DNA of 64,000 nt, from positions 124,001-188,000 of the forward strand of contig NZ_BMHH01000001.1 of assembly GCF_014640615.1 (NCBI RefSeq). Reading direction: 5' to 3'. Every line of letters begins with the position of its first letter. Position 1 is the stretch's first letter. Of the stretch, positions 1-64,000 are shown in pieces. This DNA comes from Paramesorhizobium endophyticum. Its GTDB lineage: Bacteria; Pseudomonadota; Alphaproteobacteria; Rhizobiales; Rhizobiaceae. Made by a program: the position numbers and the translations under genes. The notes below the pieces were generated by a model. It worked only from the letters and a program-made list of their open reading frames with translations, was not told where the DNA came from and did not search any database.

Positions 1-538
1 ACATCAGGATGGTGACCTGGTGCAGGCTTTCGGGCGAGAGCGACCAGAAATCCCACATCGCGGTGGCGGAGCGCAGATTCGTCTTCGGATGCCGCTTCTG
101 GGTGTGGATGAAATCGGGGAATTTCAGCGGGTCACGCACGAAGAAGACCGGCGTGTTGTTGCCGACCAGATCCCAATTGCCCTCCTCGGTGTAGAACTTG
201 ATGGCGAAGCCGCGCACGTCGCGCTCGGCATCTGCTGCGCCAAGCTCGCCCGCCACGGTGGAAAAGCGAAGGATGAGCGGCGTCTCCGCGCCCGGCTGCA
301 AGGCCTTGGCGCGGGTAAATGCGGAGATGTCGCCAGTGATCTTCAGCGTGCCGTACGCGCCCCAGCCCTTGGCGTGGACGACACGCTCGGGGATGCGCTC
401 GCGGTTCTGGTGGGCGAGCTTTTCGATCAGCTGATAGTCCTGCAGCAGTACCGGGCCGCGCTCGCCCGCTGTCAGCGAATTCTGATTGTCGGATACCGGC
501 GCGCCTGCGGTCGTGGTCAATGTCGGACGGTCAGCCAT
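1..538 (-). CDS. katA: Catalase, monofunctional heme type (N-terminal part)
   Basis: Decomposes hydrogen peroxide to water and oxygen in the cytoplasm. About 179 residues are visible, read leftward from ATG at 538; the rest lies outside the window. The translation carries the clade-typical [13 protein letters not shown] with the distal heme-pocket histidine, the [20 protein letters not shown] stretch, the [12 protein letters not shown] motif with the catalytic asparagine, and [12 protein letters not shown]. It is divergent from oxyR, separated by 135 bases, which is the usual arrangement for an OxyR-controlled catalase. The family is secure; the katA symbol is by similarity and context. Confidence 0.93.
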
Positions 539-673
539 GAAATGCTCCTCTGTTCCATGAAAACGATTGGTCGGGCCGGACAAACTGCCAGCGTCTCGTG
601 CCGACAATATGGAATTATTCTAATTATAACTTCCAATTGAATTTGATGTGATTTCTGATAAGCAAATCCTATC
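539..673. promoter_or_regulatory. katA-oxyR divergent promoter region
   Basis: This AT-rich gap separates two divergent start codons. It should hold both promoters and, by analogy with other alphaproteobacteria, an OxyR operator. The stretch around 606-660 is notably AT-rich. I could not fix an exact OxyR tetranucleotide array by eye. Confidence 0.5.
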
Positions 674-1603
674 ATGTTCACCGTCAGGAAAATGCGCTAT
701 TTCGAAGCGCTGGCAACCACGCTGCACTTTCGCAAGGCGGCGGAGCTGGCGCATGTCTCGCAGCCCGCGCTCTCGGCGCAGATCGCTGAAATGGAGGAGA
801 TCGCGGGCGCGCAGCTCTTCGAGCGGACGCGCAAATCCGTGATGCTGACGGAGATGGGCCACAGGCTGCTGCCCCGTATTCGCAGCATCCTGGCGGAGAT
901 CCAGGCGCTGGAGGAAATCGCGGCGCAGCGGAACGGCGTGCTGCAAGGGCGCATCCGGCTCGGCATCATCCCCACCATCGCGCCCTATATGGTGCCGGTG
1001 CTGATCCCGCTTTTGCGCGAACGCTATCCGGCCCTGAAGATGGTGCTGAAGGAAGCCGTCACCTCCAGGCTGCTGGAGGATTTGCGCGCCGGGGACCTCG
1101 ACACTGTCGTGGCGGCCCTGCCGGTTGAGGATGACCGGCTGATGGTCGAGCCTGTGTTCCAGGACCGGTTTCTCATCGCCACATCGGAGAACGATCACGA
1201 CATTCTGTCGTCGCCCTTGACGCAGGAGAATGTGGCGGTGGAGCGGCTGTTGCTGCTGGAGGAAGGCCATTGCCTGCGCGAGCAGGCGCTGGCGGTGTGC
1301 TCGGCGACGAAGACAAGGCAATTGGTGAACTATGGCGCAACCAGCATGGCGACGCTGCTGCAAATGGTGAGCCACGGCATGGGCTTGACGCTGATCCCCG
1401 AAATCGCCGTGCGGGCCGAGGCGTCACGGATGAAGATTCGCATCGTGCCGTTTGCAGGAAGCGAGCCGAAACGAGAGATCGGGCTCATCTGGCGAAGGCA
1501 GAGCGAGCGGCAGGAGGATTTCCGCGCGCTCGCGGGATGTGTGGGGGAGAGTGCGGGGGTGCTGAAGTTGGGGGAGAAGGAGATGGCGGGATCCGCGTTT
1601 TAG
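674..1603 (+). CDS. oxyR: LysR-family peroxide sensor OxyR
   Basis: A 309-residue LysR-type regulator that activates peroxide-defence genes. The N-terminal winged HTH covers residues 1-60 (HFRKAAELAHVSQPALSAQI). The redox motif GHCLREQALAVC places cysteines at 200 and 209. These match the spacing of the E. coli C199/C208 pair that forms the activating disulfide, which separates OxyR from other LysR proteins. The C-terminal tail after residue 290 is short and glycine/lysine-rich. It is divergent from the catalase gene, its likely target. Confidence 0.93.
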   Translation: MFTVRKMRYFEALATTLHFRKAAELAHVSQPALSAQIAEMEEIAGAQLFERTRKSVMLTEMGHRLLPRIRSILAEIQALEEIAAQRNGVLQGRIRLGIIPTIAPYMVPVLIPLLRERYPALKMVLKEAVTSRLLEDLRAGDLDTVVAALPVEDDRLMVEPVFQDRFLIATSENDHDILSSPLTQENVAVERLLLLEEGHCLREQALAVCSATKTRQLVNYGATSMATLLQMVSHGMGLTLIPEIAVRAEASRMKIRIVPFAGSEPKREIGLIWRRQSERQEDFRALAGCVGESAGVLKLGEKEMAGSAF

Positions 1604-1630
1604 AGCCATTCATGCTTTGGTGGAATCAGC

Positions 1631-1906
1631 GCCTAGCGCCCTCGTGGTTCGAGGCGAATTCCGCTGCGCTCCATTCACACCTCACCATGAGGGCTACTGA
1701 GCGCCGGCGCCCCTTCACCCTCATCCTGAGGTGCTCGCGTAGCGAGCCTCGAAGGGCGAGGTGAAGGGGTGCCGGCGCTCAAGGAGCCTATGCTGGAAGA
1801 GGAACGACATTTCAGTAACCCTCATGGTGAGGTGCGAGCCGGACCCGAACCGGGAGCTTGTCGAACGGTTCGGGTTCGGGGAGCCTCGAACCACGAGGGC
1901 GCTTGG
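1631..1906. repeat. Palindromic intergenic repeat (family C), compound copy
   Basis: A gap of about 310 bases without a gene, filled by interleaved inverted repeats. CCTCGTGGTTCGAGGC on the left pairs with GCCTCGAACCACGAGG on the right, CACCATGAGG pairs with CCTCATGGTG, and an inner CGCCGGCGCCCCTTCACC pairs with GGTGAAGGGGTGCCGGCG. Related copies lie at about 41815-42003 and 44330-44535, and a decayed one lies inside rluB. It sits between the convergent oxyR and MAPEG genes and could act as a bidirectional transcription stop. Confidence 0.8.
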
Positions 1907-1917
1907 CGCCTTATTTA

Positions 1918-2334
1918 TCAGCCCCGCAACAGCCACATCGCCAACCACACCCACAACAGCGCATTGATCACGATCCCGGCGATGAACAGCGGACGGCGCA
2001 GCCGCAGATCGTTCGAGGTGACATGCACGCCCGCATGCAGGATGCGGCTGATGACGAAGGCCCAGGCGAGAAGAACGGCGATGAGCGTCGCGCCGTTCAG
2101 CACATAGAGCGACAGGCAGACCACATAGAACAGCACCGGCAATTCGAACTGATTTGCCAGATTGCGAATGGCCGTGGCGCTGGGGGCCGGTTCGGTGAAG
2201 GGCAGCTTGAAGTCCCCTGCCCGCGCAACGCCGGTCTTGACGGCTTTGACGCGGCGGATGGAGGTGGTGAAATAGATGGCGTAGATCAGCGCCGTCTGCA
2301 CGATCATCGGCCAGAAGATGGCGGTTTGGGACAT
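1918..2334 (-). CDS. MAPEG family membrane protein
   Basis: A 138-residue membrane protein with about four hydrophobic helices. The layout (MIVQTALIYAIYF, then RNLANQFELPVLFYVV, then a C-terminal hydrophobic pair) fits the MAPEG superfamily (microsomal glutathione transferase/eicosanoid enzymes). In bacteria its substrate is usually unknown. I chose ATG at 2334 because a longer frame would start inside the neighbouring repeat and add repeat-derived residues. It lies just upstream of the guaB 3' end on the same strand. Confidence 0.75.
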   Translation of the reverse strand: MSQTAIFWPMIVQTALIYAIYFTTSIRRVKAVKTGVARAGDFKLPFTEPAPSATAIRNLANQFELPVLFYVVCLSLYVLNGATLIAVLLAWAFVISRILHAGVHVTSNDLRLRRPLFIAGIVINALLWVWLAMWLLRG

Positions 2335-2383
2335 GGTTTGGTTTCTCCCCCTCGTTGCGTTGTTGGCTTTACTGCGGAAATGC

Positions 2384-2580
2384 TGGCGGGACAGTAACCC
2401 CCTCTGCCCTGTCGGGCATCTCCCCCACAAGGGGGGAGATTGGCCTTCATTGATGGCGGCATTTATTCTGCAAGGTTGGCGATGAGAAGGTTAGCGATTA
2501 GCGAAACCAGCCCTCACAGCCAATCTCCCCCCTTGTGGGGGAGATGTCCGGCAGGACAGAGGGGGGTTGCTGTCCCGCCA
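2384..2580. repeat. Palindromic intergenic repeat (family A)
   Basis: Inverted arms of about 46 bp with a core around CATCTCCCCCACAAGG, pointing towards each other around a 75-bp centre. Outer extensions TGGCGGGACAG and CTGTCCCGCCA lengthen the pairing in this copy. Four more copies of the same design lie at about 44538, 45745, 50491 and 53905. Confidence 0.85.
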
Positions 2581-2605
2581 GCCGTTCTATCGTTTATCGC
2601 CCGCC

Positions 2606-4298
<1,693 letters not shown>

Positions 4299-5648
4299 GT
4301 GCATCCCGCCTATAGACGTGTGCTCAGACGTTCCCATGTCATCTGGACGCCCCGGTTGTGGAAACCCCGGCTGGTGTTCTGGGCGGGCGCGCTGGCGATC
4401 GGCTGCATCAGCGTCGCCTTCGCCTATGCGGCGGATCAGGCGCAGAAGCTGTTCCAGGGCCTCACCGCCGGAGGCGGCTGGCATGAATGGCTGCCATTGA
4501 TCATCACGCCTGTCGGGTTCGTGTTCTGCGCCTTCATGGCCCATCGCTATTTTCCCAATTCCGAGGGCAGCGGCATTCCGCAGGCCATCGCCGCGCGGCA
4601 TCTGACCCATGACGAGGACCGCGAGGGGCTGCTCTCGCTGCGCATGACGCTGGGCAAGATTTTCCTCACCATCGTCGGGCTTTTTTCCGGCGCATCCATC
4701 GGCCGCGAGGGGCCGACCGTGCAGGTGGGCGCGTCGATCATGCTGCTTTCGGCCAAGATCGGCGGGATGGAGCAGGCGCGCGGGCTGATTCTCGCCGGTT
4801 CGGCCGCGGGCATCGCGGCGGCGTTCAACGCGCCGCTGGCGGGCATCGTCTTCGCCATCGAGGAAATGGGCCGGGCCTATGCCGCACGCACCAACGGGCT
4901 GGTGGTTTCCGCCGTCATCCTCGCCGGCCTCGCCTCGCTGGGGTTGGTGGGCAACTACACCTATTTCGGCACCACCAGCGTGACGACCTCAGGCGGCGAG
5001 GATTGGGCGCTGGTGTTCGTGTGCGGAGCCGTCGGCGGACTGGTCGGGGCGATCTTCAGCGCCGCCGTGCTTTATGCGGCGCGGCGCATCAAGCGGCTGG
5101 TCCAGCCATGGCCGCTCGGGCGCATCATGATGATCGCCGCTGCCTGCGGCCTCGCCGTGGCGCTGATCGGGGTCCTCTCTGATGGCGAAACCTTCGGCAC
5201 CGGGTACACGCAGGCCAGAAGCGCCATCGAAGGGTCTTCCCTGCCGCCGCTCTTCTTCCTCGGCAAGTTCCTTGCGGGCCTGCTTTCGACGATCTCGGGC
5301 ATTCCCGGCGGCATCTTCGCGCCCTCGCTGGCGGTCGGGGCGGGTCTTGGCTCGTCGCTCGGACTCCTCTTCGGCGCCAATGCCAGCCTTGCCGCCGTGC
5401 TCGGCATGGCCGGCTATTTTGCGGGCGTGGTGCAGGCGCCGATGACCGCCTTCGTCATCATCCTCGAAATGACGGGCAACCACAACAATGTCATCCCGCT
5501 GATGTGCGCCTCGATGATCGGCTATGGCGCGGCCCGGCTCATCTCGCACGAGCCACTCTATCATGGCCTGTCACGGGGCTATCTGGCGGATGCGCTGCGG
5601 AAAAGGCGGGCGCGGGAGAAGGAACGGGAAGCGGCGGCAGGGCTGTAG
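4299..5648 (+). CDS. ClC-family chloride channel / H+-Cl- antiporter
   Basis: A 449-residue integral membrane protein with the three ClC signatures: GSGIPQA (90-96), GREGPTVQ (135-142) with the gating glutamate at 137, and GIFAPSL in the second half. IEEM at 187-190 retains the acidic residue that serves as internal proton relay in ClC-ec1, so proton-coupled exchange is likelier than a passive channel. There is no C-terminal CBS domain. The start is GTG at 4299; the N-terminus is arginine-rich. Function beyond anion transport (acid resistance, halide export) is not shown. Confidence 0.9.
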   Translation: MHPAYRRVLRRSHVIWTPRLWKPRLVFWAGALAIGCISVAFAYAADQAQKLFQGLTAGGGWHEWLPLIITPVGFVFCAFMAHRYFPNSEGSGIPQAIAARHLTHDEDREGLLSLRMTLGKIFLTIVGLFSGASIGREGPTVQVGASIMLLSAKIGGMEQARGLILAGSAAGIAAAFNAPLAGIVFAIEEMGRAYAARTNGLVVSAVILAGLASLGLVGNYTYFGTTSVTTSGGEDWALVFVCGAVGGLVGAIFSAAVLYAARRIKRLVQPWPLGRIMMIAAACGLAVALIGVLSDGETFGTGYTQARSAIEGSSLPPLFFLGKFLAGLLSTISGIPGGIFAPSLAVGAGLGSSLGLLFGANASLAAVLGMAGYFAGVVQAPMTAFVIILEMTGNHNNVIPLMCASMIGYGAARLISHEPLYHGLSRGYLADALRKRRAREKEREAAAGL

Positions 5649-5650
5649 AA

Positions 5651-5811
5651 GTTCGCACCCTCCTTCCCCCTTGCGGGGAAGGTGCCTGCGTTAGCGGGCG
5701 GATGGGGGTGGTGACGTTTGCACCACGATCTTCAGCACAGGCGTAAACGTCACCACCCCCACCCGACCCTTCGGGCCACCCTCCCCGCAAGGGGGAGGGA
5801 GGGTGCGAACT
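5651..5811. repeat. Palindromic intergenic repeat (family B)
   Basis: GTTCGCACCCTCC at the left end pairs with GGAGGGTGCGAAC at the right, and TTGCGGGGA with its complement inside. The centre has GTGGTGACGTTTGC with a matching inverted copy. It fills the gap between two convergent genes almost exactly, suggesting a role as a bidirectional 3' end. Related copies lie at 59795-60002 and 60840-60999. Confidence 0.85.
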
Positions 5812-5818
5812 CGCTTCT

Positions 5819-6802
5819 CTATATCTCGAACTGATAGCTCACCGGCACGAACCGGTAGCCCATATCGAGCTTTTCGGCATAGCCGATGGCGGGAAACGGC
5901 ATGTGGTAGCCGATGAAAGGCAGGCGGTCGGTGGCGATCATGTCGAAGACACGCTTGCGGGTGTTGGCGGCGCGGTCCTTGTCGATGTCGAAGGCCACGT
6001 GCCAGTCGGGCCGCTGCAGCGAGGCGACGTAGTGGTTCGCCGTGTCCGCCGTCAGGATCAGCTGCTTGCCGCCTGATTCCAGACGGAAGATCATGTGGCC
6101 CGGCGTATGGCCGGAGGCGTCCTCGCTGGTAATGCCCGCCACGACGGCATCGCCCGGCTTGATGAAGCTGGTCTTTTCCGCCAGCGGCACGACCTTGGCC
6201 TTGACGATCTTGGCATTGCCCTCGGCGGGTGTGCCGGTGCGGTCGGGGCTGCTCCAGAAATCATATTCGGTCTGGCCCACCACATAGCGGGCATTGGGAA
6301 ATGCCGGCTTCTCCCCTTCCGTCAAGCCGCCGATATGGTCTCCATGCAGATGCGTCAGCACCACGAGGCTGACCTGATCGGGGGAATAGCCCGACGCCTT
6401 CATGGTGGCGGCGAGTTGGCCGAGGCCGTTGGCGCGGCCCCCTTCCCCGAAGCCGGTGTCGAACAGCACGAGGTCCGAGCCGGTGTTGACCAGAACCGGC
6501 GTGAAGCCGTTGACGAATTTCGACTCGGGCAGGAAGTTCTGGCGCATCAGCTCGGCCATCGCGGCTTCGCTCTGGTTGGCGCCGAAGGTCGGATACGGCC
6601 CGTCACCGGGGCGAAGACCGTCGAGAATGGTCGTGACCTCGAAATCACCCAGCTTGAAGCGGTTGAAGCGCGTGGGCTTCGCGTCGGAAAGCGGCACGGC
6701 GGCCTCCGCCGCGCGGATCATGATTTGCGGCGAAGCCAGGCCGCCCGCGATAACCGCGGATGCCTGGAACAGAGCGCGGCGGGAAATCGTTGCAGACTGC
6801 AT
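5819..6802 (-). CDS. Tat-exported metallo-beta-lactamase-fold hydrolase
   Basis: A 327-residue protein beginning with a twin-arginine signal (SRRALF at 7-12 followed by a hydrophobic stretch), so it is probably exported folded to the periplasm. The zinc motif HLHGDH has H151, H153, D155 and H156; GHTPGH (231-236) and D253 supply further ligands. This pattern is shared by N-acyl homoserine lactonases and related hydrolases, but the substrate cannot be told from sequence. It is divergent from a DHA2 exporter 242 bases away. Confidence 0.85.
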   Translation of the reverse strand: MQSATISRRALFQASAVIAGGLASPQIMIRAAEAAVPLSDAKPTRFNRFKLGDFEVTTILDGLRPGDGPYPTFGANQSEAAMAELMRQNFLPESKFVNGFTPVLVNTGSDLVLFDTGFGEGGRANGLGQLAATMKASGYSPDQVSLVVLTHLHGDHIGGLTEGEKPAFPNARYVVGQTEYDFWSSPDRTGTPAEGNAKIVKAKVVPLAEKTSFIKPGDAVVAGITSEDASGHTPGHMIFRLESGGKQLILTADTANHYVASLQRPDWHVAFDIDKDRAANTRKRVFDMIATDRLPFIGYHMPFPAIGYAEKLDMGYRFVPVSYQFEI

Positions 6803-7044
6803 GCATTCACTCTCCTGTTCCCTTGGGTTTATTGGCCTTGCTCGGCATGACCGCAGGAGGCCCTGCCTTTAGACCCTGTTAACAGGAATAACACATGCTT
6901 GATGACAATAGAACATTCGGTTGTTTTAGAAAACATCACCGGATTGTGAGATGAAACAGGACAGGATAGGCGTAGAAAAGCGCGCACGCGCGCGGGCATC
7001 ACAAATATCCCGCCCCTTCCCTCCGCCATGATTGGATTTCAATC

Positions 7045-8454
7045 GTGAACCGCATCATACCCCTTGTGCTGGCCGTCGCGCTGTTCATGGAGCAGATGGA
7101 TTCGAGCATCATTTCCACCTCGCTCCCGGCCATTGCAGCTGATATCGGCACCAGTCCCATTGCCCTGAAGCTGGCCTTCACCGCCTATCTCGTCTCGCTC
7201 GCGGTGTTCATCCCGGTCAGCGGCTGGATGGCCGACCGTTTCGGCGCGAAGAATGTCTTTCGCGCGGCGATTGCCGTCTTCGTGGTGGGTTCCGTGGCCT
7301 GCGCAATCTCGAACTCGCTCGTCGCCTTCGTCGTGTCGCGCTTCCTGCAGGGCGTGGGCGGCGCAATGATGACGCCGGTGGGCCGGCTGGTGCTGGTGCG
7401 CTCGACGCCGCGCCACGAGCTTGTTTCGGCCATGGCGTGGCTCACCATTCCCGCGCTCGTCGGGCCGCTGATCGGCGCGCCGGTCGGCGGTTTCATCACC
7501 ACCTATTTCAGCTGGCACTGGATCTTCCTCATCAATGTGCCCATCGGGTTTCTCGGCATCTGGTTTGCCACCCGAGTCCTGCCTGACGACACGGAGCGTT
7601 CGCTGAGGCCGCTCGACTGGCCGGGATTCTTCCTGTCCGGCATCGGCATGTCGGCCATCATCTTCGGGCTTTCCGTGGTGAGCATGCCCTATATGCCCCC
7701 GATGATCGGTGTGATCACCATCATCACCGGCGTTGCCGCAAGCATTCTCTATGTGTGGCATGCGAAGCGGACACCCAATCCGCTGCTCGATCTTTCCTTG
7801 TTCAAGAACGAGGTGTTCAACACCGCCGTCATCGGCGGCAGCATCTTCCGGCTCGGCGTGGGCGCCATGCCTTTTCTCCTGCCGATGATGTTCCAGATCG
7901 GATTCGGCCTCGACCCGTTCCAATCGGGCATGGTCACGTTCGTCATCGCCGTCGGCGCAATGACCATGAAGTTCGGTGTAAACCGCGTCTTCGCCCGTTT
8001 CGGCTTCCGCCGCATCCTGATTGCCGGCTCGCTGGTATCCGCGGCGCTGATGGCGGTGAACGGCCTCTTCACGCCGCTGACGCCCTATACGCTCATCATG
8101 CCGCTGCTGCTCGTCAGCGGCATCATCCGCTCGCTGTTCTTCACCGGGGTCAACGCGCTCGCCTTTGCGGAAATCCCGGACACCCAGACCAGCCAGGCGA
8201 CGCCCATCACCTCGGTGGCTCAGCAAATCTCGATCGCCCTCGGCGTCGCGCTGGCAGGCGTGGTGCTAGAGATCAGCACTGCGGCCCATGGCGGGCCATT
8301 GCGGCTGGAAGACTTCCACATCGCCTTTTTCGTGGTGGCTTTCGCCTCCGCCCTCTCCGTCTTCTATTTCGTCAAGCTCGCGCCGGATGCCGGGCGCGAA
8401 CTGCACAAGAAGATCGAAAAGAACCAGGCGGGCGATGCGGCGGTGGGGAAGTGA
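7045..8454 (+). CDS. MFS transporter, DHA2 (14-TM) drug exporter type
   Basis: A 469-residue transporter. The first helix contains EQMDSSIISTSLPAIAADIG, typical of DHA2/EmrB-QacA proteins. SGWMADRFGAKNVF is the MFS motif A between helices 2 and 3, and the GRFLQGVGGAMMTPVGRL region corresponds to helix 4. Length and hydrophobic pattern fit 14 helices. The start is GTG at 7045. No adaptor (EmrA) gene is adjacent, so the substrate and any tripartite assembly are unknown. Confidence 0.87.
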   Translation: MNRIIPLVLAVALFMEQMDSSIISTSLPAIAADIGTSPIALKLAFTAYLVSLAVFIPVSGWMADRFGAKNVFRAAIAVFVVGSVACAISNSLVAFVVSRFLQGVGGAMMTPVGRLVLVRSTPRHELVSAMAWLTIPALVGPLIGAPVGGFITTYFSWHWIFLINVPIGFLGIWFATRVLPDDTERSLRPLDWPGFFLSGIGMSAIIFGLSVVSMPYMPPMIGVITIITGVAASILYVWHAKRTPNPLLDLSLFKNEVFNTAVIGGSIFRLGVGAMPFLLPMMFQIGFGLDPFQSGMVTFVIAVGAMTMKFGVNRVFARFGFRRILIAGSLVSAALMAVNGLFTPLTPYTLIMPLLLVSGIIRSLFFTGVNALAFAEIPDTQTSQATPITSVAQQISIALGVALAGVVLEISTAAHGGPLRLEDFHIAFFVVAFASALSVFYFVKLAPDAGRELHKKIEKNQAGDAAVGK

Positions 8455-8460
8455 ACTGGC

Positions 8461-8814
8461 TCAAGCCGCGCGGGCGGCAAGGGTGATGTCTATGTGCAGT
8501 TCGTCATAGGCGAGGATCACACCGCCTTCGGGGGCGCTATCGATCAAACCAATGAGACGCATGGCATTAAGATCAGTGTGAACACCTTTGAAATCACGCC
8601 CCACCAGCCGGGCTACTTCCCGCATGGACAGCGCGCCCTTGCCTTTCATCGCATCGAGAATATCAATCCGTTTCGGCGTGAGTGTGCGGTAAAGATCTTC
8701 ATAAGTGAGGAAGGTGTAGAAGTCCTCCGTTGCCTCGACGCCGGACTCCACGGCGCGCACGGTTTCGGCAATGACCTCTTTCATGGAGGCGACATTAATC
8801 CTTAGTGTCGTCAC
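8461..8814 (-). CDS. HTH antitoxin, TumA-like (HVO_A0114-type DNA-binding protein)
   Basis: A 117-residue protein with a C-terminal winged-helix region (PKRIDILDAMKGKGALSMRE, then VARLVGRDFKGVHTDLNAM and LIGLI) like the MarR-type antitoxin partners of DUF6516/TumE toxins. It is downstream of and overlaps the toxin-like gene by 20 bases, so the two are co-transcribed and translationally coupled. It probably binds the toxin and the operator at 9103-9128. The family call is from memory of the pattern. Confidence 0.65.
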   Translation of the reverse strand: MTTLRINVASMKEVIAETVRAVESGVEATEDFYTFLTYEDLYRTLTPKRIDILDAMKGKGALSMREVARLVGRDFKGVHTDLNAMRLIGLIDSAPEGGVILAYDELHIDITLAARAA

Positions 8815-9094
8815 GTCTCATCCTTTCCACTTCCGCGTCGAAATCACGTAACAATGTCCGTACATCGACAAAGTGATAGGGGAATTGTTTTCTGCCGATA
8901 TGTTTGTGATCACCTTTTCCCACTTCATTATCGTACCGCATTACACACTCCCGCGATACGACATAGGCAAGGCGATACTTAAAACTGTGCTTCGATCCGG
9001 CGAGGGGTCTGGGCACTTCGAAAATGGATAATTCCACAAACGAATCCTCCGTCAGATCAATGCGCCGTCTAATAATTTTTCTTGCTGCCCCCAT
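8795..9094 (-). CDS. TumE-like toxin (DUF6516 family)
   Basis: A 99-residue protein with the pattern of the TumE/DUF6516 toxins: an early FVELSIFEVP strand, then YRLAYV, then the family hallmark RYDNEVGKGDHKHIG followed by PYHFVDVRTLLRDF. It is the first gene of a two-gene operon with a DNA-binding partner that overlaps it. The biochemical target is not evident from sequence. It sits between an exporter and rlmE, at a site with no other mobile-element signs. Confidence 0.65.
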   Translation of the reverse strand: MGAARKIIRRRIDLTEDSFVELSIFEVPRPLAGSKHSFKYRLAYVVSRECVMRYDNEVGKGDHKHIGRKQFPYHFVDVRTLLRDFDAEVERMRRDDTKD

Positions 9095-9102
9095 ATCGCG
9101 CA

Positions 9103-9128
9103 GACTACATCAACACACTGGTGTAGTC
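9103..9128. promoter_or_regulatory. Candidate autoregulatory operator of the toxin-antitoxin operon
   Basis: Inverted repeat GACTACATCA (9103-9112), six-base spacer, TGGTGTAGTC (9119-9128), with one mismatch in ten base pairs. It lies 8 bases upstream of the toxin start, the expected position for antitoxin-mediated repression. Confidence 0.5.
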
Positions 9129-9135
9129 AACTCCA

Positions 9136-9846
9136 TCACCCCTTGAAATCCCGCGCCAGCAGGTAAAGCTCCACCGACTCCGCGCGTGAGGCGGGCGGCT
9201 TCACGTGGTGGACCGAGCGGAAGTTCTGTTTCAGAAGCGTCAGGAGTTCGTTCTCCGTGCCGCCCTGGAAGGTCTTGGTCAGGAAATGGCCGCCGGGCTT
9301 CAGCACCGAGATGGCGAAATCGGCGGCGACTTCGCATAAATGCGCGGTGCGCAAATGGTCCGTGCGGCGGTGGCCGGTGGTGGGGGCCGCCATATCGGAG
9401 AGCACCACATCGGGCTGGCCGCCCAGCGCCTCGATCAGCTTTTCCGGGGCCGCCTCGTCGAGAAAATCCATCTTCAGCAGCGTCACGCCGGGCAAGGGAT
9501 CGACATCGAGATAATCGATGCCGACGACATGCGGGTCCTCATCCGTCGAGCCGACGATCCTGGCGGCGATCTGGCTCCAGCCGCCGGGGGCGGCGCCGAG
9601 GTCGATGATCTTCTGGCCCTTCTTCAGGATATGATAGCGCTCGTCGATCTCGATCAGCTTGTAAGCCGCGCGGGAGCGGTAGCCCTCCTGCCTGGATTTC
9701 AGCACATAGGGATCGTTCAAGTGGCGCTCCAGCCAGCGGCGCGAGGATTCCTTGATCGTCCCCGCCTTCTTCTTCACACGCGTGTGCAGGCCGCGCGTGC
9801 CCGCGCCACCCCTGCCCCCGGCTTTCACTCCGCCCGGTTTTTTCAT
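9136..9846 (-). CDS. rlmE: 23S rRNA (uridine-2'-O)-methyltransferase RlmE
   Basis: Methylates U2552 of 23S rRNA using S-adenosylmethionine. The 236 residues contain the SAM loop DLGAAPGGW (82-90) and the RrmJ/FtsJ catalytic set K63 (AYKL), D151 (SDMAAP), K191 (TKTF) and E226 (SVELY). A basic, glycine-rich N-terminal extension of about 30 residues precedes the core. It follows ppx/gppA on the same strand, separated by a repeat element. Confidence 0.95.
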
Positions 9847-9893
9847 GAACGATTGTATTCCTTGTATTTACGCCAAATCCGAGTGGAAACTGT

Positions 9894-9995
9894 CCTAAAG
9901 CGCGTTGCGTTTAATCGCACTCATGCAACGCGCTTTAGGTTTTTTTTAAGCATGTCTTTGCCCAAAACCGGTTCCCACTTTTGGGAGACATGCTT
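9894..9995. repeat. Two adjacent hairpin repeats (family D) between ppx and rlmE
   Basis: A perfect 15-bp stem (CCTAAAGCGCGTTGC, 9894-9908, with 9925-9939) is followed by eight T on the plus strand. A second stem AAGCATGTCT/AGACATGCTT (9948-9957 with 9986-9995) encloses AAAACCGGTTCCCACTTTT. The second stem touches the ppx stop codon. On the plus strand the first hairpin looks like an intrinsic terminator, but both flanking genes run leftward, so it is more likely a dispersed repeat. Confidence 0.75.
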
Positions 9996-11437
9996 TACGC
10001 ATTCCCTGGATTTGGCCGGGAGTGACGCCATGCGCCGTCCCGCGACATCAATTCCGTCAATATGCCCTCGCGCAAGCCCCGGTCGGCGACGCGTAATCTC
10101 TGGCTCGGCCAGACATTGCGGATGGCGTCGAGAATGGCGCAGCCGGCGAGCACGAGATCGGCCCGGTCCGCGCCGATGCAGGGGTTGGCGACGCGCGCGT
10201 CGAAATCCCAGGAGAGGAGCCGGGCGGTCATGCTGGTCACATCGTCCTTGTCCATCCACATGCCGTCGATGCGCCTGCGATCATAGCGTTCAAGCCCCAG
10301 ATGGATGCCCGCCAGCGTCGTTACCGTGCCTGAGGTGCCGATCAGATGGAAGCGCGGGCTTTCCGCCAGTTCGCCCAGCTTGTGCCGGTCCGAGAAACCC
10401 TCGATCATCTCGGCGACATGGCCGACCATGGCGGCGAAGCTTTCGCGCGTCACCACACGACCGCCAAAGCGCTCGGCAAGGGTGACGACGCCGATGGGCA
10501 GCGAGGTCCAGGCGACGATATGCTCGGCCAGGCGTGGCGAGCGGCGGCGCGACACATCGATGAGCGCGATCTCGGACGAGCCGCCGCCAATATCGAAAAG
10601 CACGATGGCCTCCGCGTCACGGTCGACCAGCGTGCCGCAGCCTGAGACGGCAAGGCGCGCCTCGGTCTGCCGGTCGACGATCTCAAGCTCGAGGCCGGTC
10701 TCTTCCTTCACGCGCGCCAGGAATTCCGCGCCGTTCTCAGCCGCGCGGCAGGCCTCGGTGGCGATCAACCGCGATTTGCTAACGGTCTTGGAGGCAAGCT
10801 TGTCGCTGCAGATCTTCAATGCCTCGACGGCGCGGTTCATGGCGTTGTCGCCAAGCCTGCTGGTCGAGCCCAGCCCCTCGCCCAGCCTGACGATGCGCGA
10901 AAAGGCATCCACCACGCGGAACTGGCCGGGCCGTGTCGGCGACGCCACCAGCAGGCGGCAATTGTTGGTGCCAAGGTCGAGCGCGGCATAGAGCGGAGCG
11001 TTATCGGCCCGCGCTGCGGGGGAAATCCGCACCCCGCCTTGCGGCCTTGCCGTTCCCGCCGGCGCGGCGCGTTTTTCCTGTGCCGCGTCGGGCGCAGGCG
11101 CGGCGATCGCACGGCCTCTCCCGCGCTTCGAGCGGCGGCGGTGGGTGGGTTTGGCGGACGCGGATGGGGCGGGGCCCGGCTCGGCGGGGCTGACGGCATG
11201 CGCCGCGCCGCCACGCGCTTTCGCCTTGCCGCGCCGGCGACGGCGCGCGCGTTTTTTCTCTTCACCATCGGGGCGCCCCGAATCGGCAGCCGGACGCGGC
11301 TCGGCCGATGCGGTCCTTGGCCGGCGATGCTTCCGCCTGGCCTTCACGGTGGACTTGCGGACATCATCCGCTACCCAATTGCCACCGGACGCCCCATCAA
11401 ATGACGCGAAGCTCGCGTCCTCGTCGGGGTTCTTCAA
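9995..11437 (-). CDS. Ppx/GppA family exopolyphosphatase / pppGpp phosphatase
   Basis: A 480-residue protein. The ASKHA-fold phosphatase core starts near residue 149 with YAALDLGTNNCRLLVA and continues with the second phosphate-binding loop FDIGGGSSE and IGTSGTVTTLAG. It should hydrolyse polyphosphate and/or the pentaphosphate alarmone. Residues 30-145 form a long arginine/lysine/alanine/proline-rich, probably disordered extension that core family members lack; it could bind nucleic acid or polyphosphate. ppx-rlmE adjacency is common in this order. Confidence 0.88.
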   Translation of the reverse strand: MKNPDEDASFASFDGASGGNWVADDVRKSTVKARRKHRRPRTASAEPRPAADSGRPDGEEKKRARRRRRGKAKARGGAAHAVSPAEPGPAPSASAKPTHRRRSKRGRGRAIAAPAPDAAQEKRAAPAGTARPQGGVRISPAARADNAPLYAALDLGTNNCRLLVASPTRPGQFRVVDAFSRIVRLGEGLGSTSRLGDNAMNRAVEALKICSDKLASKTVSKSRLIATEACRAAENGAEFLARVKEETGLELEIVDRQTEARLAVSGCGTLVDRDAEAIVLFDIGGGSSEIALIDVSRRRSPRLAEHIVAWTSLPIGVVTLAERFGGRVVTRESFAAMVGHVAEMIEGFSDRHKLGELAESPRFHLIGTSGTVTTLAGIHLGLERYDRRRIDGMWMDKDDVTSMTARLLSWDFDARVANPCIGADRADLVLAGCAILDAIRNVWPSQRLRVADRGLREGILTELMSRDGAWRHSRPNPGNA

Positions 11438-11600
11438 GGTCTTGTCCTCAAAGCGCCGCGCGAACTTGTCAAAAGACGCAGGCAGGCGCTGTCACTCTTC
11501 TTGTTGTGAACAATGTAACAGCGCTTTGTAAAATAACCAAGGGCTCGGAAGAGTTTTGGGTTAGCCGCAGGATCTTATCCATAAGTCTGCAACTTTGGGA

Positions 11601-12008
11601 TCATGCTTTATCCTTCGGCCTCTTCGCCAGCATATGGCCGACCCAACCGGCCAGAAGCGAAAGGGCGACGACAGATACGATATGGAAGGTGGCACGCATG
11701 GGCTCGCCACCGAGCATGAGCAGGATCGTCTCGACGCTCATGGCGGAAAAGGTCGTAAAGCCGCCGCAGATGCCGCCCATCACGAATTGCCGCGCCGCCA
11801 GGCCGACATGCCAGCGGCCAGCGGGGCCGGTCGATGCAGCGAAGAAGACGATGACGAAGGAACCGACAATGTTGACGAGGGCGGTTGCCCAGAGCGGATT
11901 TGCCCCGAGTTCCGCGATGGCTGCCCCGCTCAGGAAACGCAAAAACGCCCCCACGCCTGCGCCGCAGCCAACCGCCAAATAAAGTTTTGCTGTTTCTGCT
12001 CGCCTCAT
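11601..12008 (-). CDS. crcB: Fluoride exporter CrcB/Fluc, second copy
   Basis: A 135-residue, four-helix membrane protein. GAGVGAFLRF, NIVGSFVIVFF and GICGGFTTFSAMSVE are Fluc hallmarks, with the pore asparagine in the second and the TTFS track in the third. I chose ATG at 12008 because AGGGG lies six bases upstream; a longer frame to 12026 would overlap the preceding gene. Fluc proteins act as dual-topology homodimers or as antiparallel pairs; two tandem genes suggest a heterodimer here. Confidence 0.88.
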   Translation of the reverse strand: MRRAETAKLYLAVGCGAGVGAFLRFLSGAAIAELGANPLWATALVNIVGSFVIVFFAASTGPAGRWHVGLAARQFVMGGICGGFTTFSAMSVETILLMLGGEPMRATFHIVSVVALSLLAGWVGHMLAKRPKDKA

Positions 12009-12015
12009 TATCCCC

Positions 12016-12435
12016 TCATGCGGCAAGAGAGAAACCGGCGAAGGCGGCGGCCACGCTCAGAATGGCGGACGTGGCTATATAAAAGAACGCCGGAGGCAAG
12101 CGCCCTTCCCTCGTCATATCGAGGCTTTGCAGGACGAAGGACGAAACGGTGGTATAGCCGCCGAGCACGCCGACCATGGCGAATTCGTGGAACATGTCGC
12201 TTGCGAAAAGGCCGCCAGCGGAATGGGCCAGCCCGGCGACCGAGCCGGCGAGGAACGCACCGCTCACATTCACCACAAGCGTGCCCCAGGGAAAGGCCCT
12301 CCCCGCCCGGCCATCGACAAATCGGGCGAAGGAAAACCGGGCGATTCCGCCGATAAACCCGCCAACCAGCACAAGAAGACACGCCCCGATGCTCATTGGC
12401 CCCCTCGGTCGCTTAATTCGCCGCAACACCTGCAT
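12016..12435 (-). CDS. crcB: Fluoride exporter CrcB/Fluc, first copy
   Basis: A 139-residue four-helix protein with GGFIGGIARF, NVSGAFLAG and GVLGGYTTVSSFVLQ, so it has the Fluc fold with TTVS in place of TTFS. An alternative ATG at 12396, with GAGGGGG just upstream, would remove 13 basic residues. It is the upstream partner of the second crcB, with seven bases between its stop and the next start. No crcB-type fluoride riboswitch was recognised upstream. Confidence 0.87.
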   Translation of the reverse strand: MQVLRRIKRPRGPMSIGACLLVLVGGFIGGIARFSFARFVDGRAGRAFPWGTLVVNVSGAFLAGSVAGLAHSAGGLFASDMFHEFAMVGVLGGYTTVSSFVLQSLDMTREGRLPPAFFYIATSAILSVAAAFAGFSLAA

Positions 12436-12637
12436 TTATCGGCCTCTCATAGCACCGGACAGGCACGCGGGATATGGACGCCTTCACCATTCCTCATCAA
12501 TATTCCGAAAATGCGTTTTCAGGGACTTGATTGAACCGGCAAATATGCTAGAAGGCGGCACCGAACGAGAGAGCGGTGCGCAAATCGCATCACCCACGTT
12601 CGGTCACGGTTCCAAAACGTTGGAATGACTGGCGTTT

Positions 12638-12711
12638 TGGGGAATAGGTTAACGGTAGACCCACGGACTCTGACTCCGTTAGTCCTGGTTCGAATCCAGG
12701 TTCCCCAGCCA
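12638..12711 (+). tRNA. tRNA-Gln (CTG anticodon)
   Basis: The acceptor arms TGGGGAA and TTCCCCA pair, the T-arm contains GGTTCGAATCC, and the anticodon loop CTCTGAC reads CTG, decoding CAG. The CCA end is encoded at 12709-12711. The gene's 3' end is the left attachment core of the integrated element and remains intact. Confidence 0.97.
12695..12711. other. attL core
   Basis: TCCAGGTTCCCCAGCCA, identical to 29329-29345. It is the 3' end of the tRNA-Gln gene, covering part of the T-arm, the acceptor strand and CCA. Confidence 0.92.
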
Positions 12712-12763
12712 ACGGTGTTTTTCTCAATGATTTCAAGCGTTTAGCGAACATTAGAAAATGCTA

Positions 12764-12772
12764 AGTGTTACA
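12764..12772. other. Candidate integrase arm site near attL
   Basis: AGTGTTACA, sharing GTGTTACA with two copies at the other end of the element (29235-29242 and 29248-29255). Position and repetition suggest arm-type binding sites, but no binding data exist. Confidence 0.35.
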
Positions 12773-12915
12773 CTCTTGTGGATGATCCACATGGGGTAAA
12801 CGGGCGGATATTGGCACATTCCCAATCATGACGAATCGCCGGGCCGGACTCTGGTCGGGGCGATCTTCAGGCGAGTGAGAAACCATGTTGTGAAATCCTC
12901 GCTGCACAACCTTGC

Positions 12916-13503
12916 GTGTGCGGAATCCGTCGCATATCAGAAGACGGCATTTTGAGTTCGGGGGCAGTCGGAATGTGTGCAGCGCTCATGCCATGGGCCA
13001 AATGGCTTGCGTTTAGCGGCTTGGTCTTGACGACAATTGCAGGTTTATTGCTAACATCTACAGCAACCAAGGTATATAAATGGATATCACGATTTGAGAT
13101 TCAAAATACATTTAACGCATTGAAGAAGATAGCAGCGAAACACGAAGCGCTTGAGAGGGCAACTACAATACCGCCATTGTTGGTTGGATCTGAAATAGTT
13201 TCAGATAGGCTTAATTCAAAGCGCAATGGCGGCCTTTTTGGTCTTGCTCCAGCAAGATACTCTTTGAGACGTGCGCATGATAAAATACGGAAGAACTTAA
13301 ATCTGTCACCGCAGGCGATAGAAAAACCTGCGCCGATATTACGCACGGATTTAATCGAACTCAGTCACAAACAGGTAAGAGAAGCTCTTGAGCGCTCGCT
13401 AGACAATACTGTGCTTTCTGAAAACCGCTACTTTAAATTGGCGGTATGGACCTTCATTATTGGATCATGCTTACAGTTGGTTGCGAGTTGGCCTAGCTGC
13501 TAA
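12916..13503 (+). CDS. Hypothetical membrane protein
   Basis: A 195-residue protein of unknown function. A hydrophobic helix near the N-terminus (WLAFSGLVLTTIAGLLLTST) and another near the C-terminus (VWTFIIGSCLQLVASW) flank a charged central region, so it is probably a two-helix membrane protein. A start at 12973 (MCAALMPW) is plausible and would place the first helix closer to the N-terminus. Base composition is more AT-rich than the host, fitting recent acquisition. It is the leftmost gene of the element, transcribed towards the regulator genes. Confidence 0.6.
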   Translation: MCGIRRISEDGILSSGAVGMCAALMPWAKWLAFSGLVLTTIAGLLLTSTATKVYKWISRFEIQNTFNALKKIAAKHEALERATTIPPLLVGSEIVSDRLNSKRNGGLFGLAPARYSLRRAHDKIRKNLNLSPQAIEKPAPILRTDLIELSHKQVREALERSLDNTVLSENRYFKLAVWTFIIGSCLQLVASWPSC

Positions 13504-13574
13504 AAAAAACAGCATAGCGGCATTCTCCCCGATACTTGTTGTCGAATCCAGCACCTGCCTCTTGAGATAACAAA

Positions 13575-13602
13575 AAGCCCGCCGGTTTTCATCGGCGGGC
13601 TT
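13575..13602 (-). terminator. Rho-independent terminator of the 13.6-14.9 kb operon
   Basis: A ten-bp stem AAGCCCGCCG/CGGCGGGCTT with an eight-base loop. Read leftward it is followed by a run of T, so it ends the two-gene minus-strand operon just upstream. It may also stop the converging gene at 13503. Confidence 0.8.
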
Positions 13603-13639
13603 CGTGTTTAGTTGTGGCAAGCGGGCCGACGACGCGGCA

Positions 13640-13888
13640 CTACTTCCGCCTATAGGTCCAGATTTCACGGAACGTAGCAGGACTAAGTTCCCGCTGCATA
13701 TAGTCCTCAGTCAGAGAATCGGCCCGTGTGCGATCAATAAGGGCGGCGGGCGTCATAAACTTCTTTTCTAAAAGCTCATCGATAGCTTGCGCCGACAAAC
13801 CCCAGCGCTCATATTCCACCTTAGCATCGCGGCGATGAACATGTGTGGCATAGTCTGCCGCCGCACGAATATCTTCATGGTCAAGCAT
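13640..13888 (-). CDS. Hypothetical small protein of the element
   Basis: An 82-residue charged protein, no family recognised. It contains a YERWGLSAQAIDELLEKKFM segment that could form a helical, possibly DNA-binding, unit. ATG at 13888 overlaps the stop of the upstream gene as TGATG, so it is translationally coupled to it. It ends before a strong terminator. Confidence 0.6.
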   Translation of the reverse strand: MLDHEDIRAAADYATHVHRRDAKVEYERWGLSAQAIDELLEKKFMTPAALIDRTRADSLTEDYMQRELSPATFREIWTYRRK

Positions 13889-14865
13889 CAAGCAGTTTCC
13901 TTATTTTCGTTGATAAGAATCTGATGGAAAGTCCAACTATCGGCCTTAGATAAAAGGGACCGGAAGGCTTCGAGATCGTCGCCAAGGCGCTCCCGGATAA
14001 AGTCGGCGGCTTCGTAGGCCGTCTGGCGCTGAAGGTCGCGTTCCACCTGCCGCGCCTCATGTTCCCTTTGCTGTTCTTCCTCACGCTTCTGCTTCGCCTT
14101 GAGGCGGTTATCCTTCTCGCGCGCCTTCTTCGCCGTCGCGGTTTCCCACTTTTGGCGCTCCTTCTGGATTTCGGCTTCCGTCTTTCCGGCTCCGGTCAGT
14201 TCTTTCGCTCGCGCCTGCCATGCCTGTTCGTCCTCGCGCTTCTGGCGCTCTGCTTCGGCCTGCTCGTGCTCTGCCTGCTTCCGGGCGCGTTCTTCGTCCG
14301 CTGCCCGCTGCCTAGCCTCCGCAATGCGGCGTTCCACGTCCTGCTTTGTTGGGACCACGCCGGATGTGATTTCCTGAACCACCGCATTACGCACGTCTTC
14401 CGGGGTTGCCTTCGCGGCCAACTTGTAGACCGTGGCGGGCGGAAGGATTTCAACAACCTTTGGCACATCGGCGAAGTGCAACGCGGTGTTGATGTAGTTC
14501 CATGCCGAACCCTTCGACATTTCAAATTCGATCTTCAACCACTTATCGAAATGGCCGGAAATGCTATCCTTGATCCTGATAAGGTCTTTGCCTGTTTCGA
14601 TAAGGCCAGCGACAGCGGCGCGGTGACGGCTGTTGATGCGCGAAGCGGTCGCCTGTAGCTCTGCGGCCTCGCTTGCTTCCAAGGAAGCATAGAAAGCATC
14701 GCGTTCGTTCGCGGGCGCGGTCGGTAAGGCCGGGATGGCCGGGACAGAAACCACAAGGGCCAAAGGTGCCGGTTCAGGTGCAATGCTCGTGCCGCTGCTG
14801 CTCAAATCAAGATCGGCAAGCGTGTCATCAGGATCGGCGATGATTGTATTTGCGAGTGCTGCCAT
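13888..14865 (-). CDS. DUF3102-like coiled-coil protein
   Basis: A 325-residue protein. The middle part (GKDLIRIKDSISGHFDKWLK, then FEMSKGSAWNYINTA) resembles DUF3102/plasmid-phage proteins that carry a short HTH-like unit. It is followed by about 130 residues very rich in E, K, R, Q and A, a probable long coiled coil. ATG at 14865 is chosen because AAGGAGG lies just upstream; the longer frame has no such site. A role in DNA binding or regulation is inference only. It is the first gene of a two-gene operon. Confidence 0.65.
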   Translation of the reverse strand: MAALANTIIADPDDTLADLDLSSSGTSIAPEPAPLALVVSVPAIPALPTAPANERDAFYASLEASEAAELQATASRINSRHRAAVAGLIETGKDLIRIKDSISGHFDKWLKIEFEMSKGSAWNYINTALHFADVPKVVEILPPATVYKLAAKATPEDVRNAVVQEITSGVVPTKQDVERRIAEARQRAADEERARKQAEHEQAEAERQKREDEQAWQARAKELTGAGKTEAEIQKERQKWETATAKKAREKDNRLKAKQKREEEQQREHEARQVERDLQRQTAYEAADFIRERLGDDLEAFRSLLSKADSWTFHQILINENKETA

Positions 14866-15013
14866 ATTGTCCTCCTTCGCGTGTCTAACGGTTGGACAGG
14901 GACAAGGCGGCAAGCAATGCTTTGTCCCTGCGACTAACGGGACTTCCCATTAGTCACATATTTCGTTGGTTTTCAAAAGGATTTCATAGGTTAATGACAA
15001 GTGCCTGATTTTA

Positions 15014-15217
15014 TTAAGCAACTAGGCGCGCTGTCATGTCCTTCCCTTCGTTCAAGCAGTCCTCCGGCCATATGCCGCCATCCTCGCCCACCGCCTGAAC
15101 AAGTTGGGTGCGAAGGTCGTCGGGCGCTGCCGGGTCGAACGTCCGGGCGATGTGCTCCAGCTTGTCGAGCATGGTGTGGTAGGTGTCGCTGGCGATGTAG
15201 ATATCCTGATTGGTCAT
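15014..15217 (-). CDS. Hypothetical small phage protein
   Basis: A 67-residue acidic protein, no family recognised (MTNQDIYIASDTYHTMLDKL start). ATG at 15217 has GAGGGAG about six bases upstream. It is divergent from the ribbon-helix-helix gene across a palindrome-rich gap, suggesting shared control. Confidence 0.55.
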   Translation of the reverse strand: MTNQDIYIASDTYHTMLDKLEHIARTFDPAAPDDLRTQLVQAVGEDGGIWPEDCLNEGKDMTARLVA

Positions 15218-15241
15218 TTGCGGCTCCCTCTGCAAATCAGT

Positions 15242-15290
15242 AACCGCTTGTTAAACGGTTTCGTTTAATCCGTCAATAAACGATACCGTT
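15242..15290. promoter_or_regulatory. Candidate operator array between divergent small genes
   Basis: Inverted repeats AACCG-9-CGGTT (15242-15260), AAACG-4-CGTTT (15253-15266) and AACG-4-CGTT (15279-15290). The last two have centres 25 bp apart and share the AACG-N4-CGTT pattern. They lie upstream of the ribbon-helix-helix gene, which may bind them. Confidence 0.45.
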
Positions 15291-15345
15291 AACGTGAGGG
15301 AAATCCGGTTGACCAAGATAGGCGATAGCGAATATGGAGCGGTGT

Positions 15346-15519
15346 ATGGGTAGACCTCCTTTGAATATGAACGCGACAACACTTCGGTTTCCGGCGGAAA
15401 CGCTGAAACGGATTGATGATCTTGTCGGTAAGAAGCACCGCGCGAAGTTCATTCGCGAGGCGGTTGAGCGTGAACTTGAGCGGGCAGAAAAAGCCCTCCC
15501 ACCAAATTCAGAAAAGTGA
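15346..15519 (+). CDS. Ribbon-helix-helix DNA-binding protein
   Basis: A 57-residue protein. TTLRFPAETLKRIDDLVGKK forms the strand-helix portion and KFIREAVERELERAE the second helix of a CopG/Arc-type RHH dimer. ATG at 15346 is preceded by GGAG; an earlier ATG at 15334 lacks such a site. No toxin gene is adjacent, so it is more likely a repressor of this element's divergent promoters than an antitoxin. Confidence 0.7.
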   Translation: MGRPPLNMNATTLRFPAETLKRIDDLVGKKHRAKFIREAVERELERAEKALPPNSEK

Positions 15520-15811
15520 GAGGGCTGCCGGACGCGAAAGAATGGAAGCCGCCGCGTCCGGCGTTCTTGTTTTCCTCAACCTCAACCGGCCACGAGAAAC
15601 CCGGCTGACACTTACCTTATAGCGCTCGCCGGGATGGGATGCAGACGATTGTGAGCGAAAAGGAAAACCCTCGCCGGGAAGGTGATGGAATGTCGGGATG
15701 GGTGTCACTCGGTCGCCTTCGGCTCCCTCCCTGCGCGGCCTTCGGCCTTGCCCGCTCGCTTGCGCTCGCGAACTATCTTCAGTTTCTGCTATCAGATGTT
15801 TTCTTCATGAT

Positions 15812-15920
15812 ACCTGCGGAAATAGGCTTATCCCCCCTTCGACTGAAACAGCACATAAGACCGACGCAAAGGTCGGCGGCTATTCGTTCCAGTCGAGGGG
15901 ATTTCCTGCGTCTAACAGGT
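15812..15920. ncRNA. Candidate structured RNA
   Basis: Nested pairing over about 110 bases: ACCTG with CAGGT (15812/15916), GGAAAT with ATTTCC (15818/15901), CCCC plus TCGACTG with CAGTCGAGGGG (15834-15845/15890-15900, one bulged base), AAC with GTT, and an apical hairpin CCGAC-GCAAAG-GTCGG (15861-15876). The DNA alone cannot show the transcribed strand. No family recognised. Confidence 0.35.
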
Positions 15921-16310
15921 GGTGAAGAGCTATTGTAGGGTCGTTTCCCAACTAGGCGGCTTCCATTTGCCTAGCGTTGCTCCGATATCCTGCCCTTGCG
16001 GGCAAAGCGGTAAGCGCCACGTTCGACTTTCCTTCAATCGATACGTGACAGGACGTTGTGGTTGCTGATCCTGTCAGCTTTTCACATTGCGTCCATCTTT
16101 TATTGCATCCATTTCACGCGGTTGCCCGGTGCGGCGATAACCCTGCTGAAGCGTCCGATGTTCTCCATCGGGGAGCCGGTCAGCACGATCTTCCGTTCGT
16201 CTCTGGCGGACTGATAGCGCCGGTCAGGTTCCCGGTGTCGCCCTTCGTATTCAAAGCCAGTATAGTTCTTTCGGAGCTAACGACACTCCGGAAGATTTGC
16301 CGCTCTGGCC

Positions 16311-16340
16311 TTGACAAAATAGAACGAAAATTCTACTTTG
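16311..16340 (+). promoter_or_regulatory. Promoter with overlapping palindrome
   Basis: TTGACA (16311-16316), an 18-base spacer and TACTTT (16335-16340). The palindrome TAGAA-6-TTCTA (16321-16336) lies within the spacer and touches the -10, the usual place for a repressor site. Confidence 0.5.
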
Positions 16341-16346
16341 ATATTC

Positions 16347-16409
16347 AAGCAGTTAGCGGCTGCTTATTCTCTAGATGCCCGGCGGAAAGCACACGCCGGG
16401 CATTTTTTG
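16347..16409 (+). ncRNA. Candidate short regulatory RNA
   Basis: The transcript expected from the promoter at 16311-16340 is about 63 bases. It holds a hairpin AAGCAG/CTGCTT (16348-16366) and then a nine-bp terminator hairpin followed by TTTTTT. It has no start codon with a ribosome site. It runs towards the 3' end of the tape measure gene. Confidence 0.45.
16377..16409 (+). terminator. Rho-independent terminator
   Basis: TGCCCGGCG (16377-16385) pairs perfectly with CGCCGGGCA (16395-16403) around a nine-base loop, followed by six T. Confidence 0.85.
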
Positions 16410-16426
16410 CATTATAGCGAAAAATT

Positions 16427-16493
16427 TGTGCGAACGCACAAATTGCTGTTGATTTCTACATTATAGCCGAACGCACTGTATAAGTGAATACTT
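16427..16493. repeat. Short palindromes and direct repeats next to the tape measure gene
   Basis: TTGTGCG-AA-CGCACAA (16427-16442) is a perfect palindrome. AAGT-GAAT-ACTT (16482-16493) is a second one. CATTATAGC followed by GAACGCAC occurs twice (from 16411 and from 16460). They lie 3' of the phage operon; they may be protein-binding sites. Confidence 0.4.
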
Positions 16494-16511
16494 ACTTTCT
16501 GACGTGGCGAA

Positions 16512-19175
16512 TTAGCGGTTTCGCTGGTTCATGTAGTTGCCGGGGCGTGTCTGCTTGCGAAGCTCGTCCGCAACCATCCCTCTCATGCTCTGCTCCATCT
16601 GCCGGGCCATTTTCGCGGCGAGGTCGGCATTCTGTTCCGGCGTCCCGGCGCTGCCGTTGACGGTGATTGGCGCGGAAATGGTGATCTGTTGAACCGGGGC
16701 GGGATCGCTACTGTTCGCTGCCTTCAGGTCCGGCTTACGGATCGAGGGCGCGCTACCGACATGGCCGCCTTCAGCATAGCCACGAAGCGCGCCATGGTGC
16801 AGGGCTTCAAGGTTGCCGACGCCGATACGGCGCGTTGCTTCCTTCGAAATCACATATTCGCCCTTATGCACGATACCCGCCGGTTCATGCTTGCCGCCAG
16901 CACCGGTAAAGCCGCCCTCGCTGAAGCCGAACAGGAAACCAAGAATGCCGCTGCCGACGCCGCCTAAACCGCCAAGCGGTCCCTTACCAAGAAGCGCGGC
17001 CTGAAGTGCCGCGTCAATCAGGCTGTTAATCAGGCCGCGAACTGCGCCGTTCAAGTCCTGAGTGCCGGTCAGAAGGCCGGACAGGGAGGAAGTGAAGGTT
17101 TCCGCGAAATATTGCTGCGCGGTGCGCAAGCCTTCGGCGCTGGTGGCCGCCTGCTGGTTCGTCTGGTCAAGCTGCTGGGTGAGCGTGATCTTCTCGCGGA
17201 TTTTCTGAAGCTCCTGCTCCGAAAGCGTGATCCCCGCCCGCTTCATCTCCTGTTGGTAGCGGTAAACCTCAAGCTCAATCCGCTGATGTTGCGCCGACAT
17301 GCCGGAAATCGATTGCTCGAAACGGGCGAGGTCAAGACCTTCCTGCACCGACTGGTTCAGGCTCTTCCGGGCCACGTCCTGCTGTCTCAACAGTTCGGTG
17401 CGCTCCCGTTCGCTGTCGGTCGGGGCAAGCGGCTGCGGTGCGGTCGGGGTGCCGGAATAGGCGTTGCGGATCGTGCTGTCATCGACACGGCGCAAGCCCT
17501 CCCATTCGTTGCGAAGCTCTGCCGGATCGTTGCCACGACGACGAAGCAAGGCGCGGGCAAGTTCGTCCTGGGTGTCCTGATCAAACAGCCGGTCGCCGGA
17601 CAGGCCAAGCTCTTTGATCAAGCCTTCAAGGGTCGCGCCGGTGATCTGGTAGCGGCCAAGCGCGGACGAACCCTTGCCGTCGCCATAAAGGGCGCGGTTC
17701 GCCGGATTGGCGAGCATACGGCGCTGGAGCGCGCGAACCTGATCAAGCGTCATCCCGGTAAGGTTTTGCGCGCCGCCGGTCCAGCGTCCATTGTCGAGCG
17801 TGGCGTTATAGTCCCCGCCGCTTTCCACGGCTGCAATCAGGTCGAGAATGTTATCGTGCTTGCCGAACCGGGCAACGCTCTTGGCGCGGTTTGCAAGATC
17901 GGTTGCGTTCATAATCTCGCCCATGGTCCGGGCGTTCCCCACGGCTTTCCGATAAGCGGCGTCAATGCTGTCCACCGTGGCGAGGGTGTCCAGTTCGGCC
18001 TTCAGTTCCGGCACAAGCTTTTTCAGGTCGGCGAGCGCATTCTTGAAGTTTGCCGCTGCGGTGACGTTGCCGTTGAAGCCGTTGGAAAGGCTGTTGGTTG
18101 CGGCGGAAAGTTCCTTGAGTGCTTGCTTGAACTCGTCGCTTCCGCCCGTCACCGCATGAATCTGGTCATCAACGGCGGACAGGGCGGCGCGAAGCTGGCG
18201 AAGCTCTGCTTCCTTCACGGGATTGAACGGTTCGGCTTCGACGGCGGCAATCTGGCGTTCGATCTTCGCCCGTTGTGCCTGAAGGCGCTTAAGCTGTTCT
18301 TCCGGGGAGTTGTAGCGGTCAATTACGGCCTGCTTGCGCTTGCCGCCCGGATCGCCGGGGTTATTAATGTAATCGATGATCTGCGCGGCCACGCCGACGC
18401 CAGTAATTGCCGCCTGCTTGGCGTAAACGGTGAAGTTCCGCCACATGGTCGAAAACTCGCGATCGATCTTCTTCGCCGCTTCGATCTGTTCCGCGCTGAA
18501 GGTTGCGGCTTCATCGCGCATACGCTGGATTTCGGAAACGGACAGGCCAAGCACCTTCGCAAGCTGTTCAGCGCCGGTTCCTCCAAAAAGCTCGTCAAGG
18601 ATACGGGTCTGCGCTGCGGCGTCCAACTGCTGAAGCTTGCCGATGATTTCATCAAGGAAGCGGGACGGGTCTTTCAGCTTCTGCGCAACATCGGTCGCGG
18701 TATAGCCAAGGCGCTCGAAAGCCTCCTGCGCGCTGCCCTTGCCAGTCGTGGCGAACTCGTCGCCGCGAAGGTTCAATTCCTTCAAGGCGTCGGTCACGCC
18801 GTCAATGCTCATGCCGGTAGCGGTCGCCACATAGCTCCATTGCTGCCACACCTTGGAGGAAACACCGGCCTTGCGGGCCTCGCGGTCAACTTCAGCAATG
18901 GAACTGGCAATCTCCCTCACGGCGATGGCCGCGCCGCCGACGCCTGCGACGATAGCGCCGCCGCGCATGAGCGGCGTGAACATGCCTTCAAGCTTGCTTC
19001 CGATAGAGGCCGACGCCGCTCCAAGGGTCTTTTCCATGTTTTGGGCCGACTGCCGGGCGCGGCCTTCCATCTTCTTGAAATTGTCATTGGTGGCGTTGCG
19101 GGCGCGCGCCATGTCCTTCTCGTATTTGTTCACGCGAGCCTCAAGGCTCACAAGCAGGCGTTGCGTGTCTTCCAT
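16512..19175 (-). CDS. Tail tape measure protein with lysozyme-like domain
   Basis: An 887-residue protein. The N-terminal coiled region (1-100) and GGAIVAGVGGAAIAVREIAS are typical of tape measures. Residues about 441-548 form a muramidase/transglycosylase-like insert: AAVESGGDYNA with a likely catalytic glutamate at 451, then SSALGRYQIT. The C-terminus has GGFTGAGGKHEPAGIVHKGE, a lambda-type tape-measure ending. In siphophages it sets tail length and helps cross the peptidoglycan. It is the last gene of the leftward operon, where tail tip genes would normally follow but none do. Confidence 0.9.
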   Translation of the reverse strand: MEDTQRLLVSLEARVNKYEKDMARARNATNDNFKKMEGRARQSAQNMEKTLGAASASIGSKLEGMFTPLMRGGAIVAGVGGAAIAVREIASSIAEVDREARKAGVSSKVWQQWSYVATATGMSIDGVTDALKELNLRGDEFATTGKGSAQEAFERLGYTATDVAQKLKDPSRFLDEIIGKLQQLDAAAQTRILDELFGGTGAEQLAKVLGLSVSEIQRMRDEAATFSAEQIEAAKKIDREFSTMWRNFTVYAKQAAITGVGVAAQIIDYINNPGDPGGKRKQAVIDRYNSPEEQLKRLQAQRAKIERQIAAVEAEPFNPVKEAELRQLRAALSAVDDQIHAVTGGSDEFKQALKELSAATNSLSNGFNGNVTAAANFKNALADLKKLVPELKAELDTLATVDSIDAAYRKAVGNARTMGEIMNATDLANRAKSVARFGKHDNILDLIAAVESGGDYNATLDNGRWTGGAQNLTGMTLDQVRALQRRMLANPANRALYGDGKGSSALGRYQITGATLEGLIKELGLSGDRLFDQDTQDELARALLRRRGNDPAELRNEWEGLRRVDDSTIRNAYSGTPTAPQPLAPTDSERERTELLRQQDVARKSLNQSVQEGLDLARFEQSISGMSAQHQRIELEVYRYQQEMKRAGITLSEQELQKIREKITLTQQLDQTNQQAATSAEGLRTAQQYFAETFTSSLSGLLTGTQDLNGAVRGLINSLIDAALQAALLGKGPLGGLGGVGSGILGFLFGFSEGGFTGAGGKHEPAGIVHKGEYVISKEATRRIGVGNLEALHHGALRGYAEGGHVGSAPSIRKPDLKAANSSDPAPVQQITISAPITVNGSAGTPEQNADLAAKMARQMEQSMRGMVADELRKQTRPGNYMNQRNR

Positions 19176-19185
19176 TCGTAAATTC

Positions 19186-20820
19186 CTATGCTGCCTCCGC
19201 CATCAGGCGGTCCAGTTCGTCGGGGTCCATGTCAAGGATTGAGCGCTGGTTATCGTTCGCGGCGGCACGGGATACGGCGAGCGCCGACGCAATAGCGCCG
19301 TCGATATGATTGCTGTGGCGGGTGCCTTTGTGCATCGTGGTCAATTCGCTGGCGCTGGTCGCGCGCTTCACCACGACGCTTTCAAAGTGATTGCGAAGGA
19401 TCGGGTGCGCGCCGTGCCGGATGCGCTTGCCGTTGACGATGCGCTCAAGGTCGCAAATCGGGCCGTGCATATGCTTCGCCGTCTGCGGAAGCTGAAGCAC
19501 GTTGATACCGTGCTCCATGAGCTTCGCCATGATCGGCCCGGCAAGCGAAGGATCAAAGATAACTTCCTTCACATCATAGGTGCCGCAAAGATTGATGATC
19601 TGGTCGGCAATGGCGTCCGGTTCAATCACGGGGCCGTCGATGACATTCAAAAGCTTGTCGTCGCGCCAGCGGGGATAAGGAACCTGCTCAACCTTGGCTT
19701 TATCCTCCAAGCCTTCGGATGGCAGGAAAAACCACGGCTGCACCGAAATCCGCCCGTCATCATGTCGCCACGCGCCGACGATGGCCGTAAGATCGCCGGA
19801 ACGGGACAGGTCAACACCAAGCCAGCATGGCAACGGTTCCAGTTCAGTCAGGTCAAAATGCGGATCATACCCGGCGTCATAGACGGCCATGTCAAACAGC
19901 GGATCGCGGGAAGCGGCCTGCCAAATATTCAAATGAAACTGCTGGAATGCAAAGCGTTCGGCGGGCCGGTGCTCTGCTTCGCGCGCCATGGTGCGCAAAC
20001 CGCCAAGATCGGGAAAGCCGTGTTTCAGGCCGGGATTGACCTTGTGCCACACGTCTTCATCGCGCCAGTCGTCGCCGGGGTCGGCTTCAAAGATAATTGG
20101 CAGAAATGAAGGATCGTCAATTTCCCCCGTCGCCACCTTCCGGGCATAGTCGTAAAGTTCGAAACCGATATTTTCCTGCCCCCGGCCTGCCGTGGTGGCG
20201 ATAATCATGAGGGTGTCAGAAACCTTCGCCATGCCGGATTTGAGCGCTTCCCAGAGGTCACGATTTTTCCAACAGTGGATTTCATCGACAAGCACGAAGC
20301 TGGGGGTTTTTCCATGTTGCGCTGCGCCATCACTGGATACGGCGAGAAGTTCGGCCTTGTTCGGGCGCGAAATGATCTTCTTCGCCGAATTGTGCGCGTC
20401 ATAGATGCGGGTCGCGGCGACAAGGCGGCGGTCTTCCCGCACAATGTTTGCCGCTTCCTTGAAGCCGATGCCCGCCTGTTCGCGGTCGGACGCGGCAAAG
20501 ATGGCCTGTCCAGCCGGGCGCGCTTCCGGCCCGATGGTGTGGAGAAGCGCCCACGCTGCGGCGATGCTGGTTTTGCGGTTGCCACGGGGAAGCATGAGAA
20601 AGGCCGTGCGGACCTCCCGCGTTCCATCCGGGTTACGCGGGCCGTAAATCCGCCGCGTCATGCGCTCCTGAAAATCGAAAAGCTGGAAGCGGCCTTTCGG
20701 CCCGGTGCTGGCCGGGTGCTTCAACGCACGGATGAAATCAACCGCCTCCTGCCCGTATCCGAATGGATCGGGGATCGGCGAGCCGTCATAAATCCAATGC
20801 GGGAACGCGCTCTTGCTCAT
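19186..20820 (-). CDS. terL: Phage terminase large subunit
   Basis: The DNA-packaging motor ATPase and headful nuclease, 544 residues. The Walker A variant LPRGNRKTS lies at 77-85, Walker B FVLVDE at 175-180, and the RNase H-like nuclease starts with LGVDLSRSGDLTA and includes HIDGAIASALA near the end. Its start overlaps the terS stop by four bases. No frameshift or missing motif is seen, so the packaging motor looks functional. Its position, near the distal end and after head-tail genes, is unusual. Confidence 0.94.
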   Translation of the reverse strand: MSKSAFPHWIYDGSPIPDPFGYGQEAVDFIRALKHPASTGPKGRFQLFDFQERMTRRIYGPRNPDGTREVRTAFLMLPRGNRKTSIAAAWALLHTIGPEARPAGQAIFAASDREQAGIGFKEAANIVREDRRLVAATRIYDAHNSAKKIISRPNKAELLAVSSDGAAQHGKTPSFVLVDEIHCWKNRDLWEALKSGMAKVSDTLMIIATTAGRGQENIGFELYDYARKVATGEIDDPSFLPIIFEADPGDDWRDEDVWHKVNPGLKHGFPDLGGLRTMAREAEHRPAERFAFQQFHLNIWQAASRDPLFDMAVYDAGYDPHFDLTELEPLPCWLGVDLSRSGDLTAIVGAWRHDDGRISVQPWFFLPSEGLEDKAKVEQVPYPRWRDDKLLNVIDGPVIEPDAIADQIINLCGTYDVKEVIFDPSLAGPIMAKLMEHGINVLQLPQTAKHMHGPICDLERIVNGKRIRHGAHPILRNHFESVVVKRATSASELTTMHKGTRHSNHIDGAIASALAVSRAAANDNQRSILDMDPDELDRLMAEAA

Positions 20821-21227
20821 GCACGGTTCCTGCCAATCATGAGCGGGTTGTCTTCGTCATCGTCGGCGGCTTCCATCATCGCCGCACGGGATCGGGCGGC
20901 GGGCGTCAGGCCAAGTTCGCCAGCGGCGCGAAGCTGCTGCTGTTGGGCTTGCAACAGGATGGTGGAAAGGGGATTGCGCTTCCCGTCGATAAGCAGGCCG
21001 GACGCCTGAAGCTCGCGGTGCGCCTGCCGCATGGTGGCGACCGCAATCACGTAGTTTTCCAGCGCCGAAAGGTCCGCTTCGGTAAGAACCTTGCGCTCGT
21101 CGATAAGGATCGGCGCGACACGCCGCCATTCCGCCTTTGCCTCCTTGCTGAGATAGGAAGGCGTCTTCGGAACGGCGGTCACGGGATTGCTCGCCGGTGC
21201 GATGGCGGGCTTCACTCCACGGGTCAT
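20817..21227 (-). CDS. terS: Phage terminase small subunit, P27 family
   Basis: A 136-residue protein with the P27-family pattern: PSYLSKEAKAEWRRVAPIL, LTEADLSALENYVIAVATMR, LIDGKRNPLSTILLQAQQQ and an acidic C-terminal end. It recognises the pac or cos site and recruits the large subunit. It overlaps its neighbours by four bases on both sides, so head-closure, terS and terL are translationally coupled. Confidence 0.9.
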   Translation of the reverse strand: MTRGVKPAIAPASNPVTAVPKTPSYLSKEAKAEWRRVAPILIDERKVLTEADLSALENYVIAVATMRQAHRELQASGLLIDGKRNPLSTILLQAQQQQLRAAGELGLTPAARSRAAMMEAADDDEDNPLMIGRNRA

Positions 21228-21544
21228 TTCTTCAAAGCCTCGCCGCGAAGCTCAAGCGCGTCACGCCGCCCGAGTTCCTTGATTTCCTTGATGCCGTAGG
21301 CGGTGCCGTTGAAGCTCACGCGGTCGGCGGTCGTGATACCTGGGCGATACCGGACACGGAAAATCACGGTGCTGGTTTCTGCCTCGCCGTAGCCGGTGAA
21401 GAACTCGCTGGCCGTCTGCTGAAGGACTTCCGCCCATACGGTCGCAAGCGGCGTCCACACCTTCACGACGCTGCCGGACGGCTTCACGATTTCCGTTTCC
21501 CGCTCAATGGTGATCCGGCGGTCAAGCTTCCCGATGTTCAGCAT
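21224..21544 (-). CDS. Phage head closure / head-tail adaptor protein
   Basis: A 106-residue beta-rich protein of the SPP1 gp16/HK97 gp7-type head-closure family (GKLDRRITIERET, VWAEVLQQTASEFF, RYRPGITTADRV). It should bind below the portal-connector to close the filled capsid. ATG at 21544 follows the preceding stop by one base; a longer frame to 21664 overlaps the upstream gene and is rejected. Confidence 0.82.
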   Translation of the reverse strand: MLNIGKLDRRITIERETEIVKPSGSVVKVWTPLATVWAEVLQQTASEFFTGYGEAETSTVIFRVRYRPGITTADRVSFNGTAYGIKEIKELGRRDALELRGEALKK

Positions 21545-21545
21545 G

Positions 21546-21971
21546 TCAGATAATCCACCGGATAAGGGCTTCAACGGACAGGACGCCGTGACCATAAGCG
21601 GGGTCGGGATCGCGTGGGAACCGGGATGCGGTGACGCGAAAATGATCACAATAGCCGCCCTCAATGGCGAGGCTGCGCTTGTCGAGCGCGGCCATGACGG
21701 TTCCCGCTATTTCCTTCGCCGCGTCCTGCCCGGCGTCCAGCGTCCAGATATGCAGATCGAGATAAACCCATGCGCCGCGCTGGGCCGTGTAGTCATAGCC
21801 GTGCAAGGTGGTATTGCCGTTACTCATGATAATGCACGGCGTCTTGTCGGGCCGGGTGCTGCCCGCCCGGATATGGTCAGCCGGCACAAGCGCCGTCACT
21901 TCCGGTTTGCCGATAAGCCGGGTGCGGATAGCGGTCTGAACGGCAAGGGTCGGTTCGATCATTTGTTCCAT
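21546..21971 (-). CDS. Tail terminator-like protein (DUF3168)
   Basis: About 141 residues. The core IEPTLAVQTAIRTRLIGKPE, VPADHIRAG, YVYLDLHIWTL-like strand (here AWVYLDLHIWTLDAG) and the VMAALDKRSL helix match the DUF3168 family, which caps the siphophage tail tube. ATG at 21971 or 21962 are both possible; the latter gives an ATGA overlap with the gp10 stop. Its presence implies that the element, or its ancestor, built tails. Confidence 0.8.
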   Translation of the reverse strand: MEQMIEPTLAVQTAIRTRLIGKPEVTALVPADHIRAGSTRPDKTPCIIMSNGNTTLHGYDYTAQRGAWVYLDLHIWTLDAGQDAAKEIAGTVMAALDKRSLAIEGGYCDHFRVTASRFPRDPDPAYGHGVLSVEALIRWII

Positions 21972-22393
21972 GCGTCCTTTACGGCCTTCTTCGCGGCGCG
22001 GTTGATACGGCTCTGAAGGCGCTTTCGGAGAAGGCGAAGGGCAGGCCAAAAGAAGGGCTGGGCTTCCGCGTCGCTGGTGCCGTATTCGACAAGGTGCGGA
22101 TAGCGAACGTCCTCATTACCAACGGTGACAATCACTTCGGTGTCGCCAGCCACGCGGGAACCGCCCGGCTGCGAATAGGCGGGCGTCGGATGGCCGGGCG
22201 CGGTCACGGTGATGCTGTCAATGAGTGCGCCGGTATCGCGGGACGTTTCAGCAAGCGCTTTCTGGGCGTCGGCAAGCTCATGGCCGGACTTCAACAAAGC
22301 CGGAAGCACGGCTTCACGCGGGGCGCGGGCGATCCTGTCGAAAGCCGCCAGTGTCGCGGCAAGCCCGTTGCTGCTCTTATTCGCCATCGCCAA
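21959..22393 (-). CDS. HK97 gp10-like head-tail protein
   Basis: A 144-residue basic protein of the HK97 gp10 family: VLPALLKSGHELADAQKALA, DTGALIDSITV, VEYGTSDAEAQPFFWPALR and a basic C-terminal helix. It completes the neck between head and tail in HK97-like phages. It overlaps the upstream connector gene by 17 bases. Confidence 0.85.
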   Translation of the reverse strand: MAMANKSSNGLAATLAAFDRIARAPREAVLPALLKSGHELADAQKALAETSRDTGALIDSITVTAPGHPTPAYSQPGGSRVAGDTEVIVTVGNEDVRYPHLVEYGTSDAEAQPFFWPALRLLRKRLQSRINRAAKKAVKDAWNK

Positions 22394-22679
22394 ACCACCG
22401 TTCGCGATAGGAATCGAGGATCGAGGTTACGCCAACGGGCGCAAGCTGGGCTGAAACGCCGAAAGTCGCGAGATTTCGGAACTCATAATAGAAGGAAACA
22501 AGCCGCAAAATCGCGATTTTCATATCTGCCGGAAGTGGATCGAGATTGGAAATGGACTTGCCGATGTAATTGCTCACCCACGTTTCCGCGCCGTCGATAT
22601 AGAGCGAAACAAGGTCATCTTCGGCGTTTCCGTCGATCTTCATATGTTGCTTGGCGAGTTCAAGCGATACTGCTGGCAT
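22377..22679 (-). CDS. gp6-like head-tail connector
   Basis: A 100-residue, mostly helical protein matching HK97 gp6-type connectors: LELAKQHMKIDGNAEDDLVS, YIDGAETWVSNYIGKS and KIAILRLVSFYYEFRN. It should form the ring attached to the portal. Confidence 0.87.
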   Translation of the reverse strand: MPAVSLELAKQHMKIDGNAEDDLVSLYIDGAETWVSNYIGKSISNLDPLPADMKIAILRLVSFYYEFRNLATFGVSAQLAPVGVTSILDSYRERWFGDGE

Positions 22680-22686
22680 GGCGTAT

Positions 22687-23172
22687 TCAAGCCTTCTCTG
22701 AAAAAGTTATATTGTCGCTGGCTTGTAAAGTGCTCCCCGCGCCGGTTCCGTCTGAAGGGCCAAAGTTGGAGGATACCCCCGGCCTATGCGCCTTTTGCAT
22801 CCGCTTGCCCGCCTCATTGACGGTTCCGGTCAAAGCGTCCTCTATGGTCCAGCCACGGGCAAGACGGCTGCGGATCGTGTGGGATGAAAGGCCGGTAGCT
22901 TCGGCCCACTCCTTTAGGGTGCGGGTGTGACCAAAGGCGCTGTAGAGCTTGGCTTTGCGCGCGTGGGTGCGGGCCGTCTTATCGGTCGCCGCCTTGCGGG
23001 GAGGTCTTGGCTTGAGACTGCCCTTCGGCTCCTGCCGCTTTATCCAGCGCTCTACTTGCTGGTTGCGGGATGGCTTTCCGGCGAGTAGCGCATAGGCGCG
23101 TTCCCGGATGGCTGCGCATTCGGCTTCAAACTCCTGCCTCTCGATCTGGCGGGCGTGTTCTGCCGGGGTCAT
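22687..23172 (-). CDS. Putative DNA-binding protein with HTH
   Basis: A 161-residue basic protein. The segment TLKEWAEATGLSSHTIRSRL followed by GWTIEDAL is a helix-turn-helix of the type often found beside phage HNH genes. Flanking parts are basic and low-complexity. ATG at 23172 overlaps the HNH stop (ATGA), indicating coupled translation. A packaging or regulatory role is possible but not shown. Confidence 0.65.
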   Translation of the reverse strand: MTPAEHARQIERQEFEAECAAIRERAYALLAGKPSRNQQVERWIKRQEPKGSLKPRPPRKAATDKTARTHARKAKLYSAFGHTRTLKEWAEATGLSSHTIRSRLARGWTIEDALTGTVNEAGKRMQKAHRPGVSSNFGPSDGTGAGSTLQASDNITFSEKA

Positions 23173-23522
23173 AGGCTCTGCTCTTGCCGCTGCTTGACGC
23201 TGTTGTGGCAAGGCTCGCAAAGCGCTTGCCAGTTGGCGCGGTGCCAGAACAGGCGCTTGTCGCCACGGTGCGGAATGATGTGGTCAACCACGGTAGCAAG
23301 ACGGGTGATGCCGTGGTTGCTACATTCCCGGCAATGTGGGTGCATGGCGAGGTATTCGGCGCGGGCCTTGCGCCATTCATGGTTATAACCGCGCTCGCGG
23401 GCAGAAGGTCGCCGGGCGTCATGGCGGGCGTTGCGTTCCTGCTTCGCCTTGCGCTGACATTGGCAAAGCTCGCCATGCGGCACGATGCTGCCGCACGAAC
23501 AGATGCGGGGCGGCTTGCTCAT
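23169..23522 (-). CDS. Phage HNH endonuclease
   Basis: A 117-residue HNH nuclease: two zinc-binding cysteine pairs (CRECSN near the middle and CEPCHN), DHIIPHRGDKRLFWHRAN as the core, and LCEPCHNSVKQ at the end. In HK97-like phages such proteins work with terminase during DNA packaging. Its position inside the structural operon, far from terL, departs from the usual HNH-terS-terL order. Confidence 0.9.
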   Translation of the reverse strand: MSKPPRICSCGSIVPHGELCQCQRKAKQERNARHDARRPSARERGYNHEWRKARAEYLAMHPHCRECSNHGITRLATVVDHIIPHRGDKRLFWHRANWQALCEPCHNSVKQRQEQSL

Positions 23523-24157
23523 GCGCCACCTGCAATCTTTGCCTTGAGGGCGCGAAGCCCGGCACGGTCAAATTCCGGGTCAAGACCTTCGGCGACATTG
23601 CGCGCGGCCTGTTCGGGGTCTGGCTTCTTCGGGGTCGGCTGCTTGTCGTCGTCGCTGCTGCCGTGAACGGCCTTCAACTTGGCGATATGGCCGGAATAGG
23701 CGCGGTCGATTTCGGTCGGCGTGGCGTTCCATGCCTGTTCAGGCGTCCAGCCAAGCCAGCCGGTCGCCTTCTCATACTGGTCTGCATAGAAATCCGCCCA
23801 TGCAACCGCCTTGCCGGAAGGGGCTGCCATGGTCGTGTCCAACTGTTGGACAGGTGCAGGCATGAGCATGGAAACGAGTTCGGCAAGCGGGATGCGCGCG
23901 ATGCCGATGAAAGAGGATAGCGGCCTTCCTGCCGCTTCTGAAAGAAGGAAGGCCGCTGCATCATCCCGGCTATCGGTCGCCGTCAGGATGATTTCGGAAA
24001 TGATGGAAAAGTTACCTTCGGCAAGCGCCCGGAACATGGTCTGGAAGCCGAAACGTGCTTCAAGGGTAACAGCGGCCCGCAAGGAAGGGCGAAGCGTCAC
24101 GGTGCTGCCCCCGTGCGCAATCGTTACCTTCTCGTAGGCGGGCCGCTGGTAGGTCAT
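23519..24157 (-). CDS. Tail assembly chaperone-like protein, two-part
   Basis: A 212-residue protein. The N-terminal half (VTLRPSLRAAVTLEARFG, then SIISEIILTAT) resembles the GTA_gp10/tail assembly chaperone domain. The segment LGWTPEQAWNATPTEIDRAY resembles the short second chaperone of gene transfer agents and siphophages (the rcc01693 type). The two parts, usually separate or joined by a frameshift, are in one frame here. The assignment is from residue patterns and is tentative. Confidence 0.6.
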   Translation of the reverse strand: MTYQRPAYEKVTIAHGGSTVTLRPSLRAAVTLEARFGFQTMFRALAEGNFSIISEIILTATDSRDDAAAFLLSEAAGRPLSSFIGIARIPLAELVSMLMPAPVQQLDTTMAAPSGKAVAWADFYADQYEKATGWLGWTPEQAWNATPTEIDRAYSGHIAKLKAVHGSSDDDKQPTPKKPDPEQAARNVAEGLDPEFDRAGLRALKAKIAGGA

Positions 24158-24160
24158 GGA

Positions 24161-25714
24161 TTAGGCCGCAACCTTCAGCTTCACAAAGCGGTCGGGGTGC
24201 GTCACGTCCGCGCCGACGCGCTTCCGGGCATGGAAACGAACCTGCCCCTTACCCGCAAGGGTGTAGGGGTCGCGAAGCGTCGAAAGCCCCACGCGGTCGA
24301 TGATACGATAGCCGGACATATCGCCGAACAGGATCGGGTTCTTGCCCGCGCCGATATCGTCCATGTCGGGCATTTCAACAATCGGACGGCCAAGCAGGGT
24401 CATGACGCCGCCTGCGGTGATCGGATCAAGCACGAGGTAACGGCCCGTGCTGTCCTTCCACTGGCGAATGACGGAAAGCGTGTTGCGGTTCATCAACCAA
24501 ACGCCGGACTGCGCGTGGGTCGTGGCAATCTGGTGATACATGCCGATGATTACGTCTGCCGGGTTCGCGGTCGGGAATGCGGCGGCAACGCCGGTCTTCA
24601 CTTCCTTGATACCAGTCGCGGCCATGATACCCTTGGGCTGGCCGGTGCCGGTTCCCTTCACGAACGCCAAACCCTCGGTCTTTCCGAAGCTTTCGGCGTA
24701 GTCGGCGATAAGCTCACCTTCCAGCCCATAGGCGTTGTCTTCCAGAAGCTGGTTTGAAATGTCGGTAAAGGTCGCCAGTTCGAACGGCGTAAGCGTGACC
24801 TGTTCAAACGCCATGCCGCTTTCGGTGCGGTCGCCGGTTTCGTCCACCCACGTTGCAGCGGTGCCGGACAGGCGGCGCGGATACTTGATTTCGGGCGCGG
24901 AAATCGAGACGACGCGCGCATAGCTGCGGATCGGGGAATACTCGTTCAACAGCTTGATAAGCTCGTTGCCGAATTCTTCCGGTGCCAGATATCCGCCGTT
25001 CGCGCTGTCCGAAACGGTGAGCGCCTTGACTTCTTCCGGGCTGATCCGCTCAACGCCACGGCGAAGATAGGAGACGAACGCCTTGCGCTCGCTGTTGTCG
25101 TTCTGTGCCGCCGGGTGATTGCTGTTCGCTGCAAGCGGGCGGTTCGCCTTGGCTTCCAGCTTATCCATGCGGGCTTTGAGGGCCTTTACTTCTTCCGGCG
25201 TGACAACCGGATCATTCTTCACTTCGATTTCTGCTTCGTTTTCCAACTTGGTTTCCTTCAGTTCCGCCGCGCCATCTGCGGCTTTGATCGATGTAATTTG
25301 CGCGCCGGGATGGCTGGGAACGGCGACAACAGAGATTTCATGCAGGTCGAGCGCCGTAATCGTGCGCCCTCGCTGGCGGGGCTTCGCGGCCTTGGTGCGG
25401 AAGCCGATGGACAGGCCGGACACGGCCTTGCTGCGGATCATGGCGCGAACCTCGCGGGCGCGCTCCACGTCATCGACAAGCAAGCGGCCCTTGACGGTCA
25501 GGCCGTCCGGTGTCTCGCTGATTTCGTCCCATACGCCGATAACCTGCGCCTGATCGTGGGCGAACAGCATCGGCAACATGTCCGGCGAGGTGAACGCGCC
25601 TTTTTCAATGATATCGCCGACACGATCCGGCGAGCCGAACGGCCATGCAATGCCGGTGATGGTGCCAGCATCGTCAACCGTGAGCGCGGCCTTGATTTCG
25701 AGGCGTTCGCTCAT
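24161..25714 (-). CDS. Fused HK97-type prohead protease and major capsid protein
   Basis: 517 residues. The first 150 are a U35-type prohead protease with the catalytic H53 (FAHDQ) and S102 (GLSIGF), and LHEISVVAVP. A charged linker (VTPEEVKALKARMDKLEAKA, about 172-191) takes the place of a scaffolding delta domain. Residues about 210-517 are an HK97-fold capsid protein (GGYLAPEEFGNELIKLL, GTGTGQPKGIM, C-terminal VRFHARKRVGADV). ATG at 25714 overlaps the upstream stop. Natural fusions are known but uncommon. Confidence 0.92.
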   Translation of the reverse strand: MSERLEIKAALTVDDAGTITGIAWPFGSPDRVGDIIEKGAFTSPDMLPMLFAHDQAQVIGVWDEISETPDGLTVKGRLLVDDVERAREVRAMIRSKAVSGLSIGFRTKAAKPRQRGRTITALDLHEISVVAVPSHPGAQITSIKAADGAAELKETKLENEAEIEVKNDPVVTPEEVKALKARMDKLEAKANRPLAANSNHPAAQNDNSERKAFVSYLRRGVERISPEEVKALTVSDSANGGYLAPEEFGNELIKLLNEYSPIRSYARVVSISAPEIKYPRRLSGTAATWVDETGDRTESGMAFEQVTLTPFELATFTDISNQLLEDNAYGLEGELIADYAESFGKTEGLAFVKGTGTGQPKGIMAATGIKEVKTGVAAAFPTANPADVIIGMYHQIATTHAQSGVWLMNRNTLSVIRQWKDSTGRYLVLDPITAGGVMTLLGRPIVEMPDMDDIGAGKNPILFGDMSGYRIIDRVGLSTLRDPYTLAGKGQVRFHARKRVGADVTHPDRFVKLKVAA

Positions 25715-26091
25715 TCGGACACGTCCGCATAAGCAGCGTCGATTGCTGCGGCGAGATCGCCGGACGCTGCGGCCTGTCCGGTTTCGTCCTGGTCCGGCTT
25801 GCCGTTCCATCTGGTATCCAGAATGTCGAACGCGAGCGGGAAGATTTCCATGATGGGGCGCGGCTTGGCGTAGGTATCGACAAGCACCTGCGCTTCCGCC
25901 GGGGAGGTGCCGCCGCCAATAAGGCCGGTGCGGATGATTTCGACCATATCCGCGAAGTGGAAATCCTGCCGCATGAAGCGGCCATAGAGCGCGGCAATCC
26001 CAACGCCGGTCTTGCGCTCCAATTCGTGAATCATTTCGGTTGTGAGGGCGAATGTCTTTTCGCCGTCACCAAAATAGGCGGTATGGTGCAT
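25711..26091 (-). CDS. GTA_gp10-like tail protein
   Basis: A 126-residue acidic protein: FALTTEMIHELERKTGVGIA, then FADMVEIIRTGLIGGGTSPA and a proline/aspartate-rich end. The layout matches the gene transfer agent gp10 family of small tail-assembly proteins. It lies between portal and protease-capsid, where a tail gene is unexpected. It starts just before the portal stop. Confidence 0.7.
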   Translation of the reverse strand: MHHTAYFGDGEKTFALTTEMIHELERKTGVGIAALYGRFMRQDFHFADMVEIIRTGLIGGGTSPAEAQVLVDTYAKPRPIMEIFPLAFDILDTRWNGKPDQDETGQAAASGDLAAAIDAAYADVSE

Positions 26092-27324
26092 TTAGGCTGT
26101 TTCCTTCGGCTGCGGACGTTCCGCCGGGCCGGTCGTGGTTGTGGTGACGTAGGGGTTTGCCAGTTCGTCGCCGTCGGGCAGGGCGGGCAGGTTCATTGCG
26201 GCGCGGACTTCGTTCGGGGTCATGGCGCGCATGGCGACAAGCTTCCCGAAGATTTCGGCCCGGCCCGCCGCGTCGGCGCGCTGAAGATCGTCAATGACGA
26301 ATTCGAAATAGAGGGTGTCGCGTTCTTCGTCCGTCAACAGGACGGTTGCATAAGCGTCCTGCCATTTGTCCAGCCATGGGCGAAGGCAAAGCTGAAGGAA
26401 GCTCGCCGCCATCTGTTCGGCATTGCTCCACGTCGCGCGCTCAAGCTGATAGAGCATGTGCGGCGGGACGCCGAAAATGCGGGCAATCTCGTTGATTTGC
26501 TCAAGGCGGTTTTCAATGAACTGCGCGTCTGTGCTGGTCATGACGGGCTGTTCAAATTTCCAGCCAGCATCAAGAATGAGCGGATCGCCGTTGGCGCTGC
26601 GCCGCCACTTGCGCCATGAGGTCAGGATATTCGCAATCGTGGTCGCGCCAGCCTCGCCGCCTTGCTTCGCTTCGTTCCAGATAATGCCGCTGGGACGAGC
26701 GCCGGAACCAAAGAACTGTGAGGTGTGGCGTTCAAGGATCGCTGCCACGCCGATGGCTTCCCGGCCAAGCTTGATCGGCGAAACGCCAGCGAAGGCCGGG
26801 ATATAGAGAACGTCACGGTAAGAAAGCTCGTCCTGCCCGCGTTCGGTCGAGACAAGGTAATAGGGTTCGCCGTCATCCTCGCACCTGCGCTGCACCTTCG
26901 ACGGGTCTAGCCGGTGAAGCTCAAGCGGGCGGTTGTCGGAAGCGCGGACAACCTGCGCATAGCCCGCGCCATGAAGCAGGGCGTCAACCGTAAGGTCAAC
27001 ACGAAGCTGCCCGGCACTCGTCCAGTCATTCACGCGGCTATGGGTGAGCTTATGGCCGGTGTGAACCTTCGCCGCTTCCTTGCTGCCATCGGTTTCCCGA
27101 TAGAGCTTGCAAGGCAACGAGCCGATGGTTTCGGAGATAAGCCGGACGGCCTGAAGAACTGCCGGGACGTGCATCGCGGAATAGCCAGTCACGGCGATGC
27201 CGGATGCGGTAGGGATCACGCCAAAGATTTCATTGATGGCGGGATCGGTGAGGGAATACGCTTTCTGTTCTGCCGGGAAGCCAAGGGCTTTCTTTGCACT
27301 CGAAACAATACCGGCAAAATTCAT
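26092..27324 (-). CDS. HK97-family phage portal protein
   Basis: A 410-residue portal. Family features are VPAVLQAVRLISETIGSLPC, HRLDPSKVQ, the GARPSGIIW region, QFIENRLEQINEIARIFGVP and a C-terminal AMTPNEVRAAMNLPAL. It forms the dodecameric vertex through which DNA enters. It is the first gene of the leftward operon, after the integrase, preceded by palindromes at 27334-27371. Confidence 0.94.
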   Translation of the reverse strand: MNFAGIVSSAKKALGFPAEQKAYSLTDPAINEIFGVIPTASGIAVTGYSAMHVPAVLQAVRLISETIGSLPCKLYRETDGSKEAAKVHTGHKLTHSRVNDWTSAGQLRVDLTVDALLHGAGYAQVVRASDNRPLELHRLDPSKVQRRCEDDGEPYYLVSTERGQDELSYRDVLYIPAFAGVSPIKLGREAIGVAAILERHTSQFFGSGARPSGIIWNEAKQGGEAGATTIANILTSWRKWRRSANGDPLILDAGWKFEQPVMTSTDAQFIENRLEQINEIARIFGVPPHMLYQLERATWSNAEQMAASFLQLCLRPWLDKWQDAYATVLLTDEERDTLYFEFVIDDLQRADAAGRAEIFGKLVAMRAMTPNEVRAAMNLPALPDGDELANPYVTTTTTGPAERPQPKETA

Positions 27325-27333
27325 TCATTCCGT

Positions 27334-27371
27334 CCTCAATTCAACTTGAGGCGGATTGTCTCATAATGAGA
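27334..27371. promoter_or_regulatory. Palindromes upstream of the structural operon
   Basis: CCTCAA-6-TTGAGG (27334-27351) lies ten bases before the portal start and could form a leader hairpin. TCTCAT-A-ATGAGA (27359-27371) is a perfect 13-bp palindrome further upstream in an AT-rich region. The gap 27325-27420 probably holds the operon promoter. Confidence 0.45.
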
Positions 27372-27420
27372 ACAGAAAGTGAATCCTATAAATCACAAAA
27401 TTTGATGAATTTTTGATAAT

Positions 27421-29211
27421 TCATCTAAATAAGTGATCTATTTTCAGGCCGGGATACGCAATCGCATTTACCAGTTCCAATCGCTGTTCAAGGATACCTT
27501 GGGGCAAAATGCCATAAATGCCGGTCGTGCTGGCTTTGGTGTGTCCAAGGATGAAGCCGAAATTCTCATCGAGATAACCAGCACGGCGAAGGGCGTCTGC
27601 CGCGCCATGGCGGAAGCTATAGAGGGACAGACCGCGACCGTTCTTCATGCCAAGCCTGATAAGGTAGCGCCCAAACTCGCGGCTGAAATCGGCAATCATC
27701 TGGCCGCGCGAATTTCGTTCAGCGAGCGGAAAAAGGCGGGTCTGTCCTGCCTTCTTCATACCTGCGTGGTAATCGAGGAAACCAAGCTTCACGAGTTCCT
27801 TATGAACCGGGACGACACGCATTGAACCTTCGGTTTTAACGCTCTTATCCCCCTCCCCTTCTTCGGTAATATGCATGATCCAATGGCCGTGCTCCTGCCG
27901 AACGTCCGAAACGGCAAGCTGCGCAATCTCTGCCGGGCGAGCGCCGGAATAGAGCATGATCAATGGAACCCAATAGCGATGATCCCGAATAAGGACATTC
28001 CCCAGCTTATTCCAAAAACGGGGTGCGTCGTCGCTCTGGCATCCGGTGAAAAGCGGCGACTTGAACAGGGTGTTCATTTGATCGGTAGTGAATACCTTTT
28101 TAGATTTTTCCTTCTTCTTCGCGAGGAACATATCAGCTACCGGATTGCTATCGATATAGCCGCTATCAGTGAGCCAGCCACAAAATGCGCCAAGACTGGA
28201 AAGATAGCGGTTGACGGTGCGCGGCGTGAGAACTGGCTTCCCTACGGTTTCATTGTGCTTGACGATCTGCGCAAGCTTCATGCCTTCGAACGCCTTCGTC
28301 TCTGTCGCCTTCACGGGATACTTCATTAAGAGCGCCTTCCATTCGCGGACGGCCTTCTTATCGATCCGCTGCACGGGGCAAGTGCTGCCGACATGCTGAA
28401 GGAAGGTGCCGATATCGCGGCGGGCCTGATTGAGCGTGTCGGCGGTGATGCTTTTGGGATTCTCGCGGGCGTAGGTGTCGAATAGCTCCATGATGCTTTC
28501 CCCCGGCGCTGCGGTTTCGCGGGCGGTGCCGGTCGCGGGCTTGACGATAGGGTCTTTCGGAACGCCGGAATAATCGCCATTGTCGCGTTCAAGGGTGCGC
28601 TGCAAGCCTTCAATTTCGGCCCGCGTCATGAGGGTGCAAAGCTCGCGGTATTCATCCGAGCCGACTTCCACAAGCAGGCGATGACGGGCGATGAAGTCCC
28701 GGACGGCGGGTTCGATTAGCCTAATATCGCCGGAAGTAAGAGCGAGCTTACTTGCTGCCAAACGGCGCGCTCGCAAATTGGCGTCGTCGGTGCGAGCGCG
28801 AAGCATAAGCTCATAGTCGGTGTAGGCGTTGATCATGCCGATGAAATCGTCGGAATTGATTTCGCCCATATCGATACGACGATAGAGCCGGTGCAATTCT
28901 GCTTCCGTCTGGTCGGGCGTCGGCATGTCGCGGCGCTTCTGTTCGTCGCGCTGAAGCGTCGTCTCATAGTGCTGCCATACGGCTGCGGCCTTGTCGTCGG
29001 GCGTGATATCGCGGCGGGAACGAAGGTCTTCAAACTGCCGGTTCCAGCCTTCAACTACGGGCCACATTTCCCGCTTGGCTATGTTCTCATCCTTGGTGCC
29101 GAGCGCCTTCACCAACTCCTTCTTACCGACGATTTCGACAAGATCGGTCGGAACCTTGACGCGAGCATAGTAGCTTGCACCACGCCGGAGAAGGTAACTT
29201 ATACGCGCCAT
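27421..29211 (-). CDS. int: Tyrosine recombinase (phage-type integrase)
   Basis: A 596-residue integrase, longer than usual because of an extended N-terminal region (a DUF6538-like start, ISYLLRRGASYYARVKVP). The core-binding region lies at about 235-365. The catalytic domain carries the first arginine in LYSGARPAEIAQL, SFRHG with R534, GHTKA with H557 and the nucleophile Y566 (GIYG). The usual first histidine of box II is a tyrosine (Y531). It lies 117 bases from the right attachment core and should recombine the element at the tRNA-Gln end. No excisionase is obvious. Confidence 0.92.
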   Translation of the reverse strand: MARISYLLRRGASYYARVKVPTDLVEIVGKKELVKALGTKDENIAKREMWPVVEGWNRQFEDLRSRRDITPDDKAAAVWQHYETTLQRDEQKRRDMPTPDQTEAELHRLYRRIDMGEINSDDFIGMINAYTDYELMLRARTDDANLRARRLAASKLALTSGDIRLIEPAVRDFIARHRLLVEVGSDEYRELCTLMTRAEIEGLQRTLERDNGDYSGVPKDPIVKPATGTARETAAPGESIMELFDTYARENPKSITADTLNQARRDIGTFLQHVGSTCPVQRIDKKAVREWKALLMKYPVKATETKAFEGMKLAQIVKHNETVGKPVLTPRTVNRYLSSLGAFCGWLTDSGYIDSNPVADMFLAKKKEKSKKVFTTDQMNTLFKSPLFTGCQSDDAPRFWNKLGNVLIRDHRYWVPLIMLYSGARPAEIAQLAVSDVRQEHGHWIMHITEEGEGDKSVKTEGSMRVVPVHKELVKLGFLDYHAGMKKAGQTRLFPLAERNSRGQMIADFSREFGRYLIRLGMKNGRGLSLYSFRHGAADALRRAGYLDENFGFILGHTKASTTGIYGILPQGILEQRLELVNAIAYPGLKIDHLFR

Positions 29212-29233
29212 TTCTGCCCCCGTGTAGCATCCC

Positions 29234-29255
29234 GGTGTTACAGTCTGGTGTTACA
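29234..29255. other. Tandem GGTGTTACA repeats near attR
   Basis: Two direct copies of GGTGTTACA (29234-29242 and 29247-29255), 13 bp apart, between int and the right core. The shared GTGTTACA also occurs near attL. They are candidate integrase arm sites or an autoregulatory site for int. Confidence 0.4.
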
Positions 29256-29328
29256 ACATTGGGAAAAATAGGTCAATAAAATCAAATAAATAAAAGAAAA
29301 CAAAGGGCTGAAAAAAGTTGGATTTTGT

Positions 29329-29345
29329 TCCAGGTTCCCCAGCCA
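29329..29345. other. attR core
   Basis: Direct repeat of the tRNA-Gln 3' end, 17 of 17 bases identical to 12695-12711. The rest of the tRNA is absent here. Confidence 0.92.
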
Positions 29346-29371
29346 TCCCTTCTTTAAACAGTACGATGTCT

Positions 29372-30007
29372 TCAGTGTGGTTGCCGATCGGCGATCACAT
29401 AGGCGCAGCGGCGCGCTCCTTTCAGGAGATGCTCGACGCGGCGCACTTCCACATCGGGGCCGAGGGCATTTTGGAATATGCTAAGCTCGGACACGCATAA
29501 TTTCTGGCAGGCGGTTGCTGCCACGCAGATTGGGCAATGGTTCTCGACCAGCAGCATGCCGCCGTCTTCCATCGGTATCGCCTCGGCCATGTAGCCTTCG
29601 GCGGAGCGAACCCGCGCCAGTTCCTCCACTTTTTCCTTGAGCGCGCCGAACGGGGCCAGGCCTTCCCTGTAGGTGGCAAGCGTTGCGGTTTCGCGATGCG
29701 AGATCAGGCGGTCCAGGCCTTCATTGCCGAAAACCGCCTTTATCGAAGTGAGGAGATCGACCGTCATGCCGGCGTGATTGTCGGGGAACTGCCGGTTTGC
29801 CGTATCCGTCAGGTGCCAGAAGCGCTTCGGCCTGCCGACGCTCTCGCGGCTGTCCTCGAAGTCGACAAGCCCCGCCTCGTGAAGCCGCCCCAGCATCTGG
29901 CGCACCGCGACCGGCGTGATCGAGAGCTTTTCGGCAAGGGACGCCGCCGTCTGGGGGCCAGATACTTTCAACGAATAGAGCATGCGGTTTGTGGTGCGGT
30001 CCTGCAT
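29372..30007 (-). CDS. SufR-like HTH regulator with Fe-S-type cysteine motif
   Basis: A 211-residue regulator. The N-terminal winged helix (GPQTAASLAEKLSITPVAVR, GLVDFEDSRESVGRPKRFW) is joined to a C-terminal ENHCPICVAATACQKLC and RRCAY. This cysteine pattern resembles SufR-type repressors that hold an Fe-S cluster, so redox or iron sensing is likely. A start at 30043 is possible; TATAAT at 30014-30019 on the same strand complicates the choice. It is divergent from an MFS exporter, its probable target. Confidence 0.75.
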   Translation of the reverse strand: MQDRTTNRMLYSLKVSGPQTAASLAEKLSITPVAVRQMLGRLHEAGLVDFEDSRESVGRPKRFWHLTDTANRQFPDNHAGMTVDLLTSIKAVFGNEGLDRLISHRETATLATYREGLAPFGALKEKVEELARVRSAEGYMAEAIPMEDGGMLLVENHCPICVAATACQKLCVSELSIFQNALGPDVEVRRVEHLLKGARRCAYVIADRQPH

Positions 30008-30050
30008 GGGCCCATTATAGGCGCACCGAATTAAAAAAGCCATTGCTTTT

Positions 30051-30068
30051 TATATTCGCGGGAATATA
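30051..30068. promoter_or_regulatory. Candidate operator TATATTC-4-GAATATA
   Basis: A perfect seven-bp inverted repeat separated by GCGG, in the gap between the divergent regulator and MFS genes. It is the obvious binding site for the regulator. Confidence 0.55.
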
Positions 30069-30103
30069 GAAACATACATCTTATCAAAATCGAGGATATT
30101 CCC

Positions 30104-31534
30104 ATGATCGAGTCGGCTGAACCCAGTGATGCGCGCTGGTCCGAGCTTCTGACGCCGCGCTATTCGGCGGCGACGACGACCCTGTGCCTTGGCGTCGCTC
30201 TTTTCGCCTTCAACGGGTTTCTGGTCTCCACCTCGCTCCCCACGGCCGTTACCGAAATCGGCGGGGTTGCGCTGATTTCCTGGGCTTTCACGCTCTACCT
30301 CGTTCTTTCCATCGTCGGCGGCTCGGCGGCAGCGCTGCTGAAGGGGCGGCTCGGGGCGCGCAATGCGCTGGTTGGTTCGGCGCTGCTCTTCCTCCTGGGA
30401 ACGCTGATCGCCGCTTTCGCCTCCTCGATGACGGAAGTGCTGATCGGGCGGGCCTTGCAGGGGCTCGGCGAAGGGATCATCGCGGCGATCTGCTATGCAT
30501 TGATACCGGAACTGTTTCCGTCTCGTCTTGTCGCCAAGGTGTTCGGGGCGGAGGCGGTGGTGTGGGCCATCGCGGCCTTCGGCGGGCCGCTGGTGTCGGG
30601 CATGCTGACGGAGCATCTGTCCTGGCGGGCGGCCTTCCTGGTCAATGTGCCGCTGTCGCTCATCTTCATTGCCCTCACATTGCGGATCGTGCCGCGTTCC
30701 GACGCCCGGATGACGCGCGCGTTCGTTCCGTTCGTTCGGCTTGGAGCGATTGGCGGCGGCATCATGCTCGTCGCGCTTGCCAGCATCGTGGATGCGATGG
30801 CGGTGCAGGCGCTGTTCGTCGTCGGCGCAGCGGTCACGCTGGTTTCCGTCGCGGTTTTCGACCGGCGCAGCGCGACGCCGCTCTTCCCCTCCGATGCCTT
30901 TTCGCTGAACTCCACTGTCGGCATCGGCCTGTGGATCGTCCTGCTCATGCCCGTGGCCCAAGCGGTGACCTCGGTCTATCTGGTGATGACGCTGCAGAAT
31001 CTCTGGGGCTACAAGCCGACCATGGCGGGCGCGTTCCATGCGACGTTCGCCATCGCCTGGAGCCTTTTGGCCATCCTCGTCGCCAATATCATGGACCCGC
31101 GCTACCGGGTGTGGCTCATCCGCCTGGGGCCGACGCTTCTCGTCGCCGGGCTTGCCGTCATCGTCGCGGGATTCCGGATGGATGCGCCGCTGATCGTGAT
31201 GGCGGGACAGATTGGCATAGGCGCCGGATTCGGCGTAAGCTGGGGCTTCCTGAGCCAGACGATCATGGAATCGGCGCCCGATGCCGAGCGCGACCGGGCT
31301 TCGGCGCTGCTGCCGACCCTGCAATCGGCAGGCTACGCCATCGGCGCGGCAATAGCGGGGCTGACGGCCAATGCCGCCGGATATCCGGGCGCAGCAACCC
31401 CGGAAGCATTGCGGGACGCGACGATCACGGTGTTCCTGGTATTCACCGTCATCGGCGTGGGCGCGCTCATCGCCGGCTATGCCCTGCCGACAGGCAAACG
31501 GGCCATTCCGGCGCTCGGCGGAAGCAAAAGTTGA
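30104..31534 (+). CDS. MFS transporter (DHA2-like)
   Basis: A 476-residue transporter. FNGFLVSTSLPTAVTEIGG is the first helix, KGRLGARNALVG the loop 2-3 motif, and GRALQGLGEGIIAAICYALI helix 4. The length suggests 12-14 helices. It is divergent from the SufR-like regulator, suggesting export induced by a redox, iron or drug signal; the substrate is unknown. Confidence 0.83.
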   Translation: MIESAEPSDARWSELLTPRYSAATTTLCLGVALFAFNGFLVSTSLPTAVTEIGGVALISWAFTLYLVLSIVGGSAAALLKGRLGARNALVGSALLFLLGTLIAAFASSMTEVLIGRALQGLGEGIIAAICYALIPELFPSRLVAKVFGAEAVVWAIAAFGGPLVSGMLTEHLSWRAAFLVNVPLSLIFIALTLRIVPRSDARMTRAFVPFVRLGAIGGGIMLVALASIVDAMAVQALFVVGAAVTLVSVAVFDRRSATPLFPSDAFSLNSTVGIGLWIVLLMPVAQAVTSVYLVMTLQNLWGYKPTMAGAFHATFAIAWSLLAILVANIMDPRYRVWLIRLGPTLLVAGLAVIVAGFRMDAPLIVMAGQIGIGAGFGVSWGFLSQTIMESAPDAERDRASALLPTLQSAGYAIGAAIAGLTANAAGYPGAATPEALRDATITVFLVFTVIGVGALIAGYALPTGKRAIPALGGSKS

Positions 31535-31615
31535 AGATCAATAAAAAACGCCATTCTCCAATGATATACTTTCGCTTAATCTCTCGAAATTCCGATGGGA
31601 GGTTAAGCGAGCATC

Positions 31616-32896
31616 ATGCCGAAGAACATCGTCATTCTCTTCGACGGAACCTCGAACGAAATCTCCGCTGACCGGACAAATGTCCTGCGTCTTTACGGCA
31701 TGCTGGAGAAGAGCGATCGGCAGCTTGTCTTTTACGATCCCGGCGTCGGCACCATCGGCCCGCAGAATGCCTGGCTCCGCTTTTGGCGCAAGGCGGGCGA
31801 AATCTGGGGCATGGCGACGGGCTGGGGTCTCGACCAGAATGTGAAGGACGCCTACCGCTTTCTGGTCGAAAACTACGAAAAGGGTCCGCGGAAGGAAGGA
31901 AGGCCGCGCGAGCGGGACAGCATCTATATCTTCGGCTTCAGCCGGGGCGCCTATAGCGCGCGCGTGCTGGCCGGGTTCATCCACACGATCGGGCTTATCA
32001 AAAAGCAGAACCTGAACCTCCTCGATTACGCCTATCGCGCCTATACGCGCATCGGCGACAGGGAAGTGGACAGTTTCGCCGAAGTCCGGCTCTATGAGCG
32101 CATCCTTAACCCGGACCATCCGCCCATCCGCCTGCTCGGCCTTTTCGACACGGTTGCCTCGGTGATCGAGAGCGGGCCATATCTGCCGCGCCTGAGCTCC
32201 CAAGCCTTTACCCAGAAGAACCCTAGCGTCGAATCGATCCGCCATGCCGTGTCGATGGACGAGCGGCGCACCATGTTCCGCCCGCTGCTGTGGTCCAGGG
32301 GGCAAGATTATTTCGGCAACCCTTTCAATCGCGCCGCCGCCCGGCCGCAGGATTTGCGCGAGGTGTGGTTCCGCGGGATCCATGACGATGTCGGCGGCGG
32401 TTATCCCGAAGACCAGAGCGGGCTGCCGAAGGTTACGCTCGAATGGATGTTCGACGAAACAAAGCCGATGGGGCTCCATTACCGGACGCAGACGGCCAAC
32501 GATATTCTCGGGAAAAACCCCGCGAAAAAACACTATGTGCCGCCGAATCCGCTCGCGCCGATCCACCAGAACATAAACTGGGCGTGGGCGATATTGGAGA
32601 TCATCCCCTGCCGCCGCCCGGAAGGCTGCAAAAGGCGGGGGTTGTTCGGGCTCATCCTCCCCCTCTTCGATTGGCGCGTCATCCCGGAGGGTGCCGTTCT
32701 TCACGCGTCCGTGCTGGAGCGGGCGAAGCTGATCGGCGACCTTCCGCCGAATATGCCCTCGGTTTACGAGGTTGACGGGAAGCCCATAACAATCCCCGCA
32801 TCGGCGCTTCCCAAGGAAACGAAAAAGGCGGCAAGCCGTAAAACCGCCCCTTCCCGCCCCCGCTTGCGCAGACGAGGCAGCCCGGAGGTCCAGTAA
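31616..32896 (+). CDS. Tle1-like phospholipase / DUF2235 alpha-beta hydrolase
   Basis: A 426-residue DUF2235 (T6SS Tle1 catalytic-domain) protein. It begins with IVILFDGTSNE (5-15). The nucleophile elbow GFSRG has S109, D178 lies in LFDTVAS, and H256 in the hallmark GIHDDVGGGY. The C-terminus is rich in K, R and P. There is no signal peptide and no T6SS, VgrG or immunity gene nearby, so an interbacterial-effector role cannot be assumed. A housekeeping lipase role is equally possible. Confidence 0.82.
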   Translation: MPKNIVILFDGTSNEISADRTNVLRLYGMLEKSDRQLVFYDPGVGTIGPQNAWLRFWRKAGEIWGMATGWGLDQNVKDAYRFLVENYEKGPRKEGRPRERDSIYIFGFSRGAYSARVLAGFIHTIGLIKKQNLNLLDYAYRAYTRIGDREVDSFAEVRLYERILNPDHPPIRLLGLFDTVASVIESGPYLPRLSSQAFTQKNPSVESIRHAVSMDERRTMFRPLLWSRGQDYFGNPFNRAAARPQDLREVWFRGIHDDVGGGYPEDQSGLPKVTLEWMFDETKPMGLHYRTQTANDILGKNPAKKHYVPPNPLAPIHQNINWAWAILEIIPCRRPEGCKRRGLFGLILPLFDWRVIPEGAVLHASVLERAKLIGDLPPNMPSVYEVDGKPITIPASALPKETKKAASRKTAPSRPRLRRRGSPEVQ

Positions 32897-33156
32897 ACGG
32901 CGTGCTGCCGAGCCGCTCGCTCACTCCGCTAGCGGATTCACACATTATTTACAATTTTCACAATCCTGTGTCCGCCCACAGGTAGAGGCTTGCGCTGATA
33001 ATAACGACTTGTTACATTGTGTAACCGTTCGCTAAATCGCGTCGGACTTGGGCGGGGGCCCCAGTTGCCGCGGCATCGCCGGAACAGGCGGTGCAGAGAT
33101 TCACTGAGATAGGGCGTGGGCGCAGCTGATAGGCGCAACGCACTAGGAGGTTGAAA

Positions 33157-33261
33157 ATGAGCGAGATAACGAAAACCGCGATATTCTATTCGATGATGAT
33201 CATCACGCTCAATATGGCGCTCGCCATCAGCGTAATGGGACATGACATTCTGCTGCCCTGA
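33157..33261 (+). CDS. Short membrane protein (34 residues)
   Basis: A small ORF with a strong ribosome site (TAGGAGG, six bases before ATG). The product MSEITKTAIFYSMMIITLNM and onward is a charged start followed by one hydrophobic helix and a short polar tail. The surrounding gap is otherwise empty. No family recognised. Confidence 0.55.
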   Translation: MSEITKTAIFYSMMIITLNMALAISVMGHDILLP

Positions 33262-33370
33262 AAGTTTCGGGGAGTGAGGGAATAAGTGAGCAGGGAGATA
33301 TGCTGCCCTGTTTTCTTACTCCCTTATTCCCTTGTGCGATTCATGTTTTGATGGAATCGTGAGGCATACC

Positions 33371-33549
33371 CCTCATCCGACCGCGCTGTCGCGCGGCCAC
33401 CTTCTCCCACAAGGGGAGAAGGCTGGAGCCCTGCATTACCGTTCCCGCTAATCGCAAACGCTGGTAGTTTGGCAGCCATGCCTGTGCAATCCACCCTCCC
33501 TTCCCCCCTGTGGGAGAAGGTGGCGGCGCGGAGCGCGGTCGGATGAGGG
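33371..33549. repeat. Palindromic intergenic repeat (family B variant)
   Basis: CCCCTCATCCGACCGCGC at the left pairs with GCGCGGTCGGATGAGGGG at the right, and CTTCTCCCACAAGG with the corresponding inner strand. It lies 3' of the ABC ATPase gene and fills most of the gap from 33262 to 33601. Confidence 0.8.
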
Positions 33550-33601
33550 GTCCCTTCCAGGCGCTTCCGTTTAAAGGGGAAATGCCTGATCCCTACCCTT
33601 C

Positions 33602-34717
33602 TCACCCAATCCGCGCCTCTGTCTTCGGGTCGAAGAACACAGCCTTGTCGAGATTGAAGGCGAGGCGGGCGGTCTGGCCTACGGCGATATTGGCGTCGGC
33701 GCGCAGGCGGGCCACCACGGCCTTGCCGCCCAGATGGGTGACTGCGAAAGTATCCGAGCCGGCGGGTTCCACGACCTCGATCAGGCAATCGCCCTCGGCC
33801 AGCGAATGCGCCTTGCGGTCCGCGCCGTCGGGGTCGGTCAGCGCTTCCGGGCGGATGCCGAAGATCACGTCCTTGCCTTTGTAGGCGGCGAGCTTGCTGC
33901 CGGCGCCGTTGACCGGCAGGGACAGGCGGCCACCATTGGGGCGGTCGAGCGAGACGCTGAGGCCAGTCGGGCCATCCTCGAGCTTCGCCGTCAGCAAATT
34001 CATCGCGGGCGAGCCCATGAAATCGGCGACGAATATATTGGCAGGGCTGTTATAGATCTCCGCCGGCGTGCCGAACTGCTGCAGCACGCCATCCTTCAGC
34101 ACCGCGATCTTGGTGGCGAGCGTCATCGCCTCGATCTGGTCATGCGTGACATAGACGATGGTGGTCTTCATGCGGTGGTGCAGGCGCTTGATCTCGGTGC
34201 GCATGTCGACGCGCAGCTTGGCGTCGAGGTTGGAGAGCGGCTCGTCGAACAGGAAGACCTGCGGATTGCGCACCAGCGCCCGGCCCATGGCGACGCGCTG
34301 GCGCTGGCCGCCGGAAAGCTGGCTCGGCTTGCGGTTGAGCAGATGGGAGATCTGCAGCGTCTCGGCGACGGATTTGATCGCCTTCTCGCGCTCGGCCTTC
34401 GGCACGCCGCGGATTTCCATGCCGAAGCCGATATTCCCGGCGACGGTCATGTTCGGATAAAGCGCATAGGACTGGAACACCATGGCGATATCGCGCTGCG
34501 AGGGATGCAGCCCGGCAATCGACTTGCCGTTGATCGAGATGTCCCCCGAGGTGATCGGCTCAAGCCCGGCAATGCAGTTCAACAGCGTGGACTTGCCGCA
34601 ACCGGAGGGGCCGACGAGGACGAGGAAACCGCCCTCCTCGATCTCGATATTGATGTCCTTCAGGATCGGCACGTTGCCATAGTTCTTGTGGAGGTTCTTG
34701 ATGGCCAGAAACGACAT
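33602..34717 (-). CDS. Sugar ABC transporter ATP-binding protein (MalK/UgpC type)
   Basis: A 371-residue cytoplasmic ATPase. Walker A GPSGCGKST lies near residue 37, the signature LSGGQRQRVAMGRA in the middle, and Walker B VFLFDEPLSNLDAK follows. The C-terminal OB-type regulatory domain (FGIRPEALTD, AVTHLGGKAVVARL) marks the MalK/UgpC class. It is the last gene of the four-gene transporter operon, 13 bases after the second permease. Confidence 0.93.
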   Translation of the reverse strand: MSFLAIKNLHKNYGNVPILKDINIEIEEGGFLVLVGPSGCGKSTLLNCIAGLEPITSGDISINGKSIAGLHPSQRDIAMVFQSYALYPNMTVAGNIGFGMEIRGVPKAEREKAIKSVAETLQISHLLNRKPSQLSGGQRQRVAMGRALVRNPQVFLFDEPLSNLDAKLRVDMRTEIKRLHHRMKTTIVYVTHDQIEAMTLATKIAVLKDGVLQQFGTPAEIYNSPANIFVADFMGSPAMNLLTAKLEDGPTGLSVSLDRPNGGRLSLPVNGAGSKLAAYKGKDVIFGIRPEALTDPDGADRKAHSLAEGDCLIEVVEPAGSDTFAVTHLGGKAVVARLRADANIAVGQTARLAFNLDKAVFFDPKTEARIG

Positions 34718-34730
34718 GCGCTTGTCTCTC

Positions 34731-35612
34731 TTATCCCTTGACGGCGCCGGACATCAGGCCACGCACGAAGTAGCGGCCGGCGACGATATAGACGATGAGC
34801 GTGGGAAGGGCGGCGAGGATCGCGCCCGCGAAGTGGACGTTATATTCCTGCACGCCGGTGGAGGAGTTCACGAGATTGTTGAGCGCGACCGTCATCGGCG
34901 TGCTCGTGGCGTTCGAGAAGGACGCGCCGAACAGGAAGTCGTTCCAGATATTGGTGAACTGCCAGATGACCGAGACGACGATGATCGGCCCGGAGGACGG
35001 CAACAGGATGCGCCGGAAAATCTGGAAGAAGCTCGCGCCGTCGATCTGCGCCGCGCGGATGAGCTCGGTCGGGAACGCAGCGTAATAATTGCGGAAATAG
35101 AGCGTGGTGAAGCCGATGCCGTAGATGACGTGGACGAAGACCAGGCCCGGCACCGTGCCCGATATGCCGAGCATGCCGAGGATGCGGGCCATGGGGATGA
35201 GCACGATCTGGAACGGGATGAAGCAGGACAGCAGCAGCATGCCGAACACGACATTGGAGCCGCGGAATTCCCATTTGGTCAGCACATAGCCGTTGAGCGC
35301 GCCCAGCACCGTCGAAATGGCGACGGCGGGCACGACCATCAGGATCGAGTTGAGGAAATAGGGCTTGAGACCCGTCGGCTGGACGCCAATCTGCGCGGTC
35401 GACCAGGCGGAGAGCCAGGGAGCGATGGTCCACTGGTGCGGGAAGGAGAGCATGCCGCCCTGCCGGATTTCCTCCAGCGGCTTGAAGGAATTGACCAGCA
35501 TGACATAGAGCGGCAGCAGGTAATAGATGGCGAAGACGATGAGCGCGGCATAGATGAGCGCGCGCGTCAGCCTTCCGTGATTGATTACGTTGTCGGGCGT
35601 CTCAGCGCTCAT
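34731..35612 (-). CDS. Sugar ABC transporter permease (MalG type)
   Basis: A 293-residue inner-membrane permease with six helices. The EAA loop appears as YAAFPTELIRAAQIDGASFF. It overlaps the stop of the first permease by one base (TGATG), so the two are coupled. It pairs with the first permease to form the channel. Confidence 0.92.
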   Translation of the reverse strand: MSAETPDNVINHGRLTRALIYAALIVFAIYYLLPLYVMLVNSFKPLEEIRQGGMLSFPHQWTIAPWLSAWSTAQIGVQPTGLKPYFLNSILMVVPAVAISTVLGALNGYVLTKWEFRGSNVVFGMLLLSCFIPFQIVLIPMARILGMLGISGTVPGLVFVHVIYGIGFTTLYFRNYYAAFPTELIRAAQIDGASFFQIFRRILLPSSGPIIVVSVIWQFTNIWNDFLFGASFSNATSTPMTVALNNLVNSSTGVQEYNVHFAGAILAALPTLIVYIVAGRYFVRGLMSGAVKG

Positions 35613-36490
35613 CAGCGTTTCTCCCCGCGCAGTTCGGAATAGAGATAGGGGACGATGATCGAGAAGATCATGATCAGCATGATGATGGCCGAGGCGGCGC
35701 CGATGCCCATCGAGTTGCGGGCGAAGGTGTAGGAATACATGAAATTGGCCGGAAGCGTCGTTGCTTGCCCCGGGCCGCCGCCGGTCATCGCCACGATCAA
35801 ATCATAGGATTTGATGGCGAGATGGGCGAGCACCACGAAAGCCGACAGGAACACCGGGCGCATCAGCGGAATGATGATGCGGCGATAGATAGTCGTGGTG
35901 GAGGCGCCATCGATCTGCGCCGCCTTGATGATCTCATTATCGACGCCGCGCAGGCCCGCCAGGAACATGGCCATGACGAAGCCCGAGGATTGCCAGACCG
36001 CGGCGATGACAATCGTATAGATCGCCATTTGCGGATCCTTGATCCAGGTGAAGGAAAAGCTCGTCCAGCCAAGCTGGTGCATGGTGTTTTGCAGGCCGAT
36101 GCCCGGATCGAGGAACCATTTCCACGCCGTGCCTGTCACGATGAAGGAAAGCGCCATCGGATAGAGATAGATCGGGCGCAACAGGCCTTCGGCGCGGATT
36201 TTCTGGTCGAGCAGGATGGCGAGGCCGAGCCCGATGACGATGGAGAACAGGATATAGAGCGAGGCGAAGATGGCGAGATTCTCGATCGCCGTCCACCATT
36301 GCGGCAGCAGCCAGAGCTTGTGGTAATTCTCCAGGCCCACGAAACCGTAGGAGGGCAGCATCTTGCTGTTGGTCAGCGAAAGAAAGCCCGTATAGAGAAT
36401 AAACCCGTAAACGAAGATCAGGATCAGCACGAAGCTCGGACTTACCACGAGCTTCGGCAGCCAATCCTGCAAGCGGCTACGACTGTTCAT
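35612..36490 (-). CDS. Sugar ABC transporter permease (MalF type)
   Basis: A 292-residue permease. The EAA loop is NEIIKAAQIDGASTTTIYRR. ATG at 36490 has GAGG upstream; longer frames begin in poorly conserved sequence. It partners with the downstream permease. Confidence 0.91.
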   Translation of the reverse strand: MNSRSRLQDWLPKLVVSPSFVLILIFVYGFILYTGFLSLTNSKMLPSYGFVGLENYHKLWLLPQWWTAIENLAIFASLYILFSIVIGLGLAILLDQKIRAEGLLRPIYLYPMALSFIVTGTAWKWFLDPGIGLQNTMHQLGWTSFSFTWIKDPQMAIYTIVIAAVWQSSGFVMAMFLAGLRGVDNEIIKAAQIDGASTTTIYRRIIIPLMRPVFLSAFVVLAHLAIKSYDLIVAMTGGGPGQATTLPANFMYSYTFARNSMGIGAASAIIMLIMIFSIIVPYLYSELRGEKR

Positions 36491-36601
36491 ACGCCTCACA
36501 CCTTGCGCTTTTTGCATTGCTGTCACACTCTGGCCTGATACAACTACTCGCCGCCGCCTCGCAACGTGCGCGATCAGAGCCAGCATTCATGAATCCGTGA
36601 T

Positions 36602-36756
36602 GCCCCTCACCCTTACCCTCCCCGTGAAGGACGGGGAGAGGGGGCGTCAGCGTTGGCACTTGGATATTCTCCCCCCTGCACCCGGCAGAAAGGAAAGACG
36701 AAAACGCCCGTGTCCCCCACTCCCCGTCCTTCACGGGGAGTGGGTAAGGGTGAGGG
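36602..36756. repeat. Palindromic repeat between solute-binding protein and permease genes
   Basis: CCCCTCACCCTTACC at the left pairs with GGTAAGGGTGAGGGG at the right, with inner CCCGTGAAGGACGGGG palindromes. As an intra-operon hairpin it may protect the upstream binding-protein mRNA and reduce permease expression. Confidence 0.75.
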
Positions 36757-36837
36757 GCTATCCACGCCGTATGATGATTATCACATCACAAAAGATAAGG
36801 ACCGCCGGAGCGCCCTCCCCGGCGGTCCGATATCAGC

Positions 36838-38094
36838 TTACTGCGCCGCCGCGACGGCGGTGACCAGTTCCTTCACCGCGTCCTCGGAAGACAGCTCGCC
36901 ATTGAACTGGCGGGTGACCACGTCGAAGATCGCATTCTTGACGGCGGCCGGCTCAGCATAGCCATGGGCCAGCGAGCCCAGCATGCGGCCATCGGCATTG
37001 GCGGCCTTGATGTCGGCGATGGCCTTCTTGCCGCAGGCGTCGAACTTGGTGTCCGGCACGTCCATGCGGGCGGGCGCGGCGCCCTTGACGGTGTTGAAGG
37101 CGACCTGGAATTCCGGGCTCATGATGGCCGAAGCCATGGCCATCTGCGCAGGAACCTTATCCTTGGCCACGTTGAACATGGCGAACATGTCGGAATTGAA
37201 GGTCACCGCTCCCTGCGTTCCGGGATAGCGGGCGCAGACGAAATCCTTGCCCGGCTCCTTGCCGGCCTTGAGGAACTCACCCTTGGCCCAGTCGCCCATG
37301 AACTGCATGCCGGCCTTGCCCTCGATCACCATGGCCGAAGCCAGGTTCCAGTCGCGGCCCGAGAAGTTCGGATCGACATAGGTGCGCAGCTTGGTCATGC
37401 GGTCGAAGACCTGCTTCATCGTGTCGGAGCCGAGCGCCTCTGGGTCGATGTCGATGATGGCTTTCTTGTAAAAATCATCGCCGAAGGACAGCACGACCGC
37501 CTCGAAAACGGTCGAATCCTGCCAGGGCTGGCCGCCATGGGCGATGGGGATGATGCCCTGCTTCTTGAAATTATCGAGAAGCGCGATCAGCTCGTCCCAG
37601 TTCGCCGGCACCTTGCCGCCGGCCTTGTCGAGCGCCGCCTTGTTGATCCACATCCAGTTCGTCGAATGGATATCGACCGGCGCGGCAATCCAATGGCCGT
37701 CATATTTGGCGAATTTCTGCAACGCGTCGGGGACGACCTTGCCCCAGCCTTCCTTCTCCGCCACGGAATCGAGATTGCCGAGCACGCCCTGCTCCGCCCA
37801 GTCCTTGATATCGAAGCCCAGCATCTGCACCGCCGTGGGCGGATCGCCGGCGGTGACGCGGGCGCGGAGCACCGTCATCGCCTGGACGCCGCTGCCGCCG
37901 GCGACGGGCATGTCGACCCAGCCGATGCCCTGCTTTTCCAGATCCTTCTTCAGGACGTCGAGCGCAGCAGCCTCGCCGCCAGCCGTCCACCAATGCAGGA
38001 CCTCGACGCTCTGCTTCTTGTCCTGAGCGTGAGCGAACGTTGCCGCCCCCGCCATCAAAGCCGCAATCGCGACCGTCGATACAAACTTGCGCAT
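36838..38094 (-). CDS. ABC transporter solute-binding protein, sugar type
   Basis: A 418-residue periplasmic protein with a Sec signal ([20 protein letters not shown], cleavage after AHA). The mature start [20 protein letters not shown] resembles the GtsA/glucose-mannose binding proteins of proteobacteria, as does [18 protein letters not shown]. It should bind a monosaccharide, possibly glucose. It is the first gene of the operon, consistent with its higher demand. Confidence 0.87.
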
Positions 38095-38435
38095 GATAAG
38101 CCTCCCTGCTTCGTGTTTTTCCTCGATGGATCATCCATCGCCCAGCCCCAGTCTATGGCTGACAACGGTGACATTGGCAAGGTTTTTCCGTCATTTACCC
38201 CTAGGGGCGAACGCCATGCTCGGGATTAGCTGACCATGGGATAGTATTTCAGAAAATGCTTATATCATCGGGCTATTGGGCCTATTGCCCGGCGGGCCAA
38301 TCCCTTGCGGTGTGGATGATTCGCAGCATGACAACGCTTTCTCAACCAGCGCAGCGCAGGCACCATCATACTGGCGCCCGGACGCATTTTATGTATTGTG
38401 CCGCTCAACGCGCAGCCGCAACGACAAGGACGAAT
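38095..38435. promoter_or_regulatory. Promoter region of the sugar transporter operon
   Basis: About 340 bases without a gene, between divergent genes. A perfect ten-bp palindrome CCCCTAGGGG lies at 38198-38207, a possible regulator site. No regulator gene for this transporter is visible nearby. Confidence 0.4.
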
Positions 38436-38780
38436 ATGATGGACATCCGCCAGATCGACGACAGTTTTTCCGTCACCGGCCAGATCTTCCCGGACGATGT
38501 CAGAGACATCGCCGCCGCGGGCTTCCGCACGCTGATCTGCAACCGGCCGGATGATGAATCGCCCGACCAGCCCGCCTTCGCCGAGATCGCCGGCGTGGCG
38601 GAGAAGGCCGGCATTCCCGTTCATTATATCCCGGTCGTGCCGGGCGGGCTTATGCAGGACGATGTGGACGCCATGGCCGCGGCGCTCGCCGAGGCGGACG
38701 GCCCGGTGCTCGCCTATTGCCGCTCCGGCGCGCGCTCGACCAATATTTACGGACTGGCGCGGCAGCAGATGGGGCGCTGA
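38436..38780 (+). CDS. TIGR01244 family sulfur transferase / phosphatase-like protein
   Basis: A 114-residue protein with the beta-lactamase-associated rhodanese/DSP-like fold: DDVRDIAAAGFRTLICNRPD, and the P-loop YCRSGARSTNIY with the active cysteine. ATG at 38436 follows AAGGA. In other bacteria such domains join sulfide-oxidising enzymes; here it stands alone. Reaction unknown. Confidence 0.82.
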   Translation: MMDIRQIDDSFSVTGQIFPDDVRDIAAAGFRTLICNRPDDESPDQPAFAEIAGVAEKAGIPVHYIPVVPGGLMQDDVDAMAAALAEADGPVLAYCRSGARSTNIYGLARQQMGR

Positions 38781-38781
38781 C

Positions 38782-39972
38782 TTAAAAAAACGCCTGTATC
38801 CCCGTCTGCGCGCGGCCCAAGATCAACGCGTGGACGTCGTGCGTGCCCTCATAGGTATTGACCGTCTCCAGGTTCTGTGCGTGGCGCATGACGTGGTAGC
38901 CGATCTGGATGCCATTGCCGCCATGCATGTCGCGTGCCGCCCTGGCGATGTCGAGCGCCTTGCCGCAATTGTTGCGCTTGACGAGGGAGATCATCTCCGG
39001 GGCCATCCTGCCCTCGTCCATCAGCCGCCCGACGCGCAAGCTCGCCTGCAGGCCCAAGGCGATTTCCGTCTGCATGTCCGCCAGCTTCTTCTGGAAAAGC
39101 TGGGTGGCGGCCAGCGGTTTGCCGAATTGCTTGCGGTCGAGGCCGTATTGCAGGGCGCGGTGCCAGCAATCCTCCGCCGCGCCCATCACACCCCAGGAGA
39201 TGCCGTAGCGCGCGCGATTGAGGCAGCCGAACGGGCCGCTCAGGCCTGACGCATCGGGCAGCAGATTTTCCTCAGGCACGATAACACCATCCATGACGAT
39301 CTCGCCTGTTATCGACGCGCGCAATGAGAGCTTGCCGCCGATCCTGGGCGCGGAAAGACCCTTCATGCCCTTTTCAAGGATGAAGCCGCGGATCGCGCCG
39401 TCATGCGCCTCGGACTTCGCCCAGACGACGAAGACATCGGCGATGGGCGAATTGGAAATCCACATTTTCGAGCCGGAAAGCCGGTAGCCATCCGCCACCT
39501 TCTCAGCGCGGCTCTTCATGCCCGCCGGGTCAGAGCCGGCATCGGGCTCGGTCAGGCCGAAACAGCCGATCCATTCGCCGGAAGCAAGCTTCGGCAGATA
39601 TTTCCTGCGCTGCTCCTCAGAGCCATAGGCATAAATCGGATACATGACGAGCGAGGACTGCACGCTCATCATCGAGCGATAGCCGCTATCGACGCGCTCG
39701 ATTTCCCGCGCCACCAGCCCATAGGCGACATAGGACGCGCCCGCCGTGCCATATTCCTCCGGCAAGGTGACACCCAGCAGCCCCGCCTCCCCCATCAGGC
39801 GGAAAAGCGCGGGATCGGTCCTCTCCTCCAGATACGCCTCCTCGACGCGCGGCAGCAATTCGCCCTGCGCAAACGCGCGGGCGCTGTCGCGGATCATCCG
39901 CTCGTCCTCGGTCAGCTGATCCTCGATGAGGAAAGGATCGCTCCAGACGAAGGCGGCTTTGGACGATGGCAT
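38782..39972 (-). CDS. gcdH: Glutaryl-CoA dehydrogenase (acyl-CoA dehydrogenase family)
   Basis: Oxidises and decarboxylates glutaryl-CoA to crotonyl-CoA in lysine/tryptophan catabolism, using FAD. The 396 residues include [16 protein letters not shown], the substrate-binding [16 protein letters not shown], and [16 protein letters not shown] with the catalytic glutamate typical of glutaryl-CoA dehydrogenase. ATG at 39972 has GGGAG upstream. It converges on and nearly touches the sulfur transferase gene, and its upstream region contains the palindromes before the RidA gene. Confidence 0.88.
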
Positions 39973-40098
39973 GGCGTTCACTCCCTTTTTGCTTGGCTTG
40001 CATAATAGGCGCGAATTGCGGCGGGGCAATTCAATGAGGCCATGATGATTTCACATTGGGGGATGAGAGCGAGGAATGGGGAACCGGCAATCTCCCAT

Positions 40099-40160
40099 AT
40101 ACGTCACGTATGTGAATTGACATACGTGACGTATGCGTGTTTATTGCATACGCGGCGTAT
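40099..40160. promoter_or_regulatory. Three-palindrome operator upstream of the RidA-family gene
   Basis: ATACGT-C-ACGTAT (40099-40111), CATACGT-G-ACGTATG (40121-40135) and ATACGC-G-GCGTAT (40148-40160), centres 23 and 26 bp apart. TTGACA at 40117-40122 with a -10-like TTTATT at 40140-40145 places the second palindrome inside the promoter spacer. This is a typical repressor-controlled layout. Confidence 0.6.
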
Positions 40161-40194
40161 CTGAATTAACGCCGCCCGCCCCAAAGGAAAGAAA

Positions 40195-40605
40195 ATGACA
40201 AAACGAGACGCAGTTTTCCCCGCCGACCGCCACGCGCTTTACGAAGAACACGGCTACTCCGCCGCGATCCGCTCCGGCGATCTCCTGTTCGTATCGGGAC
40301 AGGTCGGCAGCCGCGCCGACGGCTCGCCCGAGCCCGATTTCAAGGCCCAAGTGGAACTCGCCTTCGCCAATCTGGAAGCAACGCTAAAGGCCGCGGGCTG
40401 CAGCTTCGACGATATCGTCGATGTGACCACCTTCCACACCGACCCCGAAAACCAGTTCGGAGCTATCATGGAGGTGAAGAGCCGTATATTCGACACCAAG
40501 CCTTATCCGAACTGGACTGCGGTTGGGGTAAATTGGCTTGCCGGGTTTGATTTTGAGATCAAGGTGATTGCGCGGGTGCCCGCAGCAGCCCAGCAGTCGC
40601 AATGA
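40195..40605 (+). CDS. RidA/YjgF family protein
   Basis: A 136-residue protein with the RidA fold: GYSAAIRSGDLLFVSGQVGS, VELAFANLEATLKAAGCSFD and VVTTFHTD-like strand. The arginine used by canonical RidA imine deaminases (in the ARxxVEVxxL segment) is missing; here the region reads NWTAVGVNWLAGFDFEIKVI. It thus belongs to a non-archetypal Rid subgroup with unknown substrate. Control by the palindromes upstream is likely. Confidence 0.83.
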   Translation: MTKRDAVFPADRHALYEEHGYSAAIRSGDLLFVSGQVGSRADGSPEPDFKAQVELAFANLEATLKAAGCSFDDIVDVTTFHTDPENQFGAIMEVKSRIFDTKPYPNWTAVGVNWLAGFDFEIKVIARVPAAAQQSQ

Positions 40606-40655
40606 ACGATTGAGGGCAGGATTGCTGCCCTCAAAAGTTTATTCAGAAGACCGGC

Positions 40656-41162
40656 TCAGCTACGCCCCAGATAATCCATTTTGCCGATCGGTACGCCCTT
40701 ATGGCGCAGGATCGCGTAGGCCGTGGTGACGTGGAAAAAGAAATTGGGAATGGCGAAGCCCAATACATAATCGCGGGCGGTGAAGGTTCTCGTGGTCTCG
40801 CCTGACCGCAACTCCACTTCGGCTTCCTCGCGGCCATCCATCGAATGAGGCGGAACTTCCTTGAGGAGCGCAACCGTCGCGTTTATGCGCGCCTGCAAAT
40901 CGTCAAAGCTGGCCTCATTGTCTTCCATTGGAACATTCGGGACCTGGCCAACGCGCACGGCGGCGAATTTGGCGGTGTCGCTGGCGCGCTGGATCTGGGC
41001 GGTCAGCGGCGCCATGTCAGGGAAAAGCCGCGCTTCCAGCAATTCGGCATGGGGGATGCCCTTTTCGTCAGCAAACGCGCGGCCTTTTTCCAGAATTTCG
41101 CTGAGATTTGCAAACGCCCGCAGAAATACGGGAACGCTGATATCGTAAAGCGACAGAGGCAT
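40656..41162 (-). CDS. DUF1993 family protein
   Basis: A 168-residue protein of the DUF1993 family (DinB-like four-helix fold): LYDISVPVFLRAFANLSEIL, LEARLFPDMAPLTAQIQRAS, and YVLGFAIPNFFFHVTTAYAI with the family's HxxxAYxILRHxGxxIGKxDYLG ending. Function unknown. ATG at 41162 matches the family start; a longer frame adds unrelated residues. Confidence 0.82.
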   Translation of the reverse strand: MPLSLYDISVPVFLRAFANLSEILEKGRAFADEKGIPHAELLEARLFPDMAPLTAQIQRASDTAKFAAVRVGQVPNVPMEDNEASFDDLQARINATVALLKEVPPHSMDGREEAEVELRSGETTRTFTARDYVLGFAIPNFFFHVTTAYAILRHKGVPIGKMDYLGRS

Positions 41163-41347
41163 GGTTTTTCTTTCGATAAGAGGAATCAGAAATGCTTTCC
41201 TCATCGACCATAGACTGGAAGGCTTGCGGATCAATCAGGCTGAGAGATCAAATGATTTGTGATCGTTCCGTCACGATGCCTGAAAAGCTTGCCTAATCCG
41301 GGCGTCAATGCCATTGCCAGCCTAAACATTTTCAAAGGAGTACCCTC

Positions 41348-41809
41348 ATGACCGATGTCAAGGGATTGACCCAGCTGGGCGCGAAGGCGGAGATTGCGGG
41401 GTCGCCTGAGGAAGCGGTGCTGGAGACCGTGCCGTTCACGCGCGGGGACGGGGCGCCGGCGATCGTGCGCTTTACCTGCCCGGAATTCACCTCGCTCTGC
41501 CCGATGACCGGACAGCCGGATTTTGCGCATATCGTCATCGATTATGCGCCGGACGCGCGGCTGGTGGAGTCGAAGTCGTTGAAGTTGTTCCTCTTCTCCT
41601 TCCGCAATCATGGCGCGTTCCATGAGGATTGCACGATCATGATCGGGCGGCGGGTCGTGGAGGCGACGAGGCCGCTCTGGCTGCGCATCGGCGGCTATTG
41701 GTATCCGCGCGGCGGAATTCCCATCGATGTCTTCTGGCAGACGGGTACCCCGCCGGAGGGCGCGTGGGTGCCGGAGACGGGGGTGCCGGGGTATCGCGGG
41801 CGGGGGTGA
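41348..41809 (+). CDS. queF: NADPH-dependent 7-cyano-7-deazaguanine reductase
   Basis: Reduces preQ0 to preQ1 in queuosine synthesis. A 153-residue short-type QueF. The nucleophile C51 lies in [14 protein letters not shown]58 follows, and the family motif ESKSLK lies at 74-79, with [11 protein letters not shown] after it. AAAGGAG precedes the ATG. No preQ1 riboswitch was recognised in the 113-base leader region. Confidence 0.95.
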
Positions 41810-41814
41810 GCCAG

Positions 41815-42003
41815 GACGATCCCTTCACCCTCGCCCTTCGAGGCTCGCTGCGCTCGCACCTCAGGATGAGGGTGAAGGGGCGCCGCGCCTCGAAACGGCT
41901 GACGGGCGGCGGCGTTCCAATAGCCCTCATGGTGAGGTGCGCCCCGTAGCCGTGAGCTTGCGAACGAGCGAAGGGGAGCCTCGAACCACGAGGGCGCTTG
42001 GCG
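41815..42003. repeat. Palindromic intergenic repeat (family C)
   Basis: Contains CCTCATGGTGAGGTGC, GCCTCGAACCACGAGG and the inner CCTTCACCCTCG/CACCTCAGGATGAGGGTG pair. It sits between queF and mutL on the same strand, leaving about 47 bases before the mutL start. Confidence 0.78.
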
Positions 42004-42050
42004 CTAATGGCATATTTCTAATTCCCCCCGAATCCGACTATAAACCTCCC

Positions 42051-43922
42051 ATGACAATCCGGCAGTTATCCGAAACCATCATCAACCAGATCGCGGCGGG
42101 CGAGGTTATCGAGCGGCCGGCCAGCGTGGTGAAGGAGCTTGTCGAAAACGCCATCGATGCGGGGGCGACGCGCATCGAGGTGGTGACGGCGGGCGGCGGC
42201 AAGACTCTGATCCGCGTCACCGACAATGGCTCCGGCATTCCCGCGGACGAGCTCAAACTTGCCGTCTCACGCCATTGCACCTCCAAGCTTACCGACGATG
42301 TGCACGATATCCGCGCGCTCGGCTTTCGCGGCGAGGCGCTGCCTTCCATCGGCTCGGTGTCGCGGCTGTCTTTGAAATCGCGGACGCAGCAGGCTGAGTC
42401 GGGCTATGAGATCACCGTCACCGGCGGGCGGCTGGAAGGCCCGCGTCCAGCGGCGCTCAATCAGGGCACCATCGTCGAGGTGCGCGACCTGTTCTTCGCC
42501 ACCCCGGCGCGGCTCAAATTCATGAAGACCGACCGGGCGGAGGCGATGGCGGTCGGCGATGTGGTGAAGCGCGTGGCCATCGCCTTTCCGCATATCCGCT
42601 TCTCGCTCGCCGGAACCGACCGCACGCCGCTCGACCTGCCAGCGACCGGCGCGGGCGAGGAAGGCATGCTGGAGCGCATCGCGCAGGTGCTGGGCAAGGA
42701 GTTTTCCGAAAACGCCATTGCCATCGATGCGGAACGGGAGGGGTTAAGGCTCGCGGGCTTCGCCGGCATTCCCTCCTTCAACCGCGGCAATGCGCTTCAT
42801 CAGTTCGCCTATGTCAACGGACGGCCCGTGCGCGACAAGCAGATCTGGGGCGCGATCCGTGGCGCTTATGCCGATGTCATCGCGCGCGACCGCCATGCGG
42901 TGGCGGTGCTGTTCCTGACGCTTGATCCGGCGCTTGTGGATGTGAACGTGCATCCGGCCAAGGCGGATGTGCGCTTCCGTGATCCGGGACTGGTGCGCGG
43001 GCTCATCGTCGGGGCGATCAAGCAGGCACTCGCTGGATCAGGCATCCGCGCGGCGACGAGCGGGGCGGAGGCGATGATGCAGGCTTTCCGGGCGGAAGGT
43101 TTTGCGGCTCGCCCTGCCCCATCGCCGCAGGCCGCTTCTTTCCGGGCTCCAGCCTATCAATCCGGCAATTGGAGCCCGCCTCCCCGCCCGCGCGCGGAGT
43201 GGTCGCCAGCGACGGCGCCGTTCCGTCCGCTGGAGATGGACCTCGGGTTCGGCGAAGGCGCGCAGGCGGTGTTCGAGAGCGTGGCTATGCCGAGCGCCGA
43301 TGCACGGGCAACCGTTGAAGACGCGCCGGCGGAACTGACCGCTACGCCGCTGGGTGCAGCAAGGGCGCAGATCCATGCCAATTACATCGTGGCGCAGACC
43401 GATGACAGCCTGATCATCGTGGACCAGCACGCAGCCCATGAGCGGCTGGTCTATGAGGCGCTGAAGACAGCGCTTCACTCCCGCCCCCTCCCCGCGCAGA
43501 TGCTGCTCATCCCCGAGATCGTCGATCTGCCGGAAGAGGATGCGGACCGGCTCGCCTCCCATGCGGAGGAACTCCGGCGCTTCGGCCTCGGCGTCGAGCG
43601 CTTCGGGCCGGGCGCGGTGGCGGTGCGCGAGACGCCGGCCATGCTGGGCGAGACGGATGTGCAGCAGCTTATCCGCGACCTCGCCGATGAGATCGCCGAG
43701 CATGACACATCCGACGGGCTGAAAGCCATGCTCGACCATGTAGCGGCGACCATGGCCTGCCATGGCTCGGTGCGCTCGGGGCGACGCCTGAAGCCGGAGG
43801 AGATGAACGCGCTCTTACGCCAGATGGAAGCGACGCCCGGCTCCGGCACGTGCAATCACGGCCGCCCGACCTATATTGAGCTGAAGCTTGCGGATATCGA
43901 GCGCCTGTTCGGGCGGAGATGA
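42051..43922 (+). CDS. mutL: DNA mismatch repair protein MutL
   Basis: A 623-residue MutL. The GHL ATPase part has E29 and N33 ([11 protein letters not shown]), DNGSGIP (58-64) and [13 protein letters not shown] variable proline/alanine-rich linker (about 345-430) follows. The C-terminal dimerisation part has [12 protein letters not shown], the latent-endonuclease metal motif found in MutL without MutH, and [14 protein letters not shown] at 42051 matches the family start [20 protein letters not shown]. Confidence 0.95.
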
Positions 43923-43935
43923 GGACTATTAAGCC

Positions 43936-43982
43936 GCATGATCTTGTCCGAAAAGTCTGCAACTTTTCGGACAAGATCATGC
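43936..43982. repeat. Perfect 21-bp stem palindrome
   Basis: GCATGATCTTGTCCGAAAAGT (its first 20 bases shown by 43936-43955) pairs perfectly with 43962-43982 around CTGCA. A half-related stretch occurs near 11590. It lies between mutL and the DUF2093 gene and could attenuate readthrough. Confidence 0.85.
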
Positions 43983-44046
43983 TCGAGCACCTTGATCTTT
44001 CGCGCCGATTGTGGCGCTTTATGATAAGAAAAAGACAGGAAAACCC

Positions 44047-44277
44047 ATGAACCGATTTGAAGGCTCCCGGTCCTCGGAAGCGCGCTTGCGCTATCTCGAT
44101 GGCGACTTTCAGGTGCTGAGCCCCGGCGCCTATGTCACCTGCGCCGTCACCGGCGAGCACATCCCGCTGGACGAGCTCAAATATTGGAGCGTCGCGCGCC
44201 AGGAGCCTTATGCGAACGGCGTGGTGTCCCACCAGCGCGAACTGGAATGCCATCCGGAGATGCGGAAGCGGGGGTGA
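44047..44277 (+). CDS. DUF2093 family protein
   Basis: A 76-residue conserved alphaproteobacterial protein: EARLRYLDGDFQVLSPGAYV, CAVTGEHIPLDELKYWSV, and AYANGV-like ending (here PYANGVVSHQRELE). Function unknown. It neighbours mutL and lpxK in many Hyphomicrobiales, supporting the call. Confidence 0.85.
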   Translation: MNRFEGSRSSEARLRYLDGDFQVLSPGAYVTCAVTGEHIPLDELKYWSVARQEPYANGVVSHQRELECHPEMRKRG

Positions 44278-44329
44278 CCGCCCGGTGAAGGCCGATTCAG
44301 CGTTTCACGGTTCGGTGGAAAGGGCGCCA

Positions 44330-44535
44330 TGGCAATCCCTTCACCCTCGCCCTTCGAGGCTCGCCTCGCGAGCACCTCAGGATGAGGATGAAGGGCGTCG
44401 GCGCTTCAGGATGAGGGTAAAGAGACGTTGGCGCTTCAGAATGAGATTGAGGAGCGCGGCGCTTCAATAGCCCTCATGGTGAGATGCGAATGGAGCGCAG
44501 CGGAATTCGCCTCGAATCACGAGGGCGCTTGGCGG
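44330..44535. repeat. Palindromic intergenic repeat (family C)
   Basis: CCTTCGAGGCTCGCC, GCACCTCAGGATGAGG, CCTCATGGTGAGATGCGA and CCTCGAATCACGAGGGCGC in the family order. It abuts a family A copy, together making a repeat-only block of about 370 bases downstream of DUF2093. Confidence 0.78.
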
Positions 44536-44537
44536 AA

Positions 44538-44700
44538 CCACCCCCCTCTGCCCTGCCGGGCATCTCCCCCACAAGGGGGGAGATTGACCTTCATTGACGT
44601 CCGGTATCGGTCGCAAACGTTGAAAGTTGAGCGGCGAAGCCGGTATCAGCCAATCTCCCCCCTTGTGGGGGAGATGCCCGGCAGGGCAGAGGGGGGTGCG
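44538..44700. repeat. Palindromic repeat (family A) overlapping the lpxK 3' end
   Basis: A complete copy with CCCCCTCTGCCCTGCCGGGC at the left and its inverse at the right. The right arm extends into the lpxK reading frame, which ends at 44646. Confidence 0.88.
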
Positions 44701-45704
44701 CGCCGCCCCCGATACGTCTCCAGCACAGAAGCAATAATCTCCCCCGCCGCATCCGGTTGATCGAATGCCAGTTCCACGTCCAGCACCGTCAGCCTTGCGA
44801 GGAAATCGCGCGGGACGGTGGGGGATGTGGCTAGGCGGGCGTGGTCCTTGGCTGTCGTGATGAGGCCGAGATCGGCTTCCGTGGCGGTTTGGAGGAGTTC
44901 GGTGATTTCGTCCGGCTCGTAGGGGTGGTGGTCGGGGAAATCGCGGGTCAGCGCCGTCATGCCGCCCATTTCGCGGACGCTGGCGAAGAACTTCTCGGGA
45001 TTGCCGATGCCGCCGAAGGCGAGGAAGCGCTTGCCGGAGATGGCGCGCGCGGAGCCGGGGGCGAGCCGGGCGGTGTAGACGGGTTTCGGGAAGGCGGCGG
45101 TGAGGCGCGCCGCACTGTCGCCCGCGCCTATTGTCAGGAGCGCGTCGGCCTTCGCCATCTGGTCGCCCAGCGGCGCGCGGAGTGGGCCTGCCGGCAGGAC
45201 GTATCCATTGCCGATGCCGCGCGTGGCGTCGATGACGATCAGCGCATAATCGGCATGGAGCCGCGCGCTCTGGAAGCCGTCATCCATGATGAGAAAATCG
45301 CAGCCCTCGGCGATGAGCGCCTGCGCGGCAGCCGCGCGGTCGACCGAGACCATCACCGGCCCGTGCCGGGCAAGCAACAGCGGCTCGTCACCGACATGGG
45401 CGGCGCTGTCGCTGGAGGGATCGACGCGGTGGACGCCGAAATAAGTGCCGCCGAAGCCGCGCGAGACAATGCCGGGGGTGAGGCCCATGGCCTTGGCTGT
45501 TCTTGCAAAAGCGATCGCCGTCGGCGTCTTGCCCGCGCCACCGACGGTGAAATTGCCGATGCAAAGCACGGGGGCGGGTACTTGCGGCGGATTTGCGCCC
45601 ATGAGCCTGCGCCCCGCGACCGCGCCGTAAAGGGCGGCCAATGGTGACAGCGCGAATGCCTGCCAGCCGGGTTTCTGCCACCAGAAGGAGGGGGCGGTGG
45701 TCAT
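44646..45704 (-). CDS. lpxK: Tetraacyldisaccharide 4'-kinase
   Basis: Phosphorylates the lipid A precursor at the 4' position on the inner membrane. The 352 residues have the P-loop GGAGKTP (55-61), an N-terminal membrane helix, GRGFGG-like SRGFGGTYFG, and DDGFQSARLHADYALIVIDA. The last 17 residues or so (PPSALPGISPTRGEIG) are encoded by a family A repeat arm and are not part of the enzyme core. It lies at the end of the waaA cluster, separated from waaA by another repeat copy. Confidence 0.92.
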   Translation of the reverse strand: MTTAPSFWWQKPGWQAFALSPLAALYGAVAGRRLMGANPPQVPAPVLCIGNFTVGGAGKTPTAIAFARTAKAMGLTPGIVSRGFGGTYFGVHRVDPSSDSAAHVGDEPLLLARHGPVMVSVDRAAAAQALIAEGCDFLIMDDGFQSARLHADYALIVIDATRGIGNGYVLPAGPLRAPLGDQMAKADALLTIGAGDSAARLTAAFPKPVYTARLAPGSARAISGKRFLAFGGIGNPEKFFASVREMGGMTALTRDFPDHHPYEPDEITELLQTATEADLGLITTAKDHARLATSPTVPRDFLARLTVLDVELAFDQPDAAGEIIASVLETYRGRRAPPSALPGISPTRGEIG

Positions 45705-45744
45705 CCGGCCACGCTTTCGTCACCATGTGGAACCACCGGCGCGT

Positions 45745-45912
45745 GAACACCCCCCTCTGCCCTGCCGGGCATCTCCCCCACAAGGGGGGAGATTGCGCTC
45801 TCATGGACGTTCGGTGCCAATCGCAGACCTCGAAGAACAAGCGGCGTGGCCGGTGCCAGCCGATCTCCCCCCTTGTGGGGGAGATGCCCGGCAGGGCAGA
45901 GGGGGGTGTTTC
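45745..45912. repeat. Palindromic repeat (family A) between lpxK and waaA
   Basis: Full-length copy, same arms as the copy at 44538. Inside an apparent operon it may create a hairpin between the waaA and lpxK coding parts of the mRNA. Confidence 0.88.
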
Positions 45913-45940
45913 GCGCTTCTTCCATAGACGAATAACCATC

Positions 45941-47254
45941 CTACCCTTGCGTTCCGCTCAACTGCGCTTGCACGACGAGCGGCTGGATGAAGGGCTCCAG
46001 CGCCGAGAGCGTGCGCTCCAGCGCGCCGCGCATGTCGCCGACGGTGCGGGCGGCGGCGTCGATCATTTCGCGGCGCTGCGGCTCGTTGTTGAAGAGGAAA
46101 TTGACCGCGCCCGCCAGCATGTCGCGGTCGCGGACCAGCCGGGCGCCCCCATTCTTGATGAGGCGCTGATAGGAATCGCGGAAATTCTGGACATTGCGGC
46201 CCGAGAGGATGGCCGTGCCGAGCATGGCAGGCTCCAGCGGGTTCTGGCCGCCCTCCCCCGTCAGGGACTTGCCGACAAAGGCGATCTCGGTCAGCCGCAG
46301 GTAAAGCCCCATCTCGCCGATGGTGTCACCGAGGAAGACGTTCGTATCCGGCGTGATGGCGTCGTTGCGGCTGCGGCGCGCCACGTTCAATCCGCGCGCG
46401 GTCATCATTGCCTCCAGCGCGTCGGCGCGGTCGGGATGGCGCGGCACGATGATGGAGATGAGGTCCTTGTGCCGGGTCTTCAGCATCTCATGCACCTCGA
46501 CGGCGATTTCCTCCTCGCCTTCGTGGGTGGAGATGGCGGCCCAGGTCTTGCGCTGGCCGATCTGCGATGTCAGCGTCGCCACCGTCTCCTCATCGGCGGG
46601 CGGGGCGACGGTATCGACCTTCAGATTGCCCGAGACGACCACCGGGCGGGCACCCAGAGACCGGAAGCGCTCGCCATCCACCTCGGATTGCGCCACGACC
46701 AGCGCCAAATTTTCAAGCAGCGCCTCGGCGATGGAGGAGCGCTTCTTCCAGGCGGCGAAGGAGCGGTCGGAAAGCCGCCCGTTGACCAGCACCTGCGGCA
46801 CGCGCCGCGCGCCCAATTGCAGGATGGTCATCGGCCATATCTCGGATTCGCAGATCACGGCCAGGTCGGGACACCAATGGGTGAGGAAGCGGTTGACCGC
46901 CGGCTTCAAATCGAGCGGCACATATTGGTGGATCACCTTGTCCCCCAGCCGCTCCTCGACCAGCCGGGCGGAGGTGACGGTGCCTGTCGTCAGCACCACA
47001 TGGATGCCCATGGCGGCGATGTGCTCGATCAGCGGTATCACGGCTGTCGTCTCGCCGACGCTCGCGGCATGAACCCAGACCAGAGGGCCCGCCGGGCGCT
47101 GCACGCTCGGCCTGCCATAGCGCTCGCGGCGACGGGCGTGCTCATCCTTGCCGCGCGAGACGCGGAAGGCGACATAGGCCCCGACGGCGGGATAGGCCAG
47201 CGATCCGGCCCAGCGGTAGGCGGAAAGGATCGTGCGGGCCCATCGTTCGCTCAT
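45941..47254 (-). CDS. waaA: 3-deoxy-D-manno-octulosonic acid transferase
   Basis: Adds KDO to lipid IVA from CMP-KDO at the inner membrane. A 437-residue GT-B enzyme: N-terminal membrane helix, VWVHAASVGE with the catalytic-region glutamate, TTGTVTSARLVEERLGDKV, ESEIWPMTI, and GGQNPLEPAMLGTAILSG in the donor site. Its start overlaps the preceding gene's stop (four bases). Confidence 0.95.
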   Translation of the reverse strand: MSERWARTILSAYRWAGSLAYPAVGAYVAFRVSRGKDEHARRRERYGRPSVQRPAGPLVWVHAASVGETTAVIPLIEHIAAMGIHVVLTTGTVTSARLVEERLGDKVIHQYVPLDLKPAVNRFLTHWCPDLAVICESEIWPMTILQLGARRVPQVLVNGRLSDRSFAAWKKRSSIAEALLENLALVVAQSEVDGERFRSLGARPVVVSGNLKVDTVAPPADEETVATLTSQIGQRKTWAAISTHEGEEEIAVEVHEMLKTRHKDLISIIVPRHPDRADALEAMMTARGLNVARRSRNDAITPDTNVFLGDTIGEMGLYLRLTEIAFVGKSLTGEGGQNPLEPAMLGTAILSGRNVQNFRDSYQRLIKNGGARLVRDRDMLAGAVNFLFNNEPQRREMIDAAARTVGDMRGALERTLSALEPFIQPLVVQAQLSGTQG

Positions 47255-48012
47255 CGCGCCTGCTCCAGTCGCGCGTAGGCCTCAGCCGTGACCGCGTTCA
47301 GCTTGTCGGTCAATTCCTTGCGCTTTTCCTCGAGCATTGCGTCATCGGCGTCCATGGGAACCACAACGGGCTCACATGAAACCACGATTGACCGGCCGAA
47401 GGGCAGCGGAATGGCGGTTTTATCCCAGCTTTTTTCCAGCACCTTGCGGCGCGAGAAGGCGTAGCCAATAGGCAGGATGGGACGGCCCGAGAGCTTGCCC
47501 AGGAGGATAACGCCCTGCCCCGCCTCGCGCGCCTTGCCATGGGCGATGTCGGCGATGATGGCGGTGGACTTGCCACCTTTAAGCGCGTTCTTCAGCGCCA
47601 GCAGCGCCCGCGCGCCGCCCTTGTCGGCACGGGTGCGGGTGCCCCGCCCGCCGGAACCGCGAACGATCTCCAATCCCAGCCGCTCGCCCACGCGGGCGTT
47701 CAGCTCGGCATCGGCGCTGCGCGAGAACATCGCCACCAGCGGCATCCCGTCAGGGCGAAGGAACGGCGCCATCAGGTGCTGACCATGCCAGCAGGTGACG
47801 ATCAACGGGTGATAGTCGCGCTCCAGCTCATAGGGATCCTTCGATCCGGGCAGGCGCGGATTGGTGGCGTGAACGAACTTCAGATAGCCTGATATAAGCC
47901 ACACCAGCGCCGACCTCACCCCCGCCGAGCGGGCGAGCGGGCCGCGAATACTGCGCCATATCCTCTTGGCCGCGCCCGTGTTTCGCGGCCTCTGATCGAT
48001 GTTTTCCACCAT
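47251..48012 (-). CDS. DUF374 lysophospholipid acyltransferase-like protein
   Basis: A 253-residue protein of the DUF374 branch of the LPLAT superfamily: VTCWHGQHLMAPFLRPDGMP, FSRSADAELNARVGERLGLE, RGSGGRGTRTRADKGGARAL and IIADIAHGKAREAGQGVILL. In other Gram-negatives it lies in LPS clusters, as here, so an acylation or lipid A-related role is inferred. Its stop overlaps the waaA start. Confidence 0.85.
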   Translation of the reverse strand: MVENIDQRPRNTGAAKRIWRSIRGPLARSAGVRSALVWLISGYLKFVHATNPRLPGSKDPYELERDYHPLIVTCWHGQHLMAPFLRPDGMPLVAMFSRSADAELNARVGERLGLEIVRGSGGRGTRTRADKGGARALLALKNALKGGKSTAIIADIAHGKAREAGQGVILLGKLSGRPILPIGYAFSRRKVLEKSWDKTAIPLPFGRSIVVSCEPVVVPMDADDAMLEEKRKELTDKLNAVTAEAYARLEQAR

Positions 48013-48024
48013 GCTTTCCAGGCG

Positions 48025-48279
48025 TCAGCCTGCGTTGCCGGCCGCACTGGCCGGGTCGAGAAGGCGGTGCAGATGCACGATGAAATAGCGCATATGCGCA
48101 TTGTCCACCGTCTGTTGCGCCTTCGCCTTCCACGCAGTCTTCGCCGATTCGTAATCGGGATAGATGCCGACGATATCCAGTTCGCTCAAATCGCGGAACT
48201 CCAGGCCGGTCAAGGTCGTCAGTTCTCCGCCGAAAACAAGATGAAGAAGCTGTTTTTTGCCTTCGCCGTCTGCGCTCAT
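48025..48279 (-). CDS. DUF4170 family protein
   Basis: An 84-residue conserved protein: LLHLVFGGELTTLTGLEFRD, VGIYPDYESAKTAWKAKAQQ, and DNAHMRYFIVHLHRLLDP. Function unknown; it is regularly found between cysQ and the DUF374/waaA genes in this order. ATG at 48279 begins the family-typical region. Confidence 0.83.
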   Translation of the reverse strand: MSADGEGKKQLLHLVFGGELTTLTGLEFRDLSELDIVGIYPDYESAKTAWKAKAQQTVDNAHMRYFIVHLHRLLDPASAAGNAG

Positions 48280-48316
48280 GATCACAATCCCTAACCAGAT
48301 GAAATGTCCGGCAGCT

Positions 48317-49126
48317 TTAGCCGAACGCCGTGCGCGCCACAACACCCAACATCTCGTCAAGAAGATGGCCGCTTGCCGCCACAAGCGCGCCCTGCTTACG
48401 TGTCGGGCCGCCATAGAGCAGCCGCTCGCCCTTGTTCGTAACGACCGCGCCGCCGGCTTCGGCGAGAATCAAGTCTGCAGCGGCCAGATCCCAGTCATGC
48501 GAATTGGGCCGCACGAACGTGCCGGCGATCTCGCCGCGCGCGACCATGGCGAGACGATAGGCGAGCGAGGGGACATAAGGATAAGGCTCGACACGCTCGC
48601 GGAAATCCTCCGGCATGAGGTCCAGCGCCGAACGGGCCATGGAAATCCTGAGCGGGCTTTGTTCGGCAGTGCGGCCCACATTTATGGCATGGCCGTTCTG
48701 GTATGCGCCGCCGCCAAGCCTGGCTTGAAACGTCTCGCCGCGCGCCGGGTTCTCCAGCACGCCCGCCACCGGGCGGCCATCCTCGGCCAGGCCGATGCTG
48801 ACGCACCATTGGTCCTTGCCGCCGATGAAGGCGCGGGTGCCGTCGATGGGATCGACCACGAAGACGCGGCGGCGATGGGCCGCGGCGCGGTCGTCCGCCG
48901 TTTCCTCGGAGATCCAGCCATAATCGGGCCGGGCCGACAGGAGCGCGTCCTTCAGGAAGGCGTCGACGGCCATATCGGCCTCGCTCACCGGCGACTGGCC
49001 TTCCTTGAGCCAGACTTGCGGGTCCTGGCCGAAATAGCGCATGGCGATGCGGCCCGCCTCCTCCGCAGCGGAGCGGATGAGCGCCAGTTCCTCTTCAAGC
49101 GATGCGAAAGTCTCAATTTCCTGCAA
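48317..49126 (-). CDS. cysQ: 3'(2'),5'-bisphosphate nucleotidase CysQ-like
   Basis: A 269-residue inositol-phosphatase superfamily enzyme. Metal ligands are in SEET (73-76) and DPIDGTRAF (92-100); HDWDLAAADLILAEAGG is the second signature. CysQ removes the 3' phosphate from PAP; a broader inositol-phosphatase activity is possible. It overlaps pmbA by 14 bases. Confidence 0.88.
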   Translation of the reverse strand: MQEIETFASLEEELALIRSAAEEAGRIAMRYFGQDPQVWLKEGQSPVSEADMAVDAFLKDALLSARPDYGWISEETADDRAAAHRRRVFVVDPIDGTRAFIGGKDQWCVSIGLAEDGRPVAGVLENPARGETFQARLGGGAYQNGHAINVGRTAEQSPLRISMARSALDLMPEDFRERVEPYPYVPSLAYRLAMVARGEIAGTFVRPNSHDWDLAAADLILAEAGGAVVTNKGERLLYGGPTRKQGALVAASGHLLDEMLGVVARTAFG

Positions 49127-50471
49127 GGGTCATGCCTTCCACGACGAGGGTCGGCGCGGCGGTGCCGAAATTACGGTCGATATCGTTGGCCGGCGTCATG
49201 TGGAGGAACATGTCCTTGAGGTTGGACGCGATGGTCACCTCGCTCACGGGATAGGCGAGTTCGCCGTTCTCGATCCAGAAGCCCGACGCGCCCCGGCTAT
49301 ATTGGCCGGTGATTATATCGACGCCCTGGCCGAACACTTCGGTGACGTAAAAGCCGGTGCCGACCTCGCGGATGAGGTCTTCCGGCGAGCGCTCGCCGGG
49401 CTCGATGGCGAAATTGGTGGAGGCGGGCACGATCGTCGAGCCGGAGCGCACGCCGCGCCCGTTCGTCACGAGGCCCAGCTCCTTCGCCGTCGAGGTGGAC
49501 AGGAACCAGTGCTTCAGCACACCGTCCTCCACCATCACGAGCCTTTGCCCCTCGATGCCCTCACCGTCGAATGGGCGGGATGCCGCACCACGAATGCGCA
49601 GCGGATCGTCGGTGGCGTAAAGGCCTGCCTTCAGCACCTGCTTGCCCATGGAATCCCTAAGGAAGCTCGTCTTGCGGGCGACCGAGGCGCCATTGATCGC
49701 CCCGGCGAGATGGCCCGCCATGCCGCGCGCCACACGCGGATCGAACACCACGGTGACAGGCCCGGTCTTGGCCTTGCGCGCGCCCAGGCGGCGCACCGCC
49801 CGCTCCCCTGCCCTTCGGCCTATGGCGACGGCATCCTCAAGCGCGGCATAATGCTGGTGCGAGGTGAAATCATAGTCGCGCTCCATGGCCGTGCCTGATC
49901 CGGCGACGGCGCTGGCCGATATGCCGAAATGGGTGGCGGCATAATGGCCGACGAAGCCTTCCGAAGTGACCAGCACCATCCCGCCAAGGCCCGCCCAACT
50001 CGAGGAGCCGCTGGAATTGGTGACGCCGCTGACGGCCAGCGCCGCTTCCTCCGCCGCAAGGGCGTTGGCGGTCAGCTCGGCTGCGCTCACCTCAGTCGGG
50101 TCGTAAAGATCGAGGTCGCGCGGGGCGCCGACGAGCTTCTCCTTCGGCGCTAGCCCTTCATAGGGATCCTCGGGCGAGACCTTCGCCATGGCCACGGCGC
50201 GCTCGGCCAGCGCAACCGGATCGGCGCCCATATCCGCCGACACGCTCGCTATGCGCTTGCCGACGAAGACACGAAGCGCAAAGGCGTCGCTTTCAGAGGC
50301 CTGCGTTTCCTCGACCTTGCCGAGGCGGACGGTGATGGCTGTGGAGCGCGAGCGATGAACCACCGCGTCCGCGCTATCTGCCCCAGCGCGGCGGGCGGCT
50401 TCCACGAGCGAAGCGGCCTTGTCGGCTAGTTGGCTGGAATGTGTTTGAGTGTCCATGTCAGAATGGCCCAT
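49113..50471 (-). CDS. pmbA: TldE/PmbA family protein
   Basis: A 452-residue TldD/PmbA-fold protein. SGSSSWAGLGGMVLVTSEGF, GTAMERDYDF, VVFDPRVARGMAGHLAGAIN and GVRSGSTIVPASTNFAIEPG are PmbA features. It lacks the HExxxH zinc motif of TldD, so it is the TldE/PmbA partner. Together they form a metallopeptidase involved in maturing small peptides and antitoxin turnover. A start at 50456 is also possible. tldD is not in the window. Confidence 0.93.
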   Translation of the reverse strand: MGHSDMDTQTHSSQLADKAASLVEAARRAGADSADAVVHRSRSTAITVRLGKVEETQASESDAFALRVFVGKRIASVSADMGADPVALAERAVAMAKVSPEDPYEGLAPKEKLVGAPRDLDLYDPTEVSAAELTANALAAEEAALAVSGVTNSSGSSSWAGLGGMVLVTSEGFVGHYAATHFGISASAVAGSGTAMERDYDFTSHQHYAALEDAVAIGRRAGERAVRRLGARKAKTGPVTVVFDPRVARGMAGHLAGAINGASVARKTSFLRDSMGKQVLKAGLYATDDPLRIRGAASRPFDGEGIEGQRLVMVEDGVLKHWFLSTSTAKELGLVTNGRGVRSGSTIVPASTNFAIEPGERSPEDLIREVGTGFYVTEVFGQGVDIITGQYSRGASGFWIENGELAYPVSEVTIASNLKDMFLHMTPANDIDRNFGTAAPTLVVEGMTLAGN

Positions 50472-50490
50472 GCTTATATGGCAGCGCGCG

Positions 50491-50656
50491 CGACACCCCC
50501 CTCTGTCCTGCCGGACATCTCCCCCACAAGGGGGGAGATTGGATGGGAGTTCCGCTTTCGCTAACCGTCAACGTCGCAGAATTGAGCGCCGTCATTAATG
50601 AAGGCCAATCTCCCCCCTTGTGGGGGAGATGCCCGGCAGGGCAGAGGGGGGTTATT
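50491..50656. repeat. Palindromic repeat (family A)
   Basis: Full-length copy between the divergent pmbA and antiporter genes. It occupies most of the gap, so the promoters of the flanking genes must lie in or beside it. Confidence 0.87.
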
Positions 50657-50836
50657 GGCCGGATGTAGACCGTTTCCATTTCAATGTTCTCTCGGCCTTC
50701 GAGGGCAGGCCGAAAAACGGCCAAGAAATATTTCGCGCGGTTTAAATTCCGCCCACAATCTTCCTATATGGTGCAATATCGGGTGCTTCAAGGCGATTGC
50801 CAAGATTCCTTTTCAAATCAAGATTCAGGACTATGC

Positions 50837-52690
50837 ATGGTTTCGGAAGGCGGAACGCTCTATTTCCAGTCGTTGATGCTGCTCGGCGGCGCGATCGTGG
50901 CTGCTCCGCTGTTCAAGCGATTCGGCCTCGGCACGGTGCTGGGGTACCTTGCGGCGGGCATCGTCATCGGACCGGTGGCAAGCCTCATCATCGATGGGGA
51001 AAACTTCCTGCATTTCTCGGAGCTGGGTGTCGTCTTCCTCTTGTTCATCATCGGGCTTGAGTTGAAGCCGTCGCGGCTCTGGTCGCTCCGGCATTCGATC
51101 TTCGGCCTCGGGCTCCTGCAGGTGCTGTGGTCCGGCACGGCGCTGACCTATCTTGCCTATTATCTGGCGAAGATACCGTTCAACGCCTCCGTCATCATCG
51201 GCTTCGGCCTTGCGCTGTCCTCCACCGCCTTTGCCATGCAGGTGCTGGAGGACCGCGCCGAGACCAACCGCAAGCACGGGCAGCGGGCCTTTTCCATCCT
51301 GCTTTTCCAGGATCTCGCCATCGTGCCGATCCTGGCGATGGTTCCGCTGCTCTCGCCGCAGGGAACGCCGCAGGGCGAAACAGGCTTCGAGTTCGCGGGC
51401 GCGCTCGTGGCCTTGGGCGCGCTGATCATTGCCGGACGCTATCTGCTGAACCCGATGTTCCGGATCATCGCCAATACGGGCGCGCGGGAGGTGATGATCG
51501 CCGCCGCGCTGTTCGTGGTGCTGGGCTCGGCCATGCTGATGCAGGCGGCGGGGCTCTCCATGGCGATGGGCGCATTCATCGCGGGCGTGCTTCTGGCCGA
51601 ATCCTCCTACCGGCATGAGCTGGAGGCGGATATCGAGCCCTTCCGCGGGTTGCTGCTCGGCCTTTTCTTCGTCGCGGTCGGACTGTCGCTCAATCTCAAG
51701 GTCGTCGTCGAGAACTGGCTTGAGATTCTCCTCGCCGTCCCCGTCTTCATGGTGGTGAAGGCGGCGATCATCTATGTGCTGTGCCGGCTTTTCCGCTCCA
51801 GCCACAATGATTCGGTGCGCGTCGCGTTCCTCCTGCCGCAGGGTGGCGAATTCGCCTTCGTGCTGTTTACGGCGGCCTCCGCCTCGGCGATCATCTCCCA
51901 GTCGCTCGCTTCGCAGCTCGTCGCCGCGGTCACCATTTCCATGGCGCTGACGCCGCTTTTCGTGGCGCTCGGCAACAGGCTTCTTTCCAAGGACCGGGAG
52001 GAAGTGCTGGAGGAGGATTTCGACGGCGCGGGCGCGGATGTGCTTATCATCGGCTTCTCGCGCTATGGGCAGATCGCGGCGCAGATCCTGCTGGCGGGCG
52101 GCATCGACGTGACCGTCATCGACACCTCGGCCAACCGCATCCGCGCGGCGGGCAAGTTCGGCTTCCGCATCTATTTCGGTGACGGCACCCGCAAGGACGT
52201 GCTGGAGGCGGCAGGCATAAGGCGGGCGAAAATCGTCGCGGTGGCGACCCAGAAGAAGGAAGTGACCAACCGCATCGTCGATCTCATCCAGACGGATTTT
52301 CCCGATGTGAAGCTGTTCGTGCGCTCCTATGACCGCGAGCACACCTTGCAGCTTCGAGCGAAGGAAGTGGATTACGAACTGCGCGAGACGTTCGAATCGG
52401 GCCTTCTGTTCGGGCGCAAGATATTGGAACGGCTCGATATCAGCGAGGACCTCGCCGCCGAGATCACCGAGGACGTGCGCCGCCGCGACGAAGACCGGCT
52501 GCGGGTTCAGGCCACCGAAGGCATTCTCGCCGGGCGCCACCTGCTCTTCAACAAGCCGGTGACGCCGGAGCCGCTGACGAAGCCCGTCCGTGAAGCGAAG
52601 CCGCTCGACAAGGTGACTGAGGAAACACTCGCTCCCGCGCCGGACATGGAGACGGGAGTAGCGAAGGGCGAACTGGAGCCGGCGGAGTAG
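50837..52690 (+). CDS. KefB/KefC-type monovalent cation:H+ antiporter (CPA2)
   Basis: A 617-residue transporter. About 12 helices cover residues 1-390 (LGTVLGYLAAGIVIGPVASL, FLLFIIGLELKPSRLW, GFGLALSSTAFAMQVL). An RCK/TrkA-N domain follows with the NAD-binding VLIIGFSRYGQIAAQI and an acidic end of its first strand pair. The tail after about 560 is acidic and proline-rich. It is probably a potassium or sodium efflux system. ATG at 50837 is chosen over an upstream frame that begins in non-conserved sequence. Confidence 0.9.
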   Translation: MVSEGGTLYFQSLMLLGGAIVAAPLFKRFGLGTVLGYLAAGIVIGPVASLIIDGENFLHFSELGVVFLLFIIGLELKPSRLWSLRHSIFGLGLLQVLWSGTALTYLAYYLAKIPFNASVIIGFGLALSSTAFAMQVLEDRAETNRKHGQRAFSILLFQDLAIVPILAMVPLLSPQGTPQGETGFEFAGALVALGALIIAGRYLLNPMFRIIANTGAREVMIAAALFVVLGSAMLMQAAGLSMAMGAFIAGVLLAESSYRHELEADIEPFRGLLLGLFFVAVGLSLNLKVVVENWLEILLAVPVFMVVKAAIIYVLCRLFRSSHNDSVRVAFLLPQGGEFAFVLFTAASASAIISQSLASQLVAAVTISMALTPLFVALGNRLLSKDREEVLEEDFDGAGADVLIIGFSRYGQIAAQILLAGGIDVTVIDTSANRIRAAGKFGFRIYFGDGTRKDVLEAAGIRRAKIVAVATQKKEVTNRIVDLIQTDFPDVKLFVRSYDREHTLQLRAKEVDYELRETFESGLLFGRKILERLDISEDLAAEITEDVRRRDEDRLRVQATEGILAGRHLLFNKPVTPEPLTKPVREAKPLDKVTEETLAPAPDMETGVAKGELEPAE

Positions 52691-52738
52691 TTAGAGAGCG
52701 TCAGCCGGCTCATTCTTTTATCGTTGCAGCTACGTTAC

Positions 52739-52902
52739 CGTAGAGGAATGGATCCCAGTGACAAGCACTGGGATGACGGATTGCTTTGCTGTTGGCAAGC
52801 CAAATCTCCAACCTCCCAGCTTGGCAGAAGCATGTCCGATAGTGGACGAAACATCTCCACCCCGTCATCCCAGTGCTTGTCACTGGGATCCATCCCTCTA
52901 CC
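52739..52902. repeat. Inverted pair of a 40-bp repeat (family E)
   Basis: GATCCCAGTGACAAGCACTG, itself a palindrome, occurs at about 52751 and inverted at about 52871. Flanks TAGAGGAATG and CATCCCTCTA extend the pairing. The centre of about 80 bases has no gene. Located between the antiporter and patatin genes. Confidence 0.83.
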
Positions 52903-52997
52903 TCTCCACGACAGCAACGGTCCCGAAACGAAATTCAGGCGATTTCATCAAAACATGAACCACTCCAAGGGGATACGGAAGTCAGGAGTACGCTTCC

Positions 52998-53873
52998 CTA
53001 TTCCCCTGCCGCGTTGAACGTCACCGCCGCGTCCATCGCCCGCTTCAGATCGTCCTTCACGCTTGCCGTCTCGGTCAATATCTGCTCGGCGCGCAGGAAG
53101 TCGAGGACGCCGTAATGAGACACCTCCGGGCGCAGGAGGATGACCGGGCGGACGGTCTTCAATTTCGTGGCGATGATGGACTGCATCATCAATTGCGTCG
53201 CGCCGAACATGGCGTCGATGGAGGATGGCATTTTGGACCCGTCGCCCACCGGGCCGCCCACCACGTCGACGGCGATGACGATGTCGGCCTTGTGCTCCAA
53301 AAGCTCGAACGGCACCGGATTGCAGATACCGCCGTCGATGAGGATGCGCCCGTCGCGCAGAACGGGACGGAAGAGCGCGGGGATGGCGGCGGAGGCGGCG
53401 AGCGCTGAAATCAGGTCACCGCTTTCGAGGATGGCGCATTGCTGGCCGTAGAAATCGGTGGCGGTGACGGCGAGCGGGATTTCCAGCTCCTCGAACGTCT
53501 CCGGCAGCAGCTCGGGGAGGAATGCGCGGAGGATCTTCTCGATGTTGAACTGGGCGACGCGGATGCCGCCCGAGAGGATTTCAGCGAAGCTCGCGGGCCG
53601 CGTCTTCCACATGCGCGCGGCGACCTCGGCGCGGTTGGCGAGCGTGGCGCTGCAATAATCCCGGATTTCCCGCCCCGTCATGCCGGCGGCCATGCCCGCC
53701 CCGACAATCGAGCCGATGGAGGAACCGGCAATCGCCACCGGGCGGATGCCCAATTCGTCCAGCGCCTCAATGACATTGACATGCGCCAGCCCACGCGCCC
53801 CGCCCCCGCCGAAGGCGATGGCGATGCGGGGGGTGGGCGAGGCGGATTTGATGTTCGAGAATGTCATTGTCAC
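52998..53873 (-). CDS. Patatin-like phospholipase (RssA type)
   Basis: A 291-residue serine hydrolase with a Ser-Asp dyad: oxyanion loop FGGGGARGLAHV (21-32), nucleophile S52 in GSSIGS, and the aspartate in LIDGGICNPVPFELL. The length and RSADIVIAVDV-like core (KADIVIAVDVVGGPVG) fit the RssA/YchK group. Substrate unknown. It is convergent with the antiporter gene. Confidence 0.88.
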   Translation of the reverse strand: MTMTFSNIKSASPTPRIAIAFGGGGARGLAHVNVIEALDELGIRPVAIAGSSIGSIVGAGMAAGMTGREIRDYCSATLANRAEVAARMWKTRPASFAEILSGGIRVAQFNIEKILRAFLPELLPETFEELEIPLAVTATDFYGQQCAILESGDLISALAASAAIPALFRPVLRDGRILIDGGICNPVPFELLEHKADIVIAVDVVGGPVGDGSKMPSSIDAMFGATQLMMQSIIATKLKTVRPVILLRPEVSHYGVLDFLRAEQILTETASVKDDLKRAMDAAVTFNAAGE

Positions 53874-53904
53874 CTGTCATTCTCCCTAGCGTTGGCGCCC
53901 ACAG

Positions 53905-54068
53905 ACACCCCCCTCTGCCCTGCCGGGCATCTCCCCCCCAAGGGGGGGATCAGCTGTAACGTCCGCTTTCGCCAATCGTCAACGAAGGCAGATACAAGCG
54001 CCATCATCAATGAAGGCCAATCTCCCCCCTTGTGGGGGAGATGCCCGGCAGGGCAGAGGGGGGTTGAA
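53905..54068. repeat. Palindromic repeat (family A)
   Basis: Full-length copy with one small difference in the left arm (CCCCCCAAGG instead of CCCCCACAAGG). Between the patatin start and the M16 peptidase stop. Confidence 0.86.
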
Positions 54069-54095
54069 CATCAAGCATTTACATCCGGGTTTTAC

Positions 54096-55421
54096 TTACG
54101 TCTGCGCCGGCCCCACCATCAGAATCGCCGGGTCCGCGCTAAGCAGCCGCTTCGCCACTGCTTTTACCTGATCCAGTGTGACAGAATTTATGAGCCCGTC
54201 GCGCTTGTCGAGATAATCGCGGCCAAGGCCCTCCTGCTGCAGCGCCACCAGCGTACGGGCGATGTTGCCTGAGCTATCGAGGTTGTTGATGGCGTAGGAG
54301 CCGACGACATAGCTCTTGGCGGCGGCGAGTTCCTCCGCCGTCGGGCCGTCGGTCGCCATCCGCTTCACCTGATCACGGATGATTTTGAGCGTTTCCTGCG
54401 CCTGGTCGGGGCGGGTCGCGGTGGAGATCATCAGGGCCTCGGCGTGGTCGCGGTTGACGAGCGAGGACGAGACCGAATAGGCAAGGCCGCGCTTCTCACG
54501 CACCTCGGTATAAAGGCGCGAGGTGAAGCCGCCGCCCAGAACCTGGTTCATGAGATGGGCGGCGAAGAAATCCGGGTCCTGCCGCGCGACGCCGGGATAG
54601 ACCAGCGCCAGCGACGTCTGCGGCAGCGGATAGTTGATGCTGGTGGTGGCCCCCAGCGCCAGCTTTGCCTCCGGGACGGGCGTCAGGTCTGCCTTCTCCG
54701 GCAGGTTGCCGAACACTTTGTCGAGCAAGGGGCCGAGCTCTTCCGGCGTGATCGCGCCGACGACGCCGATGGTGAGGTTGTCGCGGGCGAAAACCTTCTT
54801 GTGGAAGGAGAGAAGATCGTCGCGCGTGACGCTCTGCAGCGTCTGCTCCGTCCCCTGCTCGCGGCGGGCATAGGGATGGTTGCCGTAGAGCGCCTCGGAG
54901 AATTTCTGCGCGGCGATGGTGCTGGGATCGCGCTCCGACGCCTTGATATTGGCGATGATCTGCTGGCGGATGCGGTCCACGGGCCCTTGATCGAAGCGAG
55001 GCTTGTTGATGGCGAGCGCCAGAAGATCGAAGGCGGCGTCGCGGTTGTCCGAGAGCATCCGCATGGAGCCGTTGATATCGTCCTGCGTCTCCGAGAAGCT
55101 CATTTCAGCGCCGATATTATCGAGCCGCTCCTGATAGGCGTCGGAGGGCAGATCGCCTGCACCTTCATCGAAGAGACCGGTCATCAGATTGGCGAGCCCT
55201 TCCTTGCCCGCCGGATCCTGCGTCGAGCCGCCCTTCCAGGAAAAGCGGATCGAGACGAGCGGCACGAAATCATCCTGCACCAGCCAGGCGCGCACGCCCT
55301 TGGGGCTTACGACCTCCTGAATGGTGACGGCTCCACCCGGCAGGGTGAAGAACAGGGTGAGGAACAGGGCGCCGAGAAAAGAGCCGGCGTGGCGGCGGAG
55401 CGAGGAAACCGTCATATTCAC
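54096..55421 (-). CDS. M16 family peptidase-like protein, non-catalytic subunit
   Basis: A 441-residue M16 protein with an N-terminal signal/hydrophobic segment. The position of the zinc motif reads [15 protein letters not shown], so HxxEH is absent. The second half has [37 protein letters not shown] and the [16 protein letters not shown] motif with the R/Y pair that binds substrate. With the adjacent catalytic gene it should form a periplasmic heterodimer. Its start overlaps the upstream stop. Confidence 0.9.
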
Positions 55422-56962
55422 TTCTGAACTCCTTCAGGTCCTTTTTCCACCGCGGCAGGCTTGAGCGGCACGACTTTTCCGCTCGCGCCCTGCGACTGCG
55501 CGTTTTCGGGCTCGGCTGCAGGCGGCAGCAAATAGCTCGTCACCGAGCGGGCATTGACGAGATAGCGGGCGGCGACATCCTTGATCTGCTCTTTCGTCAC
55601 CGCCTTGATACGATCAGGCCATTTCAGCACGTCGTCGACGGTGCCGCCGACGGCGAGCGTCGAGCCATAGATGCGGGCCATGCCCATCTGGCTGTCGCGC
55701 GAGAAGACGACGCTCTTCAGGAAGCGGTTGCGCGCCTGGGCGAGTTCGGTATCGGTGACGCCGTCCTTGACGATGCGGTCGATTTCGCCATCGACCGCCG
55801 CCTCGACCTGTTCCAGCGAGGCGCTGCCGCGCGGCGCGCCATAGACGGAGAAGATGCCGTCATCGAGCGCATCGCCCGAATAATCGGCCCCCGCGCTGGC
55901 AGCGATGCCCTGCTTGACCACCAGTTGCTGGTAAATCCGGCTGCGGATCGAGCCGCCAAGGATTTCGGAGAGGAGATCGAGCGCTTCGGCATCGCCGGGC
56001 TTGGCGTTTTCATAGGAGGGAACGACCCACATCTTGCGGAAGCTCGGCTGCGATACGCGCTCGTCATTGAGCGTGACGGTGCGGCGGGTGCGCTGCTCCG
56101 GCTCCTGCGGGCGGATGCGCGGCCCCGGATCGGCGCGGCGCGGCACCTTGCCATAGGTCTTCTCGGCAAGCGTGCGCACCGTGTCGGGATCGACATCGCC
56201 GGAGATGATGAGCGTCGCATTGTTCGGCGTATAGAAGCGCTGGTAGAAATCGAGCGCGTCCTTGAGATTGAGCTTCTCGATCTCCGGCTTCCAGCCGATG
56301 ACGGGGATGCGATAGGGGCTGTTCTGGAAAAGCGTGGCCATCGCCTCTTCCGCCAGAATGCCGCCCGGGTCGCCATCGACGCGCATCCGGCGCTCTTCCA
56401 GCACCACGTCGCGCTCGGTGTTGACCACATCGTCGGTGAGAACCAGATTCTCCATCCGATCCGCCTCGTAGCCCATGATCATCTCCAGCGCGTCGGGCGC
56501 GACCTGCTGGTAATAGGCGGTGTAATCATAGGAAGTGAAGGCGTTTTCCTGGCCGCCGATCGCAGCGACCTTCTTGGTATACTCGCCTTCGGGATGGTTT
56601 TTGGTGCCCTTGAACATCAGATGCTCGAGGAAATGGGCAATGCCGGACTTGCCGGGCGGCTCATCGGCGGAGCCGACATGGTACCAGATCATCTGGGTGA
56701 CGACGGGCGCGCGGTGGTCCGGAATGACGACCACCTCAAGCCCGTTGGCCAGCGTGAAATTGCTGACACCCTCAGCGGTGACGATCCCCGGCTGCTTGAG
56801 CGGCTGCTCCTGCGGCGCGCGGCCGGGCGCCTGGGTTTCGGAAGTGGCTCCAGGCGCGATGGTCTGGGCATCCGCGGGTGCTATCGGCTGAAAGCCCAGC
56901 GCAGCAACCGTCAGCGTGGAGAAGAAGAATTGTCGGATCGTAGAACCTGGCACAGAGAGCAT
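55418..56962 (-). CDS. M16 family zinc metallopeptidase, catalytic subunit
   Basis: A 514-residue exported peptidase. A signal-like start precedes HFLEH (110-114) with the distal [16 protein letters not shown] supplying the third ligand. The HxxEH-x(about 70)-E pattern is complete, unlike its downstream partner. The C-terminus ends in a proline/lysine-rich tail. Pairing of a catalytic and an inactive M16 subunit parallels mitochondrial processing peptidase. Confidence 0.92.
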
Positions 56963-57013
56963 CCTTCGAATGGGGCCGGCGTCAAGTCACAGCGAAATTA
57001 CAGCGTCCCCGTT

Positions 57014-57577
57014 TCAAGAGGGTTTACGCAACGCAATCAGGCGGACAATAGTTCCGCCATAGGCTCGCTCATCCTCGATGACGAACCGATCATCCAGCGC
57101 GAGGACGGCATCCGCCTCCTCCTCAAGCACCAAAAGTGCGTCAGGATTAAGCCATCCGCCATGAAAAGCCGATAAAAAAGCCTTTTCTCCCAAACCTTTG
57201 CCATAGGGTGGGTCGGCGAAGACGAGATCGAAGGGCTCCATCGTGCCGATAGCACCGAGATTGCAGGCGTCGCGGCGGAAGATCTTGGTCTGGCCCTGAA
57301 GGCCGAAGGCCTCGATGTTCTGCCGCAGAAGGCCCCTCCCCTCCACCGATTCCTCGACGAAGAGACAGGCGCGGGCTCCCCGCGACATGGCCTCGATCCC
57401 CAGCGCGCCCGTTCCGGCGAAGAGGTCGAGCACGCGGCCGCCCTCCAGCTTTTCCGGATAATTATGCGCGAGAATATTGAACAGGCTCTCGCGGGTGCGG
57501 TCCGTGGTGGGGCGAATCGCCGATGACGACGGGGTGGCGAGCGGACGCCCGCGAAACTTACCGCCGACGATCCGCAT
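57014..57577 (-). CDS. rsmD: 16S rRNA (guanine966-N2)-methyltransferase RsmD
   Basis: A 187-residue methyltransferase: MRIVGGKFRGRPLATP start, TDRTRESLFNIL, the SAM loop DLFAGTGALGIEAMSRGA and the catalytic FADPPYG. ATG at 57577 matches the family start; the open frame continues far upstream only because it shadows rluB. It overlaps rluB by 20 bases, so the two rRNA-modification genes are coupled. Confidence 0.94.
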   Translation of the reverse strand: MRIVGGKFRGRPLATPSSSAIRPTTDRTRESLFNILAHNYPEKLEGGRVLDLFAGTGALGIEAMSRGARACLFVEESVEGRGLLRQNIEAFGLQGQTKIFRRDACNLGAIGTMEPFDLVFADPPYGKGLGEKAFLSAFHGGWLNPDALLVLEEEADAVLALDDRFVIEDERAYGGTIVRLIALRKPS

Positions 57578-59249
57578 TGCCGCCGCCCTTCGGTCCCCTC
57601 GGCTTGCCGGTACCGCCCGGTTTGCCGCCGGACGGACGATCCCCCGACGGACGCGGCGTGCGCGGCTTGCCGTCGAAGCTGCGCTTTTCGCCATCGCGCG
57701 GCGTGAAGGAGCGCTTGCCCTCACCGAAAGAACGCTCCTGTCCCTCACGGGCTTCGGCGCGCTCACGCTTGCCCGCGCGTTGCGGACGCTCGCCTTCGGG
57801 ACGCTCGCGGCGGGGCGGTCTTCCCTCACCCTCCGGGCGTTCCCTACGGGGCGGTCGTGCCTCGCCATCCGGCTTGGACCAGCGCCCCTTCGCCTCTTGG
57901 GTATCGAAGGCTCCGCTTCGCCTTGTCTCGCTTCGTGCCTCACCATGAGGCGAAGAGGCACGGCGCGGCTTCTCGGTGGTTTCCTCGGCAGCGGATTTCT
58001 TGCCCTGCGGCCTGGCACCGGGGGCCATCCAGACATTGACGCCGCGTGCCTTGCGCTCCGGCATCTCCTTGCGGTCATCCCTCCCCTTTGCCGGACCGCG
58101 GCTACGGGGGGCGGGGCTGGTGCTCCAGCGCGAGAGCGTATCCTCTCGCCACTCATCCTTACTGCGCCGCGAGCCGCTGTCATCCTTGCCGCGGCGCGGG
58201 CCTTTCCCCTTGCCGGTATCGCCCGAGGCGGAAATCCATTCCGGGGAGCGGCGCGCCGGGCGCTCGCGCTCTACCGCAACGCGGGCGCCAGCCACCGGCG
58301 CGTTGGAAAACTCATTAATGATCGGCGCGTCGAAATCCGCGCCCGATTCCTCGATCAGCTTTTCGCCAAGCTGGTCGCGCAGCGTGCGCCCACGGATTTC
58401 GCGGACCGCGCCCTCTTCCAGATCTCCCAGCTGGAACGGGCCGAAGGAGACGCGGATCAGGCGGCCGACCGTCAAGCCGAGAGCGCCCATTATGTTCTTG
58501 ACCTCGCGGTTCTTGCCTTCGCGCAGCCCGATATTGATCCAGACATTGGAGCCCTGCTCGCGCTCAAGCTGCGCCTCGATCGAGCCATAGAACACGCCGT
58601 CGACGGCGATGCCGTTCTTCAACTCGTCGAGCTGCGCCTGCGTGACCTTGCCGTGCGCGCGGACGCGATAGCGGCGCAGCCAGCCGGTGGAGGGCAGTTC
58701 CAGAATGCGCGCGAGCCCACCATCATTGGTCAGCAGCAGCAGGCCTTCGGTGTTGATGTCGAGACGGCCGACCGAAAGGACGCGGGGCAGGTCCTCGGGC
58801 AGCGACTCAAACACGGTTGGGCGGCCTTCCGGGTCGCGATTGGTGGTCACCAGGCCGGCGGGCTTGTGGTAAAGCCAGAGCCGTGTGCGCTCGATGGGTC
58901 GCAGCGGCTTTCCGTCAACCTCGATGCGGTCGGAGCGCAGCACGTTGACGGCGGGGCTTTCCAGCAGCTTGCCATTGACCGAAATGCGGCCTGCGGCGAT
59001 CATCGTCTCGGCTTCGCGGCGCGAGGCAATACCGGCGCGCGCCAGCCGCTTGGCGATGCGCTCACCCTCTTCAGGCGCTTCCGCAGCCGTGCTTCTTCCG
59101 CGCGTCTCCGCCTTCTCCGGACGACGGTCGCCGGAAAAGGGCTTGCGCTTGTCGGAAAACGGCCTGTCGCCCGACCTTTTATCCTTGTCGAACGGACGCT
59201 TGGCAAAGGGGCGTTTCGGGCGTTCGCCCGCGTCATTGTCATTGGTCAT
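57558..59249 (-). CDS. rluB: RluB/RsuA-family pseudouridine synthase with long disordered tail
   Basis: A 563-residue protein that should modify 23S rRNA helix 89 uridines. A basic N-terminal tract (1-60) precedes the S4 domain (about 61-115) and the synthase with GRLDINTEGLLLLTNDG (catalytic D164), continuing to about residue 310. The last 250 residues are rich in R, K, P, G, E and S, with near-identical tandem RPPRRERPEGE units, and probably disordered. Part of this tail (about 57890-57960) resembles a family C repeat. Confidence 0.9.
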   Translation of the reverse strand: MTNDNDAGERPKRPFAKRPFDKDKRSGDRPFSDKRKPFSGDRRPEKAETRGRSTAAEAPEEGERIAKRLARAGIASRREAETMIAAGRISVNGKLLESPAVNVLRSDRIEVDGKPLRPIERTRLWLYHKPAGLVTTNRDPEGRPTVFESLPEDLPRVLSVGRLDINTEGLLLLTNDGGLARILELPSTGWLRRYRVRAHGKVTQAQLDELKNGIAVDGVFYGSIEAQLEREQGSNVWINIGLREGKNREVKNIMGALGLTVGRLIRVSFGPFQLGDLEEGAVREIRGRTLRDQLGEKLIEESGADFDAPIINEFSNAPVAGARVAVERERPARRSPEWISASGDTGKGKGPRRGKDDSGSRRSKDEWREDTLSRWSTSPAPRSRGPAKGRDDRKEMPERKARGVNVWMAPGARPQGKKSAAEETTEKPRRASSPHGEARSETRRSGAFDTQEAKGRWSKPDGEARPPRRERPEGEGRPPRRERPEGERPQRAGKRERAEAREGQERSFGEGKRSFTPRDGEKRSFDGKPRTPRPSGDRPSGGKPGGTGKPRGPKGGGNADRRR

Positions 59250-59329
59250 CTGGTATTTGCCTTTCAGCGGCGGTAACTAACAAATCGTATAACTGCGCGC
59301 GAGTGAAATTTCCCCGAAAGTGAGCGCCC

Positions 59330-59785
59330 ATGAGGAAAGCCGCGTCATCCCCGCCTATGGACATCGCCCTTGCCGAAGCCAGGGCAGCGGCGGCGCGCGG
59401 CGAGGTTCCCGTAGGCGCGGTTCTTATGCGCGACGGCGAAATCCTTAGCCAAGCCGGCAACCGGACGCGGGAACTGAATGACCCCACCGCCCATGCGGAG
59501 GTTCTCGTCATCCGCGAAGCATGCGCAAAGCTAGACGACGAGCGGCTTATCGGCTGCGATCTCTACGTGACGCTGGAGCCCTGCGCAATGTGCGCCGCCG
59601 CCATTTCCTTCGCCCGGATCAGGCGACTTTACTACGGCGCTTCCGACGAAAAAGGCGGTGGTGTCGAACACGGCGCCCGGTTTTACGCCCAGCCCACCTG
59701 CCATCATGCGCCGGAGGTCTATCCGGGATTCAGCGAGCGGGAAGCGAAGGCGCTGCTGAAGGATTTCTTCCAGGCGAAGCGGTAG
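59330..59785 (+). CDS. tadA: tRNA-specific adenosine deaminase
   Basis: Converts A34 to inosine in tRNA-Arg(ACG). A 151-residue zinc deaminase: H55 and E57 in TAHAEVLVIREA, C85 and C88 in EPCAMCAAAISF. An internal start at 59357 (MDIALAEARAAAARGEVPVG) is possible. It is divergent from rluB. Confidence 0.94.
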   Translation: MRKAASSPPMDIALAEARAAAARGEVPVGAVLMRDGEILSQAGNRTRELNDPTAHAEVLVIREACAKLDDERLIGCDLYVTLEPCAMCAAAISFARIRRLYYGASDEKGGGVEHGARFYAQPTCHHAPEVYPGFSEREAKALLKDFFQAKR

Positions 59786-59794
59786 AGATTATGC

Positions 59795-60002
59795 GGCTCC
59801 CTCCCCCTTGCGGGGAGGGTGGCCCGAAGGGTCGGGTGGGGGTGGTAAAGGCAGCGCGGTGTAATTGCCAGCAGTGCGCTGCCTTTACCACCCCCATCCG
59901 CCCGCTAACGCGGGGTTCGTCGCTGAAAAAGCCAAATCGTTGGCTTTTCCTCGGCCTTCGGCCGAACGCTCCTCAATCCCCGCAAGGGGGAAGGAGGGAG
60001 CC
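59795..60002. repeat. Palindromic repeat (family B)
   Basis: GGCTCCCTCCCCCTTGCGGG at the left pairs with the inverse at the right; inner GGTGGTAAAGGCAGCGC pairs with GCGCTGCCTTTACCACC in part. It fills the gap between convergent tadA and a lipoprotein gene. The right half is longer by an inserted stretch with CCTCGGCCTTCGGCCGA. Confidence 0.83.
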
Positions 60003-60010
60003 TCACTATT

Positions 60011-60679
60011 TTACCACGGAATATATTCGCGCCAGCTCTTCGACCCACTTGCCGCAGCCTTGCGGTCGCGTTCCTTCCGGACTTCGTCCTCGCCCAGATC
60101 GCCCGCGGGGGCGGAGGCGGCGGGCTGGCGGTAGTCGAGCGGCGGCTCGCTCAGATATTTTCTCGCCGTCGCCGAACCGGTCTTGGCCTGCTGGCGCTGC
60201 CTGAGGATTTCCTTAGACTGTTCGGCGCTCATCGTGGTCGCGCCGCGCGACGCGCGGTCGGCGGCGCGGCTATTGGGCGAGGCCAGATCCGTGCGCGCAT
60301 AGGCGTCGGGAGCCGGACCGTCTCCAGCGATGGGCGAAACATAGTTCGGGTTGTCCTGGTTGGCCGTCGCCTCGTCGCGCAGGCGCTTGCGGCGCGCTTC
60401 AGGCGATTCCGGCCAGTTACCGCTGCCGGCCTGCGCCACGCTCTCCTGCGGCGGCGGCAGGGTGGCGGCACGTCCGGCGGGCTTCACCAGTTCGGGGCGC
60501 GGCTTATATTCGATCCGCTCCTTGTTGCGGGCGCCGAAGGACGCGATATTCGACATATCGTCGACCAGCTGCGCGCTGGCGGTCTTGTCCGTGCCATAGG
60601 TGGGAGAGGACACGCAGCCCGAAAGCGCGAAGCCCGCGACGATTGCTCCAAAAGCCAGAAACTGTCCCTTAGTCTTCAT
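60011..60679 (-). CDS. Hypothetical lipoprotein
   Basis: A 222-residue protein with a lipoprotein signal (MKTKGQFLAFGAIVAGFALS followed by GC; lipobox ALSGC). The mature part is polar, rich in A, R, P, S and E, with no recognised domain, and probably disordered. ATG at 60679 is preferred over 60691 because it gives a standard signal peptide. It lies downstream of nothing obvious and converges with tadA. Confidence 0.75.
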   Translation of the reverse strand: MKTKGQFLAFGAIVAGFALSGCVSSPTYGTDKTASAQLVDDMSNIASFGARNKERIEYKPRPELVKPAGRAATLPPPQESVAQAGSGNWPESPEARRKRLRDEATANQDNPNYVSPIAGDGPAPDAYARTDLASPNSRAADRASRGATTMSAEQSKEILRQRQQAKTGSATARKYLSEPPLDYRQPAASAPAGDLGEDEVRKERDRKAAASGSKSWREYIPW

Positions 60680-60839
60680 TATTCGCCACATCCCTCACTA
60701 CCGGGCTCCCGCAGCCCTGCCGCACAATTCCGGCAACTCCAAGGCAAGCCCTTGTACATGAGTGTTAATAAGGCGGCAATCGGGGATATGTGGGTTATCC
60801 GCGATTGGTGTAATGATAAATCTCAGCGAGGCAGCAAGG

Positions 60840-60999
60840 CTCGCGCCCTCCTTCCCCCTTGCGGGGAAGGTGCCCGCGTTAGCGGGCGGATGGGGGTGGC
60901 GACGTTTGCGCTTGCTTCGAAAACCGTAGCGCAAACGTCGCCACCCCCACCCGACCCTTCGGGCCACCCTCCCCGCAAGGGGGAGGGAAGGTGCGAGCT
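60840..60999. repeat. Palindromic repeat (family B) at the ileS 3' end
   Basis: AAGGCTCGCGCCCTCC and GGAAGGTGCGAGCTT form the ends and GTGGCGACGTTTGCGCT with AGCGCAAACGTCGCCAC the centre. It touches the ileS stop codon and probably forms its mRNA 3' end. Confidence 0.85.
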
Positions 61000-63900
61000 T
61001 AAATCCGCCCCAGCGCCTTCAGCTCCCGCAGCGCCGCTGCATCGCGGGCCGAGACATCCGGAAATTCCGGGTCGCTGCCGACATCATGCGTGTAGCGCCA
61101 GGAGCGGGCGCATTTTTCGCCGGTCGCGCGGACCGGGACCACGGCGACGCCCTTGACTTCCGCGAGCGTGAAGGCGGCGGCGGGCGCGGTTTCGTCCGTC
61201 ACCGCGATATCGCTGGTGATGCAGATTTCCGCAAAATCGAGCCCATCGACCGCCTCCTTCAGCACAGGATCGGTGATGTGGACAATTGGGGCCGCTTCCA
61301 GCGAGGAGCCGATGCGCTTGTCGGCGCGTTCGAGTTCCAGCGCGCCTGTCACGACGCGGCGGACATCGCGGACTTTGCGCCATTTTTCGGCCAGCGCCTC
61401 ATTGCGCCATTCGGCCGGCACGTCGCGAAACTGCTCCAGATGCACCGACCCGGCCTGTGGATAGCGGTCCAGCCAGGCTTCCTCCATGGTAAAGGGCAGC
61501 ATGGGCGCGAGCCAGGTCACCATGCGGTCGAATATCCGGCGCACGGTCTGCAGCGCGGCCTTGCGGCGGATGCTCGAGGGCGCATCGCAGTAGAGCGCAT
61601 CCTTGCGGATATCGAAATAGAAGGCCGAAAGCTCGACATTCATGAAGTCGATAAGCGCGCGGGTGACGCGCTTGAAGTCGAAGGCGTCGTAGCCCGCGCG
61701 CACCATCTCATCAAGCTCGGACAGCCGGTGCAGCATCAGCTTTTCCAGCTCCGGCAGGTCGGCATAGGGGACTTCCTCGCCCTCGTCATGGGCGAGCGTG
61801 CCGAGCATCCAGCGGATGGTGTTACGCAGCTTGCGGTAGGCGTCGATATTGGTCTGCAGGATGCTCTTGCCGAGGCGCTGGTCTTCCCAATAGTCCGTCG
61901 TCATCACCCAGAGGCGGAGGATATCCGCGCCCGAATCCTTGATAACATCCTGCGGCGTCACCGTGTTGCCGAGCGATTTCGACATCTTCTTGCCGTTCTC
62001 GTCCATGGTGAAGCCATGGGTGATGACGGCGTCATAGGGCGCGCGGCCGCGCGTGCCGGCGCTTTCCAGAAGCGAGGAGTGGAACCAGCCGCGGTGCTGG
62101 TCCGAGCCTTCGAGATAGACATCCGCCGGCCATTTCATGTCCGGGCGGTCCTCCAGCGTGAAGGTGTGGGTGCTGCCCGAATCGAACCAGACGTCGAGGA
62201 TGTCTTTCACCATGACCCACGGCTCGTTGGAGCGGGAGCCGAGGAAGCGCTCGCGCGCGCCTTCGGCGAACCATGCATCCGCGCCCTCAAGCTCGAAGGC
62301 GTCGAGGACGCGCTGGTTGACCGCCTCGTCCTTCAGCACATTTCCCTCTTCATCAACGAAAACCGTGATCGGCACGCCCCAGGCGCGCTGGCGCGAGAGC
62401 ACCCAGTCCGGCCGGTCCTCGATCATGGCGCGAAGGCGCGTCTGGCCGGCGGCGGGGACGAAGCGGGTATCGTCAATAGCCTTCAGGGCGCGGGAACGCA
62501 GCGTGTCTTTTTTCTCGCTCACGGCAGTCCGCTGCGCGGACGCCTCCGCGGGGGCGGGCGAAAAGTCGCCCGGCGTCCGGTCGGACGCTCGGCCTTCCGT
62601 GGGAAGGCCGTAACCGCCGAGGTCCTTGTCCATATAGACGAACCATTGCGGCGTGTTGCGGAAGATGACCGGCTTCTTGGAACGCCAGGAATGCGGATAG
62701 GAGTGCTTCAGCCGTCCGCGCGCGAAGAGCATGTCCTTGGCGATCAGCGCGTCGATGACCGCCTTGTTGGCATCGCCCTTCTTGCCATTGTCATCCATGA
62801 CGCGCGCGGGGCCGCCCTCGCGGTCCGGCCCGAAGCCCGGCGCGTCCTTGGTGTAGAAGCCCGCATCGTCCACCGGGAACGGAATGGCCGTATCGATGCC
62901 GCGCGCCTCGAGCTCGCGGGCATGACCCGTCCAGACGTCAAAGTCCTCGCGGCCATGGCTGGGCGCGGTGTGAACGAAGCCTGTGCCGGCATCGTCGGTG
63001 ACGTGATCGCCGGGGATGAGCGGCACCGGGAAATCATAACCGCCGCCGAGGCCCTCAAGCGGATGCGCGCAGACGAGCGCCGCCATCTCTTCGGAAGAAA
63101 GATCGCGCAGCCGCTTATATTCAAGCTTCGCCTTGGCAAAGGACTGTTCCGCTAGCGCGTCGGCGAAGATGAGCTTCTCGCCCGGTTGTGGCCCGAAATC
63201 GTTTTCTGCCGCAGTAACCTCGTAAAGGCCGTAGGCGACGCGGGGCGAATAGGCGATGGCGCGGTTGCCGGGGATGGTCCAGGGCGTGGTCGTCCAGATG
63301 ACGACGAAAGCGCCATTCAAGCCATCCGGGCCTTGAGTCACAGGAAACTTTACCCAGATCATGTCGCTTTCGACATCCTGGTATTCGACTTCCGCCTCCG
63401 CCAGCGCGGTGCGCTCCACGACGGACCACATCACCGGCTTCGAGCCGCGATAAAGCTGGCCGGACATGGCGAATTTCAGCAGTTCGCCCGCGATGCGGCT
63501 TTCCGCGTGGAAATCCATGGTGAGGTAGGGATTGTCGAAATCGCCTGTCACGCCGAGGCGCTTGAACTCCGCGGCCTGCACCTTGATCCAGCCGGCGGCG
63601 AACTCCCGGCACTCCCTACGGAATTCATTGATCGGCACCTCGTTCTTGTCGAGGCCCTTGGCGCGGTACTGCTCCTCGATCTTCCACTCGATCGGCAGGC
63701 CGTGGCAGTCCCAGCCCGGAACATAGTTCGAGTTAAATCCGCGCATCTGGAACGAGCGCGTGATGACGTCCTTCAGGATCTTGTTGAGCGCATGGCCGAT
63801 ATGGATGTTGCCATTGGCATAGGGCGGGCCATCATGCAGCACATAGAGCGGACGGTCCTTCGCGTCCTCGCGCAGCTTCTTATAGAGGTTCATCTCCTCC

Positions 63901-64000
63901 CAGCGGGCGACGATCTGCGGCTCGCGCTCCGGCAGCCCCGCGCGCATCGGAAACTTCGTCTCGGGCAGGTAAAGGGTCTTCGAGTAATCGAGCTTTTCGG
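60999..64000 (-). CDS. ileS: Isoleucyl-tRNA synthetase (N-terminus outside window)
   Basis: Charges tRNA-Ile and edits valine. About 1,000 residues are visible; only the first few are beyond the right edge (the frame is open to position 64000 as [17 protein letters not shown]). HIGH appears as [12 protein letters not shown], the CP1 editing region includes [12 protein letters not shown], and KMSKS as KKMSKSLGN. An in-frame insert of about 35-40 residues, encoded by about 62507-62617, lies in the Rossmann part between MDKDLG and [10 protein letters not shown]. No C-terminal zinc-finger motif is apparent. Confidence 0.95.
62507..62617 (-). repeat. Repeat-derived insert within ileS
   Basis: The stretch encodes [20 protein letters not shown] and [15 protein letters not shown], rich in small and polar residues and unlike synthetase sequence. 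Its DNA (GGAAGGCCGAGCGTCCGACC in sense, then CCGGGCGACTTTTCGCC and TCCGCGCAGCGGAC) has the short palindromes of a dispersed GC-rich element. Frame is preserved. Confidence 0.6.

Follow-up and report, generated by a model that had tools for sequence, protein, structure and literature searches.

A probable capsid-forming phage satellite with its own tape measure gene at a tRNA-Gln site in Paramesorhizobium endophyticum

The 64,000-nt window of Paramesorhizobium endophyticum DNA analysed here (NZ_BMHH01000001.1, positions 124,001 to 188,000; all coordinates below are positions in this window) contains an integrated element of 16,651 bp, bounded by 17-bp direct repeats, at a tRNA-Gln gene. We regard this element as a likely capsid-forming phage satellite, one that would use the tube, tip and lysis functions of a helper siphophage; members of its lineage occur in both the Hyphomicrobiales and the Rhodobacterales. 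A sequence-only reading of the same DNA had suggested, instead of simple decay, a satellite-like class encoding its own capsid, and this proposal is supported by a constant gene order in relatives, by repeats at tRNA genes and by the lack of a complete-phage counterpart in the collections searched.

The attachment gene, a tRNA-Gln (ctg), lies on the plus strand at 12638-12711 (ARAGORN; Rfam RF00005) and its 3' end, 12695-12711, is the first exact copy of the repeat TCCAGGTTCCCCAGCCA, the second being found at 29329-29345, so that the element, as a satellite would, has an integrase and attachment repeats at a specific site. Twenty window proteins, one of them from outside the element, were scanned against Pfam and PHROGs, and the matches bear out the gene identities and the order that the sequence-only reading had given from integrase to tape measure. 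The series, all of it on the minus strand, begins with a tyrosine integrase with DUF6538 (27421-29211; PF00589, PF20172, phrog_1), the portal protein (26092-27324; PF04860, phrog_12), a probable tail assembly chaperone of the GTA-gp10 type (25711-26091; PF11836), a fused S78 prohead protease and major capsid protein (24161-25714; PF04586 and PF05065, phrog_80 and phrog_10), a second probable tail chaperone that is TAC_6-like (23519-24157; PF09550 below the cut-off, and phrog_7493, to which no function is assigned), an HNH endonuclease (23169-23522; PF01844, phrog_2323) and an HTH protein occupying a variable slot after the HNH gene (22687-23172; PF04545 below the cut-off, phrog_3377, phrog_1065). 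It continues with the head-tail connector Ad1 (22377-22679; PF05135, phrog_40), an HK97-gp10-like neck or tail completion protein (21959-22393; PF04883, phrog_5), a DUF3168 tail terminator (21546-21971; PF11367, phrog_176), a head closure protein (21224-21544; PF05521, phrog_25), the small (20817-21227; PF05119, phrog_83) and large (19186-20820; PF20441, PF03354, phrog_9) terminase subunits and a tape measure of 887 aa with a lysozyme-like middle (16512-19175; PF10145, phrog_10574, phrog_430). Start codons of the head closure, DUF3168, HTH and protease-capsid genes were chosen by us. The frames are, as had been described, all leftward, open and coupled, with several genes overlapping by a few bases.

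This arrangement is not peculiar to the window copy. We compared 147 loci, nearly all found via the capsid and drawn from collections that share duplicates, and gene order could be scored in the 139 where five or more module genes lie on the plus strand; 137 of these keep it (duplicates included); the order is constant throughout the Hyphomicrobiales and Rhodobacterales loci, and an integrase match lies directly upstream of the portal in all 102 loci having both. Exact repeats of 17-35 bp at tRNA ends were found in 17 of the 21 relatives fetched with their flanks, at tRNA-Val, Pro, Gln, Thr and Leu genes, and the 17 elements so bounded measure 16,471-18,529 bp. The search for the same order at other tRNA-Gln sites, which had been suggested as a check, yielded four relatives, two of them with the identical 17-bp repeat. 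Median dN/dS is low in all 13 module genes (0.15 for the tape measure, 0.12 and 0.21 for the chaperones), indicating purifying selection, and the integrases of the family are likewise under selection. The module is also present on a circular plasmid of 17,494 bp. Of 297 genomes sampled from the host family, 22 have a close capsid, the source genome among them, against 3 of 385 in a class-wide sample. No terminal repeats of at least 15 bases were seen among 38 full-length contigs. Swapping of the tape measure relative to the terminase, which the satellite reading predicts, was seen in none of seven close pairs, in a comparison limited to 22 elements with complete gene sets.

The only tail-tube label in the window falls on the 25711-26091 protein, which PF11836 and phrog_8985 name "tail tube protein". 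Tail tubes are beta-sandwich proteins, and because the AlphaFold2 model of this protein (pLDDT 91) is all-alpha with a single beta-hairpin we doubt the label; a Foldseek search of the model against solved structures gave no hit at E <= 0.001. We read the protein as a tail assembly chaperone, a reading that leans on its predicted secondary structure and partly on what we take to be the character of the family. A single-pass tail-tube HMM, some of whose seeds were taken from an earlier iterated HMM, matched nothing anywhere in the window; the iterated HMM itself was discarded, having been drawn to the capsid gene read in other frames. A few relatives (L016/L116, L023/L136 and plasmid pMPOP02) do have a tube gene, at the capsid/chaperone junction. 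Elements of the L198 type also have tube genes, in a different slot, and small ORFs for which we have no explanation lie in the capsid-chaperone gap of L022, L028, L031 and L049. Since it is unusual for a satellite to keep a tape measure and a terminator without a tube, an unrecognised tube gene could exist in the element.

It would nevertheless seem unlikely that the element is a minimal siphophage able to propagate by itself, with tube, tip and lysis genes so divergent that they escape recognition. In favour of this reading, selection maintains the tape measure, the terminator and the chaperones alike, some relatives have a tube gene, two relatives have a lambda gpM-like tail gene, and L192 has a gpI-like gene as well. 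The three "tail protein" PHROG families met among accessory ORFs all proved to be this gpI-like gene of L192. Conserved module genes other than that in the HTH slot already have another role, and the capsid-chaperone gap, where a tube gene might sit, has a median of 16 nt in 137 loci, although the 13 of them in which it exceeds 250 nt speak against the satellite reading. The genes past the tape measure differ from element to element, and every element delimited by att repeats is of 16.5-18.5 kb. The tube, tip and lysis genes that mark an autonomous HK97-type siphophage were not found as a set in the window or in relatives; no tube, tip or lysis gene was recognised in the window, as would suit a satellite lacking functions of completion and release, and for relatives this statement concerns the accessory ORFs of 16 elements, with 25 of 41 PHROG families listed. 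Among the 148 accessory ORFs of these elements no Pfam match to lysis, primase or AlpA families was obtained, and these functions are likewise absent from the PHROGs matches, as far as the 25 of 41 families listed. Endolysin and tail lysozyme do appear among the family labels of lower-ranked matches of the tape measure.

Furthermore, a complete phage with the same order, which the sequence-only reading had named as the finding that would count against it, was encountered neither in phage records nor in IMG/VR. Among 50,697 phage records all matches to capsid and terL fall below 60% identity, those listed reaching at most 36.4% (capsid) and 33.3% (terL). A scan of IMG/VR with terL gave 72 loci of at least 46% identity, all on contigs shorter than 28 kb and many of them fragments. 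A 58-kb contig overlooked by that scan carries the module and was considered as a complete phage, but was rejected as it proved to contain an 18,080-bp element flanked by 26-bp repeats at a tRNA-Pro gene, with a second terminase, 26% identical, 40 kb from the element. A 31-kb contig, L110, carries the module and is cut at the portal end; we counted it against the satellite reading.

A satellite that uses the tail of a host gene transfer agent (GTA), and not that of a phage, is a still less probable reading. The 25711-26091 chaperone is of the GTA-gp10 type, and on contig C7 of the source genome a single PF06199-type tube gene stands in a cluster that looks GTA-like by eye; against this, GTA tape measures are far shorter than 887 aa, and plasmids as well as many hosts carry the module. 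A remnant or otherwise defective prophage lineage, or a capsid cluster domesticated for a host function, is equally improbable: genes for tube, tip, lysis or replication were not recognised in the window copy, but decay was rejected on the constant order, tight size, dN/dS and tRNA att repeats; the order, size and repeats, together with the sporadic presence, plasmid forms and integrases under selection, speak for mobility, and disrupted relatives of one larger prophage, the other finding named as adverse, were not met with, the order being constant and the tRNA-repeat ends sharp.

The earlier description of the tape measure as terminal holds in so far as it is the last recognisable structural gene; it is not the last gene, as some 3.8 kb lie beyond it, made up of a conserved small ORF, a conserved non-coding stretch and cargo-like ORFs. 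In 28 of 147 loci tblastn matched the small ORF, x73 (15014-15235, minus strand), 3' of the tape measure. Past it come an ORF of 341 aa with a coiled-coil-like C-terminus (13888-14913, minus strand), whose provisional label parB did not come from the Pfam and PHROGs scans, an ORF of 83 aa (13640-13891, minus strand) with a 72% identical counterpart in L070/L322, and an ORF on the plus strand (12916-13503), membrane-protein-like by eye and without a Pfam or PHROGs family, which is probably cargo. That tube, lysis and replication genes are wanting holds for the window copy by Pfam, PHROGs and the tube HMM, and the best matches of the 20 window proteins assign none to lysis or replication; for replication it does not extend to the family, as many relatives encode a Rep whose fold is HUH-like, at the place where the window has its non-coding stretch, 15236-16511. 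No convincing similarity to Rep was detected in this stretch, which matches relatives by blastn (for example 81% over 709 nt and 93% over 339 nt) and is a candidate origin or packaging site. Within it, at 15696-15774 on the minus strand, is a three-hairpin motif around an invariant AAGGCCGAAGGCCGCGCAGG, again a candidate for either function. The motif is neither a host repeat, occurring as one exact copy each in 5 of 297 family genomes, nor a universal part, being found in 6 of 17 complete elements, the window counted. RNAalifold returned the central hairpin alone, in which 2 of 29 sequences show a single pair altered at both positions; stems 1 and 3 appear misaligned. The single-sequence fold of the window motif was no better than shuffles (z -0.6), the upstream hairpin exceeded shuffles in stability (mean z -2.1, 28 instances) and the downstream hairpin was barely above them (z -0.7).

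Under the satellite reading we infer induction, packaging, dependence on a helper and the borrowing of a foreign tail. Given an active helper siphophage, the satellite would excise, build its own heads, sized for ~17-18 kb, and package its own DNA. The satellite's tape measure and chaperones would nucleate on the tail tip of the helper and recruit helper tube subunits, tail length being set by the satellite's ruler, and its terminator would cap the borrowed tail to fit the satellite neck; tube, tip, receptor binding and lysis would come from the helper. Replication may be served by the HUH-like Rep in many relatives and perhaps driven by the helper in the window copy, with the non-coding stretch as a possible origin or packaging site. 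A resident prophage of the source genome (on contig C13), considered as helper, gave no match to the window's tape measure at E <= 1. We give even weight to the further idea that the lineage deleted the tube gene from its late operon and kept the genes whose products contact the tube (tape measure, both chaperones and terminator), so dictating how long a tail made of helper tube becomes and how it fits the head. If true, this would be piracy through owning the ruler, not the material, and a satellite-encoded tape measure would be a direct experiment on tail length and head-tail matching in chimeric particles. A capsid-forming satellite lineage would be added to the Alphaproteobacteria, and relatives with and without a tube gene at one junction would form a natural series from phage to satellite.

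Among known systems, GTAs are host-anchored, package host DNA and have a head-tail gene order without att sites; the element shares a GTA-gp10-type chaperone and an HK97-type head with the Rhodobacter type, but differs in its integrase, its tRNA att repeats and its gene order. In its N-terminal part the tape measure of the complete Sinorhizobium siphophage phi2LM21 shares 43.5% identity with that of the element, and the chaperone p43 of this phage gives a short C-terminal match to the TAC_6-like protein (E 1.5e-4). The phage differs in its 46.6 kb, a putative holin and the conventional order of terminase, portal, capsid, tube, chaperone, tape measure and fibres. PICIs carry an AlpA-type regulator, and PICIs and cf-PICIs a primase/Rep replication module; no match to AlpA or HTH_17, nor to primase, was found in the 20 window proteins or, by Pfam and the 25 of 41 PHROG families listed, in the 148 accessory ORFs. 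The AlpA-type regulator is also described as a feature of the PICMI model (PMC10803314). cf-PICIs such as EcCIEDL933 are described as ~14 kb on average with capsids of their own (PMC10803314, PMC11389934) and as interacting with phage tails (PMC13345588). The element resembles them in its capsid, portal, terminase and comparable size, and is set apart, as far as their descriptions go, in being alphaproteobacterial, in its own tape measure and chaperones and in the HUH-like Rep of its relatives. AH14b, a 16.8-kb satellite of Pseudomonas phage AH14a, is alike in size and satellite lifestyle but uses its helper's capsid (PMC4936722). The Streptomyces satellites MulchRoom and MiniFlayer are described as encoding a terminase, a portal and a capsid of their own while lacking a primase, MulchRoom having an integrase as well and a tail as long as its helper's, and the authors report no homologues of tail components, in a sentence that says MulchMansion and evidently means MulchRoom (PMC10690885). 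Compared with these two by description, the element is distinguished by keeping a tape measure, chaperones and a terminator.

The element at 12695-29345 of the window carries, as judged from sequence, genes for site-specific integration and att repeats along with a full set of head, packaging and neck genes; a tape measure with its probable chaperones is also present, with no recognised tail tube. The gene identities, order and strand given by the sequence-only reading agree with ORF calls and Pfam/PHROGs scans, and the ORF coordinates bear out its description of open, coupled frames, several junctions sharing a few bases (e.g. terS/terL and head closure/terS). The repeat TCCAGGTTCCCCAGCCA is found exactly at 12695-12711, the end of a tRNA-Gln, and at 29329-29345, which gives a length of 16,651 bp with both copies. 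A boundary search on 20 relatives fetched with their flanks delimited 16 by exact 17-35-bp repeats, with one copy at the 3' end of a tRNA gene (Val, Pro, Gln, Thr or Leu); among the rest two are truncated at the integrase and two have no detectable repeat. Together with the window element these 16 span 16,471-18,529 bp, and a relative delimited later on a 58-kb IMG/VR contig (18,080 bp, 26-bp repeat at tRNA-Pro) brings the total with repeats to 17 of 21. Other tRNA-Gln sites, proposed earlier as a place to look, hold four relatives, two of them sharing the window's 17-bp repeat, and the integrases at these sites are 57-78% identical to that of the window over the best segment. The tight size range would fit a limit imposed by the element's own capsid.

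Relatives were collected with the fused protease-capsid as query, yielding 60 genome loci and the best 80 of 148 IMG/VR loci; four stretches of the source genome, two plasmids and one phage record complete a set of 147 loci, in which the capsid is present by construction because it was the means of collection, and 17 window proteins were compared against them. Among the 139 loci where five or more module genes lie on the plus strand, 137 run from portal to tape measure in exactly the order of the window; since at least 12 IMG/VR contigs have match rows identical to genome loci, 139 is not a number of independent elements. The exceptions are L145, a circular record opened within the tape measure, and L114, where a single weak match is out of place. 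The integrase is directly upstream of the portal in all 102 loci where both were found. Going by record titles, the named hosts mostly belong to Hyphomicrobiales and Rhodobacterales. The module is also found on circular plasmids of Paracoccus marcusii (L145, NZ_CP157016.1) and Methylorubrum populi (L217, NC_010721.1), and a 16.9-kb plasmid of Roseomonas mucosa (L146, CP099479.1) carries portal, protease, capsid and terL genes that are more distantly related.

The gene order had been called unusual for a phage and this held up, as it was not seen in complete phages among the phage records and IMG/VR scans, where 31-kb (L110) and 22-kb contigs are undelimited. Module DNA had zero megablast matches in 50,697 phage records, and neither capsid nor terL had a match there reaching 60% identity, the matches being at most 36.4% for capsid (among 30 listed of 805 records) and 33.3% for terL (among 20 listed of 1,967). 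An IMG/VR scan with terL peptide patterns, which passed over two longer contigs that the capsid query had brought up, found 77 loci; the 72 with at least 46% identity are on contigs of 4.2-27.4 kb, the short ones being fragments, and contigs over 30 kb reach only 26-28%. The capsid scan lists 50 contigs of at least 14 kb, of which by our count 46 measure 14.2-19.2 kb and the other four 22, 27, 31 and 58 kb. The 58-kb contig has an 18-kb element and, 40 kb off, a second terminase with 26% identity to that of the window, and because of this distant terminase we read it as two elements joined. The 27-kb contig (L078) has the same match rows as L008, whose element is delimited at 18.4 kb in L180, and the 31-kb contig starts just before the portal, so that the portal end of the element is not covered.

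A single-pass tail-tube HMM was built from six seeds (L198, a second element of the source genome; the siphoprophage on its contig C13; L016, L055, L060 and pMPOP02), and gave additional matches in L023/L136, L116, L063 and a second copy in L198, with none in the window or other loci at E 1e-4. The tube gene is between capsid and TAC_6-like chaperone in L016/L116, L023/L136 and pMPOP02 and farther downstream of the capsid in L055, L060, L063 and L198, the slot in L198 being after HNH where the window has an HTH gene. The capsid-to-TAC_6 distance has a median of 16 nt (137 loci) and exceeds 250 nt in 13. Most simply, the tube gene would have been lost while its neighbours stayed; gain in a few lineages is a possible alternative. 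Small ORFs occur in the capsid-chaperone gap of L022, L028, L031 and L049, those of L022 (11476-12022) and L028 (11500-12116) being of ~130-160 aa and possibly decoration or divergent tube proteins. The GTA-gp10-type protein (25711-26091), a tail tube by its Pfam description, is modelled as a beta-hairpin with helices (pLDDT 91), which looks unlike a tube.

All 13 module genes have low Nei-Gojobori ratios in comparisons of 36-40 close pairs per gene, which are not independent of one another. The medians run from 0.06 (terL) to 0.21 (TAC_6-like chaperone, 23519-24157), with 0.15 for the tape measure and 0.12 for the GTA-gp10-type chaperone, and the highest single pair has 0.37; the tail-related genes are therefore kept for a function.

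The suggestion that replication genes are absent holds, as far as the searches see, for this element, the window having no HUH-like Rep, but not for its relatives, where such a Rep downstream of the tape measure gave 33 matches (24 distinct sequences). HxHG and one tyrosine, the HUH signature, are invariant in 18 aligned sequences, the lysine following the tyrosine is not universal, and the Rep of L205, outside the 18, has HLQG instead. The Rep model has a confident core after ~130 disordered residues (mean pLDDT 70), and its top 15 Foldseek matches are AAV Rep chains (best E 0.003, above the 0.001 line; probability 0.99), circovirus and nanovirus Rep ranking 22 and 24 with unrelated folds in between. 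Plasmid L145 has this Rep and a Rep3-type initiator together, with no integrase annotated or matched by the window's. Three distinct relatives (L074, L081 and L009/L083/L181) match the non-coding stretch 15236-16511 at 79-93% identity over 339-709 nt. Within the stretch lies a three-hairpin motif (15705-15765, minus strand; invariant AAGGCCGAAGGCCGCGCAGG core) that has no Rfam family at gathering threshold. The motif is also in L081, L012, L240 and L243, adjoining integrases in the last two, which are genome loci that lack the capsid module. It is matched exactly in 17 IMG/VR stretches (16 on module-bearing contigs) and in 5 of 297 family genomes, and it is present in 6 of 17 complete elements. 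Among 21 dereplicated elements with enough sequence seven have the motif only, five Rep only, nine neither and none both; in L058/L196, excluded for length, the motif is within the Rep frame. One reading is that motif and Rep are alternative origins of replication, another that the motif is a packaging site.

Non-core ORFs of 65 aa or more number 157 in 16 elements, and 148 of them were scanned, with no match to lysis, primase or AlpA genes (Pfam, 17 families; 25 of 41 PHROG families listed). There are two gpM-like genes, a gpI-like gene in L192, a BglII restriction enzyme, methyltransferases, Abi_alpha, NYN and pentapeptide proteins, and PADLOC matched four families; the cargo appears to be defensive. 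On the downstream side of the tape measure, L178-L196 have BglII-type restriction enzyme, methyltransferase, Abi_alpha, DUF4747, MT-A70 and NYN genes, and a 73-aa protein of the window (15014-15235) is matched there in 28 of 147 loci. The Panton-Valentine leukocicin label (phrog_201, E 3e-5) of HTH-slot proteins L182:7358-8344 and L196:11656-12390 is weak and taken as chance, because their better matches are HNH/HTH DNA-binding families.

We consider it probable that the element is a capsid-forming phage satellite borrowing a siphophage tail: it would excise, have its DNA packaged, depend on a helper and form chimeric tails. That its tape measure sets the length of the helper-built tail we hold to be evenly balanced. 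A possible helper is the resident siphoprophage (L215-L216, G000:C13:50000-89999), its genes mostly named by eye, whose tape measure has 926 aa and whose tube is related (44%) to that of L198; contig C7 of the same genome has a PF06199-type tube. L198 (G000:C2:78000-97999), the second and more distant element of the class, has two tail-tube-like genes and no match to the window's two chaperones. The titles and opening abstract lines of open-access papers, a scope outside which the main cf-PICI papers fall, hold no recognisable description of the lineage, and the word satellite does not appear in a survey of 103 alphaproteobacterial phages. Among known phages the window tape measure resembles that of phi2LM21 in its N-terminal part (43.5% over 209 aa) and has stretches in common with RHph_X66 that fall within residues 306-887.
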